A stretch of 64,000 bases of DNA from Alphaproteobacteria bacterium (GTDB lineage Bacteria > Pseudomonadota > Alphaproteobacteria > TMED109), in assembly GCA_022824395.1 (NCBI GenBank), contig JAJDZX010000079.1, forward strand, positions 1-64,000, given 5' to 3'. The position numbers and the translations under genes were made by a program. The stretch's first letter is position 1, and each line of letters starts with the position of its first letter. Shown piece by piece: positions 1 through 64,000 of this stretch. Below the pieces are notes generated by a model. That model was not told where the DNA came from, ran no database searches, and saw only the letters and a list, made by a program, of their open reading frames with translations.

Positions 1-1
1 C

Positions 2-280
2 GGCCACGTGCAGCCCATGCCGCTCTGCGTACGGGAGTTTCGCTGCGGGAACTGCGGTCTGTCCCTGGATCGCGACGTCAACGCGGCGGCGAATATCCTC
101 AACCGCGCCAGCGCGGTTGCCGGGTGGGACATCGGAGCGGCGCCGGCACCGGAGACGGTCGCGGCGGCGCCTCGTCCCGGCGCATCCGGGGATAGGGCGT
201 ATCGGCATGCCGCCGCGGCAGCGGGGCAGGACGCGGAAACGCATGCCGGATTGCCGGACAGCCGCCAGGCTGTCGGGTAA
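2..280 (+). pseudogene. C-terminal remnant of an IS200/IS605-type TnpB (OrfB) transposase, cut by the window edge
   Basis: The frame enters from outside the window and carries the end of a TnpB/OrfB protein: the second Cys pair of the zinc ribbon (RCGNCG) followed by the RuvC-III block DRDVNAAANIL. In TnpB these residues form part of the RNA-guided nuclease site. The following roughly 55 residues are rich in Ala, Pro and Arg and look like a drifted tail. The start and any transposon end lie outside the window, so I cannot tell an intact element from a relic. Family assignment is firm; intactness is unknown. Confidence 0.7.
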
Positions 281-352
281 TCAGGTATATAGGTCCCTTC
301 AAATACGCCGTCTCTCGGTTTCAGCTGGGCCTCGTTGGCCCCGGGCTTGCGT

Positions 353-1372
353 ATGAGCCGTCCTCTCATGACCTGGCAACAGGTACGTGCAGCACTGGTC
401 TCGATTCCCCTGGTCTGCTGGACGGGTGCAGCGCCGACTGCAGCCGGCGACGGCACGGCGATCGTCGCGTCGATCAAGCCGGTCCACTCGATCGTGAGTG
501 CGGTCATGCTCGGAGTCGGCGAGCCGCAACTTCTCATCCGCGGCACCTCCTCACCCCACACGTTCAGTTTGCGCCCGTCGGACGCAACGGTGCTGGAGGA
601 CGCCAGCGTGATCTTCTGGATCGGTGAGTCGATGGAGACGACGCTGGCCGGCGCGATATCCACCCTGGCGCGCCATGCCCGCCTGGTCACGCTGTCCGAG
701 GCTGCAGGTCTCGTCCGCCGCCCGTTGCGAGAAGGCGGGCCGTTTGCGGGGCATGCACACCACGAGGACGACCATGACCCACATCACGATTCGGGTCATG
801 ACCGCGATCACAACCCGGTTGCACGCGATGGGACCGAGTTCGACATGCATGTCTGGCTCGATCCGCACAATGCCGGCGTGATGGCGCGAACGATTGCTGA
901 CGTTTTGGCCGATGTCGATCCGGCGAATGCGGCAACGTACGCAAGCAATGCCGAGGAAGTGGTCCGCCGTCTGGAAGCACTGAGAGAGTACATCGATGCA
1001 TTGGTGGCCCCGGTTCGCGGGCGGCCGTTCGTCATGTTCCATGACGCGTACCGATATTTCGAGGATCGTTTCGGACTGGCTGCCGTTGGCTCCGTCGTGG
1101 TCAGTCTGGAGCAAGGTCCCGGAGTCCGGAGAATCCGCGACTTGCGTGAAAAGGTGCGGGAACTGGGTGTGGTTTGCGTGTTCGCCGAGCCCCAATTCCA
1201 GGCCCGCTTGGTCAACACGGTCATCGAGGACACCCCGGCTCGGGCGGGTGTGCTCGATCCTCTGGGCGCGGGTATCGAGAGTGGGCCGGAGCTCTATTTC
1301 ACCCTGCTCCGCAATTTGGCCGCGTCATTTGCCGACTGCCTGATGCCGGAGCACGATCGCGGAGGGCATTAG
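353..1372 (+). CDS. znuA: Zinc ABC transporter periplasmic substrate-binding protein (ZnuA-like)
   Basis: A 339-residue member of the cluster A-I metal-binding proteins, which capture zinc in the periplasm for a ZnuBC importer. A signal peptide covers about residues 1-32 (cleavage near APTAAG). Metal-ligand regions are visible: SPHTFSLRPS, FDMHVWLDPHNA and MFHDAYRYF. Between the first two sits a His/Asp-rich loop (about residues 134-153, HAHHEDDHD then HHDSGHDRDH), typical of zinc rather than manganese binders. I chose ATG 353; ATG 368 would give a tighter signal peptide and TTG 335 is also open. No znuB, znuC or zur is adjacent, so the partners must be elsewhere. Zinc specificity is inferred from the loop. 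Confidence 0.9.
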   Translation: MSRPLMTWQQVRAALVSIPLVCWTGAAPTAAGDGTAIVASIKPVHSIVSAVMLGVGEPQLLIRGTSSPHTFSLRPSDATVLEDASVIFWIGESMETTLAGAISTLARHARLVTLSEAAGLVRRPLREGGPFAGHAHHEDDHDPHHDSGHDRDHNPVARDGTEFDMHVWLDPHNAGVMARTIADVLADVDPANAATYASNAEEVVRRLEALREYIDALVAPVRGRPFVMFHDAYRYFEDRFGLAAVGSVVVSLEQGPGVRRIRDLREKVRELGVVCVFAEPQFQARLVNTVIEDTPARAGVLDPLGAGIESGPELYFTLLRNLAASFADCLMPEHDRGGH

Positions 1373-1736
1373 CGCGCCCCGGGCGAGGTCGCGCAAGGTG
1401 GCCCGACGGGTGCCGGCCAGCCGGCTGAATTTCCGTCCGTCCGCGACCATCCGGATCGACGTACGCGCATGGGACGGATCCGGCGTCGCAACGCGAGGCG
1501 CGTCTTGGCCGCTAAACCGGACCCTGACCAAGAACGGAAGTTCATGTGTCCCGGCTTCCGCCCGGCCAGGTCATCGACAATGTTTCCTGTCTTTCCATGG
1601 GTTAGCGGTGCCGCACCGGAGACTCGCCGTTCTGTGCTAAATCAGCGGTCCGACGCTCACCGGGTTCCGGGCAGGCCTGCCTGTACGCGGCATGCTGCGG
1701 GCTCCGGGCTGACGGAGGCACCACGGAGAGTCCCGA
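1373..1736. other. Intergenic stretch with no supported gene
   Basis: About 360 bases between znuA and the next gene. The open frames here (for example 1398-1640 and 1469-1774) are Arg/Pro-rich translations without a recognisable domain and read like GC-rich noncoding sequence. I see no tRNA, convincing terminator or small ribosomal protein gene. The last bases hold a purine-rich ribosome binding site (ggag near 1725) for the gene at 1737. Confidence 0.5.
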
Positions 1737-2165
1737 ATGCCGATCAATCACCATGCGCATCAGATCTACGGTGAGGGCCTGACCCGGACGGCCAGCGGCG
1801 AGACGCTCATCTCGGTGCAACGGCTGGCGAAGGAAGTAGGCAAGTCAGAGGAGGAGGTCGAGGCGGCATTGCGGAGCGGGTTGCTGTCGGCCAGAAAGAT
1901 CCGCGATGTCGCGGGCAACTCCGTCGAAGCGATTAATCTGGTGTCGGCGCGCCTGCACTTCAGTCTCTCCGATCTGATGACCCAGCGCCTCTACCGGCCG
2001 GACACCGAGGATCTGTCGGTCGAGCGCCTCAAGGTCCTCTGGCCCGAGCCGCTTCCACGAGCCCAAGCGACAGTTCCCAACTCCGTGACGACGGAGCCCT
2101 CCAGTCCGCAGCAACGCGCCGCCCGCCACGGACCGCAGCAGCTGACGGCGAAACGCAAGCGGTAG
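1737..2165 (+). CDS. Hypothetical protein, 142 residues
   Basis: Not recognised. The ATG at 1737 has a good upstream ggagag. Residues about 24-70 look like a compact helical domain: LISVQRLAKEVGKSEEEVEA followed by ALRSGLLSARKIRD. This resembles the helix pattern of a small helix-turn-helix or MerR-like reader, but I cannot place it in a family. The last 40 residues are Pro/Gln/Arg-rich and probably disordered. It stands alone between znuA and secE, so context says little. A real gene is likely from the ribosome binding site and the well-formed N-terminal domain; function is unknown. Confidence 0.55.
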   Translation: MPINHHAHQIYGEGLTRTASGETLISVQRLAKEVGKSEEEVEAALRSGLLSARKIRDVAGNSVEAINLVSARLHFSLSDLMTQRLYRPDTEDLSVERLKVLWPEPLPRAQATVPNSVTTEPSSPQQRAARHGPQQLTAKRKR

Positions 2166-2433
2166 GGCCGCCCTGCCGGCCGGGGAATCGGGGCGCGCGA
2201 CTGGCGACGGGGCCCGGACCGGGCGGGCAGAAATCCCGCGCCGCGCCGCCGGCTCGGCGGAGGCTAACCACCGGGTTCAGGCCCGGTTGCGCGGATGCCG
2301 TCACTTGCGATCACGACTACGGATGGGCTATCGTGCCGACCAGCCGTACCCCTACGTCATCTTCGGTTCCCGTCGTCGCTGGCGGCAATGTCTGCGGCGG
2401 GCAAGCCGTTTCGCACCAATTGAGGATTCGTCC

Positions 2434-2631
2434 ATGAACGGAACTTCCCCGATGGAGTTTCTTCGCGAGATTCGCCAGGAGCTCGCCAAGGTCACGTGGC
2501 CGACCCGCAAGGAGACTGCGGTCACCACGGGGATGGTGTTTGTGATGGTGTTCCTGCTGGCGCTCTTCTTTCTGGGTGTGGATCAGCTGATTTCGATGGC
2601 GATCCAGGCCATTCTCGGGTTGGGCAGTTGA
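2434..2631 (+). CDS. secE: Preprotein translocase subunit SecE
   Basis: A 65-residue SecE, the small clamp subunit of the SecYEG inner-membrane channel. The amphipathic segment FLREIRQELAKVTWPTRKET carries the conserved KVTWP motif and is followed by one transmembrane helix (MVFVMVFLLALFFLGVDQLI). This is the usual one-helix alphaproteobacterial form. The frame is open upstream to 2287, but SecE homology begins at ATG 2434. nusG follows within 25 bases, the standard secE-nusG arrangement. No tRNA-Trp or tuf gene, which often precede secE, is visible upstream. Confidence 0.95.
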   Translation: MNGTSPMEFLREIRQELAKVTWPTRKETAVTTGMVFVMVFLLALFFLGVDQLISMAIQAILGLGS

Positions 2632-2651
2632 CGCAAACGGAGCAGCCGGGG

Positions 2652-3182
2652 ATGGCGCTGGCTTGGTACATCGTGCACGCGCATTCGGGCTTCGAGCCGC
2701 GGGTGGCGGAGGCGATCCGGGCCGAGGCCGTGCGCCACGGACTGGCCGACGACATCACGGAGGCGGTCGTGCCGACCGAGAATGTGGTCGAGCTGCGGCA
2801 GGGGAAGAAAATCGAGACCGAACGGAAGTTCTTCCCCGGTTACGTCCTCGTCCGCATGATGCTCTCCGACCAAACGCGCCGCCTCGTGCTTGATGTGCCG
2901 CGGGTGCTTGGGTTTGTGGGCACGGAGGGCGACCCGATCCCGATTTCCGACGACGAGGCGGGCCGGGTTCTCAACCAGATCCGTGAGGGGGTCGAACGTC
3001 CGCGACCGGCCGTCATCTTCGAGATCGGCGAGAATGTCCGGGTCGGCGATGGTCCCTTCACGTCCTTCAACGGGGTGGTCGAGGAGATCGACGAGGAGCG
3101 CTCACGCGTGAAGGTGTCGGTCTCGATCTTCGGGCGAGCGACCCCCGTTGAGCTGGAATACTCGCAGGTCGAGAAAATCTAG
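2652..3182 (+). CDS. nusG: Transcription termination/antitermination factor NusG
   Basis: A 176-residue NusG, which binds RNA polymerase and connects it to Rho or the ribosome. The NGN domain opens with [11 protein letters not shown] and contains [10 protein letters not shown]. The KOW domain follows ([20 protein letters not shown]). I chose ATG 2652 because homology starts at [13 protein letters not shown] 2628, overlapping the secE stop, is an alternative. It is cotranscribed with secE and the ribosomal protein genes. Confidence 0.95.
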
Positions 3183-3204
3183 AAACATTCAACGGAACAG
3201 TCAG

Positions 3205-3633
3205 ATGGCAAAGCAGATTAACGGTTTTGTGAGAATTCAGGTGCCGGCGGGCCAGGCAAATCCCTCGCCGCCGATCGGACCCGCTCTGGGACAGGCCGGG
3301 CTCAACATCATGGAGTTCTGCAAGGCGTTCAATGCGCAGACCCAGGGCGCCGAGGCCGGTGCCCCGTTGCCCGTCGTGATCACGGTGTACCGCGACCGGA
3401 GTTTCACCTTCACGGTCAAGAAGCCGCCGGTGTCCTACTACCTGAAGCGTGCCGCCAAGGTCCCCAAGGGATCGGGTGAGACCGGGCGCATCGACACGGT
3501 CGGCACGGTGACCGCTGCGCAGGTGCGCGAAATCGCGCAGGAGAAGATGCCGGACCTGAACGCGTCGGGCGTTGACGCGGCGTGCCGGATCGTCGAGGGT
3601 ACGGCCCGCTCAATGGGCATTGGAGTCAGCTGA
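3205..3633 (+). CDS. rplK: 50S ribosomal protein L11
   Basis: A 142-residue L11, which binds 23S rRNA at the GTPase-associated centre. Conserved blocks are visible: the N-terminal [18 protein letters not shown], then [18 protein letters not shown], and a C-terminal [14 protein letters not shown] 3205 gives the normal length; the longer open frame from 3148 is not homologous. It is followed five bases later by rplA, as in most bacteria, where L1 represses translation of the rplKA message. Confidence 0.96.
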
Positions 3634-3637
3634 AGCG

Positions 3638-4351
3638 ATGGCACGTTCAGGAAAACGCATGCAGGCGGCCCGCGAGGGACTCGACCGGACCCGGCCGTTG
3701 AAACTGCAGGATGCCCTTGCACATCTGAAGGAACACGGCGGCACCAAGTTCGATCAGACCGTGGAGATTGCGGTCAATCTGAATCTCGACACCCGTCAGT
3801 CGGACCAGCAGGTGCGGGGTACCGTGATGCTGCCGGCCGGGACCGGGAAGACGGTCCGGGTGGCGGTGTTTGCACGTGACCAGGCGGCCGAGGCTGCGCG
3901 CGCTGCGGGGGCTGACCTCGTGGGCGCGGAGGATCTGGCCGAAACCGTCCAAAAGGGTGAAATCGAGTTTGACCGCGCGGTGGCGACCCCGGACTGCATG
4001 CCCGTTGTCGGCCGTCTCGGCAAGATTTTGGGTCCGCGCGGCCTGATGCCGAACCCCAAGCTCGGCACGGTCACCACCGACGTCACGGCCGCCGTGCAGG
4101 CCGCCAAGGGCGGGCAGGTCGCCTTTCGCGCCGAAAAGGCCGGCATCGTGCATGCCGGAATCGGCAAGACGAGCTTCGATGAAGGCAGCCTGGCCGCCAA
4201 CGTCCAGGCGTTTGTCGGCGCGATCCGGGATGCGCGCCCAGCCGGCTCCAAAGGGGTGTATATTGAGAAGATCTGGCTGTCGTCGACCATGGGACCGGGG
4301 GTCCAGTTGGACGTCGCCGATCTGGAAGCTGGGGCCCAGGCCGCAGCGTAA
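3638..4351 (+). CDS. rplA: 50S ribosomal protein L1
   Basis: A 237-residue L1, the mobile L1-stalk protein and a translational repressor of its own operon. It carries conserved [38 protein letters not shown] and the closing [18 protein letters not shown] 3638 lies just after the rplK stop. A GC-rich hairpin and an L10 leader follow before rplJ. Confidence 0.96.
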
Positions 4352-4366
4352 CTGCTAAATCGCGGG

Positions 4367-4385
4367 CTCGGCGGGTTCCGCCGAG
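4367..4385 (+). terminator. GC-rich hairpin after rplA
   Basis: A perfect 8-bp inverted repeat, ctcggcgg and ccgccgag, with a 3-base gtt loop, 15 bases after the rplA stop. There is no T-tract, so it is not a classic intrinsic terminator. It could be an attenuator, a transcript-stabilising stem or a pause site upstream of the L10 leader. Confidence 0.4.
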
Positions 4386-4398
4386 GCCGCTTCCTGTC

Positions 4399-4574
4399 CG
4401 AGACTGCAGGCGGCGGAAGCCTTAATTCTCCTGCACAGACGGGGTGTGGGCGCAGCGTCCGACCGCGCGTCCGGGCTCATTCGTTGGACAGGCGTGAACT
4501 TCGACCGGGATGGGCCGGGCGGAGGATTGCCCGGCGGCGCCCAGCGTCCTGCCGGGGCCAGGGGAGGCCGTCCA
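4399..4574 (+). promoter_or_regulatory. Ribosomal L10 leader (autoregulatory rplJL mRNA element)
   Basis: The long rplA-rplJ gap matches the position of the L10 leader, which binds the L10/L12 complex and represses rplJL translation. The core reads gagactgcagg ... cttaattctc ... ctgcacagacgg. The tgcagg at 4405-4410 can pair with cctgca at 4430-4435, an arrangement I recognise from alphaproteobacterial L10 leaders. Boundaries are approximate; a covariance-model search would settle them. Confidence 0.65.
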
Positions 4575-5090
4575 ATGGATCGGCAAGCGAAGGAAGCGGC
4601 GGTCGCCGCCCTGCACGAGATTTTTGCGCGCGGCGAGACCGTGATCGTGACCCACTACGCCGGACTCGATGCGAACGCGGCGACCGACCTGCGCCGACGC
4701 ATGCGCGAGGCGGGAGCGCAGTTCCGCGTCACCAAGAACCGATTGACCCGGCTCGCCCTGCAGGACACCCCGCACGCGGGCCTGGCCGACCTGTTCACCG
4801 GGCCCACTGCCATCGGGCTCAGCTCGGACCCGGTGGCCCCCGCGAAGGTTTTGCAGGAATTTGCCGACACCCACCCGGGCCTGATCATCCGTGGCGGCGG
4901 CCTCGGTGCGCAGGCGCTGGACGAGGCGGCCGTCTCCCAGCTGGCGAAAATGCCGTCGCTCGATGAGCTCCGGGCCAAACTGGTGGGCGTGATCGCCTCG
5001 CCGGCCCGCTCGGTGGCCGGGGTCCTGCAGGCTCCGGCCGGTGCCTTGGCCCGGGTCTTCGGGGCCTATTCCGAATCGGAGGCCGCCTGA
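4575..5090 (+). CDS. rplJ: 50S ribosomal protein L10
   Basis: A 171-residue L10, the base of the L12 stalk. It shows the RNA-binding block FRVTKNRLTRLAL and the C-terminal part that binds L12 dimers. ATG 4575 fits family length; the open frame from 4446 is leader sequence. It is followed by rplL 57 bases later. Expression is probably controlled through the leader just upstream. Confidence 0.95.
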   Translation: MDRQAKEAAVAALHEIFARGETVIVTHYAGLDANAATDLRRRMREAGAQFRVTKNRLTRLALQDTPHAGLADLFTGPTAIGLSSDPVAPAKVLQEFADTHPGLIIRGGGLGAQALDEAAVSQLAKMPSLDELRAKLVGVIASPARSVAGVLQAPAGALARVFGAYSESEAA

Positions 5091-5147
5091 ACCTGCGGCG
5101 AGCCGTACCGTAACTTTTTCCACGCGCCTGAAGGGAGAACACCAACC

Positions 5148-5531
5148 ATGGCGGACATCGAGAAACTGGCCGAGGAGCTGTCCGGCCTGACCGTCATCGA
5201 GGCGGCCGAACTGTCGAAGCTGCTCGAGGAGAAATGGGGCGTCAGCGCCGCCGCGCCGGTTGCCGTGGCGGCCGCGCCGGGGGCGGCGGCCGATGGCGGC
5301 GGCGGCAGCGACGAGCCTGAGTTCGTCACAGTCACGCTGACCAGCTTTGGTGCCAAGAAGATCAATGTCATCAAGGAAGTGCGGGCGATTACGGGACTCG
5401 GCCTGAAAGAGGCCAAGGACCTCGTGGAGGGGGTTCCCAAGCCGGTCAAGGAGGACATTTCCAAGGACGAAGCCGAAGAGATCAAGAAGAAGCTGGAAGA
5501 GGCGGGGGCGGCGGTCGAAGTGGGAGCGTGA
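5148..5531 (+). CDS. rplL: 50S ribosomal protein L7/L12
   Basis: A 127-residue L7/L12, the multicopy stalk protein that recruits translation factors. It has the N-terminal dimerisation segment ([20 protein letters not shown]), an Ala/Gly-rich hinge (about residues 38-60) and the C-terminal factor-binding domain ([20 protein letters not shown]). A good ribosome binding site, aagggag, precedes ATG 5148. In most bacteria rpoBC comes next; here the next gene is a transketolase-like enzyme. Confidence 0.97.
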
Positions 5532-5750
5532 GCGTCAGGTCTTCGACGGGGCATACCCGGCTGGAGAATCCCTCCCTCCGGGCCGGTGAAGCGTCCGGGA
5601 CGCCCGATGGCCCCGGCTGGCGGGGGTCGCGGGCGCAGCCGCTGCCGGGAGGCGCCCATGCCCGACCAGCGGGGTAGCGCGCGCATTTACCGGCCTGTGC
5701 CGGGCGGCTAGGATTCTCCCGATGACCACGAGCATTCCGGCCCCTGCAGC

Positions 5751-8114
5751 ATGGTGACGCTGGCCAAGGCGCGCCGGCGGCGGGCGAGGCCGGCGAAGCG
5801 GGACCTGACGGAGCTCCGCGCGCTGGAACGCAAGGTGGCCTGGCTGGCGGCCTGGACCATCCACAACGCGAACCACCTGCGCCCGGCCTTGGACGGCCTC
5901 AAGGTCGGCGGGCACCAGGCTTCGTCGGCGTCGGTGGTGACGCTCCTCGTGGCGCTCTACTTCCACGTGCTGCGGCCCGAGGACCGGGTCGCCGTCAAAC
6001 CCCATGCCAGCCCGGTCTTCCACGCCATCCAGTATCTGCTGGGGCGCCAGACCCGGGAGCACTTGCAGGCATTCCGCGGTTTCGGCGGGGCCCAGAGCTA
6101 CCCCTCGCGCACCAAGGACGCCGACGACGTGGACTTCTCGACAGGGTCCGTGGGTCTCGGCGGTGCCATGGCGCTGTTCGCCTCCCTGGTGCAGGACTAC
6201 ATCACCGACCATGACCTGGCGACCGGCGCTCGGCGTCCGGGCCGCATGGTCACCGTATTCGGCGACGCCGAACTGGACGAGGGCAACGTCTACGAGGCCC
6301 TGCTCGACGGGGCCAAGAGCGGCCTGCGCAACTGCTGGTGGATCATCGACTACAACCGCCAGAGCCTTGATGCCATCACCGCCGACCGGTCGTTCTCCCG
6401 GATCGCCGGACTGTTCGAGGCCATGAGCTGGCGGGTGGTCACGCTCAAGTACGGAAAGCTGTTGCAGGCCGTCGAACAGGAGCCCGGCGGCGCGGCCCTG
6501 ATCGAGTGGATCGACCGCTGCCCGAACGACCTCTATTCGGCCCTGACGTTCAAGGGCGGTGCCGCCTGGCGCGAACGCCTGCTGCAGGATCTCGCAGGGG
6601 ACGTGGACGCCATGGCGCTGGTGACGCGTCACGCGGACGCCGACCTGCATTCCCTGATGACCAATCTCGCCGGGCATGATCTCGAATCCGTGATCGAGGC
6701 GTTCGAGGCCGCCGGGGACGATCGGCCCACCTGTTTCATTGCCTACACGATCAAGGGGCACGGCCTCCCGCTCGCCGGTCACAAGGACAACCATGCGGGC
6801 CTGATGAACGAAGCCCAGATGGGGCAGTTCCGGGCGTCGATGGGGGTGCCGGAAGGGGAGGAGTGGGACCGCTTCGCCGGCCTCGAGGTCCCGGCCGCCA
6901 CGCTGGAATCCTATCTGGCGTCCGTCCCGTTTGCGCAGGCCGCCGAGCGCCGCCACGAACCGGCCCCGATTCCGGTACCCGATCGCCTGCTGGTTCCGGC
7001 GTCGCGCCGCACGTCCACGCAGGAGGCCTTCGGCCGCATCCTCCGGGAGCTTGGGCGAGGGGACACGGAACTCGCGCGGCGCATCGTCACGACGTCGCCG
7101 GACGTCACGGTTTCCACCAACCTCGGCGGCTGGGTGAACCAACGCCAGATCTACCGGCACACCTCCCGCTCCGACGTGTTTCACGAGGAGAGCGTGGTCT
7201 CCCCGCAACGCTGGGCCATGTCGCCACAGGGGCAGCACATCGAACTGGGCATTGCCGAGAACAACCTGTTTCTGCTGCTGGCCGCAGCCGGCCTCTCGCA
7301 TTCGCTGTTTGACGCCCGCATCATCCCCATCGGCACGTTGTACGACCCGTTTATCGCCCGGGGCCTCGACGCGCTCAACTACGCGGTGTACCAGGACGCC
7401 CGTTTCATCCTGGTCGCCACGCCGTCGGGGATATCGCTTGCACCCGAGGGCGGGGCCCACCAGTCGATTGGCACGCCGCTCGTGGGGATCGGCCAGCCAG
7501 GCCTCGCAGCCCTCGAGCCGGGGTTCGTGGACGAACTGGAAGTGATGCTTCGCTGGGCCTTCGCGTACCTGCAGGAGCCGGACGGCGAGTCGGTCTATCT
7601 CCGCCTGTCGACCCGACCGGTCACGCAGCCGGAACGCACGCTGGACGAGGAACTTGAACAGGCGATCATTGCCGGCGGCTACTGGCTCCAGCCGCCGGCC
7701 CGCGGGGCTTCGCTGGCGCTGGTGTATGCCGGGGCCGTGGCCACGGAAGTCATGGACGCCTTCGATGAGATTCGGACGGACCTCCCCGGTGCCGGCGTGC
7801 TGGCGGTCACGTCAGCGGACCGGCTGCACGGGGCCTGGCGGGCAGCCCAAGCCACCCGCCGGCAGGGGCGTCCGGCGCAATCCCATCTCGAGCAGCTGCT
7901 AAGCCCACTTGCGTCGACGGCGGGCCTGGTCACGGTCGTGGACGGCCATCCGGCGACCCTCTCGTGGCTCGGGTCAGTCCGCGGCCACAAGACGATCTCG
8001 CTGGGCGTGGACGAATTCGGGCAGTCGGGGGACCTCGCGAGTCTGTACCGGACGTACGGAATCGACCGTGACGCAGTCCTGGACGCGGCTGCCGAGGCAC
8101 TGACCGGGCGGTAA
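5751..8114 (+). CDS. Homodimeric E1 / transketolase-family thiamine diphosphate enzyme (AceE-like)
   Basis: A 787-residue thiamine-diphosphate enzyme built like homodimeric pyruvate dehydrogenase E1 (AceE) and transketolase: a cofactor-binding domain, a pyrimidine-binding domain and a transketolase-type C-terminal domain. The cofactor motif GDAELDEGN...NCWWIIDYN is at about residues 170-203. The C-terminus has LGVDEFGQSGDLASLYRTYG, seen in AceE and transketolase-like proteins. It is about 100 residues shorter than AceE of gamma-proteobacteria. No E2 or E3 gene is adjacent, so pyruvate as substrate is not proven by context; another 2-oxoacid or a transketolase reaction is possible. Family is sure, exact reaction is not. 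Confidence 0.75.
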   Translation: MVTLAKARRRRARPAKRDLTELRALERKVAWLAAWTIHNANHLRPALDGLKVGGHQASSASVVTLLVALYFHVLRPEDRVAVKPHASPVFHAIQYLLGRQTREHLQAFRGFGGAQSYPSRTKDADDVDFSTGSVGLGGAMALFASLVQDYITDHDLATGARRPGRMVTVFGDAELDEGNVYEALLDGAKSGLRNCWWIIDYNRQSLDAITADRSFSRIAGLFEAMSWRVVTLKYGKLLQAVEQEPGGAALIEWIDRCPNDLYSALTFKGGAAWRERLLQDLAGDVDAMALVTRHADADLHSLMTNLAGHDLESVIEAFEAAGDDRPTCFIAYTIKGHGLPLAGHKDNHAGLMNEAQMGQFRASMGVPEGEEWDRFAGLEVPAATLESYLASVPFAQAAERRHEPAPIPVPDRLLVPASRRTSTQEAFGRILRELGRGDTELARRIVTTSPDVTVSTNLGGWVNQRQIYRHTSRSDVFHEESVVSPQRWAMSPQGQHIELGIAENNLFLLLAAAGLSHSLFDARIIPIGTLYDPFIARGLDALNYAVYQDARFILVATPSGISLAPEGGAHQSIGTPLVGIGQPGLAALEPGFVDELEVMLRWAFAYLQEPDGESVYLRLSTRPVTQPERTLDEELEQAIIAGGYWLQPPARGASLALVYAGAVATEVMDAFDEIRTDLPGAGVLAVTSADRLHGAWRAAQATRRQGRPAQSHLEQLLSPLASTAGLVTVVDGHPATLSWLGSVRGHKTISLGVDEFGQSGDLASLYRTYGIDRDAVLDAAAEALTGR

Positions 8115-8143
8115 TGGAGCCGAGCGTAAATGCGCCGGGTTGG

Positions 8144-8228
8144 GCGGGCGTGGTGAAATTGGTAGACACGCGGGCCTTAGGAGCCCGTGACGAAAGTCGT
8201 GGGGGTTCGAGTCCCTCCGCCCGCACCA
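8144..8228 (+). tRNA. tRNA-Leu (anticodon UAG)
   Basis: An 85-base class II tRNA including an encoded CCA end. The acceptor stem pairs gcgggcg with cgcccgc, the discriminator is A, and the D arm reads tggtgaaattggtagaca. The anticodon stem cgggc/gcccg encloses the loop cttagga, giving anticodon TAG. There is a long variable arm as expected for Leu, and the T arm is gggttcgagtccc. It sits directly upstream of tig, a common alphaproteobacterial arrangement. Confidence 0.95.
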
Positions 8229-8274
8229 GCGCCCCGTGCCTTGCAGCCGGCGCAAGAACGAAAGACAGGTCGAT

Positions 8275-9621
8275 ATGAAAGTCCAGCGAATTTCCGGGCG
8301 CGGCTCGGTGCAGACGTTCAGCGCCGCTGTCCCGGCCGATCAGTTTGAATCGGTGGTGGACGGCCGCCTGAATGAGTATGCGCGCGACGCCAAGATCGAT
8401 GGCTTCCGCAAGGGCAAGGTCCCGATGTCGATCATCAGGCGCCGATTCGGTACGGAAGTGGAGGCCACAATCGCATCCGACTTCCTGCAGTCCGCCATCG
8501 AGCATGCGTTGTCGGAGCATGATCTGGTGCCGCTCGATGTCGTACCTGAACGCATGCCGAAGCGGGCACCGGGCGAGCGCCTTGACCTGCAGTTCACGGT
8601 GCACGGGGTCGCCCAGTTCAAGGTGGCGCCGTTCGATCGGCTGGCCATCGAAGTTCCGGTCGTGGAGGTGACCGAGGCGGACATCGACGCGGAGATCCAC
8701 GAGTTCACCTACATGTTCGGGCAGATCGAGCCGGCGGATGCCGACGTCGGGGCGCGCGCCGAAGACACCGTGGCGGTCGAACTGTTCGACCGGACCGACC
8801 CTGCCGATCCGAAACGCATCCCGGTGGGTGGAGTCGCCACGCCGAAACTGTTCCAGCGAACCTGGGGCGAGGCAGCGGACATCGAGGGGATCCGAACGGG
8901 GGAGGACCGCACCTTTCAGGTCTCACCGCTGCCGGGGAACTGCTACGACCGGCCATTCCCGCTCGGTGTCGTGGTGCGTGCCGTGCACAAGCGGGAACCC
9001 GCTGCCCTGGATGATCTGATGAAGCGGCTGGGCGCCGAGACGGAGCCCGGCCTCCGCGAGAACGTTCGCACCATGCTCCAGCACGGCATGACTGCCGGGA
9101 GCGAACGCCTCAAGGTCGTCCGTCTGATGGCCCAGCTCGTCCAAGCCAACCGGCTCAGTCTGCCGGAGCAGTACGTGGACAAGGTCGCTGCGGCATACGA
9201 CGCAGGAAATTCATCGCCGATCGTGCCCTCGGAAACCCACGCCTCGGCTGACCAGCTGGCCCGGTCAAGCATTGTCGCCGAGCTCCTGCTTTCGAAGATT
9301 GCCGACGACCACGACATTGATGTCACACGCGAGGAGATCGTGCGGTTCGTGGTCCTCAACGTGGACCCCAACCAACGGAACGCCGAGGAGGTGGTCCGCC
9401 AACGCCTGGCGGATACCGACGTGGTCAGGATGGTGGCCGTGCAGATTCGTCGGGAGAAGGCGCTCGGCCTCGCGATGAAGGACGCAGCGCTGACCGAGAC
9501 CCAGGTTCCGATCGACGTCATGCGCCGCACCATGGCCACCTTGGCGCCGGTCACGCTGACCGCCCGGATGCCGGGCGATGCGGGCAGCCCGGTGCCTGCT
9601 GCCGGCGGAGGCGCGTCGTGA
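8275..9621 (+). CDS. tig: Trigger factor, ribosome-associated chaperone
   Basis: A 448-residue trigger factor, which binds the ribosomal exit tunnel and shields nascent chains. The N-terminal ribosome-binding domain holds the signature GFRKGKVP near residues 43-50. A central FKBP-like region follows ([15 protein letters not shown] onward), then the helical C-terminal chaperone arms. ATG 8275 matches the conserved start MKVQ. The 3' end overlaps the earliest possible clpP start (GTG 9618), so the genes are probably cotranscribed. Confidence 0.93.
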
Positions 9622-9656
9622 AGGAGCCCCGTTCGGCGACGGCGCCGGAACACGCC

Positions 9657-10259
9657 ATGAACACGCTGGTGCCGATGGTCGTCGAGCAGACGGGGAGGGG
9701 CGAACGTGCCTACGACATCTACTCGCGGCTGCTCAAGGAGCGGATCATCTTCCTGACCGGCCCGGTAGGCGACGAGGTGGCTTCGCTGGTGATCGCCCAG
9801 CTGCTGTATCTCGAGGCCGAACACCCGGACAAGGAAATCGCCTTCTACATCAACAGTCCGGGGGGCCTGGTCACGTCGGGCCTCGCGATCTACGACACCA
9901 TGCAGTACATCCGCCCGGACGTGTCAACACTGTGCGTGGGGCAGGCGGCCTCGATGGGGTCGCTGCTGCTCGCCGGCGGGACCGCGGGTAAACGGTTCGC
10001 GCTGCCGAACGCCCGCATCATGGTGCACCAGCCCTCCGGCGGCTTCTCCGGGCAGGCAACGGATGTCGAGATCCATGCCCGCGAGATCCTGGCCTTGAAG
10101 GAACGCATCAACGAGATCTACACGCGCCATACCGCGCAAAGCCTGGACGCCGTGCGCGAGGCGCTCGAACGGGACCGTTTTCTCACTCCCGAGGTCGCCA
10201 AGGAGTTCGGCTTGATCGACGACGTGGTCAGCGAACGGCCAGCCGGGTCCAGCGAGTGA
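9657..10259 (+). CDS. clpP: ATP-dependent Clp protease proteolytic subunit ClpP
   Basis: A 200-residue ClpP, the serine protease chamber that works with Clp ATPases. Catalytic Ser ([14 protein letters not shown], about residue 99) and His ([10 protein letters not shown], about residue 124) are visible, with the Asp in the [18 protein letters not shown] region. The typical YINSPGG turn is present. I chose ATG 9657 ([11 protein letters not shown]); GTG 9618 is an in-frame alternative. It is followed by clpS and clpA rather than the clpX and lon genes usual in this family of genomes. Confidence 0.95.
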
Positions 10260-10352
10260 TGCAGGGCCCCGGCCGGCGCGTCGACTGCTTTCGGGCAATG
10301 TCTGAATTGGTTAACATTCGTGCCCACTAAGTCCACGAGGGCAGCTTTCGCC

Positions 10353-10679
10353 ATGAGCTCGCAGCAGCGGCCGGATCACGAGCCTGGGCGCGGGGATACG
10401 CTGGTCGAGCCGACGGTCGAGACGAAGAAGCCGTCGCTGTATCAGGTCCTGCTGCTGAACGACGATTACACGCCCATGGAATTCGTCGTCATGGTCCTTG
10501 AAAATTTCTTCCGCAAGGACCGGGAAGAGGCGACCCAGATCATGCTCCACGTGCACCAGAACGGGATCGGCGTGTGCGGGGTGTACACGTTCGAGGTGGC
10601 CGAGAGCAAAGTGACCCAGGTCATCAATTGCGCGCGCGAGCACGAGCATCCGTTGCGGTGCACCCTGGAGAAGGTCTGA
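10353..10679 (+). CDS. clpS: ATP-dependent Clp protease adaptor ClpS
   Basis: A 108-residue ClpS, the adaptor that delivers N-degron substrates to ClpA. The conserved N-degron pocket region is present: [20 protein letters not shown], then [20 protein letters not shown]. The first roughly 25 residues are the usual flexible tail. ATG 10353 is preferred over GTG 10320. It ends 11 bases before clpA, and the tight pair matches their joint function. Confidence 0.94.
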
Positions 10680-10690
10680 GCGGTAGCGCG

Positions 10691-12961
10691 ATGCTGTCGA
10701 GCAATCTCGAGAAGAGCCTCCACAACGCGATCGAGCTGGCGCGCAAGCACCGGCACGAATTCGTCACCGTCGAGCACCTCCTGCGCGCGCTGACCGAGGA
10801 TGAGGATGCGGTCGAGGTGCTGTTGGCCTGCCGGGTCGATCTCGAGAAGCTGCAAAGTGACCTCGACGAATTCCTCGAGACGGTGCTCGAATCCACGGTG
10901 CTCGACGGGGAATCCCAGCCCGAGTCGGTCCCAAGCCGCAGCGTCCGGCGGGTGCTGGGCCGGGCCGCCCAGCATGTTCGGGGATCGGGGAAGACGGCCG
11001 TGACCGGCGCGAACGTCCTGGTGGCGATCTTCTCGGAACGCGAGAGCCACGCGGTCTACTTTCTCAGCCTGCAGCAGATGCGGCGGGTGGACGCGGTGTC
11101 GTTCATCAGCCACGGGCTTGCCAGGAATTCCCGCGTGCAGTCGGCAGCTCCGACCGCCGAGGGCGGCGAGGCTGCCGCGGCCAGCCAGTCGCCGCTGGAG
11201 GCCTACTGCATCAATCTCAACGACAAGGCCAAGGCCGGCCGGATCGACCCCCTGATCGGCCGTCAGGCCGAGCTCGAACGCACCATCCAGATCCTGTGCC
11301 GCAGAACCAAGAACAACCCGCTCTACGTCGGCGACCCCGGAGTCGGGAAGACCGCGATCACTGAAGGTTTCGCGCGCCGGATCGTGGCCGGGGAAGTGCC
11401 GGAAATTCTCGCCGATGCCGTGGTCTTTTGCCTCGACATGGGGGTGCTGCTGGCTGGCACCCGGTACCGCGGCGACTTCGAAGAACGTCTGAAAGGAGTG
11501 GTGGAGGACCTCGGCAAACAGCCGAAGGCCATCCTGTTCATCGACGAGATTCACACGCTGATCGGGGCGGGTGCCACCAGCGGCGGGGCCATGGACGCTT
11601 CGAACCTGCTGAAACCGGCGCTGGCCAGCGGCGAGATCCGCTGCATCGGTTCGACCACATACAAGGACTACCGGGGCTACTTCGAGACCGACCGGGCACT
11701 GGTGCGCCGCTTCCAGAAAATCGACGTGAACGAGCCCACCGTGGCGGATACCGTCCGGATTCTCAACGGCCTGAAGCCGTACTACGAGGAGTACCACGGG
11801 ATCCGGTACACGCGTTCGGCGCTGCGGGCCGCCGCGGAGCTGGCCGGCCGGCACATGTCCGACCGAAAATTACCGGACAAGGCCATCGACGTGATCGACG
11901 AGGCCGGCGCCGCAGAAATGCTGAAGCCGGCGTCACGCCGGAAGAAGGTGGTCGGGGTCGGAGGTATCGAGGCCGTGGTCGCCAGAATGGCGCGGATCCC
12001 GCCGAAGCAGGTATCGCGGGACGACCGCAGCGCCCTGGCCACGCTGGAGCGTGACCTCAACCTGGTGGTCTTCGGACAGGAAGAGGCGCTCGGGATGCTG
12101 GCCAGCGCGGTCAAGATGTCGCGGGCAGGGCTGCGCGAGCCGAACAAGCCGGTGGGCTGTTTCCTGCTGTCGGGTCCGACCGGCGTGGGCAAGACCGAAG
12201 CCTCGCGCTGTCTCGCGGACCTGATGGGAGTGGAGCTGATCCGGTTCGACATGTCCGAGTACATGGAGCGCCATACCGTCTCCCGCTTGATCGGCGCGCC
12301 CCCGGGATATGTGGGCTTCGATCAGGGCGGCATGCTGACCGACGCGGTCGACCAGCACCCGCACTCCGTCGTGCTGCTCGACGAGATCGAGAAGGCGCAT
12401 CCGGACCTGTTCAGCCTGCTGCTGCAGGTGATGGATTATGGACGGCTTACCGATCACAACGGCAAGGCCGTCGATTTCCGCAATGTGACGCTGATCATGA
12501 CCACGAACGCCGGCGCGAGCGAACTCGCCAAGGCGGCGGTGGGCTTCGGTCGCGAGCGGCGGGAAGGCGATGACACCGAGGCGATCAATCGGCTGTTCAC
12601 GCCCGAGTTCCGCAATCGGCTGGATGCGGTGATCCCGTTCGCGCCGTTGTCCCGCGCGGTCATGGCCCAGATCGTCGACAAGTTCATCGCCCAGCTCGAG
12701 GTCCAGCTGCAGGACCGCAATGTGTCAGTCGAGCTCACCGAAGCGGCGCGGGGCTGGTTCGCCGACAAGGGATATGACCCGACCTTCGGAGCGCGGCCGC
12801 TGGCGCGGCTGATCCAGGAACGGCTGAAGAAGGAACTGTCGGAGGAACTCCTGTTCGGGCGGCTGGCCCGGGGCGGGCACGTCAAGGTCGACGTGCGCAG
12901 CGAGCAGGTCTCGTTCGCGTTCGTCGACGCCGACGGCAAGGAACTGTTGCCCGCTTCCTGA
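10691..12961 (+). CDS. clpA: ATP-dependent Clp protease ATP-binding subunit ClpA
   Basis: A 756-residue double-AAA+ unfoldase. The N-terminal domain ([20 protein letters not shown]) binds ClpS. AAA-1 has Walker [10 protein letters not shown] and Walker [12 protein letters not shown]-2 has Walker [10 protein letters not shown] and Walker [19 protein letters not shown] tripeptide-type loop ([12 protein letters not shown]) near residue 617 matches the ClpP-docking IGF/L loop, consistent with partnership with the ClpP encoded just upstream. The frame is open upstream to 10574, but homology starts at ATG 10691. Confidence 0.96.
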
Positions 12962-12972
12962 ACGCCCTGCGG

Positions 12973-14106
12973 TCAGGGGAGGTGCCCGCCGGTGCGGATT
13001 TTCGCCTCCACGTATTCCTGATTTTCCGGATTGAGTTCGAAACGGTGGCGCACACGTTCCACCACGCGAATCCCGAATCGGGTCAGCGCCGCAATCTTGT
13101 CCGGGTTGTTGGTCAGCAGCCGTACCCGTGTCACCCCGAGTTGGCGCAGGATCTCGGCGGCTACGCGATAGTGGCGTTCGTCGTCGTCGAAGCCCAGCAC
13201 GGTGTTCGCGGCATAGGTGTCGAGGCCCTCGTCCTGCAGCGTGTATGCCCGCAGCTTGTTGACCAGGCCGATGCCTCGGCCCTCCTGCGCGAGGTACACC
13301 AGGACGCCGCTCCCCGCTTCCGCAATCACCGAGAGGGCGCCACGCAACTGGTCACCGCAATCGCAGCGCAGGGAGCCAAGAAGGTCGCCCGTGAAGCACT
13401 GCGAGTGCAGCCGCACCAGTACCGGAGCATCGGGAGTCGGTTCGCCGACGACGATCGCGATCTGTTCGGTTCCACCGGATACGGGCCGGAAGGAGATGAT
13501 GCGGGTGTCCGGTGCGACGGCGAGCGGAACGCGCGCGCTGCTGACCCGGCGGAGATTGAAGTCGCCCTCTGCGCCATAGCGCTCGAGTTCCCGTACCTGG
13601 ACGGTGAGCAGGTCGCGCTCGACGGCCCATGCCCCGGCATTCTCCGGCGGCAACCCGAGCGGTTTGAGCACGGCTGCCGGTGTCAGGTTGGCATGTTTGG
13701 CAAGCTGCACCGAGGCAGTTGCAAGCTCGTCGGTCTCAAGCGTGCGGTACAGCTCGGGGGCCGGCACGCCCGATTCCGGGTTGGCGAGGGCCTGAACGGT
13801 GATGGGGGAGATGTCCGGGCTCAGCCGGAACACCACGACCGCCTGGTCCGTGTCCATGCCGAGTGCGCGAGCGCGCTGGCCGGTAATGACGATTCGGAGC
13901 GCGCGACCCGGCACGCGGGTCATCGCGGCGAATTCGCCCTCGCCCAGGAACTCGGTGGAACGGGCCACCGCGCATGCGGACTCTCCCAGAAGGACGACGG
14001 GCTGACCTCGCCGCAGGTCGCCGATCGCCCGGTCAACGGCGATAACCGAGTGCGGGACGGTGCTGGAGAAGCGCTCCTGCGATCCGGGCGCGTCGAACTG
14101 GGACAT
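12973..14106 (-). CDS. ribA: GTP cyclohydrolase II with a RibB-like N-terminal region (RibA)
   Basis: A 377-residue protein for the first step of riboflavin synthesis, opening the imidazole ring of GTP. The C-terminal half is GTP cyclohydrolase II: zinc-binding Cys cluster CFTGDLLGSLRCDCG, then YLAQEGRGIGLVNKLRAY and LLTNNPDKIAAL. The N-terminal roughly 170 residues resemble DHBP synthase (RibB) but lack its clear acidic active-site motifs. This is a known alphaproteobacterial form, so I expect only the cyclohydrolase to be active. I chose ATG at 14106 (MSQFDAPG); TTG 14124 is also possible. It is convergent with clpA, 11 bases away. Confidence 0.88.
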   Translation of the reverse strand: MSQFDAPGSQERFSSTVPHSVIAVDRAIGDLRRGQPVVLLGESACAVARSTEFLGEGEFAAMTRVPGRALRIVITGQRARALGMDTDQAVVVFRLSPDISPITVQALANPESGVPAPELYRTLETDELATASVQLAKHANLTPAAVLKPLGLPPENAGAWAVERDLLTVQVRELERYGAEGDFNLRRVSSARVPLAVAPDTRIISFRPVSGGTEQIAIVVGEPTPDAPVLVRLHSQCFTGDLLGSLRCDCGDQLRGALSVIAEAGSGVLVYLAQEGRGIGLVNKLRAYTLQDEGLDTYAANTVLGFDDDERHYRVAAEILRQLGVTRVRLLTNNPDKIAALTRFGIRVVERVRHRFELNPENQEYVEAKIRTGGHLP

Positions 14107-14140
14107 AACGAACTCCGGAAGCAAAACGCTTCCCGAAGAG

Positions 14141-14171
14141 TTGGATGAAGCGGAGAGACCGCCAGTATACT
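14141..14171 (+). promoter_or_regulatory. Possible sigma-70-like promoter for the response regulator
   Basis: A ttggat hexamer at 14141-14146 and tatact at 14166-14171 are separated by 19 bases, slightly long for a sigma-70 site. If used, transcription would start near 14178, downstream of ATG 14145. That supports GTG 14235 as the regulator's start. It is a weak prediction made by eye. Confidence 0.25.
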
Positions 14172-14234
14172 GTCACGAAAGCCCAGCCTAGGCGATTGCC
14201 GCGGCCAGCGGTGCCGGGGGCAGGAGACACACTG

Positions 14235-14972
14235 GTGGACAGCACTGCGCGCAACACTTGGGAGGCCGCGCCCCAGGTGCTCATGGTGGAAGACGACGAG
14301 GCCCTGCGCGAATCACTGTCGGAACACCTGTCGTACAGCGGCTTCAAGATGGTGGCGGTGGCGACCGGCTCGGAGGCACTGGAACAGGTCCGTACCCACC
14401 GGTTCGACCTGATCCTGCTCGACATCCGGCTGCCCGATGCCGACGGTCGCGACCTGTGTCGGCGCATTCTGGAATTCGGTCGCTCCCCCCCGATCATCAT
14501 GCTCACCGCCGCGGATTCGTCTGCGGACATCGTGCGCGGCTTCGATTCCGGTGCGTACGATTACGTGGTAAAGCCGGTGTCTCCGCCGGCGCTGGTCGCC
14601 CGCATGCGGGCGCACCTGCGCCAGCACGAACTGACCGACGATGCGGAGTTTGATCTCGGCACGTTCCGATTCCGTCCGGGTGCCAAGGTGCTGGTCGATG
14701 AGGAGGGGCAGCAGGTCCGGCTGACGGAAAAGGAGAATGCGTTGCTCCGGTGTCTCCTGAGGGCGCACTCGGAGCCTGTCTCCCGCAGCCGGATCCTGGA
14801 GGAGGTCTGGGGGTATCACCCATCGGTGCGCAGCCACACGCTGGAAACCCACATATCGCGGCTGCGAAAGAAGCTCGAACCGCGGCCGGACAGCCCTCGC
14901 ATCCTCGCCACGGCGCCGGATGCCAAGGGGTACTACCTGATTAGGCAGGGATCAGGTCACCAGCCGGACTGA
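14235..14972 (+). CDS. OmpR/PhoB-family response regulator
   Basis: A 245-residue two-component regulator. The receiver domain begins VLMVEDDEALRESL, has the phospho-acceptor Asp in LILLDIRLPDADG and the conserved Lys in YDYVVKPVS. The winged-helix output domain ends with SRILEEVWGYHP and THISRLRKKLE. I chose GTG 14235, which has caggag eight bases upstream. ATG 14145 would add about 30 Arg/Pro-rich residues without homology. No histidine kinase is adjacent, so the signal is unknown. It is divergent from ribA. Confidence 0.85.
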   Translation: MDSTARNTWEAAPQVLMVEDDEALRESLSEHLSYSGFKMVAVATGSEALEQVRTHRFDLILLDIRLPDADGRDLCRRILEFGRSPPIIMLTAADSSADIVRGFDSGAYDYVVKPVSPPALVARMRAHLRQHELTDDAEFDLGTFRFRPGAKVLVDEEGQQVRLTEKENALLRCLLRAHSEPVSRSRILEEVWGYHPSVRSHTLETHISRLRKKLEPRPDSPRILATAPDAKGYYLIRQGSGHQPD

Positions 14973-14983
14973 ATGCTTGGCCG

Positions 14984-16132
14984 CTATGGGCAGCTGCGCT
15001 GCCTGAAGGGCGAGAGCTGGGCCCGGATTGCGTCGATCTCCAGCTGCACCGCCCGGGCCTCTTGCTGAAGTGCCTCCGCAACGGCATCGCGGAAGTGCGG
15101 GTGACGGATCCAGTGGGCGCTGTAGGTGGCTACCGGGAGGTAGCCTCGCTGGATCTTGTGGGGTCCCTGGGCGCCGGCCTCGACTTTCTGTAGTCCGTGC
15201 TCGATGGCGTAGTCGATGGCCTGGTAGTAGCAGAGCTCGAAATGCAGGAACGCCTGGTACTCGGAGCAGCCCCAGTAGCGTCCGAACAGGGTATCTCCGC
15301 CGACAATGTGCAGGGCGCCGGCAATCGGTGCACCGTCCGCTTGGGCGAACAACAGGACGACCTGATCTCCGAGGGCGGCGCCGAGCCGGGGAAAGAAGTC
15401 GGCGGTCAGGTACGGGCGTCCCCATTTCCGGCTGCCGGTGTCCATGTAGAAGCGGAACATCGTGTCCCAGTCATCGGGGCTGATCTCGTCACCCTGGAGG
15501 CGGACGATGTCGATCCCGCTGTCTGCCACGGCCCGCCGTTCGCGTCGGATCGACTTGCGCTTGCGGGCGCTGAGGTCGGCGAGAAACGCGTCGAAGGACA
15601 CGTAGTTCCGATTGACCCAGTGGAACTGCTCGCCGGTCCGTGCAAGGAAGCCGTTCTGACTCAGCTGGCGGCATTCGGTCTCCGTCGGAAAGGTCACATG
15701 GAGGGACGACACTCCGCTCTGCTCGGCCACTGACACCAGGCCCTCGAGGAGGGCCCGGCGGGCTCCCTCGTTGGCATCAGGGCGCACGAGCAGCCTGGGG
15801 CCAGTGACCGGCGAGAACGGGACGGCCACCTGGAGCTTCGGGTAGTACCGCCCACCCGCCTCCATGAAGGCCTGGGCCCATCCGTGATCGAAGACGTATT
15901 CGCCCTGCGAGTGGCTCTTCGCGTACATGGGGGCGCAGCCATCGATCCTCCCGTCGGCTGATTCCAGCACCACATGGAAGGGCATCCAGCCGGTCTCGGG
16001 CGTGGCCGATCCGGAGTCCTCAAGTGCCCGCAGGAAGCCGTGCTGAACGAAGGGATTGTGCGTTCCTGCACACGCGTCCCACGCGGCGGCCGGTACCTCC
16101 GCGATACGTTCAACGGTGCGGGCGGTGAACAC
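14984..16132 (-). CDS. FemAB/GNAT-like acyltransferase (DUF482 / PF04339 type)
   Basis: A 382-residue member of the peptidoglycan-related FemAB-like family (COG3146), which has a GNAT fold and whose substrate is not firmly known. Recognisable family blocks are ARKRKSIRRERR, the region after SRKWGRPYLTADFF, and GCSEYQAFLHFELCYYQAID, followed by EAGAQGPHKIQRGYLPV. The start is GTG at 16132, just after the ridA stop, so the two genes form an operon. The context of two housekeeping genes gives no hint of substrate. Confidence 0.8.
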   Translation of the reverse strand: MFTARTVERIAEVPAAAWDACAGTHNPFVQHGFLRALEDSGSATPETGWMPFHVVLESADGRIDGCAPMYAKSHSQGEYVFDHGWAQAFMEAGGRYYPKLQVAVPFSPVTGPRLLVRPDANEGARRALLEGLVSVAEQSGVSSLHVTFPTETECRQLSQNGFLARTGEQFHWVNRNYVSFDAFLADLSARKRKSIRRERRAVADSGIDIVRLQGDEISPDDWDTMFRFYMDTGSRKWGRPYLTADFFPRLGAALGDQVVLLFAQADGAPIAGALHIVGGDTLFGRYWGCSEYQAFLHFELCYYQAIDYAIEHGLQKVEAGAQGPHKIQRGYLPVATYSAHWIRHPHFRDAVAEALQQEARAVQLEIDAIRAQLSPFRQRSCP

Positions 16133-16135
16133 CGA

Positions 16136-16600
16136 TCAGTCGATTTCGAAGATCGCGTCGATCTCGACGGTCACGTTCCGGGGCAGGGCATTGGTTCCAA
16201 CGGCGAACCGAGCATGACGGCCAGCTTCGCCAAAGACCTGGAGCATCACGTCGGAGGCGCTGTTGGCGACTTCGGGTTGCCGGTCAAAGCCCTCTGCGCA
16301 TTGGACGAAGACACCGAGTTTCACGCACCGTCGCACCCGGTCGAGATCACCGTCGAGCGCCGACCGCAACGCCGCGAGGATGTTGAGTGCGCAGGTCCTC
16401 GCAGCCGCCCGAGCCGTGTCCTCGTCCGCGTCACGTCCGACGGCGCCGGTGTAGCGAATGTTCCCGTCGACGGCAGGAATCTGGCCCGCAACGAACGCCA
16501 TCCCGGCCGCGAGGACGACCGGTACGTAACTGCCGCCGGGCTTCGGCGCAGTGGGTAGGGTGATTCCAAGTTCCTGCAGTCGGTCATCGATCTTCGACAT
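16136..16600 (-). CDS. RidA-family enamine/imine deaminase-like protein
   Basis: A 154-residue RidA (YjgF/YER057c) family protein. Members hydrolyse reactive 2-aminoacrylate-type enamines, or have drifted to other small-molecule roles. The body contains FVAGQIPAVDGNIRYTGAVG and the C-terminal ALPRNVTVEIDAIFEID. In RidA an Arg near the C-terminal block binds the carboxylate; here the block reads VGTNALPRNVTVEID, with Arg kept. The start is ATG at 16600. The long upstream open frame to 16945 is not homologous. It is cotranscribed with the acyltransferase that follows. Confidence 0.85.
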   Translation of the reverse strand: MSKIDDRLQELGITLPTAPKPGGSYVPVVLAAGMAFVAGQIPAVDGNIRYTGAVGRDADEDTARAAARTCALNILAALRSALDGDLDRVRRCVKLGVFVQCAEGFDRQPEVANSASDVMLQVFGEAGRHARFAVGTNALPRNVTVEIDAIFEID

Positions 16601-16793
16601 GGCGGGCTCCCGGCGGGGTGAAAATGTGCAGCAGGTCGATTGTATCGACGCTTGCACTCCGGTTGGGAACCGCGGAAGGCGGCGGAGGGGGACTGCGCGG
16701 GCGGCGGTCGCAAGGCTGCGCTGGCAGGTCTCGGGAAGGACCGCGTAGGCGGGCTCAAACTTTGCCCTCGTTGCGGTAGGATGATGCGCGTAC

Positions 16794-17699
16794 GTGTCGG
16801 ATATCACAGGGTTAGGTGTCACAGTGCTCGAGTCATTTGGCCAACAGACAAGCGACCGGTGGCCGCTGCTGCGATTCCTGAGACTGCGCGGGCGTGGGAC
16901 CGCTCTCCCGGCACTTTCGTTGGCGGCTGCCACGGCGATCTTCATGTCGGGAGCGGGTGTTGCGGCGGCGGCTCCGCAGGTCCTTCCGCACCGCGCCGAG
17001 TATCAGATCACGTTGGAAACTGTGCGGACCGGAGCCATGGTGGCTGCGATGAAAGGGATCCTGGGGTTCGAATGGCGTGACGTGTGCGACGGCTGGGCCG
17101 TCAACCAGCGGTTCGGCATCCAGTTCACGGACAAACAGGGGCAGCAGCACTGGTCGGACCGACGGTACCTGACGTGGGAAGCCAAGGACGGCCGGGCGTT
17201 TCGGTTCTCGATCCGCGCGGTGCGGGACGACGTGGTCATCGAGGAGGCGGAGGGGCAGGCGGTTCTGCACGGCGACGGAACGGGCGGCGAGATCCTGTTC
17301 AAGTTGCCGTCGGCCTACCGGGCCGCCCTGCCCGAAGGGACGATTTTTCCCTCTACCCACTTCCTGCGCATCCTGGCCGACCTGAAATCGCCCGAGGGGC
17401 CGCGTGCCGACGTCGTGTTCTCGGGATCGGAGGAAGACGGCCTGCAACGCGTCAACACGTTTTTCGGTTCGGAGATCGCCGATGGCCTCGAGTCTGATTC
17501 AGGTCTTGCAGATCTGTTCGGCCGGCACGTCCGGATCGGCTACTTCCCCTATTTCGAACGGCGGCTGGAGGCCGACTACGAAGTGATCCTGCAGGTGCGC
17601 GAGAACGGCGTGCTCGACCAGTTCGTCATCGATTACACCGATTTCAGCATCAAGGGCGTGCTCAACCAATGGGTCGAGATTCCGCCGACGGACTGCTGA
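16794..17699 (+). CDS. EipB-family cell-envelope protein (DUF1849)
   Basis: A protein of about 301 residues related to EipB, a periplasmic spiral-beta protein needed for envelope integrity in alphaproteobacteria. After an N-terminal signal/anchor (LSLAAATAIFMSGAGVAAAA, about residues 42-61) the mature part opens with LPHRAEYQITLETV and contains CDGWAVNQRF. The start is uncertain: GTG 16794 is used here, and GTG 16824 is another option. It is convergent with rpmG, with a hairpin between them. Confidence 0.78.
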   Translation: MSDITGLGVTVLESFGQQTSDRWPLLRFLRLRGRGTALPALSLAAATAIFMSGAGVAAAAPQVLPHRAEYQITLETVRTGAMVAAMKGILGFEWRDVCDGWAVNQRFGIQFTDKQGQQHWSDRRYLTWEAKDGRAFRFSIRAVRDDVVIEEAEGQAVLHGDGTGGEILFKLPSAYRAALPEGTIFPSTHFLRILADLKSPEGPRADVVFSGSEEDGLQRVNTFFGSEIADGLESDSGLADLFGRHVRIGYFPYFERRLEADYEVILQVRENGVLDQFVIDYTDFSIKGVLNQWVEIPPTDC

Positions 17700-17706
17700 A
17701 TTTCTG

Positions 17707-17725
17707 CGGGCCCAGTTGCGGCCCG
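17707..17725. terminator. Hairpin between convergent eipB-like gene and rpmG
   Basis: An inverted repeat, cgggcc and ggcccg, with a 7-base loop lies between the stops of two convergent genes, a natural place for a bidirectional terminator. There is no strong T-tract on either side, so termination is an inference from position. Confidence 0.35.
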
Positions 17726-17730
17726 TTCAG

Positions 17731-17910
17731 CTACTTGATCTTGGTTTCCTTGAAAAGCACGTGCTTCCTGGCGACAGGGTCGTACTTTCGGACTTCAAGC
17801 TTTTCCTTGCGCGTGCCGGCCCGGGTACGCTGATTCTTGCGGGTGACGTAGTAGTAACCGGTGTCCGCGGTACTCATGAGGCGGATCTTGTCAGAAACGG
17901 TCTTGGCCAT
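17731..17910 (-). CDS. rpmG: 50S ribosomal protein L33
   Basis: A 59-residue L33 read directly from the minus strand. It starts [20 protein letters not shown] and continues into [20 protein letters not shown], then [19 protein letters not shown]. This is the Cys-free form of L33, which does not bind zinc. The length is normal for the family. It is easy to miss because of its size. It stands alone, with a long noncoding region upstream. Confidence 0.96.
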
Positions 17911-18467
17911 GGCCTGTTCCTCGTGCCAGCGGAAGAACCCGGAGAGAAACCGATTTTGCCCGCGGTGTCAATCGGCGGTTCACGGCCGGCGTCGGATGCC
18001 CTGAGGGTGCAGCTGCGGCGCGGGCCGAGCAGGTACGGGACCAAGCAACCTGATCGGCGGATGCCGTGGATGCAGGGACTTACGAGGGCAACAGAAGCAG
18101 CCGGCAACCGAATCGGCCGGGAACTCCAGAATGCCGGAGCCCGGGAGGTTCCGACCGCCGGCCGCGCGCGGCACATTTGCCATCGGCGGCCATTCATTTG
18201 GCGGAACGTAGAGGGGCGCGAGCACACCCCTCCGACATCGGGTGACCAAAGTGTTGTGGGCATCCTTCCTCGTGTCCTCAGGGCTTGATCGAAGCAAGAA
18301 TTCCCGGTGCTTGCCTGTCGCACAGCTTGGGCCATTCGGCTTGGGCGACCGTGACGGCCGCCGGCGTTGTGTCCGGAATGGCCCCGTGCGACAGACGCGT
18401 TCACGGTTATGCTCGCCGCTGATTTCCGGTCCTGTACCGGTCCCAGTGCTGGTGAGGAGTTCCTGAC
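17911..18467. other. Intergenic region without a supported gene
   Basis: About 560 bases between rpmG (minus) and the SDR gene (plus). Several frames are open on both strands, but their translations are Arg/Pro/Gly-rich and match nothing I recognise. It should hold the divergent promoters of rpmG and the SDR/NIPSNAP pair. The last bases (gaggag) are the SDR ribosome binding site. Confidence 0.5.
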
Positions 18468-19211
18468 ATGCCGCCAACTTCGCCCGACAAGGTCGCCGTC
18501 GTCCTCGGTGTGGGCGCCGCCAGGGGGGCGGGGGCCGCTATTGCCCGCCGCATCGCCCGGGAAGGCGAGCATGCGGTCGTGATTGGCGGGCGCACGAGAG
18601 ACCGTCTCGAAGCGCATGTGCGAGACGGGGAGCTTCGGGGAGAGGTGTGGAGGGCCGTGGTGACCGATGTGACCTCTCCGGATTCAGTACGTGCCGCGTT
18701 GGGTGTCGCTGAGGGTCTCGGGCCCGTGGATCTCGTGGTCTACAACGCAGGGCCCAACCGCGCTATTCCCTTTCTCGAACTTGATGTCGCTACCGTCGAG
18801 GAATTCTGGAGAGTGAGTTGCCTCGGCGGTTTCATCACCTTGCAGGAGGCCATCCGTCGCATGCTGCCGCGAAAGACCGGCACCATCATTTGCACGGGTG
18901 CGACCGGTTCGTGGAGAGGCGGAGCCCGTTTCGGACATTTCGGCGCCGCGAAATCAGGATTGCGCATGTTCGTCCAGGCGGCTGCCCGGGAGTTCGGACC
19001 GGAGGGTCTGCACATCGCGCATGTCGTCATCGACGGCAGCATCGATGGAGAACGCATTCGAACCGTCGCCCCCGACCGAGCGAAGGCGAAGGGAGAGGAC
19101 GGACTGCTTCACGTTGACGGCATAGCGGATATGTACTGGCACATCTATCGCCAGCCGCGGTCCACATGGACCCTGGAAGTTGACCTTCGTCCGTACAAAG
19201 AGCCCTTCTAA
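18468..19211 (+). CDS. SDR-family oxidoreductase-like protein with Phe in place of the catalytic Tyr
   Basis: A 247-residue Rossmann protein of the short-chain dehydrogenase/reductase family. The nucleotide-binding turn is GVGAARGAGAAIA and the NAG block is VVYNAGPN. The catalytic segment normally reads YxxxK but here is FGAAK (RFGHFGAAKSGLRMF), so the general-acid Tyr is Phe while Lys and the upstream Ser (ATGS) remain. A related SDR subgroup with this change exists, so it may be a divergent or non-redox enzyme. A gaggag site precedes ATG 18468. It is followed 40 bases later by a NIPSNAP gene, probably cotranscribed. Confidence 0.85.
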   Translation: MPPTSPDKVAVVLGVGAARGAGAAIARRIAREGEHAVVIGGRTRDRLEAHVRDGELRGEVWRAVVTDVTSPDSVRAALGVAEGLGPVDLVVYNAGPNRAIPFLELDVATVEEFWRVSCLGGFITLQEAIRRMLPRKTGTIICTGATGSWRGGARFGHFGAAKSGLRMFVQAAAREFGPEGLHIAHVVIDGSIDGERIRTVAPDRAKAKGEDGLLHVDGIADMYWHIYRQPRSTWTLEVDLRPYKEPF

Positions 19212-19250
19212 CCGCGGCCCCGTCCGCACACCGTACTGGAGACAATCCTG

Positions 19251-19889
19251 ATGATTCACGAACTCAGAATGTACACATGCCGCCCCGGCACGGCGCCCAA
19301 GGTCATCGAGGCGAGCGGAACCGTCGGGCAGAGAATCCGGAACGGCGAGACGTACGGGCGGCTGGAGGGCCACTTCGGAAGCGAGATCGGCGGGCTCAAC
19401 CAGTACGTGCATCTATGGAGTTACGCGGACGTCGGCGAACTGGTTCGCCTGCGTGGGGAACTCGGAGCACTCGAGGCATGGCGGACCGAATTCGTGCCGT
19501 TGGTGGCACCGCACATCATGACCCAGGCGGTGCGGGTGCTGCGCCCGGCCCGTGACCTCCGGACCCCGGATTCGGAGGGCAACCTCTATGAGCTCCGCGT
19601 CTACCGGCTGAAGCCCGGCCGCGCCGCCTCGTGGACGGAGCGCATGCTGGCCGCCTTCCCGGCCCGCGAGAAGTACTCCATGAACGTCGGCCTCTGGACG
19701 ACGATGTTCCCGGACCCGAACGAGGTCATCCATCTTTGGGCGTATTCCAGCTTCGAGGAGCGCGCCCGGGCGCGGGCTGCCTCGCAGGCGGATCCCGACT
19801 GGGCGGCATTCCTGGCGGACGCGGTGCCGGATATCGAAGACATGACCTCGACCTTGCTGCTGCCTTCCGCGTATTCGCCTCGAAAGTAG
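19251..19889 (+). CDS. NIPSNAP family protein (two ferredoxin-like domains)
   Basis: A 212-residue NIPSNAP protein with two tandem dimeric alpha-beta barrel-like repeats. The first opens MIHELRMYTCRPGTAPKVIE and the second YELRVYRLKPGRAASWTERM; each has an HLW motif (QYVHLWSY and VIHLWAYSS). Bacterial members have no general assigned reaction. The upstream SDR suggests a small-molecule metabolic pair, but no substrate can be named. Confidence 0.88.
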   Translation: MIHELRMYTCRPGTAPKVIEASGTVGQRIRNGETYGRLEGHFGSEIGGLNQYVHLWSYADVGELVRLRGELGALEAWRTEFVPLVAPHIMTQAVRVLRPARDLRTPDSEGNLYELRVYRLKPGRAASWTERMLAAFPAREKYSMNVGLWTTMFPDPNEVIHLWAYSSFEERARARAASQADPDWAAFLADAVPDIEDMTSTLLLPSAYSPRK

Positions 19890-19962
19890 TTCCGTCAGCT
19901 GGCAGGGTGCGGCGTTCGCGCTGCCGCGCCGCTGTGCTCGCCGGGAACTGGGCCGGATCGGC

Positions 19963-21894
19963 TCAGTTCACGCGGCGAAAGGCGACGCGGCCGCGAACGG
20001 GATCGACGTCTGCCAGTTGCACCGTGATGGCGTCGCCGGGCCCGAACGTCTCGCCGGTTGCCTGCCTGCTGATCTGGCGGGCCCGCGCGTCGAACCGAAA
20101 GTACCCCGGCCCCAAGCCCGCCATCGGCAAGAGCCCCTCGATGCCGCTCTCATCGAGCCGGACAAATGCTCCGAACCGTTCCACGCTGACGATCCGGCCC
20201 GGCATGCTTGGCGCGGACACCCGCTGCAGGTAGCGGCTGGCGTAGCGTTGGCAGGCCTCGCGCTCGGCGGCCGCACTCCGACGCTCCTTGGACGATAGAT
20301 CGCCGGCAAGGGTCCACAGTTCGTCCCCCTCGAGGGTCGGACGCGACTCGAGGCCCAGCGTATGCAGGAGGGCTCGGTGTACGGTGAGGTCGCTGTAGCG
20401 GCGAATCGGCGACGTAAAGTGTGCGTAGTGTGGCAGGCCGAGTCCGAAGTGTCCGATGTTGTCCGGGCTGTACTCGGCCTGCGACTGAGCCCGCAGTACT
20501 GCCAGGTGTACCGACTCTTCGTTGTGTCGCCCGTGCGCTCTCTCCAGCACTTCGTTGAGGCGCCGGCCGCTGATTGAACCGGAAAACACGCGCGAGCGGC
20601 CCGTGAGGGCGCGAAGGTCGTCCTGGAGCGCCCGGGTCCTGGAAGCTCGGGGCGCGTCATGGACCCGATACAGGAACGGGATCTTGCTCTGCATCAGGCG
20701 GCGGGCCACGGCCGTGTTGGCGAGCACCATGAACTCCTCGATCAGGCGGTGGGAATCCAGCTGACGGGCGGTCGCGAAGCGGCTGACGTCACCGGTCGCC
20801 GGGTCCAGCGTGACGGAGGGTTCGACGGATCGGATTTCCAGTGCGCCGCGCTTCCTGCGAGCCGTGCGTAAGAGACCGAATGCGCCGTACAGGGCCTCGA
20901 TGTGCCGATGTTCGATCCCGGCAAGATTCGTGCCGCTTTGGACGGCGTCCTCCAATGCGTCGTAGGTCAGTCGAGCACGCGAGCGGATGAGCGCCCGGCG
21001 GAATGTGGAACGGGTGAGTTCCCCGCTCGCGTCGATATCGAGTTCGGCCACAACGGCCGCGCGCGGCACGCCCGGCATGAGCGAACACCAACCGTTCGAG
21101 AGGCGTTCGGGCAGCATGGGGATTACCTGCCCCGGCAGGTAGACGGAATTGCCGCGCACCCTTGCTGCCCGATCAAGCGCTCCGCCTGGCCGCACGTAGT
21201 GGGCCACGTCGGTAATGGCGACTTGCGTTCGATAACCGCCATCGATCGGGCCCGCTGCCGCGACGGCGTCGTCGAAATCCCTGGCGTCTTCGCCATCGAC
21301 CGTCACGAAAGGGATCCCGGTCAGATCATCCCGCCCGGAACTCTCCGGGAGCCCGCATGCCGACGCCTCCTTCTTTGCATCCGGGTCAAATCCCGTCGGG
21401 ATGTCGAAACGCGCGGCGACCATGGCAGGAATGCACCGGGGATCTTCCAGCGAGCCGACGCGCTCCAGGATGCGCACTTGATCGCGCGCGTTGCCCACCC
21501 TGGCGCAAGAGACCACATCGCCGGAAGCGATGGGATCGACGGACCGGATGCGGTACGTCGTCGAAGGCTTGCCGGCACAGTCTTCGATGCTCAGGCGGCC
21601 ATCGTGGGCCGAAACCACGACCCCGACAAAGCGCTCCGGACGGTGCGGGAGCAGGGAGAGGATGTGGCCGGTACGCGGGGAGGTGAATGCCGGGTCGAGG
21701 CGCACGAGTGCGCGGTCGCCGATTCTGCCGGCACGGCTGGAACGCCGCCGTCCCGGGACGGTTGGGCTCAGGATGATCTCCGAAGGCCCGTCCGACGACC
21801 GGTCGCTTGGCTTCGCAACCAATTCCCCGTCGACCGTCACCCCCACGACCTCTGCCACCAGCACGCGAGAGACCGAATTGGCCTTCCTGATCAT
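19963..21894 (-). CDS. rnr: Ribonuclease R (RNB-domain exoribonuclease), N-terminally short
   Basis: A 643-residue 3'-5' exoribonuclease. The RNB catalytic motif TVDGEDARDFDDAV carries the Mg-binding Asp residues. HYAHFTSPIRRYSDLTVHRA is the family hallmark, and a C-terminal S1 domain follows (GRIVSVERFGAFVRLDESGI). The start is ATG 21894; a stop codon lies six codons upstream, so the reading frame cannot extend. The winged-helix segment of about 80-90 residues that begins most alphaproteobacterial RNase R is therefore missing. It lies 135 bases downstream of topA, as is common in this class. Confidence 0.9.
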   Translation of the reverse strand: MIRKANSVSRVLVAEVVGVTVDGELVAKPSDRSSDGPSEIILSPTVPGRRRSSRAGRIGDRALVRLDPAFTSPRTGHILSLLPHRPERFVGVVVSAHDGRLSIEDCAGKPSTTYRIRSVDPIASGDVVSCARVGNARDQVRILERVGSLEDPRCIPAMVAARFDIPTGFDPDAKKEASACGLPESSGRDDLTGIPFVTVDGEDARDFDDAVAAAGPIDGGYRTQVAITDVAHYVRPGGALDRAARVRGNSVYLPGQVIPMLPERLSNGWCSLMPGVPRAAVVAELDIDASGELTRSTFRRALIRSRARLTYDALEDAVQSGTNLAGIEHRHIEALYGAFGLLRTARRKRGALEIRSVEPSVTLDPATGDVSRFATARQLDSHRLIEEFMVLANTAVARRLMQSKIPFLYRVHDAPRASRTRALQDDLRALTGRSRVFSGSISGRRLNEVLERAHGRHNEESVHLAVLRAQSQAEYSPDNIGHFGLGLPHYAHFTSPIRRYSDLTVHRALLHTLGLESRPTLEGDELWTLAGDLSSKERRSAAAEREACQRYASRYLQRVSAPSMPGRIVSVERFGAFVRLDESGIEGLLPMAGLGPGYFRFDARARQISRQATGETFGPGDAITVQLADVDPVRGRVAFRRVN

Positions 21895-22029
21895 CGCTGC
21901 ACCGCGAATTCAGCGGACCACTGTCGGTGACAACCGTCTCGCCGACGGTCACACGGGTTGGACGCGGGTGCCGTCTCGAGTGCTGGTCGGCCGCGCTCCT
22001 GGCCGCTCAGTGAGAGGGCATGTGTGCGC

Positions 22030-24597
22030 TCACGACTTCCGCGTCGTGCGGCGCCGTCGGGCAGGGACCTTCTTGGTGGCATTGCGTTGCGCTCTGGCTG
22101 CAAGCAGTGCGACGGCCTGTTCCATGGTCACGTCGCTCATCGAGGTGTCCTTGGGCAGCGACGCGTTGAGACTGCCGTGCTTGACGTAAGGTCCGAATCG
22201 GCCTTCCTGGACCGTAATGTCTTTGCCATCGTCCGGGTGCGGCCCCAGGATGAGGCGCGGCGATTGCCGCGAACGCCCTTTCTCCTGCGCAAGCAGGTCC
22301 ATCGCGCGGTTCATGCCGATGGTCAGGACACTTTCGCCGGTCGGAATGGAGCGATAGTCCTTCTGGTGCTTGACGTAGGGACCGTAGCGTCCAATGCCGG
22401 CTTGGACGGGCTTCCCGGATTCCGGATGCAGGCCGATGTTGCGGGGCAGGGCAAGCAGCTGCAGCGCACATTCCAAGTCCACACTGCCGGGCGCGATGTC
22501 GGCTGGCAAGGAAACGCGTTTGGGCTTCTGGTCCTTCCCGGCCTCGTCACCGAGCTGCACGTAGGGCCCGAACCGTCCCGTTCGAAGGGTAACCGGTTGG
22601 TCCTCAAAATCCCCGAGCGTGACCGGTTCGCCGTTCTCCTGGTTATCGTCGAGCCCGAAGTTGCGCGTGTGCTTGCATTCCGGGTAGTTCGAGCAACCGA
22701 AAAAAGCACCGAATTTGCCGATGCGCAGCCCCAGCTTTCCCTCGCCGCACGTCGGACAAAGACGGGGATCGCGGTCCCCCTCACCGGCAGGAAACACGAC
22801 AGGGGCGAGGATGGCGTCCAGGCGGTCGATCACCGAACGCAGCCGGATTCCCGCGACCTCGTCCACGTTCTCCTTGAAGCTGCCCCAGAAGTCTCTGAGG
22901 ACCGCTTTCCAGTTGACTTGCCCGCGAGAAATGTCGTCGAGGCGCTGCTCGAGGTTGGCCGTAAAGTCATACTCGACGTAGCGCTCGAAGAAGCACTCGA
23001 GAAACGTCGTCACGATTCGCCCCCGCGATTCAGGTACGAACCGTTTCTTCTCCAGCCGCACGTATTCGCGATCCTGAAGCACGGAGATGATCGCGACATA
23101 GGTGGAGGGCCGGCCTACACCGAGTTCCTCCAGACGGCGCACGAGCGAGGCTTCCGTGTAACGTGGCGGGGGCGTGGTGAAGTGCTGCTTGGGCTCGGTC
23201 CCGCGGGATCCCAGCCCCTCTTTCCGCTCGAGGGCCGGCAGGCGTCGCCCATTTTCGGATTCTGTGTCGCCCTCTTTTTCAGGCTGGTCACGGCCTTCGC
23301 TGTAGAGCCGCTGAAATCCGTCGAACACGACGGTTGAACCCGTGGCGCGCAGGCCGACATCGCCTGCACCGTTGTGTATCTCGGCGGTGGTCTGGTTGAC
23401 TTCAGCCTTCTCCATTTGGCTCGCGACAGTGCGATTCCAGATGAGCTGGTACAGCTTCGCCTGATCGGGTGCGAGCTGCCGGGCGAGTGCAGCCGGACCG
23501 CGGGCAACGTCGGTCGGTCGGATGGCTTCGTGCGCTTCCTGCGCGTTGCGTGCCCGACTGCGGAAGCGGTTGGGCACAGCCGGCTGATACCGCTCTCCGA
23601 ATTCCTTGAGGATGACCGCGCGTGTCGCCGCCACGGCTGTTGGCGCGAGGTTCACGGAGTCCGTTCGCATATAGGTGATAAGGCCCGCGCTGGCGCCATC
23701 GACAGCGACCCCTTCGTAGAGTGACTGGGCCGTGCGCATTGTGCGGGCGGCGGAAAAACCGAGCTTGCGGGAGGCTTCTTGCTGGAGCGTGGAAGTTGTG
23801 AACGGTGCGGGCGGGGAGCGGAGAACCCGTTTCTTCTTGACCTCGGCGACCTGGAACGAACTGGCCGCGACTCGTTCGGCGGCCTGCCTCGCGGCGGCTT
23901 CGTCGGGAAGACCGAACTTGCCCAGCGACTCTCCGTCCAAGCTCACCAACCGCGCCGTGAAGGCCTCCCCAGCGCGGTTGGTCAGTGCGACCTCGAGCGT
24001 CCAGTACTCGCGCGGTTTGAACGCCTCGATCTCCATTTCGCGTTCACAGATCAGGCGGAGCGCGACCGACTGCACGCGTCCTGCCGAGCGCGCGCCGGGT
24101 AACTTTCGCCACAGAATCGGGGAAAGCGTGAAACCGACCAGGTGATCAAGCGCACGGCGGGCTTGCTGGGCGTCCACCAGGTCCATGTTGATCGCGCCGG
24201 GCTTTTCGAAGGCCTCGAGGATGGCTTCGCGCGTCACCTCATGGAAACTGACCCGGTGCGTCGTGAAGTCTGGGGACTTGCTGCCGCCTTTCTCACGCAA
24301 GGCGGCCAGCACGTGCCAGGCGATGGCCTCACCCTCCCGGTCTGGGTCCGTCGCAAGGAACAGCGTTCCTCCGGCACCAAGATCCGATGCAATGCTTCTG
24401 ATGTGCTTGCGGCTGTCCCCCGGCGTCTCGTAATGCATGCTGAAGTCGTCGTCAGGCTGGACGGCTCCGTCCTTCGCAACGAGATCCCTGACGTGCCCGT
24501 AGCTGGCGTGCACCTTGTAGTCCGAGCCTAAGTACCTGCCGATGGTACGCGCCTTGGCGGGCGATTCCACGACTACGACGTTGGCGGCTTTGGGCAT
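22030..24597 (-). CDS. topA: DNA topoisomerase I
   Basis: An 855-residue type IA topoisomerase that relaxes negative supercoils. The TOPRIM domain opens VVVESPAKARTIGRYLG and has ATDPDREGEAIAWH. The active-site Tyr lies in GLITYMRTDSVNL. The C-terminus has one Cys4 zinc ribbon (CPTCGEGKLG ... CSNYPECKHT) followed by several short TOPRIM-C repeats and a Lys/Arg-rich tail. Start ATG 24597. rnr follows on the same strand. Confidence 0.96.
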   Translation of the reverse strand: MPKAANVVVVESPAKARTIGRYLGSDYKVHASYGHVRDLVAKDGAVQPDDDFSMHYETPGDSRKHIRSIASDLGAGGTLFLATDPDREGEAIAWHVLAALREKGGSKSPDFTTHRVSFHEVTREAILEAFEKPGAINMDLVDAQQARRALDHLVGFTLSPILWRKLPGARSAGRVQSVALRLICEREMEIEAFKPREYWTLEVALTNRAGEAFTARLVSLDGESLGKFGLPDEAAARQAAERVAASSFQVAEVKKKRVLRSPPAPFTTSTLQQEASRKLGFSAARTMRTAQSLYEGVAVDGASAGLITYMRTDSVNLAPTAVAATRAVILKEFGERYQPAVPNRFRSRARNAQEAHEAIRPTDVARGPAALARQLAPDQAKLYQLIWNRTVASQMEKAEVNQTTAEIHNGAGDVGLRATGSTVVFDGFQRLYSEGRDQPEKEGDTESENGRRLPALERKEGLGSRGTEPKQHFTTPPPRYTEASLVRRLEELGVGRPSTYVAIISVLQDREYVRLEKKRFVPESRGRIVTTFLECFFERYVEYDFTANLEQRLDDISRGQVNWKAVLRDFWGSFKENVDEVAGIRLRSVIDRLDAILAPVVFPAGEGDRDPRLCPTCGEGKLGLRIGKFGAFFGCSNYPECKHTRNFGLDDNQENGEPVTLGDFEDQPVTLRTGRFGPYVQLGDEAGKDQKPKRVSLPADIAPGSVDLECALQLLALPRNIGLHPESGKPVQAGIGRYGPYVKHQKDYRSIPTGESVLTIGMNRAMDLLAQEKGRSRQSPRLILGPHPDDGKDITVQEGRFGPYVKHGSLNASLPKDTSMSDVTMEQAVALLAARAQRNATKKVPARRRRTTRKS

Positions 24598-25135
24598 GAG
24601 CTAGGACAATGTGTGCGGCGCACTTGCCAGACCGGGAGAGGGCCGGACAAGCACGCGGTTGAAGTGGGGCGGAAAAATGGAGAGCGTCTTGATGAATGTC
24701 AAAGGCGCGCTCACCCGTAGCACAGTTGAGGCCCCTATGGCTAGCGGCAAGCGCGGCGCCAGCACGAGGATGCCTGCTGCGGACGCCGCGGAACGGACCG
24801 GTGGGCCGCAGAAAATCTCCGGGCAGGACCGCACTGCCCAGTCGGGCGAAGAAGGCGGACACAGGGCAGCGAATGAGGGTCGACGATTCTGCCTTGGGGA
24901 CGGTCCCGGGCATTACGTTCGCACAGCGAGTTGAGAACTCTACAACCGCGCACCATCGCCGTCGGCTAGACTGCGGACCGTTCCTTGCCAGGACGGAAGG
25001 TCTGCGGCACGTTGCACTTGGTGACCCGACAAGCACCTTCGACGGATCGGCAGCCGGCAGCATGAGCTGTCAACTATTCGACATAAGTCCTTTACAGATG
25101 GCTCCGATTGAGTGGACGAGCGCGGCATAGCAGGA
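24598..25135. other. Intergenic region between topA and the RiPP cluster
   Basis: About 540 bases with only unsupported open frames on both strands. It forms the left boundary of the accessory cluster: topA reads leftward and the first RND exporter reads rightward. I see no insertion-sequence ends, direct repeats or tRNA that would mark an integration site. Confidence 0.45.
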
Positions 25136-27451
25136 ATGCAATTCGCAGCGCGATTTGCGAAACGGGTGCTCGCGGCCCGCTGGCTGGTCCTCTTGAGCTC
25201 GGTGTTTCTGGTGGCGGTCGCGTCGAGCGGCATCGCCCGCCTCGAGTTCTCCGCCAACTACCGCATCTTTTTTGACGACCACAATCCGCAGCTGCTGGCC
25301 CTGGAGGCGCTGGAGAACACCTACGGCAAGAACGAGAACATTGTTTTTCTGATCGTTCCTGATGATGGTGACGCCACTTCGGAAAGTGCGCTTTCGGCTG
25401 CCGTCTGGCTGACGGAAGCCGCCTGGTACACGCCGTATTCAAGGCGCGTCGACTCACTCGCCAATTTCCAATACACGACCGCCGACGGCGACGACCTGTA
25501 TGTGCGCGATCTGGTTGATCCCGAGGAATTGCCCCAAGCCGAAGTGCGATCGCGAATCCGGGACATTGCGCTGTCTGACCCACGTATCGCCGGTGCCATC
25601 CTGGGCCTGGATGGCAGTGTCAGCGTGGTCAACGTCACGGTCGAACTGCCGGATGAGGGCCAGTTGGAGGCGGTGGCCGAAGTGGCCGAGTTCGCCAGAA
25701 CGACTGCGGTGGAAGCGGAGGAACGCTATCCCGACGTTGACCTCCGCATCGTCGGCACGGTCATGGTCAACCAGACCTTCCTGGAAGCCTCCGTCAACAG
25801 CCAGAAGATATTCCTGCCCGCCAGTCTCTTGCTCATGGCCGTGATTCTAGGCGCCCTCACACGGGGTTGGGCGGGGGTGACGGCGACGGGCGCGGTCATC
25901 GTCTTTTCCATACTGGCGTCCGTGGGCTTGGGAGGATGGGTCGGCTTGCCGTTTTCCCCGCCGATCGCACCGGCACCGACCATCGTCCTGATGATCGTCG
26001 TGGCAAATTGCGTGCACCTGCTGGTCGCTCTGCAGCAGCGCCTCCACGCCGGGGAATCCAAGCACGATGCCATCGTCGAGTCCGTCAGGCTCAACCTGCA
26101 TCCGGTGTTTCTGGCGAGCCTCACGACGGCACTCGGATTCTTGAGCATGAACTTCTCCGAGGTGCCGCCATACCGTGATCTCGGCAACTTCGTCGCGTTT
26201 GGGATTGGCGCCTCCTTCGTTCTTTCTGTCACCTTTCTGCCGGCCCTGCTCTCACTGCTCCCCATTCGTGCTCCCAAGGAACGACAGCTCCCCGGCCCCT
26301 CGATGCACCGGTTGGCGGACACCGTCCTGCGCCACCGGAAGCCGATACTTTGGGGCTGGTTGGCAATTGTCGCCGCGATGCTGCTGGCCATCCCGCGCAA
26401 CGAGCTCAACGACGTCCTGGTGCATTTCTTTGACGAGAGCGTCGAGTTTCGTCAGGACACGGATTTCATGGACGCGCACCTGAGCGGCAACACCCTGCTC
26501 GAGTACTCGTTGGAAGCAACTGCCGAGGGCGGCGTCACCGATCCCGCGTTCCTTGCCGAAGTCTCGGACTTCGCCGACTGGTACCGCGAGCAACCCCCGG
26601 TACGCCACGTGTCGGTCATCACCGATACGTTTCGACAGCTCAACAAGAGCATGCACGGAGACGACCCGGCCGCCTACCGGATTCCGGAAAGCCAGGAGCT
26701 GGCAGCACAATATCTGGTGCTGTATGAACTCTCGCTTCCGCAGGGTCTGGACCTGAACAATCAGATCGACAGATCCAGGTCGGCGACCCGGATGACGATT
26801 TCCGCAGAGACACTTGACTCGCAGGAACTGCTAGCTCTGAACGCGCGCGCCGAGGCTTGGCTGACGGAACACGCGCCGCACGTATCCAGCGTCAACAGCA
26901 CCGGTCCTGCGGCACTGTTTGCCTACATCGGGCAGCGGAACATCCGCGCCATGCTGATCGGGACGGTGGTCGTGCTCGTGGCCATTTCCGCCATTCTGCT
27001 GTTCGCCTTGCGATCGCTGCGACTGGGGTTGATCAGCATCCTGCCCAATTTGATTCCCGCCGTGCTGGGCTTCGGCGTCTGGGGACTGACGGTGGGCCAG
27101 GTCGGACTCTCATTGTCCGTTGTGGTGGCCATGACCGTAGGCATCGTCGTGGACGACACGGTCCATTTTCTCAGCAAGTTCCGCCGAGCACGGCTAGAAT
27201 ACGGGCAGAGCCCGGAAGAGGCGGTGCGCTACGCCTTTGACACCGCCGGCCGGGCGCTGATCACGACGACGGTCGTGCTGGTGGCCGGCTTCTTGATACT
27301 TGTCTTTTCTCCATTCGTTCCCACTGCGCAGGTCGGGGTACTGACCGCGGTGATCATTGCCTCTGCGCTCGTCGCTGACCTGTCGCTCCTGCCGGCACTG
27401 TTGACGGCGACGGACCGGAGTTCTGCGAAGCGGACAAAGCTTGCAGCCTAA
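25136..27451 (+). CDS. RND/MMPL-family exporter, copy 1
   Basis: A 771-residue RND-superfamily protein of the MMPL/sterol-sensing type. It has one N-terminal helix, a periplasmic loop (about residues 40-220), a five-helix bundle with the motif LTTALGFLSMNFSEVPPYRD, a second loop and a second bundle (GIVVDDTVHFLSKFRRARLE). Such pumps move lipids or hydrophobic compounds and often pair with a LolA-like protein, one of which is encoded at 38910. It is a paralogue of the gene at 42490, with near-identical blocks such as DVLVH, TFRQLNKSMHGDDP and TTALGFLSMNFSEVPP. I chose ATG 25136; GTG 25112 is possible. It is likely the first gene of the cluster. Confidence 0.85.
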   Translation: MQFAARFAKRVLAARWLVLLSSVFLVAVASSGIARLEFSANYRIFFDDHNPQLLALEALENTYGKNENIVFLIVPDDGDATSESALSAAVWLTEAAWYTPYSRRVDSLANFQYTTADGDDLYVRDLVDPEELPQAEVRSRIRDIALSDPRIAGAILGLDGSVSVVNVTVELPDEGQLEAVAEVAEFARTTAVEAEERYPDVDLRIVGTVMVNQTFLEASVNSQKIFLPASLLLMAVILGALTRGWAGVTATGAVIVFSILASVGLGGWVGLPFSPPIAPAPTIVLMIVVANCVHLLVALQQRLHAGESKHDAIVESVRLNLHPVFLASLTTALGFLSMNFSEVPPYRDLGNFVAFGIGASFVLSVTFLPALLSLLPIRAPKERQLPGPSMHRLADTVLRHRKPILWGWLAIVAAMLLAIPRNELNDVLVHFFDESVEFRQDTDFMDAHLSGNTLLEYSLEATAEGGVTDPAFLAEVSDFADWYREQPPVRHVSVITDTFRQLNKSMHGDDPAAYRIPESQELAAQYLVLYELSLPQGLDLNNQIDRSRSATRMTISAETLDSQELLALNARAEAWLTEHAPHVSSVNSTGPAALFAYIGQRNIRAMLIGTVVVLVAISAILLFALRSLRLGLISILPNLIPAVLGFGVWGLTVGQVGLSLSVVVAMTVGIVVDDTVHFLSKFRRARLEYGQSPEEAVRYAFDTAGRALITTTVVLVAGFLILVFSPFVPTAQVGVLTAVIIASALVADLSLLPALLTATDRSSAKRTKLAA

Positions 27452-27493
27452 GCGCCTGCCCTGGTGAGCTTGATTGCAAGAGATCCGTACAAT

Positions 27494-27525
27494 TTGGAAC
27501 GTTTCTAGTCGAAACCGAATATAAT
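27494..27525 (+). promoter_or_regulatory. Possible promoter of the RiPP export/biosynthesis operon
   Basis: The 27452-27601 gap is strikingly A/T-rich for this genome. It contains a perfect tataat at 27520-27525 with ttggaa at 27494-27499, 20 bases upstream (longer than the ideal 17). An imperfect inverted repeat, gtttc/gaaac, lies between them and could be an operator. This is a visual prediction. Confidence 0.35.
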
Positions 27526-27601
27526 TTAATCGCAACCACATATAGTCATGCGCATCGGCACCCACACCGAATGAGATGTACTATGCTCTTGCTTGATCTT
27601 G

Positions 27602-28174
27602 ATGAGGCGGCGCCGGACGGTCGTGTTCAATAATCCATTTGATTCATTCCAAAATACTGTTGTCAAAGCGAAGGAAGAGCGTGAACGACTCGACCGGCTG
27701 CTGACAGTTTCCACACCCCGGGAACGTCTTCTCGTCGCTCTCATTGCACTGATGTTGTGCGTTCTCACGGCTTGGCTCTTCCTCGGCAACGTTGCGCATA
27801 GCCTCGCAGTCGACGGCGTACTGGCCGAGCCGGGGGAACACGCGGCAGCGGACGGGACGTCCGTGCAGGCGCTGGTCTGGATCGACAGCGGAGCTGCACC
27901 ACAACTCAGGGCCGGCATGCCGGTGTCGATGGAGCTGACCGCGGCGGATGGAGCCACGACCACAGTTGCCGGGGAGATCGGAACCATTGCCGCCGTGCCG
28001 TTGGCAGACGGAATTGCGGCGTTTGAAGCCGTGGTACCAGTGTCCGTGCACCGCTTCGATATCCTGCTCGATGAAGGTGTTGATGCTGCTTCGCTGGCGG
28101 GCATGGCATGCCGAATTGTCATCGAAACTGGCAGACGGCCCCTGGCCACGCTCCTGGGAATGAGGCGACCCTAG
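27602..28174 (+). CDS. Shortened HlyD-like adaptor of the NHLP peptide exporter
   Basis: A 190-residue protein in the position of the membrane-fusion (HlyD-like) subunit of nitrile-hydratase-leader peptide exporters. A cytoplasmic stretch (RERLDRLLTVSTPRERL) resembles the start of those proteins. One transmembrane helix follows (about residues 43-62), then a periplasmic part with a beta-barrel-like segment (AGMPVSMELTAADGATTTVA). Full-length homologues have a long alpha-helical hairpin and lipoyl domains; here they are absent. It may span only the inner membrane or depend on another adaptor. The stop is one base before the ABC gene at 28176. ATG 27602 is chosen; TTG 27593 and GTG 27623 are alternatives. 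Confidence 0.6.
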   Translation: MRRRRTVVFNNPFDSFQNTVVKAKEERERLDRLLTVSTPRERLLVALIALMLCVLTAWLFLGNVAHSLAVDGVLAEPGEHAAADGTSVQALVWIDSGAAPQLRAGMPVSMELTAADGATTTVAGEIGTIAAVPLADGIAAFEAVVPVSVHRFDILLDEGVDAASLAGMACRIVIETGRRPLATLLGMRRP

Positions 28175-28175
28175 G

Positions 28176-30386
28176 ATGCCCCCTCGCGCCCCCAGGAGGG
28201 CAAGCGAAAGTACCGCACCGGAGTCGTCGAAGCGAAGAGTAATCACGCCGGTTCTGTTGCAGATGCACGCGTCGGAATGCGGTGCCGCCTGTCTCGGCAG
28301 CGTTCTGGCCTACTTTGGGCGCTGGGTGCCGCTGACCGAGTTGCGCGAAAAATGCGAGGTGAGCCGAGACGGCTGTAGTGCGGCGAGCATCCTGCGCGCC
28401 GCCCGGCACTTCGGTCTCGTGTGCAATGGGCTAAGCCTTCGCACCGAGCAACTCAAATCGCTGCCGCTACCTCTGGTCCTGTTCTGGCAATTCAGCCATT
28501 TCGTCGTCCTTGAAGGATTCGACGGCCGCAATTTCTATCTCAATGACCCGGCTACGGGGCGACGCCGGGTTTCTGCCGAAGAGTTCGACAAGGACTACAG
28601 CGGAATTGCGCTGCGATTCAAGTGCGGCGATGACTTCAGAACCGGCGGCGAGCGACCCGGCTTGTTCACGCAATTGGGCACCTTGCTCGCGGGATCATGG
28701 AGTGTGCTTACCGGGGTGCTTGCCTGCGCTTTCATGTTGACGGTGCTGGCACTTGTGGTTCCGGTATCTCTCGGTGTCTTTGTGGACGATGTCCTGAACA
28801 ACCACGGGCCCTGGGGCGGGCTGGTGGCAGCTCTGATCGGTGGCGGCGTCCTGGTGTACGTCCTGTCCTTGCTGAAGCATCGGTTTCTCAAGCGGCTCGC
28901 GGTCCGGATCTCGGTGATCGGCTACAACCGGGGTCTGTCAAGACTGTTGCGGTTGCCGGTGGAGTTCTTCGATCACAGGCCAGTTGGCGACCTGACCCAC
29001 CGAGTTTCGTCTATCGACAGAATCGCGAAGAACTTGACGGACCAGTTTCTCGTTCTCCTCATCGACATGGCGATGAGCGCGGTGCTGCTCGTCGCGATGC
29101 TTACCTACGACATCCTGCTCACCCTGGTCGTGGTGTTGTTGGCCCTCCTGCACGGAATGATGGCCCACTTCCTCAACGTGCTCCGCACCGTCCAGAGCCA
29201 GGCGATGAGGCGCGAGCAGGGATTGTTGATCGGCTTTGGCATGCAGATGTTGAGTCATGCGGACAACCTGCGCACGACGGGCTCGGACGACAGGTTTTTT
29301 TCACGCTGGAGCGGGCAACAGGCACTCGAACTGCGTGCGCGCCAGCGCTATTCCGAACTGGGGTCCGTCAATGGCGCCCTCCCGGGTCTGATCGCCGTAT
29401 TTCGCAGTGCTGCGGTCTTGGGAATCGGAGCGAGCCTGGTCATGGCTGGAGAAATGACCCTGGGGACGCTGGTCGGGTTCTATGTCTTGGCGGAGATGTT
29501 TCTGGCGCCCGTAGGAAGATTCCTGGAGTTTGCCGACAAACGCCAGGCGCTCGAAACCGACTTGCAACGGCTGGAGGACATCTCCAATAGCGCGGAAGAC
29601 CCCGTCTTCAGCCGTCGAAATCCGGATGCCGAGACAATCCCAACGTTCAACGGCCGGCTTCAGCTTGCGGGCCAGATCGAGCTGCGGAATGTCACTTTCG
29701 GTTTCAACAAGAGTCGTCCGCCGCTGATCAAGGACTTCAACCTCGTGATCAGGCCAGGGCAACGGGTTGCCGTGATCGGTCCCAGCGGTTCCGGCAAGTC
29801 GACCCTCGTGCGTCTCGTTTCGGGGCTTTCTCAGCCGTGGTCGGGCGAGATCCTGTTGGACGGCCATCCGCGTGACGAGATTCCCGAGGAAGTGCAGCGG
29901 CGGTCGATTTCGATGGTGGATCAGGATGTCGTTCTCTTCTCCGCCTCCCTGCGTGACAACATCACCTTGTGGAACCCAGCTGTCCCGGACGAGGTCATCA
30001 TCGCCGCAACGCGTGATGCCTGCATCCATGACGAGATCCTGTTGAGGCCGCACGGATATTCGACCTTCGTCGAGGAAGGCGGGGTGAACTTCAGCGGCGG
30101 CCAGCGGCAGCGACTGGAAATCGCCCGGGCCCTGGTGGGTAATCCCACAGTCCTCATCCTGGACGAAGCGACCAGCGCACTCGATGCCGCGACGGAAGAG
30201 TACGTCGACGATGCCCTGCGGCGTCGCGGCGTCACCTGTCTGATCGTGGCTCACCGCCTGAGCACCGTCCGGGATTGCGACGAAATCATCGTGCTCGACA
30301 AGGGCGCCGAGGTGCAGCGTGGCACGCATGACGAGCTGATCGCTGACCAGGACGGTATGTATTACAAGCTGGTCAAGTCAGGCTGA
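28176..30386 (+). CDS. C39 peptidase-containing ABC exporter of the NHLP type (PCAT)
   Basis: A 736-residue transporter that should cut the leader from the peptide and export the core. The N-terminal C39 Cys protease has the oxyanion Gln29 and nucleophile Cys35 (LLQMHASECGAACLG), catalytic His in QFSHFVVLEGF and Asp in LNDPATG. A six-helix transmembrane domain follows, then an ATPase with Walker A GPSGSGKST, signature FSGGQRQRLEIARAL and Walker B VLILDEATSALD. C39 proteases cut after double-small motifs, fitting the Ser-Ala-Gly before the cores in the two precursors at 38301 and 42026. Its stop overlaps the next start (TGATG). Confidence 0.92.
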   Translation: MPPRAPRRASESTAPESSKRRVITPVLLQMHASECGAACLGSVLAYFGRWVPLTELREKCEVSRDGCSAASILRAARHFGLVCNGLSLRTEQLKSLPLPLVLFWQFSHFVVLEGFDGRNFYLNDPATGRRRVSAEEFDKDYSGIALRFKCGDDFRTGGERPGLFTQLGTLLAGSWSVLTGVLACAFMLTVLALVVPVSLGVFVDDVLNNHGPWGGLVAALIGGGVLVYVLSLLKHRFLKRLAVRISVIGYNRGLSRLLRLPVEFFDHRPVGDLTHRVSSIDRIAKNLTDQFLVLLIDMAMSAVLLVAMLTYDILLTLVVVLLALLHGMMAHFLNVLRTVQSQAMRREQGLLIGFGMQMLSHADNLRTTGSDDRFFSRWSGQQALELRARQRYSELGSVNGALPGLIAVFRSAAVLGIGASLVMAGEMTLGTLVGFYVLAEMFLAPVGRFLEFADKRQALETDLQRLEDISNSAEDPVFSRRNPDAETIPTFNGRLQLAGQIELRNVTFGFNKSRPPLIKDFNLVIRPGQRVAVIGPSGSGKSTLVRLVSGLSQPWSGEILLDGHPRDEIPEEVQRRSISMVDQDVVLFSASLRDNITLWNPAVPDEVIIAATRDACIHDEILLRPHGYSTFVEEGGVNFSGGQRQRLEIARALVGNPTVLILDEATSALDAATEEYVDDALRRRGVTCLIVAHRLSTVRDCDEIIVLDKGAEVQRGTHDELIADQDGMYYKLVKSG

Positions 30387-33331
30387 TGCAGGATTCGGGG
30401 TCGGAATACGTGTCGCTGGCAGCACTTGCCGCTCGCGCCGGTACATCCGTGCCGTGCGCCGGCAACCTGCCGGTACAACTCGACGATCCGGGTAGCGTCT
30501 GGTTCATCGATCAGGGGTCCGTCAATCTCTTCCTGGTCGAGTTCAAGGACAGGGTGCAACAGGCGGCCCCGCAGCATCTCCTCTGCTGCGAGGCGGGTAG
30601 GCTGATGCCGGGTGTCGCACCGGACGAACAAGACGAAAAAGACAAGGACACCACGCTCAGCATCGTTGCGAAGGGATCGCCGGGCACCCTCCTGAAACGC
30701 TTGCCGACATCCGCGTTGTCCGAGGTGCACCCAGCCGAACTGGCTGAACAGGCGGATACATGGCTGACTGCCATTACCGATACGCTTTCGCGCTATGCAA
30801 TCAGACTTCCTCGCCCAACCGCGCTCGCCGAACCTGGTCAAACGCTGACTCTGACCCCTTGCACGTTATCCGTTCGTCGCGGCGTGGCATGGGTATCCGA
30901 GCCGTCGCGCGGGGCAAGCCTGTTCATGGACATGGTCGACCAGGCGGAGCTTTCCGAAGCGAACGGCCTGCACAAAGCTGTCATTCCGCTGACCCGGACG
31001 AGCTGGCTCACCATGCTCGACAAAGCCACCCTTGCGGCCAAGTCAACGGAATCACTGGTGCGTCAGGGGGCGCTGCTGCCGGCGCTCGCCTCCTTTCACG
31101 CGGTGGCTTTCAACTTGGAACGCCTCAACCGCAGGTTGGCCGTGGTTGATGAGGCCAATCTCGAACGCGAGCGGACGACCAGCCGCCGCACCGCCGAAAA
31201 AGCGGCCCGACAACGGCTTTTCAACCTCTATGACCTGCCCATCGACCGCGGCGCCAACGTCGAGGACACCGCTCTGGTGGATGCCCTGAGAATCATCGGC
31301 CGTCATCAGGGCATCGATTTCAGGATTCCGGCGCGCTCCGAGTTGTCCAGTTCTCCGGTGAGCCTCCTCGATGTCCTAGATGCATCCGGCGTGCGCGCTC
31401 GGCGCGTGCGATTCGATGCTGAGGCCAGCTGGTGGCGGGGTGACAGCAACGCACTGCTGGCATTCCGTGCCGAGGATGGCCAGGCCGTTGTGCTGCTGCC
31501 GAGAACGTTCGGGGGTTACCGGGAGATCGACCCGGTCAGCAAGCGGAGTGTCGGCATTACAGCGGATCGGGCGGGTGCATTGCGGCAGGAAGCCTGGATG
31601 TTCTATCCGCCCTTGCCGCCTGGGAGCGCAACGCCGAAGGACCTCCTGAGAATTGCCCTGCGGGGGTCCGCCGGGGATTTGATGCGCCTGGTGATTGCCG
31701 GGCTTCCCGGCGGCCTGATCAGATTGCTGCCGGCACTCGCGCTCGGGTTCGTGGCAAACCACATAGCGGCGGGCGGAAGCGCCGATGCGATCTATGCCCT
31801 CGCGGCGACGTTGGCGGGGTTCGGCCTGCTAGGCGCAGTGCTGTACCTCCTTCAAAGCACCGCGTTGATGCGGCTCGAGGGACGCGCTGCATCACGGGTC
31901 GAGGCGGCCTTCTGGGACCGCCTCATGCGCCTTCCAACGAAACTCCTGCACCGCCATCCGGCTGGCGACTTGGCCATGTCGGGCATGACGTTCCAGAATC
32001 TTCGCGACGGATTGCAGGGAGTCGTCGCCGACAGCCTGGTATCGCTGATTTTCCTGCTTCCGGTATTTGGTGTCATCTTCTTCTACGACGCCACTCTGGG
32101 GATCATCGCCCTCGTCTTCAGTCTGCTCTCGCTGTTGGTCACCGTCGCCCTCGGGCTGCGCCAGGTTTCCCCCTACGGTCGGATGATCAGGACTGCTCGT
32201 CGAGTGGTTGGCCGGCTGTTCCAAATCGTGGGCGGTATCGCCAAGTTACGCGTGGAAAGCGCGGAAGGTTCGGCTTTTGCCATTTGGGCGCGGGACTATC
32301 GCGAGCAGAAGCGCGCGGAGCTTGAGTTGGGTGCGCTCGAGGGGCATTCGCGCGCATTCGGCGCTGCACTCCCGTTTCTTGCCGGTGGGGTGCTGCTGTT
32401 CGCCGTAGTAGCAGTGAGCGATCGGAACGTCCCGGTCGGCGATTTTCTCGTCGTGTACACCGTCTTCATCGTCTTCCAGTCCGCGGTCGCCCGGCTCGGC
32501 GAGTCCTTTGGCGCCATTGCCGCCATGCTGCCCGCGTTCGACCAGATGCGCCCGCTGCTTTCCGCAGTTCCTGAGACCGAAGTCGGGGGAGAGCCGGTCG
32601 AACGGTTGGGTGGCGAAATATTGTTCGATCGCATTTCCTTCCGGTACGACCCTGATGGCCCGCTGATTCTCGACGACGTCACCATTCACGCGCGTCCCGG
32701 GGAATTCGTGGCGATCGCCGGCGAATCCGGGGCCGGCAAGAGCACCTTGTTCAGACTCGCGCTTGGAGTTGACCAGCCGACCGCTGGCGCGGTGTATTAC
32801 GACGGACGTGATCTGAGGCACCTGAATCTGAAACAGGTACGCCGGAAAATTGGCGCTGTGCCGCAATCCGTTGGACTTCATCCTCAGGACCTCTGGGACA
32901 ACTTGGTCGGTCACCGCGAAGAAGTGGACAACGACGAGGTGTGGGCGGCAGTCAGGACTGCCGAAATTGAAGACGAGGTGAAGGCCATGCCGATGGGCAT
33001 GATGACCATGGTCGGCACCAGCGGGGCGGTGTTGTCCGGTGGCGAGAGTCAGCGGATCACGATCGCCCGCTCCGTGATCGGGCGCCCGCGAATCATGCTG
33101 TTCGACGAGGCGACCAACTGGCTGGACAACGAAAGTCAGGCGAAGGTCATGCGGAATCTCTCTGTCCTGACCTCCACGCGGGTCGTCATCGCCCACCGCC
33201 TGTCCACGCTGGAGCAGGCTGATCGCATCTACGTGTTGCAGGCCGGAAGAGTTGTACAAAGTGGCTCCTTCAGGGAATTGACGGCGGCTGAAGGAGCGTT
33301 CAGGGACCTGGTCAGGAGGCAGATTGCCTGA
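30386..33331 (+). CDS. Second NHLP-type ABC exporter (permease/ATPase, long N-terminal extension)
   Basis: A 981-residue half-transporter matching the second ABC protein of NHLP peptide systems. The first roughly 430 residues are a soluble extension without a Cys protease site, holding a cyclic-nucleotide-binding-like beta region. A six-helix domain and an ATPase follow (Walker A GESGAGKST, signature LSGGESQRITIARS, Walker B IMLFDEATNWLD). It probably forms a heterodimer with the C39 transporter, from whose stop codon it starts. The substrate is inferred from context. Confidence 0.9.
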   Translation: MQDSGSEYVSLAALAARAGTSVPCAGNLPVQLDDPGSVWFIDQGSVNLFLVEFKDRVQQAAPQHLLCCEAGRLMPGVAPDEQDEKDKDTTLSIVAKGSPGTLLKRLPTSALSEVHPAELAEQADTWLTAITDTLSRYAIRLPRPTALAEPGQTLTLTPCTLSVRRGVAWVSEPSRGASLFMDMVDQAELSEANGLHKAVIPLTRTSWLTMLDKATLAAKSTESLVRQGALLPALASFHAVAFNLERLNRRLAVVDEANLERERTTSRRTAEKAARQRLFNLYDLPIDRGANVEDTALVDALRIIGRHQGIDFRIPARSELSSSPVSLLDVLDASGVRARRVRFDAEASWWRGDSNALLAFRAEDGQAVVLLPRTFGGYREIDPVSKRSVGITADRAGALRQEAWMFYPPLPPGSATPKDLLRIALRGSAGDLMRLVIAGLPGGLIRLLPALALGFVANHIAAGGSADAIYALAATLAGFGLLGAVLYLLQSTALMRLEGRAASRVEAAFWDRLMRLPTKLLHRHPAGDLAMSGMTFQNLRDGLQGVVADSLVSLIFLLPVFGVIFFYDATLGIIALVFSLLSLLVTVALGLRQVSPYGRMIRTARRVVGRLFQIVGGIAKLRVESAEGSAFAIWARDYREQKRAELELGALEGHSRAFGAALPFLAGGVLLFAVVAVSDRNVPVGDFLVVYTVFIVFQSAVARLGESFGAIAAMLPAFDQMRPLLSAVPETEVGGEPVERLGGEILFDRISFRYDPDGPLILDDVTIHARPGEFVAIAGESGAGKSTLFRLALGVDQPTAGAVYYDGRDLRHLNLKQVRRKIGAVPQSVGLHPQDLWDNLVGHREEVDNDEVWAAVRTAEIEDEVKAMPMGMMTMVGTSGAVLSGGESQRITIARSVIGRPRIMLFDEATNWLDNESQAKVMRNLSVLTSTRVVIAHRLSTLEQADRIYVLQAGRVVQSGSFRELTAAEGAFRDLVRRQIA

Positions 33332-33423
33332 TCGGTCGACGCGGACTGGCCGGCAGGCGCCGTTCCGTAATCGTGATCGCGTGATTCACGGTGGGCCGGG
33401 CGCCGAGAACATGGAATCAGCCA

Positions 33424-34725
33424 ATGCAGAACCCCATTGACGCGGCAGATTTCCTCGCACGCAGAGCCGGTGAGGACACGGAATTTCGCGCGCGTCTTCT
33501 TGCAAGGCCGAAAGAGGCAGTCGAGCAGGAATTTGGCGTCACGCTGGCCGAAGGCCACGAGATTCAGGTGCACGAAGAGAGCGAGACCGTGACGCATCTG
33601 GTACTTCCGCCACGTAGTCGATTCAGCAAGGAGGAACGGGCGGCAGCCATGGCCGGCGCTGCCTCACTCGAGTTTCTCCGCGAGACGCTCTACGACCCCG
33701 CGCCGCCCGCTCGTCCCCCCGCTCCCGAACGGACGAGAGTCGGAACGGGCTTGGAGACTTCCAAGGCGCTTGCGAGAGCGGGCAGAGAAAGCATCCGTCG
33801 TGGTCTGGCCTTCCTCGAGTCCACGATTGATGAAAATGGGGCCTGGCACTGCATCCGGTTCAATGTCGCTGACCCGGACATTCCAAGGCACTTTGAGAGG
33901 CCCCCCTTCGTTTCGGCTCTCTGCGTGCTGGCTCTGGAGAGTTCGGATGAAGCGCGTGCCAAGGCCATCTGCGCAGGCACCAAGGCCTATCTCGTCAAGA
34001 CCATCGAATATCCCGGACTATGGCGCTACTACCGCCATCTGCCCCAGGATCTCGACAGCACCACGCTCTGTTCACTGGTGATCGGGACCCACCCCTGGAT
34101 CTTGCTTGGAAGAAACGTTCCGAAAATACTGGCCAATCGGGATGAGGACGGTTGTTTCACCACCTGGGTACTCGCGGACGACGAACCTGATGTCGCGCTT
34201 CCCTTTCGTATCGAAGCTGACCCCGTGGTGAACGCGAATGTCATTGCTTACCTTGGCGACCATCCGGAAACCAAGGCCGCTCAACGATGGCTGGAGGCCC
34301 AGGTCACCGGTAACAGCCTTGCGGGTTCGTCCAAGTGGTATCCCGACACGGTCACGATCTGCTACGCAATCACCCGCGCCGTGATTCGCGTGGCGCCCGC
34401 CCTCGACCAGCTGCGCCCGGTACTAGCGGATCGCATCATGGATCAGCGTGACGAGAATGGGCAATACGGCAACATCCTCCAGACCGCGCAGGCAGTGTCT
34501 GCGCTGTACAACATTGGAAGCTTGGACCGCGTCGATGCGAAACGCCAAGCAGAAAGCCTCATCGGTTCCCAACGTGAGGACGGTAGCTGGCCCGAGCTTC
34601 TCGCGTTTGGTGACCAATCGCTAAAATGGGGCGCGATAGGGCAAATTGGGCATGGTTCCGAGGCCGTGACCTCTGCGTTTTGCATCGAAGCTCTGGAACG
34701 TCTCGTCGAAATCTTAGAGGCCTGA
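33424..34725 (+). CDS. NHLP leader-like domain fused to a terpene-cyclase-like alpha-toroid
   Basis: A 433-residue fusion. Residues about 1-70 match the leader of the two small precursors (DTEFRARLL.RPKEAVEQEFGVT, then IQVHEESETV and HLVLPP). After a Pro-rich linker, residues about 120-433 form helical repeats like squalene/terpene cyclases, with QW-type turns DENGAWHC, DEDGCFTTW, DENGQYGN and QREDGSWPE. DLDSTT at residues 209-214 resembles the class II DxDD acid motif with the last Asp changed. It could be a cyclase that docks on leader-binding partners, or a degenerate scaffold or substrate. There is no SAG-core end after the leader. It lies between the exporters and YcaO, in the same operon. 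ATG 33424 is chosen because leader homology begins there. Confidence 0.72.
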   Translation: MQNPIDAADFLARRAGEDTEFRARLLARPKEAVEQEFGVTLAEGHEIQVHEESETVTHLVLPPRSRFSKEERAAAMAGAASLEFLRETLYDPAPPARPPAPERTRVGTGLETSKALARAGRESIRRGLAFLESTIDENGAWHCIRFNVADPDIPRHFERPPFVSALCVLALESSDEARAKAICAGTKAYLVKTIEYPGLWRYYRHLPQDLDSTTLCSLVIGTHPWILLGRNVPKILANRDEDGCFTTWVLADDEPDVALPFRIEADPVVNANVIAYLGDHPETKAAQRWLEAQVTGNSLAGSSKWYPDTVTICYAITRAVIRVAPALDQLRPVLADRIMDQRDENGQYGNILQTAQAVSALYNIGSLDRVDAKRQAESLIGSQREDGSWPELLAFGDQSLKWGAIGQIGHGSEAVTSAFCIEALERLVEILEA

Positions 34726-34748
34726 AGGATCAGCGGGTTACCTTCTAG

Positions 34749-37067
34749 GTGCAGACCCAGACAAACACGAGTTCCCGGCGCGGGATATTGATCAGATCGA
34801 CTCCCGCCGACCAAGGCCTTGTCGAACTGCCGGCGCTTGCCCCGCACCTGCAATTCCACGATATCGGCGGACAGCAAATGCTGCTGGTTTCCGAGGCGTT
34901 CAATACCTTGCTGCACGGCAGCCTGTACTGCGATTTGCTCCCGCTGCTTGACGGTCAGCGCCCGCAACACGAGGTGGTCAGGGCTCTGGCGGGGGCCCAC
35001 GCCACCGCTGACATTCTTGCGGCCATCGTGTCGCTCGCCGCCAGGGGTTATGTCGTTTCAGCCGATCATGGCATGGACGAGCGCCGGGCGGCCTACTGGT
35101 CGACACTCGGCGCATCACCACGCTGGGTCGAACAACGCCTGGTCGAATCCCGCGTCGCTGTTGTCGGCGACGAAGGCCGGCTGGCCCGGCATCTGGAAGA
35201 ATCCGGTGCCAGTGTGGGAACTGACGAGGCAAGGCTCACTGTCATCGTCTGCAGGGACTATCTGGAGGAAGGACTGGCCGACGTAAATCGGCATCAGCTG
35301 GAACTGGGCACACCCTGGATGTTGGTGCGACCGCGCGGGGTCCGGCCACTGTTCGGTCCCATCTTTCACGCAGATTCGGTAGGACCCTGTTGGGCCTGTC
35401 TCAGCTACCGCCTCCGCGGCCACCAGGAAGTCCACAACTTCCTCCGCAACTTTGCCGGCGAGGAGGCCGCGTTCAAGCCGTTCGCGGCGGAACCAACGAT
35501 GGTCGACGCGCTGTACGCGTTGGTCGCGGCGGAAGTCGTCAAATGGCTGGTGCTGGATGAGGCAGCCCCGATTCACGAACAGGCGGTGGCGATGGATGTC
35601 GGCACGTTCTCAAGTTCGCACCATCGGGTGATGCGCCGGCCGCAGTGCCCTGCCTGCGGCGACGAAGCGTTGCATCGACCGGATCGACCGCCCGTTCCGC
35701 TGTGTCTGCAAGCGAGCCCCAAGTCCCATGCCAACAGCGGCGGGGAGCGCTCGGTGGCACCGGAAGTCACGTTGGCGAAATACCGCCACTTGGTGAGCCC
35801 CATCAGCGGTGTCGTGACTTGGCTGTCACGTACCACCGACGAGACCGATTCGTGGCTCCACGTCTATTGGGCCGGGAGCAATCTCGGCGTGCGGGGACGG
35901 AGCTTGAGTTCGCTCAGGCGCAGCCTGCGCAGCAAGAGCGCCGGTAAGGGCAGCACGCGAGAGCAATCCGAGGCGAGTGCGCTCTGCGAGGCGATTGAGC
36001 GCTACTCGGGCGCCTTTCATGGTGACGAGATCCGTGTCCGCAGGCGGTTCATTGAACTCGCGAGGGATGACGCTGCGATCCATCCCAACGACGCCCAGCT
36101 GTTCAGCGACCATCAGCTTGAGAACGCAAAGAGCATCAACGCGGAGGGGCACCCGTACAACATCGTCCCGCCGCGCCTCGATCCCGACGCCGAGATCGAA
36201 TGGACACCGGTCTGGTCGCTGACACAGCGCCGGCACCGCTATTTGCCGACGTCAATGCTCTACAGCATGCCGGCGGATCAGCGTGGTCCTTCCGACTCGA
36301 TAGCCGATTCCAATGGCTGCGCCGCGGGCAATACGCTGGAAGAGGCGATCCTGCAGGGCTTTTACGAGCTGGTGGAACGCGATGCTTTCGCCATCTGGTG
36401 GTACAACCGGGTTCAGGTACCAGCTGTCGATCTCTCCAGCTTTGACGACGATTACCTTGCCTCGGCTGCCGAATATTACGGTCGCTGCGAACGGGACCTG
36501 TGGATGCTTGACGTCACTTCCGATATCGGCGTCCCCGCCTTTGTCGCTGTTTCGCGTAGACCTGACGCCCAAACCGAGGACATCATTTACGGTGCCGGAG
36601 CCCACGCCGACCCGCGCATCGCGGCGCTGCGAGCAATCTGCGAATTGAACCAGTGTCTTACGTGGCTTCCACGTCCCGGGCGGAGCGACGGCAGGCCCAT
36701 GATCGATGACCCCTTGGCGCTTTCGTGGTGGGAGACCGCTCGCCTCGCCGATTGCTCCTGGCTGGCGCCAGCGGCAGGCAAGCCCCTCCACAAGGCCTCG
36801 CACTATCCGCTGATCGAATCAACGGACACACGTGAGGACGTGGAGCGTTGCCGTGGGCTGGCTGAATCCCGGGGCATGGAGTTCCTGGTCCTGGACCAGA
36901 CCCGGCCCGACATCGGCATGCCCGTGGTGCGGGTCGTCGTGCCCGGCATGCGTCACTTTTGGGCGAGATTTGCGCCAGGGCGTCTGTATGACGTTCCCGT
37001 GAGCATGGGCAATCGCAAGCGCCCTCTCGCCGAGACTGGCCTGAATCCAGCACCGGTGATCGCGTGA
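34749..37067 (+). CDS. Fused ThiF-like/YcaO azoline cyclodehydratase
   Basis: A 772-residue fusion of the leader-binding ThiF-like partner (about residues 1-380) and the YcaO enzyme (about 385-772). Together these convert Cys, Ser or Thr to azolines with ATP. The ThiF part has a structural zinc site, C214/C217 (CWAC) and C300/C303 (CPAC). YcaO ATP-binding motifs are SEASALCEAIERYSG (about 408-422) and SNGCAAGNTLEEAI with ELVERDAF. Many azole-forming YcaO proteins end in PxPxP; this one ends NPAPVIA. The likely substrate is the Cys-Cys-Cys run of the two precursors. It starts at GTG 34749, 23 bases after the previous gene. No azoline dehydrogenase gene is present. Confidence 0.92.
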   Translation: MQTQTNTSSRRGILIRSTPADQGLVELPALAPHLQFHDIGGQQMLLVSEAFNTLLHGSLYCDLLPLLDGQRPQHEVVRALAGAHATADILAAIVSLAARGYVVSADHGMDERRAAYWSTLGASPRWVEQRLVESRVAVVGDEGRLARHLEESGASVGTDEARLTVIVCRDYLEEGLADVNRHQLELGTPWMLVRPRGVRPLFGPIFHADSVGPCWACLSYRLRGHQEVHNFLRNFAGEEAAFKPFAAEPTMVDALYALVAAEVVKWLVLDEAAPIHEQAVAMDVGTFSSSHHRVMRRPQCPACGDEALHRPDRPPVPLCLQASPKSHANSGGERSVAPEVTLAKYRHLVSPISGVVTWLSRTTDETDSWLHVYWAGSNLGVRGRSLSSLRRSLRSKSAGKGSTREQSEASALCEAIERYSGAFHGDEIRVRRRFIELARDDAAIHPNDAQLFSDHQLENAKSINAEGHPYNIVPPRLDPDAEIEWTPVWSLTQRRHRYLPTSMLYSMPADQRGPSDSIADSNGCAAGNTLEEAILQGFYELVERDAFAIWWYNRVQVPAVDLSSFDDDYLASAAEYYGRCERDLWMLDVTSDIGVPAFVAVSRRPDAQTEDIIYGAGAHADPRIAALRAICELNQCLTWLPRPGRSDGRPMIDDPLALSWWETARLADCSWLAPAAGKPLHKASHYPLIESTDTREDVERCRGLAESRGMEFLVLDQTRPDIGMPVVRVVVPGMRHFWARFAPGRLYDVPVSMGNRKRPLAETGLNPAPVIA

Positions 37068-37076
37068 GGAAGCAAG

Positions 37077-38195
37077 ATGGATGTTGACGAGGCAGTCGCC
37101 CTGACCCAGGACCGTCTCGCCCAAGAGGGCGGCACCATGGGCGAATTGCTGGAGCACCTCCGAAATTGGATTTCGCCGGTTCTTGTGGGACATCCGGAGT
37201 GGGAGCGCATACTGAAATGCGCCGGGCAACATCCGATCACGATGGGCGCACTTCCATTCGGATTCGAACTGCCGCTGCATGAACGCAGGCCAGAGGCCGA
37301 TTTCGGCGTATCCCTGGCAAGCGGAACCCGGCCGGCGGCGTTTTTCCTGGAACGAGCGAAGACCGACAGGACGGACGAGACAGCGAGGTCGATCGCGCGA
37401 CTGTTCAGGCAAATGGATACGGAAGGTTCACCGCTGCGTGAAATCGTTGGCCGGAAGCTGATGCTGGAATACGACATTGGTTCGGCGGCAGGGAGAGAGC
37501 GCCCACACCCGGCAATGTTCCTGAGGCCTGGCGAACGCCCGATCATTGGTGCCGGTGGTCAGGTGAACGATGTTGGCGCGGTGGTCGATGCGCTTGTTTC
37601 CTGCGTAGGTTGGGAGAGGAACGATGCCGAGCGGAAGAACGTCGAACGTGCCTATCTGGCGCAGCCTGAGGATACGCGCATGGATTCGTTTGGTGTGTTC
37701 CCGTCTCGTCCACGGGCGATGCGTTTGGCGGTCATGGGCTTCAAGACGCAGCGGGCAATCTGCTCGTTCCTCCAAGAAATTGGCTGGCCTGGTCAGCTCT
37801 CGGCGGTTGACTCCGTTTTTTCGCGGTTCAAGGCACGGGCGAATGTGGCCAGAATCGGGGCCAATCTCGACGTGCAGGAACACGGCGTAGGTCCCACCCT
37901 TGGCCTTACGCTCATGGTCAAGCAGAGATATACGAAGGATTCGCGTTATTGGCTCGACGGCCTGACCGATTGGGACCTGTTTCTTGCGGCCCTGAGCCAG
38001 GAGGACCTGGCAGTGCCGGAGAAACTTACAGCGCTTGCCGACTGGGTTTCGAGACCCACGACGCTCTTTGCAAAGTCTGGGCGTTATGTGCTGTTACGAG
38101 GCATTCACCACATCAAGCTTGTCATCTCGGGAAGTCAGCTTCGAAGGGCCAAAGCCTACGTGTTCCTGGTCCTTTCTGGAGCAATTCCCGGCTGA
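37077..38195 (+). CDS. Unknown protein X1 of the RiPP cluster (372 residues)
   Basis: Not recognised. It is clearly homologous over its whole length to the gene at 46892-48013 (373 residues). Shared blocks are WISPVLVG/HISPVLVG, LPFGFELPLHE, GRKLMLEYDIGSA, LAQP.DTRMDSFG, EDLAVPEKLTALA, SRPTTLF and LLRGIHHIKLV. No signal peptide or transmembrane segment is evident, so it is probably a cytosolic enzyme. Two copies in one RiPP cluster argue for a tailoring role with two precursors, but no reaction can be assigned. ATG 37077 lies 10 bases after the YcaO stop, so the genes are cotranscribed. Confidence 0.75.
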   Translation: MDVDEAVALTQDRLAQEGGTMGELLEHLRNWISPVLVGHPEWERILKCAGQHPITMGALPFGFELPLHERRPEADFGVSLASGTRPAAFFLERAKTDRTDETARSIARLFRQMDTEGSPLREIVGRKLMLEYDIGSAAGRERPHPAMFLRPGERPIIGAGGQVNDVGAVVDALVSCVGWERNDAERKNVERAYLAQPEDTRMDSFGVFPSRPRAMRLAVMGFKTQRAICSFLQEIGWPGQLSAVDSVFSRFKARANVARIGANLDVQEHGVGPTLGLTLMVKQRYTKDSRYWLDGLTDWDLFLAALSQEDLAVPEKLTALADWVSRPTTLFAKSGRYVLLRGIHHIKLVISGSQLRRAKAYVFLVLSGAIPG

Positions 38196-38277
38196 CGTCA
38201 CCCAGCAACGGGCGCACCGTTCACGTAGGCACACCCGCTCGCGGACGGAAAATCAATCTCCGAGCCGTGCCGACATA

Positions 38278-38293
38278 ACCGGCGTTTGCCGGT
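38278..38293. terminator. Hairpin between convergent X1 and precursor A
   Basis: A perfect stem, accggc and gccggt, with a gttt loop sits between the two convergent genes. A second short repeat, ggtaac/gttacc, overlaps the precursor A stop. No T-run follows. Position suggests termination or message stabilisation. Confidence 0.35.
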
Positions 38294-38300
38294 AACCGGG

Positions 38301-38552
38301 TTACCAGCAGCAGCAGAGCCCGGCGGAGACCGCTTCGAGTTGCTCTTCGGTGATATTCGGGTCTGGCGGCAAGGCGACGTGCACCGTTTGCATGTCGCTC
38401 TCATGAATCTTGATATTCATTGAGGCGGGAATCGTGATACCCAGTTCCTCGCTGATGGTAGCCTTCGGGTCTGCCAGAAGCTGTTGCCGGAAGTCCGGAT
38501 CCAGCGCGGACTTGTCGACAATTTGCCGCAGCATATCATCGCCACTTCTCAT
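38301..38552 (-). CDS. Proteusin/NHLP precursor peptide A, predicted core LCCCW
   Basis: An 83-residue precursor. The leader resembles a nitrile hydratase alpha fragment: DPDFRQQLLADPKATISEEL, then ITIPASMNIKIHESD and VHVALPPDPNITEEQLE. It ends AVSAG then LCCCW. Cleavage after Ser-Ala-Gly by the C39 transporter would release five residues with three Cys and a C-terminal Trp, suited to YcaO heterocyclisation and tryptophan halogenation. The ribosome binding site is aaggag, six bases before ATG 38552. It is transcribed opposite to its neighbours from its own promoter. It is a paralogue of precursor B at 42026. Confidence 0.88.
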   Translation of the reverse strand: MRSGDDMLRQIVDKSALDPDFRQQLLADPKATISEELGITIPASMNIKIHESDMQTVHVALPPDPNITEEQLEAVSAGLCCCW

Positions 38553-38604
38553 GATATTCTCCTTCGTTCCACCGCTAGGCACCACACTCGTGTACGGGGC
38601 GGTC

Positions 38605-38633
38605 ACGATACACGATTGTGTAGCAAAACACAA
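38605..38633 (-). promoter_or_regulatory. Possible promoter of precursor A
   Basis: On the minus strand ttgtgt (38633-38628) and tatcgt (38610-38605) are separated by exactly 17 bases, about 55 bases ahead of ATG 38552. The match to sigma-70 hexamers is moderate, but spacing and position are right for this isolated minus-strand gene. Confidence 0.35.
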
Positions 38634-38909
38634 GACTTGAATGGACAAAACCGCACGGTGAGCAGCGCCGGTTCCGTCCGGACGACTGGGGCTGCCCCTG
38701 CACGTCAGTGATATCCAAATGGACTATCGGGGTCCTCGAAGGAAGCTGTATCGGTCCGGGACCTACCGGTTGGTGGCACAAACATGCCCGTCGGATTCAA
38801 GTGCGCCAACGTGGCCACCACGCATCCACCCTCTCACGAACTGCTCCGAGTTCTCCGGGCATCGAGGTACGAGGTACAATGCACTATGCCCGTCACAATT
38901 CCCGTACGA

Positions 38910-39782
38910 ATGTCCCCTGATCACGAAACCGCCGAGCAATCATTTGCCCGCCAAGATCGGACGAAGGGGATTCGGCGTTCGTTGGGGATTTTGTTCAATG
39001 CGCTGGGGTTCACGTTGGCGTGCCTGTGCATGCCTGTTGCGCACGCCCTCGCCCAGGAAGAATCACCGGAGGACAAGGGCCTCCGAATTGCGCGTGAAGC
39101 AAGTGCCCGCAACGACGGGTTCGGAGATTTTACTGCCGGGATGACGATGGTGTTGCGCGATCGGCAAGGTCGGGAGAGCGTCCGTCAGATGCGCTTCAAG
39201 GTGCTGGAGGTGCCCGGCGATGGCGACAAAAGCCTGTTCGTGTTCGATGAGCCTCGAGACGTTCAGGGGACCGCACTCTTGACCCACGCACACATCAATA
39301 CTCAGGACGACCAGTGGCTGTACTTGCCGGCCCTGAAGCGGGTGAAGCGCATCAGCGCAGCCAAGCGATCAGGGTCGTTCATGGGCAGTGAGTTTTCCTA
39401 CGAGGACATGAGCTCACCGGAAGTGGACGAATACACGTACAAGTACCTTCGCGATGAGCCCTGCGGCGAACTCACCTGTACGGTCACCGAGCAAGTGCCC
39501 CTGGACAGGAAGTCCGGGTATAGCCGCAAGGTCCTCTGGCAGGATACGGGCGAACTACGGACCTGGAAGATGGAGCTTTATGACCGAAAGGGCTCGCATT
39601 TGAAGACGCTCACTCTGGCGGACTACCAGCAGTATCTCGACCGGTACTGGCGGGCGGAGCGTCAGGCGATGGAGAATCATCTCACGGGCGCGAGCACGGT
39701 GCTTCATTGGACCGATTTTCGTTTCCGCACCGATCTTGATGCTGGCGACTTCAGCCAAACCGCGCTTCGGCGTGTGCGCTGA
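38910..39782 (+). CDS. LolA-like outer-membrane lipoprotein-sorting family protein
   Basis: A periplasmic beta-sheet protein of the LolA-like family often found beside RND/MMPL pumps. After a signal peptide (LGFTLACLCMPVAHALAQ) the mature part has FTAGMTMVLRDRQG, GTALLTHAHINTQDDQWLYL and the block RSGSFMGSEFSYEDMSS typical of the family. It probably carries a lipid or lipid-like cargo between membranes with one of the two RND exporters in this cluster. The start is uncertain: ATG 38910 is used, and ATG 38886 or 38784 are also in frame. Confidence 0.8.
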   Translation: MSPDHETAEQSFARQDRTKGIRRSLGILFNALGFTLACLCMPVAHALAQEESPEDKGLRIAREASARNDGFGDFTAGMTMVLRDRQGRESVRQMRFKVLEVPGDGDKSLFVFDEPRDVQGTALLTHAHINTQDDQWLYLPALKRVKRISAAKRSGSFMGSEFSYEDMSSPEVDEYTYKYLRDEPCGELTCTVTEQVPLDRKSGYSRKVLWQDTGELRTWKMELYDRKGSHLKTLTLADYQQYLDRYWRAERQAMENHLTGASTVLHWTDFRFRTDLDAGDFSQTALRRVR

Positions 39783-39891
39783 CGCGCCTCAATTTGGCAA
39801 CCGCGACCTCGTTGGCGCATGATGGTTTCCGTGCCTGAGATGAGCGCTTCGAGTAGAGGTGATCGAGCGACACCCGTGCAAGGCAAATGGG

Positions 39892-41166
39892 ATGACAGTG
39901 CCAGGCAGTAAGTCCTTGCGGAAAATTGCGGTTGTCGGGCGTGGAACGGCAGGATCGCTGGCCGCTGCCAGCGTTACCAGTCTTCACCCTGACAGCGACC
40001 ACGAGCTGCACCACATCTATGACTCGCGCATTCCGGTTATCGGCGTGGGAGAAGGCAGCTGGCCAAGTCTCGTTCAGCAATTACAGAAACTTACCGATTT
40101 GCCGCACGAAACAGTCCAGCAGCGTTTGAACGGAACCCGCAAGTACGGCGTAGCATTCGAAGGATGGGGCCGGCGCGATCAAGACTTCACCCACTATTTT
40201 ACGCCGCAGCAGGTGTCCTACGCTTACCATCTATCCGCCGACGTGATGGCGGACTTGCTGCATGCCAGTACGCGCGCGCGCCACATCGACGCCAAGGTGC
40301 TCAACATCTCTAGGGTGGAGGATGGCGCGCTAGTGGAATTCGAGGGTTTGGCGCCGGAACGCTACGACCTGGTCTTTGATGCCCGGGGTTTTCCCAGGGA
40401 ACTCAGTACCGACCAGCACATTGACATTTCCTTCATCCCTACCAACACAGCTGTGATCCGTCGCTGTCCGGCAATCGTCAAGGACGGGGATACCGGGCCC
40501 GTGTTGCAACATACCTACACCCGTGCCGTGGCGCGCCCGCACGGGTGGATCTTTGTCATTCCGCTCACGGTGCACACGTCCTACGGCTACATCTTCAACC
40601 GCAATGTATCCAGCCTTGAGGAGGTCGAAGCGGACTTTGACAGGTTCCTTGAAGCTGGCGGCGTATCGAAATTCGAGCAACGCGCCGTCATCCAGTTTCC
40701 CAATTTTGTCCACCGTCAGATTTACGATGGCGCGATAGCACGCATTGGCAACGCGGCGGCCTTCATGGAACCCCTTGAAGCTACCGCAATCGTGTCCGCC
40801 CAATTGCAAATCGGGATGGTTCTTCATATCCGCCTTAATCGCCCGATTCAGCATCTGGAGCGAGACGCACCGGTGGTCAATCGGTTTCTCGTAAACAACA
40901 TGCTTTGCTACGGCCTGTTCGTCGGTTGGCACTATTCGTGCGGCTCCATGTACGACACCGAATTCTGGCGTTTTGCCCGAGACCGCGCTTGGCCACAGTA
41001 CCGGACGGCCGCTGCCCCGGAGGCGGTGGATTGCGCGGCGCTCGCCAAGTTCGACGAAATGATCGAACTGTTGAACCGGCCGGTTATCGACAAGGCGGAT
41101 TGGGACCGCATGTGTGCAGTCCCCCTCACCAGCTATGCCCAGATGTCTCAGGGTCTTGGCTGCTAG
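39892..41166 (+). CDS. Flavin-dependent tryptophan halogenase (probable peptidyl Trp halogenase)
   Basis: A 424-residue member of the tryptophan halogenase family, which uses FADH2, oxygen and halide to form HOX that reacts through an active-site Lys. The FAD motif is VVGRGTAGSLAAAS. The candidate catalytic Lys is K84 (TRKYGVAFEGWG). The usual WxWxIP motif appears as WIFVIP at W219. EPLEATAI at 293-300 matches the flavin/halide loop. Both precursors in the cluster contain one core Trp, so a peptidyl substrate is the natural inference. As I recall, a Trp-6 brominase from sponge-microbiome proteusin clusters has been characterised. No flavin reductase is encoded nearby. ATG 39892 is preferred over GTG 39859. 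Confidence 0.85.
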   Translation: MTVPGSKSLRKIAVVGRGTAGSLAAASVTSLHPDSDHELHHIYDSRIPVIGVGEGSWPSLVQQLQKLTDLPHETVQQRLNGTRKYGVAFEGWGRRDQDFTHYFTPQQVSYAYHLSADVMADLLHASTRARHIDAKVLNISRVEDGALVEFEGLAPERYDLVFDARGFPRELSTDQHIDISFIPTNTAVIRRCPAIVKDGDTGPVLQHTYTRAVARPHGWIFVIPLTVHTSYGYIFNRNVSSLEEVEADFDRFLEAGGVSKFEQRAVIQFPNFVHRQIYDGAIARIGNAAAFMEPLEATAIVSAQLQIGMVLHIRLNRPIQHLERDAPVVNRFLVNNMLCYGLFVGWHYSCGSMYDTEFWRFARDRAWPQYRTAAAPEAVDCAALAKFDEMIELLNRPVIDKADWDRMCAVPLTSYAQMSQGLGC

Positions 41167-41333
41167 TTACGAGTTGGAACATAACAAGGCAGGTTCAGGT
41201 CATCGGACGAGTCGGCTCCAAGCTTGCCGGTCACGTCGTGGGAAGCGTGCGGCGGGTGCATGTACGGACGTTGCTGGCGGGCGATGATTGCAGGTCCTCG
41301 ATGCGTGTCGGTACCGCGGGGAGGGGAGTACGG

Positions 41334-41706
41334 ATGACGACCGGTAAGTCAGCGACGTGAAACCACCCGTCAGACCGATACTCCGACTACGCGTCGACGC
41401 GCGTACGGGTACCGATACTCCCACAACGTCAGGCATCAGCGCTTTTGTCGGGTGAAACCGGTCCAATCCGCCGTTGCGCAGCGCTTTCGCGGCTGGATGC
41501 AGACCTCGCGAAGAACGGGCGCTGCAACGGCGGGTCCATGGGGAAACGTATTGCGTTCACCGGCTTGATCGTCAACGAAGCCGGTTAACTGGTTCCCGAT
41601 GCGCTGGTCGAGATGTGGGCCGGCAAACGCCGGCGGTCGCTACATCCGGCCAACCGATTGCGGACATACGCTGCCTGATCCGGATTTTCTGAGGCCCGGG
41701 CGCTGA
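41334..41706 (+). pseudogene. Decayed duplicate of pcaH (protocatechuate 3,4-dioxygenase beta)
   Basis: This stretch aligns with the 5' part of the intact pcaH at 48687. Conserved pieces are DYASTR (41394 region), SGETGP (as SGETGPI), IVNEAG then LVPDALVEMW, NAGGRY and DPDF. It is broken by an in-frame TGA near its start, a TAA at 41586-41588 where the intact gene has His, and a frameshift after VEMWAG. The 3' half of the gene is missing. It is a relic inside the RiPP cluster, so the region was probably rearranged next to the pca genes. Confidence 0.75.
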
Positions 41707-41874
41707 GGGTTTGGCACTGCTGGGCGTCATGGTTTCCCCGCCGTCAAGCTTGGCGCTGGACGTGTAGCACGCGGCTTGTCACGTGCGCGATACGCCGCCA
41801 GTAGGCCATCGCGAGGGGCAGGCCGGCGGGAAGCTAAACGACGCTATCCTGCTGCGGGACAGGATTAGGCCAAT

Positions 41875-41898
41875 GTTTATTAAAATAACATAATAAAC
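41875..41898. promoter_or_regulatory. A/T-rich palindrome upstream of precursor B
   Basis: A perfect 8-bp inverted repeat, gtttatta and taataaac, around an 8-base A/T spacer. In this GC-rich genome such a block about 130 bases ahead of the precursor B start is conspicuous. It could be an operator or part of an UP/promoter region; it has no G/C to act as a terminator. Confidence 0.4.
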
Positions 41899-42025
41899 CC
41901 TCCTGTACACACCCACATTTGATACATGGTCTTGTAAAGTCGAGTCGAACTAGGTCCGCTGGCTCGACGAAGCCGCGGGCCGGCAGACCGTGCACGCCGC
42001 ACCACTAAGGACAGGGAGGCCAACC

Positions 42026-42280
42026 ATGCAAACCGCTGAGGAATTGAATGCGTACCTGATGCAGAAAGCTGCCGAGGACGAAGACTTCCGGGCTCAGCTT
42101 GTGTCCGATCCCAAGGGGGTCCTGAACGATCAGTTCGGGATCACTGTTCCGGACAACATCCAGATCAAGGTGCATGAGAGCGACCTGCAGACCATTCATC
42201 TTGCATTGCCGCCGTCCCCGGTACTGAATGAAGAACAGCTTGAAGCGATCTCTGCCGGTTGGTGCTGCTGCGGAAATTGA
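42026..42280 (+). CDS. Proteusin/NHLP precursor peptide B, predicted core WCCCGN
   Basis: An 84-residue precursor similar to precursor A along the whole leader: DEDFRAQLVSDPKGVLNDQF, ITVPDNIQIKVHESDLQ, IHLALPPSPVLNEEQLE. It ends AISAG followed by WCCCGN. Cleavage after Ser-Ala-Gly would give a six-residue core with an N-terminal Trp and three Cys, the mirror of precursor A, where Trp is last. The strong ribosome binding site agggagg precedes ATG 42026. It lies just downstream of the pcaH relic and upstream of the second RND exporter. Confidence 0.9.
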   Translation: MQTAEELNAYLMQKAAEDEDFRAQLVSDPKGVLNDQFGITVPDNIQIKVHESDLQTIHLALPPSPVLNEEQLEAISAGWCCCGN

Positions 42281-42489
42281 CGTAGCGCTGGCGCGGCGGT
42301 CCCGGCGAAGCCGGAGCCGCTGCGGCCTCAGCTGACGTGCACTTGCGGCGCGAGCGGTAAGCGCTGGCATCGGGTGCTGCAGGCTGCCGGTGATTTGTCA
42401 GGCTGTAATTGTCGCAGCCGCATGGCGGAAGTGCTGAAAACGGGTGTGCGCGCCCGCCCGTGAGGCGATCGCGTGGGGCGGGCACGAGC

Positions 42490-44940
42490 ATGGCAGAAAA
42501 GTCCGAGCTACCGGCCCTCAAGTTCGAAGAACGGTGCGCCCGGTGGGTGGTCGCAGCCCGCCGATCCGTCATCGCAGTCGTCTTGATCTTGGTTCCGTTG
42601 GCCGGAAGCGGCTGTCTGTTTCTGAATGTCTCGAGCGACTACCGAATATTCTTCAGCGAGGACAACCCCGAGTTGCAAGCGTACGAAGCGCTGGAAAGCA
42701 CCTACGGGAAGACTGACAACATCCTCTTCATGATAGTTCCGGAGAGTGGCAATGCCACGTCGGAACAGGCGCTCGAAGCTTTGGTTTGGATTACCGAGCG
42801 CGCTTGGCAGACGCCGTATTCGATGCGCGTCGATTCGATGGCAAATTTCCAGCACATTACTGCGGATGGAGATGAATTATCTGTACGGGACCTCGTGGAC
42901 CCGGCGCTGTTGGGCCGAGAGCAGGAACGCATCCGGATCCGTGAAATCGCACTGGCTGACCTCGGGCTCGCAGGAAGTCTGGTGGCTCGAGACGGAAGTG
43001 TCAGTGCCGTCAACGTGATCGTCGAACTGCCCGAAAAAGATCAGGCAGTTCGGGTGCCTGAGGTCGCCGGATTTGCCGAGAGGGTCGTCACGGAAGCGGA
43101 AGAAAGGTTTCCAGGTATCGGCGTTCGCGTGGTCGGAACGGTGATCATCAACCACGCCTTTTCGGAAGCATCGATTTACGACCAGAAAGTATTTCTGCCT
43201 GCAAGCCTCGCGGTCATGATCGTGATCCGCTCACTCCTGACCCGGAACGTCGCGGGTGTCGGGACGACGGTGCTGGTGGTTGTCTTCTCAGTCATCGTGT
43301 CGATGGGGCTCGGCGGTTGGGTCGGTTTGTCCTTATCGACTCCCACTGCCCCGGCGCCGAGCATCGTGATGATGATCGTGGTCGCCAACTGTGTGCATCT
43401 GTTGGCCGCCTTGCGGCAGCGCTTGCGTACCGGCGATGCCAAACGCGCGGCAATCATCGAGGCTGTAAGGGTCAACCTGCATCCGATCTTTCTGACCAAC
43501 CTGACCACTGCCCTCGGTTTCCTGAGCATGAATTTCTCTGAGGTTCCGCCGCACCGCGATCTCGGTAATTTCGTGGCATTCGGCATCGGCGCCGGGTTTC
43601 TGCTCTCGATCGCCTTCCTGCCCGCGTTGCTGTCACTTCTGCCGATGCGTACACCGGCCGCTACGGAACGCGCCAATCCGACGATGGCAGCCATTGCCGA
43701 ATTCGTCGTGGGCCGACGGAAGGTCCTGATGTGGGGATCTGCAGTGGTCGTGCTTGCCCTGGCGGGAGCCATCCCGCGCAACGAGCTGAACGACGTCCTG
43801 GTGCACTCCTTCGATGAGCGTACCGAACTCCGTCAAAATACCGATTTCCTGGACAAGCGGCTAAGCGGCACCACGCAGCTCGAATACTCGTTGGTGGCGG
43901 CCCGGCCGGGAGATGTGACGGACCCGGCCTTCCTCACAGAAGTGGCGGTCTTCGCCGACTGGTATCGCGAACAACCGGAAACACGGCACGTCGAGGTCAT
44001 TACCGATACCTTTCGGCAGCTCAACAAGAGCATGCATGGTGACGATCCGGACGCCTATCGCCTTCCAGCCAACCAACAACTCGCCGCGCAATACCTGTTG
44101 CTCTACGAGTTCTCGCTGCCGCAGGGTCGCGACCTGAATGACCGCATTGACCCCACTCGATCTGCGACCCGGATGACGGTGACCACGCAGACGCTGTCGT
44201 CGCAGGATGTCATTGATCTGAACAGGCGTGCCGAGGCCTGGCTTCGGGTCAATGCATCCCACATCGCGCATGTAGACAGCGCCGGTCCGGCGCTCCTGTT
44301 TGGGCATATTGGCCAGCGGAGCATCCGGGCGATGCTGGCCGGCACCCTGGTTGCGCTTCTTGGTATTTCCTTCGTTCTTCTGTTTGCGTTGCGTTCACTT
44401 CGGCTGGGAATAGTCAGCCTTGTACCGAACTTCGTGCCTGCAATCCTGGGATTTGGCGTTTGGGGCCTGATGGTAGGGCAGGTGGGGCTCGCGTTGTCTG
44501 TGGTGGTGGCCATCACGATCGGAATTGTGGTCGACGACACGGTGCATTTCCTGAGCAAGTACCTGCTCGCCCGGCGGGAGCACAACGCCTCCGCAGAAGA
44601 CGCCGTCCGCTACGCGTTCCGGACCGCCGGGCAGGCGCTTGCCACGACCACGGCCATCTTCGTGGCCGGTTTCCTCATTCTGCTGTTCTCACCGTTCATC
44701 CCGACTGCTCAAGTTGGTCTGCTTATCGCGATGATCATCGGGTTCGCGTTGGTCGTTGACCTGACGTTCTTGCCGTCATTGCTCATGGCTGTAGATCGCG
44801 GTCACGGTGTCGCTGGGGATCCATCGGTGCCGTCCCGCGGGACGGGAGGTCACCTCTCGGATCGAGGTCCCGGCATGCGTGGTGCTGGCAGCGAAAGCCG
44901 TTCTTCCAAGCTGCAGCACTGGAATCAGCCTGGGTCATGA
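42490..44940 (+). CDS. RND/MMPL-family exporter, copy 2
   Basis: An 816-residue paralogue of the exporter at 25136, with the same two-bundle topology. Shared blocks include YRIFF, STYGKTDNILFMIVPE, LTTALGFLSMNFSEVPP, TFRQLNKSMHGDDP and GIVVDDTVHFLSKYLLARRE. It differs by a roughly 40-residue C-terminal tail rich in Gly, Ser and Arg that the first copy lacks. Start ATG 42490. Its stop overlaps the methyltransferase start (ATGA), so the two are translationally coupled. The cargo could be the RiPP product or a protective lipid. Confidence 0.85.
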   Translation: MAEKSELPALKFEERCARWVVAARRSVIAVVLILVPLAGSGCLFLNVSSDYRIFFSEDNPELQAYEALESTYGKTDNILFMIVPESGNATSEQALEALVWITERAWQTPYSMRVDSMANFQHITADGDELSVRDLVDPALLGREQERIRIREIALADLGLAGSLVARDGSVSAVNVIVELPEKDQAVRVPEVAGFAERVVTEAEERFPGIGVRVVGTVIINHAFSEASIYDQKVFLPASLAVMIVIRSLLTRNVAGVGTTVLVVVFSVIVSMGLGGWVGLSLSTPTAPAPSIVMMIVVANCVHLLAALRQRLRTGDAKRAAIIEAVRVNLHPIFLTNLTTALGFLSMNFSEVPPHRDLGNFVAFGIGAGFLLSIAFLPALLSLLPMRTPAATERANPTMAAIAEFVVGRRKVLMWGSAVVVLALAGAIPRNELNDVLVHSFDERTELRQNTDFLDKRLSGTTQLEYSLVAARPGDVTDPAFLTEVAVFADWYREQPETRHVEVITDTFRQLNKSMHGDDPDAYRLPANQQLAAQYLLLYEFSLPQGRDLNDRIDPTRSATRMTVTTQTLSSQDVIDLNRRAEAWLRVNASHIAHVDSAGPALLFGHIGQRSIRAMLAGTLVALLGISFVLLFALRSLRLGIVSLVPNFVPAILGFGVWGLMVGQVGLALSVVVAITIGIVVDDTVHFLSKYLLARREHNASAEDAVRYAFRTAGQALATTTAIFVAGFLILLFSPFIPTAQVGLLIAMIIGFALVVDLTFLPSLLMAVDRGHGVAGDPSVPSRGTGGHLSDRGPGMRGAGSESRSSKLQHWNQPGS

Positions 44941-45806
44941 CCAACGACGCTTCGAACCAACCTGCCAAGGAGGCACAGCCGGAACTTTCTGTCCCCGACC
45001 TCTACACGGCGATAACGGCAGCGATGGTTGTTGCAAACGAGGGTCTGCTGTCGTGCCATTTCGGCCTCTGGGGGCCGGACACAGAGACCGACCGTGAGGC
45101 CTTGCTGCGGGCTAATCGTGTGCTGACTGGAGGATGCAACCTTGAACCGGGAATGCGCTGTCTGGACGCTGGCTGCGGCGTGGGGGGTACGGCGATCTAC
45201 TTGGCCGAAACGCACGGAGTACACGTCACGGGATTGACCAATTGTGCGCCGCATGTCGCCGTAGCAGCAAAGCTGGCGGAGCAGCGAGGGGTCGGCCATC
45301 TGGTCGAGTTTCGTCACGGGGACTTCATGGATTTGCCGTTCGCCGACGCGAGTTTCGATGTTGTGCTCAATCACGAGTCCTTCTGCTACGCGCTTGACAA
45401 GGTGGCCTATCTGCAGGGTGTCCGCCGGGTGCTCAAACCTGGTGGGCGGTGGCGGGCCCTGGAAGGGTTGCTAAGTGGTCAGCCGCTGTCATCGGAACTG
45501 GAAAGGGTCCATGCGCGCATGCGGCAGGGCTTTTGCATGCCGCCGCTCGTTACGTGGCGCCAGGTACTCGCAGACCTCGAGAAAGCGGAATTCGAGGGCG
45601 GGGAGGCGAGGAAGCTGGATGCCGAGGTAGCGCCGTCGACGCGCGCCACCAGGAACAACTGGCTGCTGTACCTGTTTGCGAGTCCTCCCTTGGGCAAAGA
45701 GCGGCAACCATGGCTCAGATTCATGCAGGCAGCGCTGGACTTCCATGAGGGGCTGCGCCACGGCGTGTTCACGTACAGGCTGCTGTCCGGCCGAGGACCT
45801 CCCTAG
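44937..45806 (+). CDS. Class I SAM-dependent methyltransferase 1
   Basis: A 289-residue Rossmann methyltransferase. Motif I is CLDAGCGVGGTAIYLA, the acidic region HGDFMDLPFADASFDVVLNH and motif post III RRVLKPGGRW. It resembles the tocopherol/sterol-type small-molecule methyltransferases. It is coupled to RND copy 2 by a 4-base overlap, so it belongs to the cluster. A substrate within the peptide (N- or C-terminus, Cys or Trp) or a lipid is possible; the sequence does not tell. Confidence 0.82.
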   Translation: MTNDASNQPAKEAQPELSVPDLYTAITAAMVVANEGLLSCHFGLWGPDTETDREALLRANRVLTGGCNLEPGMRCLDAGCGVGGTAIYLAETHGVHVTGLTNCAPHVAVAAKLAEQRGVGHLVEFRHGDFMDLPFADASFDVVLNHESFCYALDKVAYLQGVRRVLKPGGRWRALEGLLSGQPLSSELERVHARMRQGFCMPPLVTWRQVLADLEKAEFEGGEARKLDAEVAPSTRATRNNWLLYLFASPPLGKERQPWLRFMQAALDFHEGLRHGVFTYRLLSGRGPP

Positions 45807-45896
45807 AGTCCGTCTGCGTCACGGGACGTTGGACGTTCGTGATGGCGACGGCACGCTGGCGGAGAGCAGGTTGCGCAGGGCTGGCGGGCGGGTTTC

Positions 45897-46844
45897 TCAC
45901 TTCTTCGCACTGTAGCGCCTGATTTCAAAATAACCGCCTCGCCAAGCAGCGTACAATCGGCCGATCGATTCCATCAGGTTGAGAAACGGCGGCGTCCGAA
46001 ACCCGCTGAAGTACATAAGCGTAAGATTGCGATAGTCATTCTCGATGATTTTCAGGTTGTCCATTTCCTTCCCGCCGAAACCCTCAAATTCCATGATCTC
46101 CAGGCCTGCCTCCTGCAGCTTGCGGGTGTACGTGGCTTGGCATTCCAAACTCACCATCGCCCATGACTCGCAGACTGGCCGGATGAATTGGTCGTACTGT
46201 TCGGTCGACAAGTGGTCCCGAGCCATCCAATCCATGGCAACGATTTTTCCGCCGGGCTTGAGGATTCTCTGAACTTCGCGAAGAAATCGTTCCCGATCGC
46301 TGTAGTGGCAGGCACTCTCGATATTGACCACGACGTCAATTGTGTTGTCGGCAAAGGGCAGGCCCTGGCAGCAGTCCGCGTATTGGAGACTGACCCGGTC
46401 GGCAACACCCGCATCGACCACCTTCTTTTCCGCAATCTCCAATTGGAGCCGGTTCAGGTTCACGCCAGTGACTCTGCAGCCACGTGCACCTGCGAGACGA
46501 ATGGCGGTACCGCCAACGCCACACCCCGCATCCACCACGTGATGGTGTTCCTCGATCACGGCAGGTTTGACCACGACGTCAATCATGCGTTCCACCGCTC
46601 TTGCCACCCCTGCCGAATCCCGGGGCTTTTTGCCTGGCTCGGGCAGCTCTCCCGGCTCGAATAGCCCAAGATGAATATGGTCTCGGTTCCAGCCGTTCAG
46701 ATAGAACTTCTCGGTCATGCTGGTGTAGTGGCGCTCGACTGCGCGCATGTGATCAACGTCGTGCGGTCTCGGCAAGTTGCTCTCCCATCTGCTTACGCGC
46801 TCAGAAGTTTTCGGATGAACGTATCCAGCCGGCTCTGGCCGCAT
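45897..46844 (-). CDS. Class I SAM-dependent methyltransferase 2
   Basis: A 315-residue methyltransferase. Motif I is VVDAGCGVGGTAIRLAG, with YADCCQGLPFADNTIDVVVN and RILKPGGKIVAMDWMARD. The sequence GLFEPGE upstream and FEGFGGKE downstream fit the tocopherol/geranyl-diphosphate methyltransferase-like group. It shares motif I with methyltransferase 1 but is otherwise distinct. It follows X2 on the minus strand by 48 bases, so the two are cotranscribed and probably act in sequence. Confidence 0.82.
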   Translation of the reverse strand: MRPEPAGYVHPKTSERVSRWESNLPRPHDVDHMRAVERHYTSMTEKFYLNGWNRDHIHLGLFEPGELPEPGKKPRDSAGVARAVERMIDVVVKPAVIEEHHHVVDAGCGVGGTAIRLAGARGCRVTGVNLNRLQLEIAEKKVVDAGVADRVSLQYADCCQGLPFADNTIDVVVNIESACHYSDRERFLREVQRILKPGGKIVAMDWMARDHLSTEQYDQFIRPVCESWAMVSLECQATYTRKLQEAGLEIMEFEGFGGKEMDNLKIIENDYRNLTLMYFSGFRTPPFLNLMESIGRLYAAWRGGYFEIRRYSAKK

Positions 46845-46891
46845 TGTCGGCTGTAGAGATCAGGCACGAGTACCGCACGATCGATATTCGT

Positions 46892-48013
46892 CTAGGACGG
46901 TGGTGCGGCGGTCATCGCCATGAAGGGATAGGCCTTGACTTGCGCAATCCGGTTTCCGATCAGCACGAGCTTGATGTGGTGGATGCCCCGCACCAGCACG
47001 AACGCCCCAGATGTACCGAATAGTGTCGTGGGTCGTGGCGACCATGCGGCGAGCGCCTCCAGTTTCTCCGGGACCGCGAGATTTTCCTGGCGCAATCCAT
47101 CGATGAAGGGTGTCCACTGATCGGGGCGGTCCAGCCAATAGCTCGGGTCGCCGGCTACGCGGTGCTTGACGACGAAACTCAGCCCTACTAGCGAAGAACC
47201 CAGTCCGTCTGCCCGTACGTCGATGTGAACCCCGAGGCTCACAAAGCCCCCGCGTTTTTCCAGACCGGATGCCGTGGAAAGGACCGCCCCCTCGCGCCAG
47301 CCAGCCCGCTCGAGAAACACCGCAATGTCGTGCAGCGACCGAAAACCGGTAACTGCCAGCCGAATGGCTCGATCGCGCGCGGGAAATGCGCCGAAGGAAT
47401 CGATGCGCGTGCCTGCTGGCTGCGCCAAGTGCACTTGTTCGGCCATCCGGCGCTCGGCAGCATCGAACCTCCACCCCGCCGCGGAGACCAGGGCGGTTAG
47501 CACGACACTGATATCTCGCAACCGCTCGTCATTGCCGCCGCCCATGATGGGTCGTTCGGCCGGCCGCAGGAAGATTCCAGGGGCTGGATCCGCGCCGACC
47601 GGTGCTGACCCAATGTCGTATTCGAGCATCATCTTGCGGCCGACCACCCGACCAAGATGAGAGTCGGCCTGTTCAGTTTCGTGCAGCAGCTGGACGATTC
47701 CGGAGACGATGGGATCTGCATTTCCGGACCGGACCAGGTCTTCGAAGTGCGCGGCCGATCCGGTTCCGCCAACCACCGACACGCCGAGGTCGGCTCCCGG
47801 ACGGTCCTCGTGCAGCGGCAGTTCAAAGCCGAAGGGTAGGCCGGCCATGCTGACGGGGAGCTTCCGGGCGCGTCCCAGGAGCTGCGCCCATTCGCGATCT
47901 CCGACCAGCACGGGGGAAATGTGGTTGCGGAGCCGGGCCAGCAACTCCCCCAGGGAACCTGCTTCGCAGGAAAGGCGCTCCTGCGTGACGACCAGTCCTG
48001 CCTCGAAGTCCAT
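46892..48013 (-). CDS. Unknown protein X2, paralogue of X1
   Basis: A 373-residue homologue of X1 (37077), conserved over the whole length: GELLARLRNHISPVLVGDRE, LPFGFELPLHED, GRKMMLEYDIGSAP, IFLRPAERPIMG, ENLAVPEKLEALA, SPRPTTLFGTSG and LVRGIHHIKLVLIG. ATG 48013 gives a length matching X1 and has gagg upstream; the open frame to 48154 is not conserved. Function unknown. Its pairing with a methyltransferase and a second precursor suggests X2 serves precursor B as X1 may serve precursor A. Confidence 0.75.
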   Translation of the reverse strand: MDFEAGLVVTQERLSCEAGSLGELLARLRNHISPVLVGDREWAQLLGRARKLPVSMAGLPFGFELPLHEDRPGADLGVSVVGGTGSAAHFEDLVRSGNADPIVSGIVQLLHETEQADSHLGRVVGRKMMLEYDIGSAPVGADPAPGIFLRPAERPIMGGGNDERLRDISVVLTALVSAAGWRFDAAERRMAEQVHLAQPAGTRIDSFGAFPARDRAIRLAVTGFRSLHDIAVFLERAGWREGAVLSTASGLEKRGGFVSLGVHIDVRADGLGSSLVGLSFVVKHRVAGDPSYWLDRPDQWTPFIDGLRQENLAVPEKLEALAAWSPRPTTLFGTSGAFVLVRGIHHIKLVLIGNRIAQVKAYPFMAMTAAPPS

Positions 48014-48686
48014 GACAGTGCCTCGCCCGAATGTCGACACGAAATCGGCATTGGTTCCCGCTGGCGCTCCAATCCAGCCGAACAAGTTAGTTATACTGTC
48101 ATTCCTGCGAGACATATCTCTCTTGCAGCGTACGCCAGGCGCGAAAATCCGCACCGGCGGATGTCCTTCCCCGACCGGTCCAGACCGGGAGGGAGGGAAT
48201 CACAAGATCACTCGTGCCACGCGTTTCATCTTGGCTGCTGCGATACCGCGGCTTGGTTTCCGGTGTCCCAAGTCGCGAGTACGGAGGCAAGTGTGCGATC
48301 TGGCCGCTGATGCCCGCGCGGGCCACGATTGCCCGTCGAGCGTCGGGACTTCCAGCGTCCATGGATTGACGGATGAATACGCCTTGGGGCACCGGGCTTG
48401 GCCGTTCGCACCGGATGCAACCAGCCGAACGCAAGCCCTGTTGAGCTCCCGCCGTAGTTATTGGAAACCGCAACGGAGCGGACGGTGGCATGATGGGCTC
48501 AGGACAAGGGCACACTTCACTTGACACGTGAACCGGTGGCAATGACAGCTCAGGCACACACATCAGCGGGGCTCGCGGAGTTCACGTTGTCGCCGAACGG
48601 CGGGTACCATCGGGTGCGGGGTGCATTGGGGTCTGGACGCCGGCTGGCTTGGAAGCTTGGTAGCCGTTCATGCAGGGGAGGGCAGC
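48014..48686. other. Intergenic region between the RiPP cluster and the pca genes
   Basis: About 670 bases with divergent genes on either side. Open frames on both strands lack recognisable domains. It should contain the promoters of the X2/methyltransferase operon and of pcaH. The end (aggggagggcag) is the pcaH ribosome binding site. I see no regulator gene such as pcaQ here. Confidence 0.45.
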
Positions 48687-49382
48687 GTGGCCGTTAGGGA
48701 ACCGGCCGGGTCAACGCATCCGCCGTACCGATTTGCCGACTATGCGTCGACGCGGTTGCGGGCGCCGACGCAGGCTCCACTTTCGGTGCCGGAATTCTTG
48801 CCGGGTGAGACGGGTCCGGCCCCGGCCGGCGCAGCACTTTCCCCGCTCGATGCCGATCTCACCAGGAATGGGCGCCGCAACGGCGAGCCCATCGGGGAAC
48901 GGATCAAGGTCACGGGTCAGATTGTCGACGAGGCCGGCCATCCGGTTCCCGGCGCACTGGTCGAGATCTGGCAGGCTAACGCTGCTGGCCGGTACGCCCA
49001 GCTCACCGATCAGCACGATGCTCCGCTCGATCCAAATTTTCTCGGTGCCGGGCGCTGCGAGTCCGATGCCTCCGGGCGCTTCGGCTTCCGCACCATCAAG
49101 CCCGGTGCGTATCCCTGGCAGAACCACCCCAACGCCTGGCGGCCGAACCACGTCCACCTGTCACTGTTCGGACCTGGGTTCGGTTCACGTCTGGTGACGC
49201 AGATGTATTTCCCGGGAGACCCGCTTCTTCCCCTTGACCCCATCTTCAACAGCGTGCCGGAGGATGCCCGCGACCTGCTGGTGGCCCGGTTTGACCTGGC
49301 CCAGACCGAGCCCGGCATCGCGCTCGCCTTCCGGTTCGACATCGTCTTGCACGGTCCGGAGGCAACGCCGCGCGAGGCGTAG
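48687..49382 (+). CDS. pcaH: Protocatechuate 3,4-dioxygenase beta subunit
   Basis: A 231-residue beta subunit of the intradiol dioxygenase that opens protocatechuate to 3-carboxy-cis,cis-muconate. The Fe(III) ligands are all visible: Tyr in AAGRYAQLTD, Tyr in PGAYPWQNH and the His pair in WRPNHVHLSLFG. The N-terminal DYASTRLRAP block is typical. I chose GTG 48687 because of the purine-rich site just upstream; the frame is open from 48621. It is followed by pcaG seven bases after the stop. A decayed copy lies at 41334. Confidence 0.93.
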   Translation: MAVREPAGSTHPPYRFADYASTRLRAPTQAPLSVPEFLPGETGPAPAGAALSPLDADLTRNGRRNGEPIGERIKVTGQIVDEAGHPVPGALVEIWQANAAGRYAQLTDQHDAPLDPNFLGAGRCESDASGRFGFRTIKPGAYPWQNHPNAWRPNHVHLSLFGPGFGSRLVTQMYFPGDPLLPLDPIFNSVPEDARDLLVARFDLAQTEPGIALAFRFDIVLHGPEATPREA

Positions 49383-49389
49383 GGACCGA

Positions 49390-49986
49390 ATGCCGCGACA
49401 GACTCCCTCACAGACGATCGGGCCGTTTTTCGGCTTCGGCCTCGTGCCGGACCAGTACGGCTTTGCGGGAACGGCCGTCGGCGGCGGAACCATGGCGGCG
49501 GATCAGGTTCCGGGCCAACGCATCCGCATCATCGGCAAGGTGTTCGACGGCGACGGGACCGTGGTTCCCGACGCCCTGATCGAGCTTTGGCAGGCGGATC
49601 GATCGGGCGGCTACGACGGTACCGCAGGGGAGCTCCAGGGTCGTCTACCCAATGCAGCCTTTCATGGATTCGGACGCGTGGGAACCGGAGCCAGCCCCGA
49701 CGGCCAGTTTGTGTTCGGGACCATCAAGCCCGGCAGTGTCGATGGGCTTCAGGCCCCGCATGTGCATGTGACGCTCTTCATGCGCGGCTTGCTGCGACAC
49801 GTATGCACGCGCATGTACTTCTCCGACGAGCACGAGGCGAACCTCCGCGATCCGGTCTTGCGCGCGGTACCCCGCGGCCGCAGGGACACTCTGATTGCCC
49901 AGCGCGACGACGCCTTTGCCGACCACACGTATAGTTTTGACATTCACATGCAGGGGGAACGCGAGACCGTCTTTTTCGATGTCTGA
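49390..49986 (+). CDS. pcaG: Protocatechuate 3,4-dioxygenase alpha subunit
   Basis: A 198-residue alpha subunit, structurally like PcaH but without the iron site, which completes the active site pocket. Characteristic sequences are QTPSQTIGPFFGFGL at the N-terminus, then DALIELWQADRSGGYDG and APHVHVTLFMRGLLRH. ATG 49390 follows pcaH closely. It is cotranscribed with pcaH and pcaB. Confidence 0.93.
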   Translation: MPRQTPSQTIGPFFGFGLVPDQYGFAGTAVGGGTMAADQVPGQRIRIIGKVFDGDGTVVPDALIELWQADRSGGYDGTAGELQGRLPNAAFHGFGRVGTGASPDGQFVFGTIKPGSVDGLQAPHVHVTLFMRGLLRHVCTRMYFSDEHEANLRDPVLRAVPRGRRDTLIAQRDDAFADHTYSFDIHMQGERETVFFDV

Positions 49987-50007
49987 ATTGCCTGGGGTCG
50001 CACTTGC

Positions 50008-51333
50008 GTGACGTCTGATCCCTTTTCGGCGCTGTCGTTCGGTGAGCTGTTTGCTCCTGCCGACATTCGGGAGCTGCTTTCCGACGATCGCCGCGTCGAC
50101 GCGATGGTCCGGACGGAGGTTGCCCTTGCTCGTGCCAATGCCGGGTGCGGGGTCATTCCGAAGGCGGCCGCGCGCGCCATTGAGAGCGCCTTGGACGATT
50201 TCACTCCCGACCTTGTCCGTTTGGGCGGAGGAACCGAAACCGCAGGGGTGCCGGTTCCGGAACTGGTGGCGCAGCTCCGTGAAGCGGTAGGCGAACCGTC
50301 GGCCGACTTCGTGCACTGGGGCGCCACGTCACAGGACGTGGTCGACACCGCGCTCGTACTGGTGCTTCGCGAACTTCTGGATCGCCTTGATTCCCGGATC
50401 GCCGGACTGATCGAGCTGCTGGGGACCCTCGCTCACCGCCACCGGACAACGGTCATGCTGGCGCGAACCCGCATGCAGCAGGCAGTACCAACCACCTTTG
50501 GGCTGAAAGTGATTGGCTGGCGCGAGCCCCTGCTGCACGGTCGCGACAGACTGGCGCAGTTGCGCCCCCGATTGCTGGCCGTGCAGCTGGGCGGTGCGGC
50601 AGGGACACTCGCTCCCTGGGGAGGCATGGGGACACAGGTCCGCGCGGCGCTGGCTGGCGAACTGGATCTGGCGGTCCCGTCTCTCCCTTGGCACACGCAG
50701 CGCGACGGCCTTGTGGAATTTGCCGGGTGGCTGAGCTTGGTGACGGGTGCGCTCGGCACCATGGGGCTCGACATCGGACTCCTCGCGCAGAACGAGGTCG
50801 CCGAAGTAGCCGAGACGTCGGACGCCGGACACGGAGGCTCCTCCACGCTGCCGCAGAAATCCAATCCAGTCCGCAGCGAGGTTCTGGTGGCGCTGGCTCG
50901 CTACAACGCCAACGCCCTGGGGGCGATGCATCAGGCGCTGCTCCATGAGGGTGAGCGGAGCGGGGCTGCCTGGTCACTGGAATGGCTGACGCTACCCGGA
51001 ATGGCTCTGGCTGCCAGCGGGGCGCTGGCACAAGCCCAGCAGCTGGTATCCGGCCTTGCGGTTGATGCCACGAGGATGCGCCAGAACCTGGATGCGACGG
51101 GCGGTCTATGTTTGGCGGAAGCGGCAATCTTCGCTCTGGCTGAGCACATGCCTAGAGAGCAGGCGCGCGCATTGGTGGGCGATGCCTGCCGCGAGGCCAA
51201 GGGTAGTGGAGAGGAATTGACTGCCGTGCTGGAGCGGCAGACGGATGCACCGGTCCACTGGCGCACGGTCGAAGATCCCGAACATTATCTGGGATCGGCT
51301 GTTGCCCTTGTCGACGCGGCCCTGAAGGCCTGA
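50008..51333 (+). CDS. pcaB: 3-Carboxy-cis,cis-muconate cycloisomerase
   Basis: A 441-residue member of the fumarase/aspartase superfamily that lactonises the product of PcaHG to 4-carboxymuconolactone. The superfamily signature GSSTLPQKSNP is present, along with the N-terminal DFVHWGATSQDVVDTA. It starts at GTG 50008, 21 bases after pcaG. pcaC, pcaD and pcaIJ are not in the window, so the rest of the beta-ketoadipate route must be encoded elsewhere. Confidence 0.92.
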   Translation: MTSDPFSALSFGELFAPADIRELLSDDRRVDAMVRTEVALARANAGCGVIPKAAARAIESALDDFTPDLVRLGGGTETAGVPVPELVAQLREAVGEPSADFVHWGATSQDVVDTALVLVLRELLDRLDSRIAGLIELLGTLAHRHRTTVMLARTRMQQAVPTTFGLKVIGWREPLLHGRDRLAQLRPRLLAVQLGGAAGTLAPWGGMGTQVRAALAGELDLAVPSLPWHTQRDGLVEFAGWLSLVTGALGTMGLDIGLLAQNEVAEVAETSDAGHGGSSTLPQKSNPVRSEVLVALARYNANALGAMHQALLHEGERSGAAWSLEWLTLPGMALAASGALAQAQQLVSGLAVDATRMRQNLDATGGLCLAEAAIFALAEHMPREQARALVGDACREAKGSGEELTAVLERQTDAPVHWRTVEDPEHYLGSAVALVDAALKA

Positions 51334-52581
<1,248 letters not shown>

Positions 52582-52586
52582 AGGCG

Positions 52587-53579
52587 ATGGAGACCGTCGG
52601 GCCGGCAGTCGCGTTTCCGGAGTTTCGTCCACGGCCCCCGTGGTGGACCGGCGACTTGCAGACCTGTCGAAACCACTTGGCGGGGCGTCCTGTCGATCTG
52701 GCGGAATTCAAGAACCGTCGGTTGCAGATGCCAACATCGGACCGGTCGGGCGACTGTCAGCAGGGGGTGCTGAGTTTGCCCACGGAGGGCGCAATCCGCC
52801 CGCTCCTCCTCCTGCTGCATGGGCTGTGCGGGTCTGAAGACAGCTACTACCTGCGCGCCAGCGCCCGCTGTTTCCTCGAGGATGGGTACCCGGTGCTGCG
52901 CATCAATCTCCGTGGCGCCGGGCCATCCAGGACGGCCTGCAGTGTGCGCTACTGCGCGGGCAGCAGCCGGGACCTTGCGGACGTGATCAACCACCTTCCG
53001 GCGGAACTGGTGCGCGACGGCGTGTTGGTGATGGGCTTTTCGCTGGGCGCCAACATCCTGCTGAAGTTCCTGGGTGAAGCCGGGCCGGCCCGAGCGCGCG
53101 TGCGGGCCGCGGTGGCGGTGTCCGCTCCGATCGATCTGGGTGCCACTTGCCGCAACATCCTCCGATCAAGGAATGTCGTCTACCACCACTGGTTTCTGTC
53201 GCAGATGAAGGCGGAAGCGCTGGCCCCGGGCGTCCTGCTCGACGTCCCTGAACGAGCTGCAGTCGCGAAGGCGCGGACGATTTACCAGTTTGACGACCGT
53301 TTCGTGGCGCCGAGTCATGGGTTCGCCAATGCTGACGATTTCTATCGACGGTGCTCGGCCAAGGAGTTCCTGAACGAGATCAAGGCGCCGACCCTGGTCA
53401 TTTCCGCCCAGGACGACCCGCTGGTCCCGTTTGCGCCGTATCGAGCCCAGGACTGGCAGCGGGCCCCGTCCGTGACGTGCCTGTTCCCATCCTCGGGCGG
53501 GCACGTCGGCTTTCACGCACGAGCGTCGCGCACGACGTGGCACGATCGTTGCGCCATGCAGTGGTTCCGGCGATGGTGA
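52587..53579 (+). CDS. YheT-like alpha/beta hydrolase
   Basis: A 330-residue alpha/beta-hydrolase of the YheT/COG0429 group. The oxyanion region is LLLLHGLCGS, the nucleophile elbow GFSLGANILLKFLGE, the acid lies in ISAQDDPLVP and the catalytic His in SSGGHVGFH. YheT-type enzymes are putative esterases without a fixed substrate. The start, five bases after pobA, suggests cotranscription with the aromatic genes, but the protein is not one of the known pca enzymes. Confidence 0.82.
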   Translation: METVGPAVAFPEFRPRPPWWTGDLQTCRNHLAGRPVDLAEFKNRRLQMPTSDRSGDCQQGVLSLPTEGAIRPLLLLLHGLCGSEDSYYLRASARCFLEDGYPVLRINLRGAGPSRTACSVRYCAGSSRDLADVINHLPAELVRDGVLVMGFSLGANILLKFLGEAGPARARVRAAVAVSAPIDLGATCRNILRSRNVVYHHWFLSQMKAEALAPGVLLDVPERAAVAKARTIYQFDDRFVAPSHGFANADDFYRRCSAKEFLNEIKAPTLVISAQDDPLVPFAPYRAQDWQRAPSVTCLFPSSGGHVGFHARASRTTWHDRCAMQWFRRW

Positions 53580-53841
53580 ATCTTGTCGAAGACGGAGAGG
53601 AGCATGTCGGGCACCGGAACCACTCGAGGGAAGCGACGCGCGCTTCCGGTCTGAGGCAGGGGGTCTGAAGGCCCTCATGGGGCGCTTTACCCGTGGTCCG
53701 TTGCCCACTGTTCGGAGGCAGCGGAGCCGAGGTCAGGGTTGAGCGGGTTCCGTCAATGTGCCCCCGTGGCGACCCTCTTGTGCCGATGGATGTGCTGCTC
53801 AATCATCTCCCATTGCAAGGCTGATGCCGGGGACCCGTTCA

Positions 53842-54549
53842 ATGAATGCCGAACTGCGCAATGCGTTAACCGCCTGTTCGACCGCGACCATCACCATGCA
53901 ATTGCTGAAGCGCGGACTCCGGGCAACGGCAATGAGCGGTGTTGCGCCGCTCACCAACGGGCAGGGGCGCCTGGTCGGCGAGGCCTATACCGTCAGGTTC
54001 ATCCCCATGCGTGAAGACCTCTCGGCTCCGGCGAACCTGGGTGCCAGGGAGAACCCGCAACGCCGCGCGATCGAAGAATGTCCCCCGGGAGCCATCCTCG
54101 TCATGGACGGTCTCGGGAATCGCAACGCCGGGACGCTCGGCGACATCCTGGCGGAACGCCTGCGGGTGCGCGGCGTTGCTGCCTGCGTGACCGACAGCGC
54201 GGTACGCGATGCGGAGGCCGTCGTGGCGACCGGCTTTCCCGTGTGGTGCGGTGGGCGGGCGGCACCGCCCAACAACAGCGGCCTCGCGATGGGTGACCTG
54301 CAGACCCCGATCGGCTGCGGCGGCGTGGCGGTCATTCCGGGAGATGTCCTGGTTTGCGACGGTGACGGTGTGGCGGTCATTCCGAGGACGATGGTCGAGA
54401 GCGTTGCCGCCGATGCCGTCGAGCAGGAGCGGGTGGAAACCTTCGTGCTGGAACGGATCCGCGCAGGTCATGCCGTTCCCGGCACCTATCCGCCCAACGA
54501 CGAGACCATCGCGGCATATGAGCTCTGGAAGCAGAAACAGCCCTCATAG
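53842..54549 (+). CDS. RraA-family protein (aldolase/RraA-like)
   Basis: A 235-residue RraA-like protein. The family includes RNase E inhibitors and class II 4-hydroxy-4-methyl-2-oxoglutarate/oxaloacetate aldolases. Features are STATITMQLLKRGLR, the DGLGNRNAGTLGDILAERLR loop, TDSAVRDAEAV and VIPGDVLVCDGDGVAVIP, the last two lining the active site in aldolases. Placed downstream of protocatechuate genes, an aldolase role in aromatic catabolism is possible (inference). ATG 53842 is favoured; ATG 53824 and 53758 are in frame. Confidence 0.8.
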   Translation: MNAELRNALTACSTATITMQLLKRGLRATAMSGVAPLTNGQGRLVGEAYTVRFIPMREDLSAPANLGARENPQRRAIEECPPGAILVMDGLGNRNAGTLGDILAERLRVRGVAACVTDSAVRDAEAVVATGFPVWCGGRAAPPNNSGLAMGDLQTPIGCGGVAVIPGDVLVCDGDGVAVIPRTMVESVAADAVEQERVETFVLERIRAGHAVPGTYPPNDETIAAYELWKQKQPS

Positions 54550-54859
54550 GCCGCGATCGCGGTGGATCGGGGTTCTGGCCCTGGCGCAGATGGCCTCACG
54601 ACGGGCGCGACAAGAGCCCGGTCACGGGCACCGCGGATTTACCCCTGGTATCGGCCAGGCGGAAGGCATGAGGCCCGGATGGTCGCCGGCCGTTGTCGAT
54701 GAACCCCGCCGACATGTCCGTCCCTCCGCGACGTGGAATCCGGCGAACGCAATCAGGTGCAGCTCGGGGGTCTGATCCGGGCGGCTTTACCAGCGTTGCC
54801 CGATTGCGCGACAATGCCCCGTATGGGCGGGGAGGTGCGGATCCGGACAGGAGGCCACC
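54550..54859. other. Intergenic region, nothing supported
   Basis: About 310 bases between the RraA-like gene and the AlkB fusion. Open frames are low-complexity shadows. The end carries the aggagg ribosome binding site of the next gene. No regulator or hairpin with a T-run is visible. Confidence 0.45.
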
Positions 54860-57328
54860 ATGGCTGAGAGTGTTGTCGAGTCAGGCGTGCCCGCCGGAGG
54901 AACACCGACTGCCGGCGACTTCATCGAGCCGTCGTTCTGGAACGCGCTCCCGCACTTCTTGCCCTTGGCGATCTTCCCGCTGATCTTCAATGCCGCCGTC
55001 TTCGGTGGCTGGTGGTTCGTGGCCCCGTTCATCTTTTTCATGTTGGCGGGTCCACTGGACATTGCGCTGGGCGTGGACGAACGAAACATGGACCCGGCGC
55101 GGACGTCCGAACGGCGTTTGCTCTGGCACAACCTGCCTGTGTGGGCATGGGCATTCCTCTGGCCGGTCACCCTTGTATTTGGTCTCTGGCAGATCCTCGT
55201 GGCCGACCATTTCGCCACTTGGGAGGCCGCGTTGATGGTGCTTGTGCTGGCGGTGGAGGCCCAGGCGGTCTTCATCGTTGGCCACGAACTGATCCACCGT
55301 CGCACCGTATGGGAGCGCCGTCTTGGCGAATTCCTGCTCGCTTCCGCCTCGTACCCGCACTACGCCACCGAACACGTCTACATCCACCATGCCCTGGTGG
55401 GCACGCCGTTCGACGTGGGTTCCGCTCCGAAAGGCCAGGGTCTCTGGCAGTACTTCCCTCGCGAGGTCGTCAGCAACATTTTCGGTGCATGGCGCGTGGC
55501 CCGCGAGCGGTTGGCCCGCCGCGGGTTGCCGACCTGGCATCACACGAATCCGTTCTGGCGGTACGGGCTCGAAACGGCGTGCTGGTACCTGCTGATCTAC
55601 TGGATGGGCGGCCCCTGGGCGATCCTGGTCTTCGCCATCTTGTGTCTTGGCGTGGTCCTTTCCATGAAGATCAGCAACTACATCCAGCACTACGGCTTGC
55701 GTCGTGTCCGCTTGCCCAACGGCCGCTTCGAGCGGGTACAGCCCCGGCATTCCTGGAGCGCCAACTGCCGGTTCAGCAACTGGATGTTCTACAACATGCA
55801 GCGGCATCCGGATCACCACGCCGTGGCAAGCCGGCATTATGCGCTCCTGCAGCATTACGGTGAGGACGAATCACCGCAGCTGCCCGGCAGCTACGCCAAG
55901 ATGTTCAACCTGGCGGTCAGGCCGCGCCGCTGGTTCGAGACCATGGACCCGCTGGTCGATCGCTGGCGCGCGCATTTCTACCCGGAAATCGACGACTGGA
56001 GCGCCTACGACAGCGCGGTATCCGCCGCCCGTCCGGAGGCGTTTGACGCCATCGTCGAGATCTTTGGTGCCGCCCCACGTCTCGCGCGGCGCATGGAACG
56101 AAATCCGGAGCTGCTCGACACCCTGCAGGAGAGGGAATTCACCGATCTCGACCTGCCGGCGGGCTTCGGGCCGGACCCGGCCAGCGAGGCGATCGCCCGC
56201 CGCGGCCTGACCCGGATCTATTGGACGCGCGAGCTCGGGGTGCCCGAGATGCGCGAACAGATCGCCGAGCTGCCGTTCCAGGATGCGAGCGACGCGGTCG
56301 AGGTCGTGCGGAACTGGTCGAACGACAAGACCTTTCAGGTGGGCGTCCACACCTTGCGGGGGAATCTCTCGCCGATCGAGGCCGAAACGGCCCTGTCGCA
56401 TGTCGCGGAAGCTTCGGTGAGTGCCGTGCTGGACATCGTTCACGACGAATTCTCCGACCAGCGTGGCCCGGGCGCCGGCGGCGTCGCCGCCGTGGCGCTG
56501 GGCGACCTTGCGAGCAGGGAAGTGGCGCCAGGCCACAGCCTCGACGTGCTGTTCGTGTACGAGGGGGGGCGCCCGGAGTACTACGACGCGCTTTGCCGCC
56601 GGTTTGCCAAGGCGTTTCTTGCCCTGTCCGCGAACAGCCTGCTGTTTGCTCCGATGGCGAACGGTGTGAACGAACCGCCCGTGCGTTCGATCGCCGAGTT
56701 CATCGGGCACTGCCGAACGGGTGCTACCCCCGGTGAGCTGCTCGACCTTCTGAGAACGCGGTGCCTCCTCGAGGTGGGCAGTTCCGGCCTGGGGAGACGG
56801 TTCGAAGAGGCACGACGCGAAGTCATGTCAGACGCATCCGTGCGCGGGAAACTGAACGAGGAATTGCGTCAGGCTGCTGGCGACGTCGATGCAACCAGCC
56901 TCACGTCGGTGATCGTCGGTCGCGGGGGTTTCCGCGATGTGGAACGCTTCGCGCAATGGCTGCAACTGCAGCACTTCGGCGATGTTCCCGGCCATGCCGG
57001 CGCCGCCCTTTCGGTGTTCGAGATGGCAGGCGAGCGCGGCTGGGCCACCAACGAGAGTGCGAGGCAGCTGGTGGAAGCAGCCACCATGTGGCGGACCCTG
57101 AGGGGAGCCCTTCGTCTGTCCACGGAGTCGGACGCCGAGATCGATTCCCTGGGGTCCGGGGCCAAGGCAGTGCTCGCGCATTCCTGCGGCGCGGACGACT
57201 TCGAGGGGCTGATGAAGGCGATCACTGGCACGGCAGGACGCGCCGCCCGCGCGATCGACGAGCTCCGCGGTACGGGCGTTTCCGAGACGGCGGACAACGC
57301 CATCGAGGACCTGCCGGACCGGTCCTGA
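54860..57328 (+). CDS. AlkB-type membrane monooxygenase fused to a GlnE-like adenylyltransferase domain
   Basis: An 822-residue fusion. The N-terminal roughly 385 residues are an alkane-hydroxylase/fatty-acid-desaturase-type diiron protein with several membrane helices and the His motifs HELIHR (about 142), EHVYIHHA (about 170), NYIQHYG and QRHPDHHA (about 315). From about residue 400 the sequence follows glutamine-synthetase adenylyltransferase: FQVGVHTLRGNLSPIEAE, VAALGD-like VAVALGDLASREVAPGHSLD, and GGFRDVERFAQWLQLQH. GlnE normally has SDxD here; this one has HSLD, so one catalytic Asp is lost. The start has an ideal aggagg. It may be a regulator-tethered hydroxylase or a fusion with an inactive domain. 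Confidence 0.82.
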   Translation: MAESVVESGVPAGGTPTAGDFIEPSFWNALPHFLPLAIFPLIFNAAVFGGWWFVAPFIFFMLAGPLDIALGVDERNMDPARTSERRLLWHNLPVWAWAFLWPVTLVFGLWQILVADHFATWEAALMVLVLAVEAQAVFIVGHELIHRRTVWERRLGEFLLASASYPHYATEHVYIHHALVGTPFDVGSAPKGQGLWQYFPREVVSNIFGAWRVARERLARRGLPTWHHTNPFWRYGLETACWYLLIYWMGGPWAILVFAILCLGVVLSMKISNYIQHYGLRRVRLPNGRFERVQPRHSWSANCRFSNWMFYNMQRHPDHHAVASRHYALLQHYGEDESPQLPGSYAKMFNLAVRPRRWFETMDPLVDRWRAHFYPEIDDWSAYDSAVSAARPEAFDAIVEIFGAAPRLARRMERNPELLDTLQEREFTDLDLPAGFGPDPASEAIARRGLTRIYWTRELGVPEMREQIAELPFQDASDAVEVVRNWSNDKTFQVGVHTLRGNLSPIEAETALSHVAEASVSAVLDIVHDEFSDQRGPGAGGVAAVALGDLASREVAPGHSLDVLFVYEGGRPEYYDALCRRFAKAFLALSANSLLFAPMANGVNEPPVRSIAEFIGHCRTGATPGELLDLLRTRCLLEVGSSGLGRRFEEARREVMSDASVRGKLNEELRQAAGDVDATSLTSVIVGRGGFRDVERFAQWLQLQHFGDVPGHAGAALSVFEMAGERGWATNESARQLVEAATMWRTLRGALRLSTESDAEIDSLGSGAKAVLAHSCGADDFEGLMKAITGTAGRAARAIDELRGTGVSETADNAIEDLPDRS

Positions 57329-57414
57329 ACGCCGCCACCGTCCGGCAGTGCGAAGGCTCGCCACGGGGCGACGCCCTCACGCGCGGGACCCGCTTGGCCT
57401 GACGACAGAGCGCT

Positions 57415-58104
57415 TCAGGCAGGCCCGGAACGGTCGCGGGACGGACGACCCAGGCTGATCTCGGGCTCCGTGCCGTTGAGCAGGCGCCGGATGTTGGCGT
57501 GATGGCGCAGGGCGACGAGCAGCGCGATCAGCAGCAGCGAAGGCAGGTGCGCGGGGTCCCCCGGAAGGTCGATCGGCAGGAAACCGGCCCGCTGGAGTTC
57601 GAGCATGCCCCAAAGCAGCGCGGGGGCGCCCACCACCACCGCGCCCAGCGCACCGACCGAGGACCTGCGGAAAATTGCCACGAGCGCGACCCAGGCAACA
57701 CCCGACGGAAGCGCCACCGGCCAGGCCAAGGCCAGCAGGGTGCCGTACGTGGTGGCGACCCCCTTGCCGCCGCGAAAGCAAAGCCACATCGGAAACATGT
57801 GTCCGACCACGGCGGTCAGGGCGGCCCAGCCCGCAGGTTCCGGGCCGAACCGCGTGGCCAGCATCACGGCCAGCGTTCCCTTGCCCGCGTCCAGGACGAG
57901 GGTCGCGAGCGCCAGTCCGCGCCGGCCGGTGCGGAGGACATTGGTCGCCCCGATGTTGCCCGACCCGCCCCGGCGGACGTCGCCGACGCCGGCTAGGCGA
58001 CCCAGGATCAGGCCGAAGGGGATGGAGCCCAGGAGATAGGCCGGGACCAGCACGGTCGCCCAGTACGCGATCTGGCTCCAGCCGAGCGCCACGTCCGGGG
58101 TCAT
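57415..58104 (-). CDS. plsY: Glycerol-3-phosphate acyltransferase PlsY
   Basis: A 229-residue inner-membrane enzyme that transfers an acyl group from acyl-phosphate to glycerol-3-phosphate, starting phospholipid synthesis. PlsY motifs are visible: LGSIPFGLILGR, RRGGSGNIGATNVLR and CFRGGKGVATTYGTLLA, with several hydrophobic helices between. Start ATG 58104; its first four bases overlap the end of the pyrC-like gene, so the two are coupled. Confidence 0.92.
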   Translation of the reverse strand: MTPDVALGWSQIAYWATVLVPAYLLGSIPFGLILGRLAGVGDVRRGGSGNIGATNVLRTGRRGLALATLVLDAGKGTLAVMLATRFGPEPAGWAALTAVVGHMFPMWLCFRGGKGVATTYGTLLALAWPVALPSGVAWVALVAIFRRSSVGALGAVVVGAPALLWGMLELQRAGFLPIDLPGDPAHLPSLLLIALLVALRHHANIRRLLNGTEPEISLGRPSRDRSGPA

Positions 58105-59423
58105 GACTCGCCTCCGAAGACCGGTCGTCCGTCGACCACGGTGCGGATCGCCTTGCCGCGCACCGGATACGCGGTATAGGGCGCATTCTGCGACTTGCTG
58201 CGAAACTCCTTGGCGTCCATCACCCAGGCGAGATCGAGATCTAGCAGGACGAGATCGGCCGGCTCGCCGGAGGCCAGGCGCCCACCCGGCACCCCGAAGA
58301 TGGCGGCAGGTCCGCTGGTGACACGCCGCAGGAGCTCCAGCAGCGACATGCGGCCCGAATGCACGAACTCCAGCGCCAGCGGCAGCACGGTTTCCAGGGC
58401 GGCCATCCCGAACGCCGCCTGTTCGAACGGCTGGCGCTTGCTGTCCTCGTGATGGGGCGAATGGTCGCTGGCGATCACGTCGATCACGCCGTCCACGACC
58501 GCGTCGGCGATGGCCGCCCGGTCGGCCTCGACGCGCAGGGGCGGCGACACCTTGGCGAAGGTGCGCCAGCCCTCGACTTCGCTCTCCGTCAGCGAGAAGT
58601 AGTGGGGCGCCGTCCCGGCCGTCACCGGAACTCCACGTGCCTTGGCCGCCCGCACGGCCTCGACCGCTCCCCGCGTCGAGAGGTTCGGGAAATGGATGCG
58701 CGCCCCCGCCGCTTCTGCCAACCGAAGGTCGCGCTCGACCAGAATTGTTTCAGCGATCGGCGGCCGGCTCGGGAGGCCGAGGCGTGTGGCCAGCGGGCCC
58801 GCGTTCATGGTGCCGTTGTCGGTCAGGGAAGGGTGCTCGGGATGCTGGACGAGCAGCAGGTCGAGCGAGCGCGCGTACTTGAGCGCGCGGAACATCAGAC
58901 CGGCGTTCTCGACGGCATGGTTGGCGTCTGTGAACGCCAGCACTCCGGCCTCGGCGAGCAGCCCCATTTCGGTCAGCTGCCGGCCCTGGCTCCCGACGGT
59001 GATGGCGGCGCTCGCGTAGACCTTGACGAGGCTGGTCTCGCGCGCGCGCCGGCTGATGAACTCCACTTCGGCCACGCCGTCGATGACCGGATCGGTGTCG
59101 GGCGTGCAGAGGATGCTGGTGATCCCGCCCGCAGCTGCTGCCCGGCTGGCGGTAAACAGGGTCTCCTGGTGTTCCGCGCCGGGCTCGCGGAGATGGGCTC
59201 GCGTGTCGATCAGTCCCGGGGCCAGCACGAGGCCTGCGCAATCGATGTGGACCGCGTCTTCCGGCGGCCCTTCGGCAAACAGCCCGGGCCGAACGTCGAT
59301 GATCTTCTTGCCTTCGGTGAGCAGCCCTCCCTGCGCATCGAGTCCGGACGCCGGGTCGACCAGACGCGCGCCGATGTAAGCCGTCCGCCGCGGCGGGGCG
59401 CGGAATTGCCGGGCCGCTGTCAG
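58101..59423 (-). CDS. Dihydroorotase-like protein (PyrC/PyrX type), non-AUG start likely
   Basis: A protein of about 440 residues if read from CTG 59423. Amidohydrolase-family signatures include [27 protein letters not shown] and [14 protein letters not shown]. The standard metal motif DxHxH is changed to DTRAH, and the HxST block to FPNLST, so ligand His residues are missing. That is the pattern of non-catalytic dihydroorotase homologues that assemble with aspartate carbamoyltransferase. Coding clearly extends upstream of GTG 59228: [19 protein letters not shown] and [11 protein letters not shown] are family sequence. No ATG, GTG or TTG lies in that extension. CTG 59421-59423 overlaps the pyrB stop as CTGA. 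The start is therefore uncertain. Confidence 0.8.
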
Positions 59424-60382
59424 CCGGGTGCTCCCGTTGCCGCTTCCCGGACCAGTGCCTCGAGCACGGCGATCCGCACCGCCACTCCGTGCGCGACCTG
59501 CTCGAGGATGAGCGAGCGGCCGATGTCGTCGGCAAGCACGCTGTCGAGCTCAACGCCGCGGTTGATCGGTCCGGGGTGCATGATGACGGCGTCGTCCTTG
59601 GCGGCGCGCAGCTTGTCCGAATCCAGGCCGAAGAAGCGGAAGTACTCGCGCGTGGAGGGGACGTGCGAGCCGTGCATGCGCTCCAGCTGCAGCCGCAACA
59701 TCATCACGACGTCCGCCCCTTGCAGCCCCTCGGCCATCGATTCGAACGGCTCGGCACCGAACGTCTCGATGCCGGCGGGCATGAGCGTCGCCGGCGCCAC
59801 CACGCGCACGGTCGAGCCCATGATGGTCAACAGGCGAATGTTCGAGCGCGCCACCCGGCTGTGCATGATGTCGCCGCAGATGGCGACCGTGAGTCCTTCG
59901 AGGGTGCCCTTGCGGCGCCGGATGGTGAGGGCATCGGTCAGCGCCTGGGTCGGATGTTCGTGATTCCCGTCGCCGGCGTTGATGACCGCGCAATTGACCT
60001 TGTGGCTGAGGAGGTGGGGCACCCCGCTCATTGCATGGCGCACGACGAGCACGTCGGGGCGCATGGCGTTGAGCGTCATTGCGGTGTCCAGCAGGGTCTC
60101 TCCCTTGCCGGTGGAACTGGTCGCCAGCGACATGTCGACGACGTTGAAGCCGAGGTGCTGACCGGCAATCTGGAACGATGCGCGGGTGCGCGTCGAATTC
60201 TCGAAGAACAGGCTGATGAGCAGGTGGCCGGGCAGGGTGCCTGGCGGCTGATTCTCCCTGGCCAGGCGATCCGCGATGAGATCGGCCCGATCTATGTACT
60301 GGACGATCTCGGTGCGGCTCATCTCCTCGATCCCGAGGAGATGGCGGCGAGCTACGGGACCGGTCGATGCAGCTGCGCCCAT
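59420..60382 (-). CDS. pyrB: Aspartate carbamoyltransferase catalytic subunit
   Basis: A 320-residue enzyme for the second step of pyrimidine synthesis. The carbamoyl-phosphate site [13 protein letters not shown] and the [11 protein letters not shown] block are intact, as is the C-terminal [12 protein letters not shown]. Start ATG 60382 gives normal length. It is followed by the dihydroorotase-like gene with a 4-base overlap (CTGA). It is divergent from the carboxypeptidase gene at 60531. Confidence 0.94.
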
Positions 60383-60530
60383 GAGTGCAAACGATAGGTC
60401 AGGTCCGGCAGGACGGCAACCGATCAATGCCGTCCTGCTTGTGCGATCGTCCCCGGATCACTACCGGATATGGTGGTCACGCGTGGTACACTGCGACACC
60501 GAATTCACGCAGCAGTCCTTGGGGTGCTCC

Positions 60531-61697
60531 ATGACTTTTCGCCCGCACATTGGCCGTCGCGCACTTGCACCGCTTGCCGGCGCCGCTGTCCTCATGGTGT
60601 GGTGCCTGCCCGGTCCCGCTGCAGCCGTGGAATTCACGACGTCGGCGCCGCAGGGGTACCTGATCGATGCGCAGACCGGATCGGTCCTGCTGGCCAAGGA
60701 GGCTGACAAGGGGATGCCGCCGGCGTCGATGAGCAAGCTGATGACGGCGTACATGGTCTTCGAGGCACTCAAGGACGGCCGAATCTCGCTCGATACCGAG
60801 CTGCCCGTGAGCCGCGAAGCCTGGCAAAAGGGCGGTTCCAAGATGTTCGTCGAAGTGGACACCACCGTGCCGGTGATCGACCTCCTGCGCGGGGTGATTG
60901 TCCAGTCGGGGAACGATGCCAGCATCGTCCTCGCCGAGGGGATCGGTGGGACCGAGACCGGTTTCGCGAGCCTGATGAATCACCGCGGGCGCGAGCTCGG
61001 CCTGCTCGACAGTCATTTCACCAACTCCACGGGGTGGCCAGATCCCAACCACGTGATGTCGCCGCGCGATCTTGCCCACCTGACGGTGCTGATCATCGAG
61101 CATTTTCCCGAATATTTTCCGTTGTTCGCCGAGACCGAGTACACCTACGGCGGCATCAAGCAGCAGAATCGCAATCCGCTGCTGTACCGGAACATGGGCG
61201 CCGAGGGGATGAAGACCGGCTACACGAAGGCGGCCGGATACGGACTTACCGCCTCTGTGATCCGGAACGGGCGGCGCCTCGTGCTGGTGTTGAACGGAAT
61301 GAGCTCGCCGCGGCAGCGCGTGTCCGAAGCCACCCGCCTGCTGGAACTGGCCTTTGCGCAGACCGAGGCCGTGCACCTCGCGGATGCCGGTGAAGTGGTC
61401 GGAACGGTTGCCGTGGCGGCCGGGCGGGACCTGGAAGTCCCGGTCGCCTCGGCAACGCCGCTGGCAGCAACCCTGCCGCGAGGGTCGGGGCGCGACGACA
61501 CCGAGTTCTTTATTCGCTACCAGGGTCCCGTCGCCGCGCCGATCGAGGCCGGCACACAGGTCGCGTCGTTGGTCGTTCGCAACCCGACGCAGGCTCAGAC
61601 CGAGTATCCGCTTGTCGCGGCCACGGCAGTCCCCGAAGTCGGCCTGTTCATGCGGATGGTCCGGGCAGCCGGCGTCCTGATCTGGGGTCCGCCATAA
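60531..61697 (+). CDS. D-alanyl-D-alanine carboxypeptidase (penicillin-binding protein 5/6 type)
   Basis: A 388-residue serine peptidase S11 that trims the terminal D-Ala of peptidoglycan pentapeptides. It has a signal peptide (about residues 1-33, ending PAAAVEF). Active-site motifs are SMSK (PPASMSKLMTAYM), SGN (VQSGNDASI) and KTG (GMKTGYTKAAGYGL). The C-terminal PBP5-type domain ends with a hydrophobic segment (FMRMVRAAGVLIW) that may anchor it. ATG 60531 is chosen by homology. The stop TAA overlaps the likely tmk start. Confidence 0.92.
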   Translation: MTFRPHIGRRALAPLAGAAVLMVWCLPGPAAAVEFTTSAPQGYLIDAQTGSVLLAKEADKGMPPASMSKLMTAYMVFEALKDGRISLDTELPVSREAWQKGGSKMFVEVDTTVPVIDLLRGVIVQSGNDASIVLAEGIGGTETGFASLMNHRGRELGLLDSHFTNSTGWPDPNHVMSPRDLAHLTVLIIEHFPEYFPLFAETEYTYGGIKQQNRNPLLYRNMGAEGMKTGYTKAAGYGLTASVIRNGRRLVLVLNGMSSPRQRVSEATRLLELAFAQTEAVHLADAGEVVGTVAVAAGRDLEVPVASATPLAATLPRGSGRDDTEFFIRYQGPVAAPIEAGTQVASLVVRNPTQAQTEYPLVAATAVPEVGLFMRMVRAAGVLIWGPP

Positions 61698-62365
61698 CCC
61701 GTTCGGCTGCAAGGCGCGCTGCATTCATCACCTTCGAGGGGATCGACGGCAGCGGGAAGACGGTCCATGCACGCATCGCGGCGGACCGGCTGGAGGCATG
61801 TGGGATCGCCGTTGTGCGCACACGCGAACCGGGCGGCAGTGAAGGCGCCGAGGCGATCCGTGCGCTTCTCACGGACGGCGGGCTCGAACGCTGGGACGCG
61901 ATCGCCGAAACGTTCCTGCTGTCGGCGGCGCGGGCCGATCACTGCCGGCGCGTCATCGAGCCGGCCCTCCGAGGTGGATCCTGGGTGGTGTCGGATCGAT
62001 TTGTCGATTCCATGTTCGCCTACCAGGGCGCGGGGCGCGAGGTTCCGCCTGCGCTCCTGCAGACGATGGCGTCGTATGCGGTGGGCGACGTGATGCCCGA
62101 TCTCACCGTGATCTGTGACGTGGAGGTGGAGACGGCCAACGCCCGGGTCCAGGCCCGCAACCGGGACGGCGGAGAGGTTCCGACCCGCTACGAACAAGCG
62201 GACCGGACGCTTCGCCAACGGATCCGACAAGGGTTTCTTGACCATGCATCGCTGGCGCCGGAGCGATGCGTCGTCGTCGATACTTCCGCGCCCCAGGTTG
62301 CGGTGGCTGCCCGGATCTGGTCCGTGATCTGCGAGCGGCTGGGCGTGGATGATGGCCAAGACTGA
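61694..62365 (+). CDS. tmk: Thymidylate kinase, start codon non-standard or uncertain
   Basis: A dTMP kinase of about 223 residues. The P-loop FITFEGIDGSGKT is at nucleotide 61727 onward, upstream of the first GTG (61814), so the true start must be earlier. RTREPGGSEGA, the DRFVDSMFAYQGAGR block and the C-terminal helices complete the enzyme. In frame upstream there is no ATG, GTG or TTG. ATA 61694 overlaps the preceding TAA stop (ATAA), and CTG 61682 is another option. Coupled translation from the carboxypeptidase stop would explain this, or the sequence may contain an error. It is followed by holB. Confidence 0.88.
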   Translation: MTRSAARRAAFITFEGIDGSGKTVHARIAADRLEACGIAVVRTREPGGSEGAEAIRALLTDGGLERWDAIAETFLLSAARADHCRRVIEPALRGGSWVVSDRFVDSMFAYQGAGREVPPALLQTMASYAVGDVMPDLTVICDVEVETANARVQARNRDGGEVPTRYEQADRTLRQRIRQGFLDHASLAPERCVVVDTSAPQVAVAARIWSVICERLGVDDGQD

Positions 62366-63428
62366 CGGAGGCCGCGCGGTCGACCCGCTGCATCCACGCC
62401 GGGCGGAAGGATTGGTGGGCCACGCCCGGGCATGGGGGGCGTTCACGGCGTCGCTCGGGACCGGTCGCATGCCGCACGCGTGGCTTCTGGTGGGGCCCAG
62501 GGGGATCGGGAAGGCGACGTTCGCCTATCGGGCTGCGGTCGAGGTGCTTGCCAGGGGGGGCAGGACGCCAGGCCGGCCCGATGCGTCCGACCCGTCAATC
62601 CTGCGGCGGGTGGCGGCAGGAAGCCACGGCGACCTGCTGGCCATCGAGCGGAATCCCGATGGCGGCGAGACGCAAGGCATTCCCGCCACCGCTGCCCGGG
62701 GTCTCCGGAACTACTTTGGTCTCACCTCCGCGGAAGCGGGATGGCGCGTGGCCATCGTGGATGCGCTGGACGACTTGAGCATCCAGGGTGTCAACGCACT
62801 GCTCAAGGTTGTCGAGGAGCCGCCGCCCCGCGCGCTGCTGTTGCTCATCGCACATCGGGCCGACGCGATTCCGGCAACGATTCGCTCGCGGTGCCGCCGG
62901 CTTCCCTTCGCGGGCCTGGCACCCGACGAATGCGTCCAGGTGCTCGAGCGCCTGTTGCCTGACCAGAGCCCGCTGGAGAGATCAGGACTGGCACACCTCG
63001 CCAACGGCGCTCCCGGGCTCGCGCTTGCCTTTGCCGAAGCTGATGCCCTGGCGCTGTTTGGCGAGATCACGGGTCTCTGCCGGACGCTGCCCGCGCTCGA
63101 CGTCCCGGCGGCCCACGCCTTCAGCGAGCGATTCGCGCGGAAACCTGGCTCGGAGCGTTTTTCCACGTTCGCCGCCATGTTCAAGATCTGGGTGCACCGG
63201 GCTGCCGTCCGCGTCGTGGCCGGGGATTCGGCGGTCGGTACCGACATCGTGGATGGGGAAGGAGAGGCGCAGCGCCGGTACAGCACGGCTGCGGGCCTTG
63301 CGGGGGTGCTGTCCTTGTGGAACGATGTGGGCCGGATTGCGGACGCTGCGGTACACGCGCACCTCGACCGCAAACAAGCCGTACTGGACGTGTTGTTCGC
63401 GAGCCGCCGACAGGCGCGCGGCGTGTGA
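62349..63428 (+). CDS. holB: DNA polymerase III subunit delta'
   Basis: A 359-residue clamp-loader subunit. The AAA+ fold opens with the P-loop-like LLVGPRGIGKATFAYRAAVE; AIVDALDDLSIQGVNALLKV and the SRC motif RSRCRRLPF follow. Unlike gamma/tau it is not expected to hydrolyse ATP. The start codons ATG 62349 and 62352 overlap the tmk end by about 17 bases, so tmk-holB are coupled, the usual tmk-holB-metG order. Confidence 0.9.
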   Translation: MMAKTDGGRAVDPLHPRRAEGLVGHARAWGAFTASLGTGRMPHAWLLVGPRGIGKATFAYRAAVEVLARGGRTPGRPDASDPSILRRVAAGSHGDLLAIERNPDGGETQGIPATAARGLRNYFGLTSAEAGWRVAIVDALDDLSIQGVNALLKVVEEPPPRALLLLIAHRADAIPATIRSRCRRLPFAGLAPDECVQVLERLLPDQSPLERSGLAHLANGAPGLALAFAEADALALFGEITGLCRTLPALDVPAAHAFSERFARKPGSERFSTFAAMFKIWVHRAAVRVVAGDSAVGTDIVDGEGEAQRRYSTAAGLAGVLSLWNDVGRIADAAVHAHLDRKQAVLDVLFASRRQARGV

Positions 63429-63436
63429 GCGGGGGG

Positions 63437-64000
63437 ATGACTGTGGACCTCTCGCCGACGATGCCGCGTTACTACGTCACCACGCCGATCTATTACGTCA
63501 ACGACGTGCCGCATCTGGGGCACGCGTATACCACGGTTGCATGCGACGCCCTGGCGCGGTTCATGCGGCTGGACGGGCGTGATGTGCGGTTCACCACCGG
63601 GACGGATGAGCACGGCCAGAAGGTGGCGAAATCGGCGGCGGCCGCCGGGCTGGAGCCCGGAGCATTCACGGATCGGGTGTCCGAGCGCTTTCGCTCCCTC
63701 GTCGAGGCCGTCGGAGCGGCGCCAAACGACTTCATCCGTACGACGGAGGAGCGCCACTACCGGTCGGTTCAGGAAATCTGGCGGCGGCTGGTGCAGCGCG
63801 ACGAGATCTACACCGGCAAGTACGAAGGCTGGTACTCGGTGCGCGATGAGGCCTATCTTGCGGAGAGCGAACTGGTACGGGAGCCGGACGGAACCTTCCA
63901 CGCAGCCAGCGGCGCGCCCGTCGAATGGGTCGCCGAATCCAGCTATTTCTTTCGGCTCTCGCGCTGGCAGGAGCCGCTGCTGCGGTGGTACGCAGAGCAC
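63437..64000 (+). CDS. metG: Methionyl-tRNA synthetase, N-terminal part (runs off the window)
   Basis: The first 188 codons of a class I aminoacyl-tRNA synthetase. YYVTTPIYYVNDVPHLGHAY contains the HIGH-type signature (HLGH); RFTTGTDEHGQKVAKSA and YEGWYSVRDEAYLAESEL follow. This is the form without the zinc-knuckle Cys residues. ATG 63437 has ggggg upstream; the gene continues beyond 64000, so KMSKS and the anticodon domain are not seen. It lies eight bases after holB. Confidence 0.95.
   Translation, partial: MTVDLSPTMPRYYVTTPIYYVNDVPHLGHAYTTVACDALARFMRLDGRDVRFTTGTDEHGQKVAKSAAAAGLEPGAFTDRVSERFRSLVEAVGAAPNDFIRTTEERHYRSVQEIWRRLVQRDEIYTGKYEGWYSVRDEAYLAESELVREPDGTFHAASGAPVEWVAESSYFFRLSRWQEPLLRWYAEH

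Follow-up and report, generated by a model that had tools for sequence, protein, structure and literature searches.

A srp-type proteusin cluster with prenyltransferase-like proteins and a leader-tagged terpene cyclase-like protein

Among described systems, the srp proteusin clusters (SrpE/SrpC/SrpI; Nguyen et al. 2021) are those that the locus analysed here most resembles, and others have shown in them that SrpC forms azolines and that SrpI brominates the C-terminal Trp of the precursor. In the passages of later papers available to us, the maturation of SrpE was described with a YcaO protein and a halogenase only, SrpI modified the C-terminal Trp without any prenylation, and the product was described just as a brominated thiazoline peptide; we met no report of the mature srp compound, and among the literature matches listed none linked srp clusters to prenylation or terpene cyclisation in its title. 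Elsewhere among RiPPs, NctPC and ChrPC are prenyltransferase-cyclase (P-C) maturases (Hubrich et al. 2024, via PMC13290415), and the mpp lanthipeptide cluster (MppI, MppC, MppD) is described as combining a halogenase, an ABBA prenyltransferase and a terpene synthase with a Nif11-like leader and a LanM macrocycle. PalQ, a member of the isoprenoid synthase superfamily and not of the ABBA type, prenylates the C-terminal Trp of an NHLP peptide, with no cyclase partner described for it in the text available.

By its sequence, the window, i.e., the whole 64,000-nt stretch of DNA that was analysed, holds an srp-type proteusin cluster (Table 1), bordered on the left by genes for topoisomerase I and an RNB-type ribonuclease and on the right by aromatic-catabolism genes; the sole Rfam match in the window was a tRNA. 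The genes listed in the original prediction (two precursors with leaders, a ThiF-YcaO protein, exporters, a halogenase, methyltransferases, RND pumps and a LolA-like protein) were all recovered with Pfam or TIGRFAM models, and the link that it drew to a Trp brominase of sponge-microbiome proteusins was borne out. The core of the NHLP-type Precursor 1, LCCCW, is identical to the published core of SrpE, the YcaO protein is of the SagD type with a leader-binding domain (TIGR03604 and TIGR03882 both above their cut-offs), and the halogenase has Lys84, Tyr102 and Tyr110, the same residues at the numbers published for SrpI. Relative to the srp clusters as described in the available passages of later papers, with azoline formation and bromination only, the window adds a prenyltransferase-like protein and a leader-cyclase protein. 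The "extra, undescribed steps" of the original prediction can accordingly be named as probable prenylation and terpene cyclisation, based on the fold of U1 and on the fold and sequence of FUS: the duplicated protein, left there as two copies of an unknown, is newly named as prenyltransferase-like, and the cyclase-like fusion as an NHLP leader-like domain joined to a predicted class II terpene cyclase-like domain.

Table 1. Features of the cluster, with positions in the window and the supporting matches.
Feature	Position	Strand	Evidence
MMPL/RND exporter 1	25112..27451	+	Pfam MMPL 1.8e-32
Short HlyD-like protein	27593..28174	+	TIGR03794 partial match, 52 positions, 20.8 bits (cut-off 156.2)
C39 peptidase-ABC exporter	28176..30386	+	TIGR03796 (NHLM_micro_ABC1) 837.8 bits, just below curated cut-off 853.3
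Second NHLM-type ABC exporter	30386..33331	+	TIGR03797 (NHLM_micro_ABC2) 666.3 bits, just below cut-off 709.4
FUS, NHLP leader-like domain (~aa 8-90) and class II terpene cyclase-like domain (~aa 113-433)	33424..34725	+	motif D209-L-D211-S-T
ThiF/RRE-YcaO cyclodehydratase, SrpC-type	34749..37067	+	PF02624 2.9e-96; TIGR03604 274.7 bits, TIGR03882 137.2 bits
U1, ABBA (PT-barrel) prenyltransferase-like	37077..38195	+	AF2 pLDDT 92.3; Foldseek
Precursor 1 (SrpE-type), leader and core LCCCW	38301..38552	-	TIGR03793 67.8 bits (cut-off 50.9)
LolA-like protein	38784..39782	+	PF17131 2.9e-60
Flavin-dependent Trp halogenase, SrpI-type	39892..41166	+	PF04820 1.1e-42; K84/Y102/Y110, WIFVIP, EPLEA
Precursor 2, leader and core WCCCGN	42026..42280	+	TIGR03793 71.1 bits (cut-off 50.9)
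MMPL/RND exporter 2	42409..44940	+	Pfam MMPL 3.5e-32
MT1, SAM methyltransferase	44937..45806	+	Methyltransf_11 1.7e-21
MT2, SAM methyltransferase	45897..46844	-	Methyltransf_11 3.4e-22
U2, second ABBA prenyltransferase-like protein	46892..48154	-	49% identity with U1; homologous over 46898-48013

U1 and U2 are two copies of one protein, and the AF2 model of U1 showed five helix-helix-strand-strand repeats, the alpha-alpha-beta-beta pattern of the ABBA barrel. Foldseek searches with this model returned 83 PDB matches at E<=1e-3, the best 50 of which were by title all aromatic, indole or phenazine prenyltransferases, counting the AmbP3 entries, which we take to be a prenyltransferase; EpzP (E 2.5e-7) and DMATS1 (TM 0.57-0.58) were among the matches, and TM-scores in those best 50 of 83 were moderate (0.38-0.60). 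At the level of sequence, no prenyltransferase was among the 11 matches that a PDB profile search gave with E allowed up to 10, and Pfam and NCBIfam searches with U1 gave no match, and U1 is therefore called a protein built like an ABBA prenyltransferase, not a proven member of that family, on a fold assignment that comes from one AF2 model. That U1 might be YcaO-like or E1-like was rejected on the same fold search. Both window copies were aligned with 48 of 66 listed U relatives, and acid and base residues were conserved in the U and FUS proteins. A fusion of U with a methyltransferase exists among these relatives, and U-family proteins also occur near LanM/Nif11 and lasso-type genes; if the assignment is true, peptide prenyltransferases of the ABBA type would, with this family, reach across clusters of the NHLP, Nif11 and lasso types.

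For FUS, the best Foldseek matches were drimenol synthase (E 7.2e-12) and MstE (TM on target up to 0.67). A profile of FUS alone found drimenol synthase at 4.8e-6 and did not find MstE, while a broader profile, built from 10 cyclase domains some of which are distant, matched MstE (2.3e-31) as well as an SHC-type cyclase (1.1e-34), and in its alignment D-L-D-S-T of FUS lay opposite D-A-D-T-T of MstE. The DxD general-acid motif is thus present in FUS, with its second Asp invariant in 10/10 cyclase domains; the canonical DxDD is replaced by DxDS, and MstE itself has DADTT. The fold and profile matches make the second domain a predicted class II terpene cyclase of the drimenol-synthase/MstE type. 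FUS as a plain squalene-hopene cyclase was rejected, given its NHLP domain, its location among RiPP genes in one operon and fold matches led by drimenol synthase and MstE.

The N-terminus of FUS is the third NHLP domain of the window, scoring 45.3 bits against TIGR03793, below the cut-off of 50.9; a second FUS copy in the same genome, on another contig, scored 53.8 bits and so exceeded it. Across the window's FUS and 49 of its 79 listed relatives, the L(X)4L motif of the domain was lost (second position Arg in 49/50, Gln in 1/50), and Gly78, which lies where the precursors have Ala-Gly before the core, was invariant (50/50), the residue before it being Thr in most (40/50) and otherwise Ala (7/50) or Gly (3/50). 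FUS was rejected as an ordinary precursor since it had lost L(X)4L and the window copy, if not the second one, fell below the TIGR03793 cut-off. A TIGR03793 survey of one phylum gave matches in 59 of 398 genomes, those above the cut-off being only the window's own.

Sequences of the cluster recurred in other genomes, at no fewer than 80 loci (those kept out of 94 relatives), spanning by title at least 8 phyla, and the core gene order was kept in many of them, so the grouping of these genes is not due to chance; the cluster is common to many unrelated, apparently sponge-dwelling bacteria. The original prediction would have been refuted had precursors, YcaO and halogenase never co-occurred in related genomes, but they do co-occur: in the 38 cyclase-selected loci with full flanks, a precursor was found within 10 kb of FUS in 38, YcaO in 34 and a halogenase in 31. 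U and an LCCCW precursor were present in all 38, a HlyD-like relative in 33, a LolA-like gene in 13 and an MMPL gene in just 18, which marks the latter as accessory. The remaining 42 loci, with shorter flanks and left out of that set, had YcaO in 31, U in 29, a precursor in 21 and a halogenase in 14. At one locus (L050), FUS was present but no other gene of the cluster lay within the 10 kb on its upstream side or the 3 kb on its downstream side. Among plasmids, FUS had two weak matches, one of them a long protein amid glycosyltransferase genes.

Selection by the precursor gave a similar picture: in the sample from the window's class U, cyclase and halogenase were found in 8/8 genomes, and in a second phylum U was found in 13/16 and the cyclase in 12/16, as against 0/20 for the cyclase in genomes of that phylum that have no precursor. 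Of the four precursor-bearing genomes lacking the cyclase, three have no more than 0.5 kb between the precursor and a contig end, and the fourth, G804, does not. In G855, U lay on another contig, with no cyclase found there. In G364, U is split between two contigs, and one of the two pieces has an internal stop. In mirror-tree correlations the U1-FUS pair (r=0.50) did not stand out, those of U1-halogenase (0.79), FUS-YcaO (0.71) and U1-YcaO (0.53) being higher and those of YcaO-halogenase (0.39) and FUS-halogenase (0.34) lower.

Since the cluster encodes prenyltransferase-like and terpene-cyclase-like proteins, its product probably also carries a ring-shaped terpene, and our main reading, to which we give a probability of roughly 0.6, is that the srp product bears, besides its thiazolines and bromine, an isoprenoid on the C-terminal Trp that is cyclised by FUS. 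The substrate of this first unit would be an SrpE-type peptide, leader-LCCCW, whose three Cys would be converted to thiazolines by YcaO and whose C-terminal Trp would be brominated by the halogenase; U1 may also attach a C10-C20 isoprenoid to that Trp, and the cyclase domain of FUS, with D211 as general acid, could close the chain into rings. The C39 exporter would then cleave the leader and export the product, as is general for this exporter family. With a cyclised C10-C20 isoprenoid, if there is one, the target would differ greatly in mass and polarity from the peptide as described, and a concrete search in sponge extracts becomes possible.

The Trp as the site is supported from two directions. 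In three NHLP clusters that have U with a leaderless cyclase, and no YcaO match within the fetched stretch, 12 of the 13 precursors end in Trp (11/11 in G261) and one in Tyr; a C-terminal Trp or Tyr was found in 0/17 NHLP precursors from three genomes of the window's class (a control that omits L139, whose FUS leader is cut by the contig end, and in which one genome, G162, has U fusions elsewhere) and in 0/7 precursors of U clusters without cyclase, a set that omits the second precursors of the FUS-bearing loci (window, L003, L046, L064), themselves 0/4. In addition, LCCCW is kept at two loci, L009 and L011, whose genome records (of unstated completeness) show no SrpI-type halogenase at E<=1e-30, so that bromination is apparently not the only reason for keeping the Trp. 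Both results count against U1 prenylating another site (the thiol of a Cys, the C-terminal carboxylate or the N-terminus left once the leader is removed) with FUS cyclising that chain, the 13/13 coming from clusters with no CCC core. Prenylation elsewhere than on Trp is known from linear cyanobactins, the Cys run is common to all but one of the azoline-cluster precursors, several U2-type cores have no Trp, and U keeps company with methyltransferases, both as U2 in the window and in the fusion protein; even so, we regard a non-Trp site as unlikely. Clusters with Trp-less cores (LCCCG, RCCC, LCCCF) still carry a U-family protein, so the family as a whole need not act on Trp.

Two further explanations seem to us very improbable, and about equally so. 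FUS might itself be secreted, its NHLP domain directing export and cleavage by C39 and its cyclase working outside the cytoplasm, as the N-terminal position of the leader-like domain and the invariant Gly78 could suggest; against this stand the residue before that Gly, mostly Thr, the loss of L(X)4L and the prenylated peptide that cyclisation would need, which would be a cytoplasmic product. Alternatively, U1 and FUS might be non-catalytic or act on a separate terpenoid, leaving the srp product just a brominated tris-thiazoline peptide, in keeping with the available description of SrpE maturation; yet their acid and base residues are conserved, U is kept in every full-flank locus of a cluster spread over 80 loci, and U-family proteins also accompany the LanM/Nif11 and lasso-type genes.

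Fused P-C maturases are already known, and the window would hold a split, leader-tagged variant of them. As described in PMC13290415, NctPC has an ABBA prenyltransferase domain and an MstE-like cyclase domain, to which the P-like U1 and the C-like FUS of the window would correspond; U1 and FUS are encoded by separate genes, an NHLP domain is joined to the cyclase-like part, and a short azoline proteusin ending in Trp would be the substrate. Covalent fusions of prenyltransferase-like and cyclase-like domains, 720-735 aa long, were found in three genomes of distant relatives (L111, L113, L114). Their second domain exceeds the Pfam cyclase cut-off in L113, scores 24.3 bits against a cut-off of 26.1 in L111 and has no match in L114; as it is ~20% identical to FUS and none of the three proteins matched the FUS cyclase profile at E<=1e-3, it belongs to the same superfamily and is not a close relative. 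The mpp cluster, likened by description, has a halogenase, an ABBA prenyltransferase and a terpene synthase, to which the halogenase, U1 and FUS of the window would correspond, and a leader-fused cyclase is not mentioned for it in the text available; PalQ/PalX shares an NHLP precursor with a conserved C-terminal Trp, prenylated there and predicted to be so here.

The NHLP-like domain of FUS most likely originated as a copy of the substrate leader and would serve for docking; in it the sequence of the folded part is kept and the L(X)4L needed by halogenase and YcaO is lost. More tentatively, and with the odds somewhat against it, the cyclase may use this degenerate leader copy to dock where the prenyltransferase (or YcaO) binds leaders, in place of a covalent fusion, within a widely transferred sponge-symbiont cassette for brominated tris-thiazoline polycyclic-terpenoid peptides. 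If true, RiPP enzymes would here be brought together in a new way, by an enzyme that bears the leader of its own substrate in worn form.

The second unit (Precursor 2, MMPL/RND exporter 2, MT1, MT2 and U2) appears to be a second prenyltransferase unit, with methyltransferases and without its own cyclase, that probably borrows the YcaO and exporters of the first. In linear cyanobactins, methyltransferase-prenyltransferases of the AgeMTPT type likewise combine a methyltransferase and an ABBA prenyltransferase on short thiazole peptides with a different leader class. The division of the cluster into two units, as originally predicted, found support in two further genomes from this genus: each has a cluster that combines a precursor/MMPL/methyltransferase/U2-like set with exporters of its own, with both methyltransferases in one (L104) and MT1 only in the other (L105).

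All of the genes that the original prediction had listed for a two-unit cluster with halogenase were found in the window, at 25.1-48.2 kb, and the core of precursor 1 and the halogenase residues identify it, at the level of sequence, as an srp cluster, a proteusin type known from sponge microbiomes. Precursor 1 ends in SAG-LCCCW, and LCCCW is the core of SrpE, in which the YcaO enzyme SrpC forms three thiazolines and SrpI carries out a bromination (PMC10858898), modifications established by other workers. The SrpI residues Lys84, Tyr102 and Tyr110 (PMC10286304) are present in the window halogenase, numbered from its ATG; these positions and the core are the points compared with SrpI and SrpE. 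On the + strand, unit 1 comprises, in order, MMPL1 (an RND exporter), a short HlyD-like gene, C39-ABC, ABC2, FUS, YcaO and U1, with intergenic spacing of -1 to 141 bp; precursor 1 (- strand) comes next, and then a LolA-like gene and the halogenase. Unit 2, any function of which is putative, holds precursor 2, MMPL2, the methyltransferase gene MT1 and, on the - strand, a second methyltransferase gene, MT2, and U2. Aromatic-catabolism genes mark the right border of the cluster.

Coordinates of features in the window and in other loci
Feature	Location	Strand
FUS, leader-like and cyclase-like domains	window 33424..34725	+
U1	window 37077..38195	+
Halogenase ATG	window 39892	
U2	window 46892..48154	-
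Protocatechuate-dioxygenase-like, lyase and FAD monooxygenase genes	window 48621-52581	
Second srp-type cassette (L098)	G000:C85:1-7367	
Distant U-like protein and second YcaO (L097)	G000:C46, 3.7-4.8 kb and 13.9-15.6 kb of locus	
Precursors around U gene (L102)	G261, 6.3-11.9 kb	
U-methyltransferase protein	G162, L112:8878-10740	
Desaturase-domain protein	L014:11339-13771	
Desaturase-domain protein	L012:11451-13862	
Desaturase-domain protein	L078:11344-13761	
Second precursor	L046 19630-20622	
Second precursor	L064 19646-19915	

The U proteins had no match in Pfam or NCBIfam. The AF2 model of U (pLDDT 92.3) has five helix-helix-strand-strand repeats, and Foldseek returned 83 PDB matches to it at E≤1e-3, the best 50 of which are by title aromatic, indole or phenazine prenyltransferases (counting AmbP3, which we take to be one). 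When 15 diverse U proteins were combined into a profile, a sequence search of the PDB found no prenyltransferase, so the predicted identity of U as ABBA prenyltransferase-like rests on fold. Charged residues invariant or almost so in 15 U sequences are E64, D75, D133, R211, R216, H345, K347 and K359; in ABBA enzymes such residues bind acceptor and diphosphate.

FUS joins an NHLP leader-like domain (residues ~8-90) to a cyclase-like domain (113-433), and its AF2 model (pLDDT 80.5) resembles drimenol synthase and MstE in fold. A profile built from the FUS family alone reached drimenol synthase at 4.8e-6 and gave weak matches to SHC-type cyclases, at 0.0061 and above; with a profile built from ten cyclase domains, some of them distant, an SHC-type cyclase scored 1.1e-34 and MstE 2.3e-31. 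The FUS motif D209-L-D211-S-T aligns with D-A-D-T-T of MstE, in structures of which, going by PDB titles, prenylated dihydroxybenzoates are bound. Mean pairwise identity is 63% over residues 8-66 of the NHLP domain, 29% in the linker and 74% in the cyclase domain. The NHLP sequence has been kept but its L(X)4L motif lost: the second Leu is Arg in 49 of 50 FUS proteins and Gln in the other, at a position that is Leu or Met in all of 64 precursors. SrpI is reported to require L(X)4L of the leader, and the YcaO MprC the same motif plus leader helix 1 (PMC12455567); on FUS, a role for the domain may be supposed.

U and cyclase belong together. In three genomes (loci L111, L113 and L114) U and cyclase-like domains occur, in this order, within a single 720-735-aa protein. 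The U domain was detected with a srp-type U profile (E of 6e-6 or better), and the cyclase-like domain scored above the Pfam SQHop cut-off in L113 and 24.3 bits (cut-off 26.1) in L111, and matched no Pfam family in L114. The FUS cyclase profile does not reach these fusions at E≤1e-3 and aligned identity is ~20%, which places them in the same superfamily as FUS, not close to it. A leaderless cyclase adjoins U in two genomes (G366 and G185), and in G261 one lies 8.5 kb from a U gene that has 11 NHLP precursors around it. The mirror-tree correlation for FUS and U1 was only r=0.50. Next to L111 is an HPrK-like gene; L113 has a similar one beside it and also a gene for asparagine synthase (HPrK matches below the Pfam cut-off), neighbours such as lasso peptide clusters have; three scanned neighbours of L114 matched neither. 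Elsewhere, a single protein, encoded close to an asparagine-synthase gene, combines a U domain with a SAM methyltransferase, paralleling U2 and the methyltransferases of unit 2. On Pseudanabaena plasmid pPg_03 (L175), a protein annotated as a 2OG-Fe(II) oxygenase contains a stretch that matches U weakly (E 2e-5), with LanM and Nif11 genes in its neighbourhood.

Among 385 genomes of the window's class, precursor 1 was found at ≥86% identity in eight, all with U, cyclase (in G000, the window copy itself) and halogenase, U in G364 being split between two contigs, with an internal stop in one of the pieces. Among 200 genomes of a second phylum, to which the genome of L027 (titled Gemmatimonadales) belongs, 16 carried the precursor at ≥76%; U was present at ≥62% in 13 of these (the G855 copy with an internal stop) and cyclase in 12, and none of 20 genomes without precursor had the cyclase. 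It was not found in G804, G843, G855 and G954; the precursor lies 63-473 bp from a contig end in the last three, so assembly gaps may explain part of the absence, yet in G804 it lies 4.3 kb in. The U gene of G855 is apart from the precursor, on a different contig that yielded no cyclase. Four further genomes of this phylum, with precursors 48-55% identical and cores LCCCG, have a protein nearer U2 than U1 and no cyclase found.

Selection by FUS retained 80 loci out of the 94 relatives found, at 61-94% identity, apparently mostly sponge bins from isolate names, with titles naming Alpha- and Gammaproteobacteria, Nitrospirales, Acidobacteria, Gemmatimonadetes, Binatia, Opitutales, Latescibacterota and Nitrospinota, which we take to be at least eight phyla. 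In the 38 loci whose flanks were complete to 10 kb (FUS 38/38 by selection), U, precursor and LCCCW were found in all, three also having a second core, with ABC2 in 36, ABC1 in 35, YcaO in 34, HlyD-like in 33, halogenase in 31, MMPL in 18, LolA in 13 and MT in one. Five of the seven lacking a flanking halogenase have one elsewhere in the genome; L009 and L011 have none at E≤1e-30. L050, whose sequence extends 10 kb before FUS and 3 kb after it, has FUS alone.

In the three clusters that pair U with a leaderless cyclase, in whose stretches no YcaO was found, 12 of 13 precursors end in Trp, including all 11 of G261, a simple test system, and one in Tyr. Neither residue ends any of 17 NHLP precursors of G033, G162 and G260, seven from U clusters without cyclase (LCCCF, RCCC, one GCM end, four LCCCG) or four second precursors of FUS-bearing loci, comparison sets that are small and related. 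PalQ prenylates PalX, an NHLP peptide whose C-terminal Trp is conserved (PMC10853753). Trp would be prenylated and the prenyl chain cyclised, presumably in that order. Chemistry of this kind is already known from NctPC, an ABBA prenyltransferase fused to an MstE-like cyclase that adds C20 to Trp before cyclisation (PMC13290415), and from the mpp cluster, which encodes a halogenase, the ABBA prenyltransferase MppC and a terpene synthase, MppD (PMC12715784, PMC11791876). The new aspect looks to be that a predicted pair of this kind occurs in the srp cassette, as separate proteins and with a leader-tagged cyclase. Two papers mentioning srp or SrpI (PMC9426513, PMC12615548) contain no word starting "prenyl", PMC9505594 does not mention srp, and the available portion of PMC12858407, which cites the srp paper, lacks "prenyltransferase".

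The second precursors of L046 and L064 have the core MCCCGI, with no aromatic residue, and their genomes no MT1-like gene at E≤1e-40. Between FUS and YcaO, L014, L012 and L078 encode a protein of ~800 aa that has a GlnE-like stretch as well as a fatty-acid-desaturase domain; such a gap is also seen in other srp loci, and the window has no such gene. In the window's own genome, a second YcaO and a gene for outer-membrane efflux lie ~9 kb from a third, distant U-like protein (398 aa), five of seven neighbouring frames scanned being without Pfam match, and a second srp-type cassette, comprising HlyD-like, ABC1, ABC2 and a FUS 74% identical to that of the window, occupies a whole short contig.
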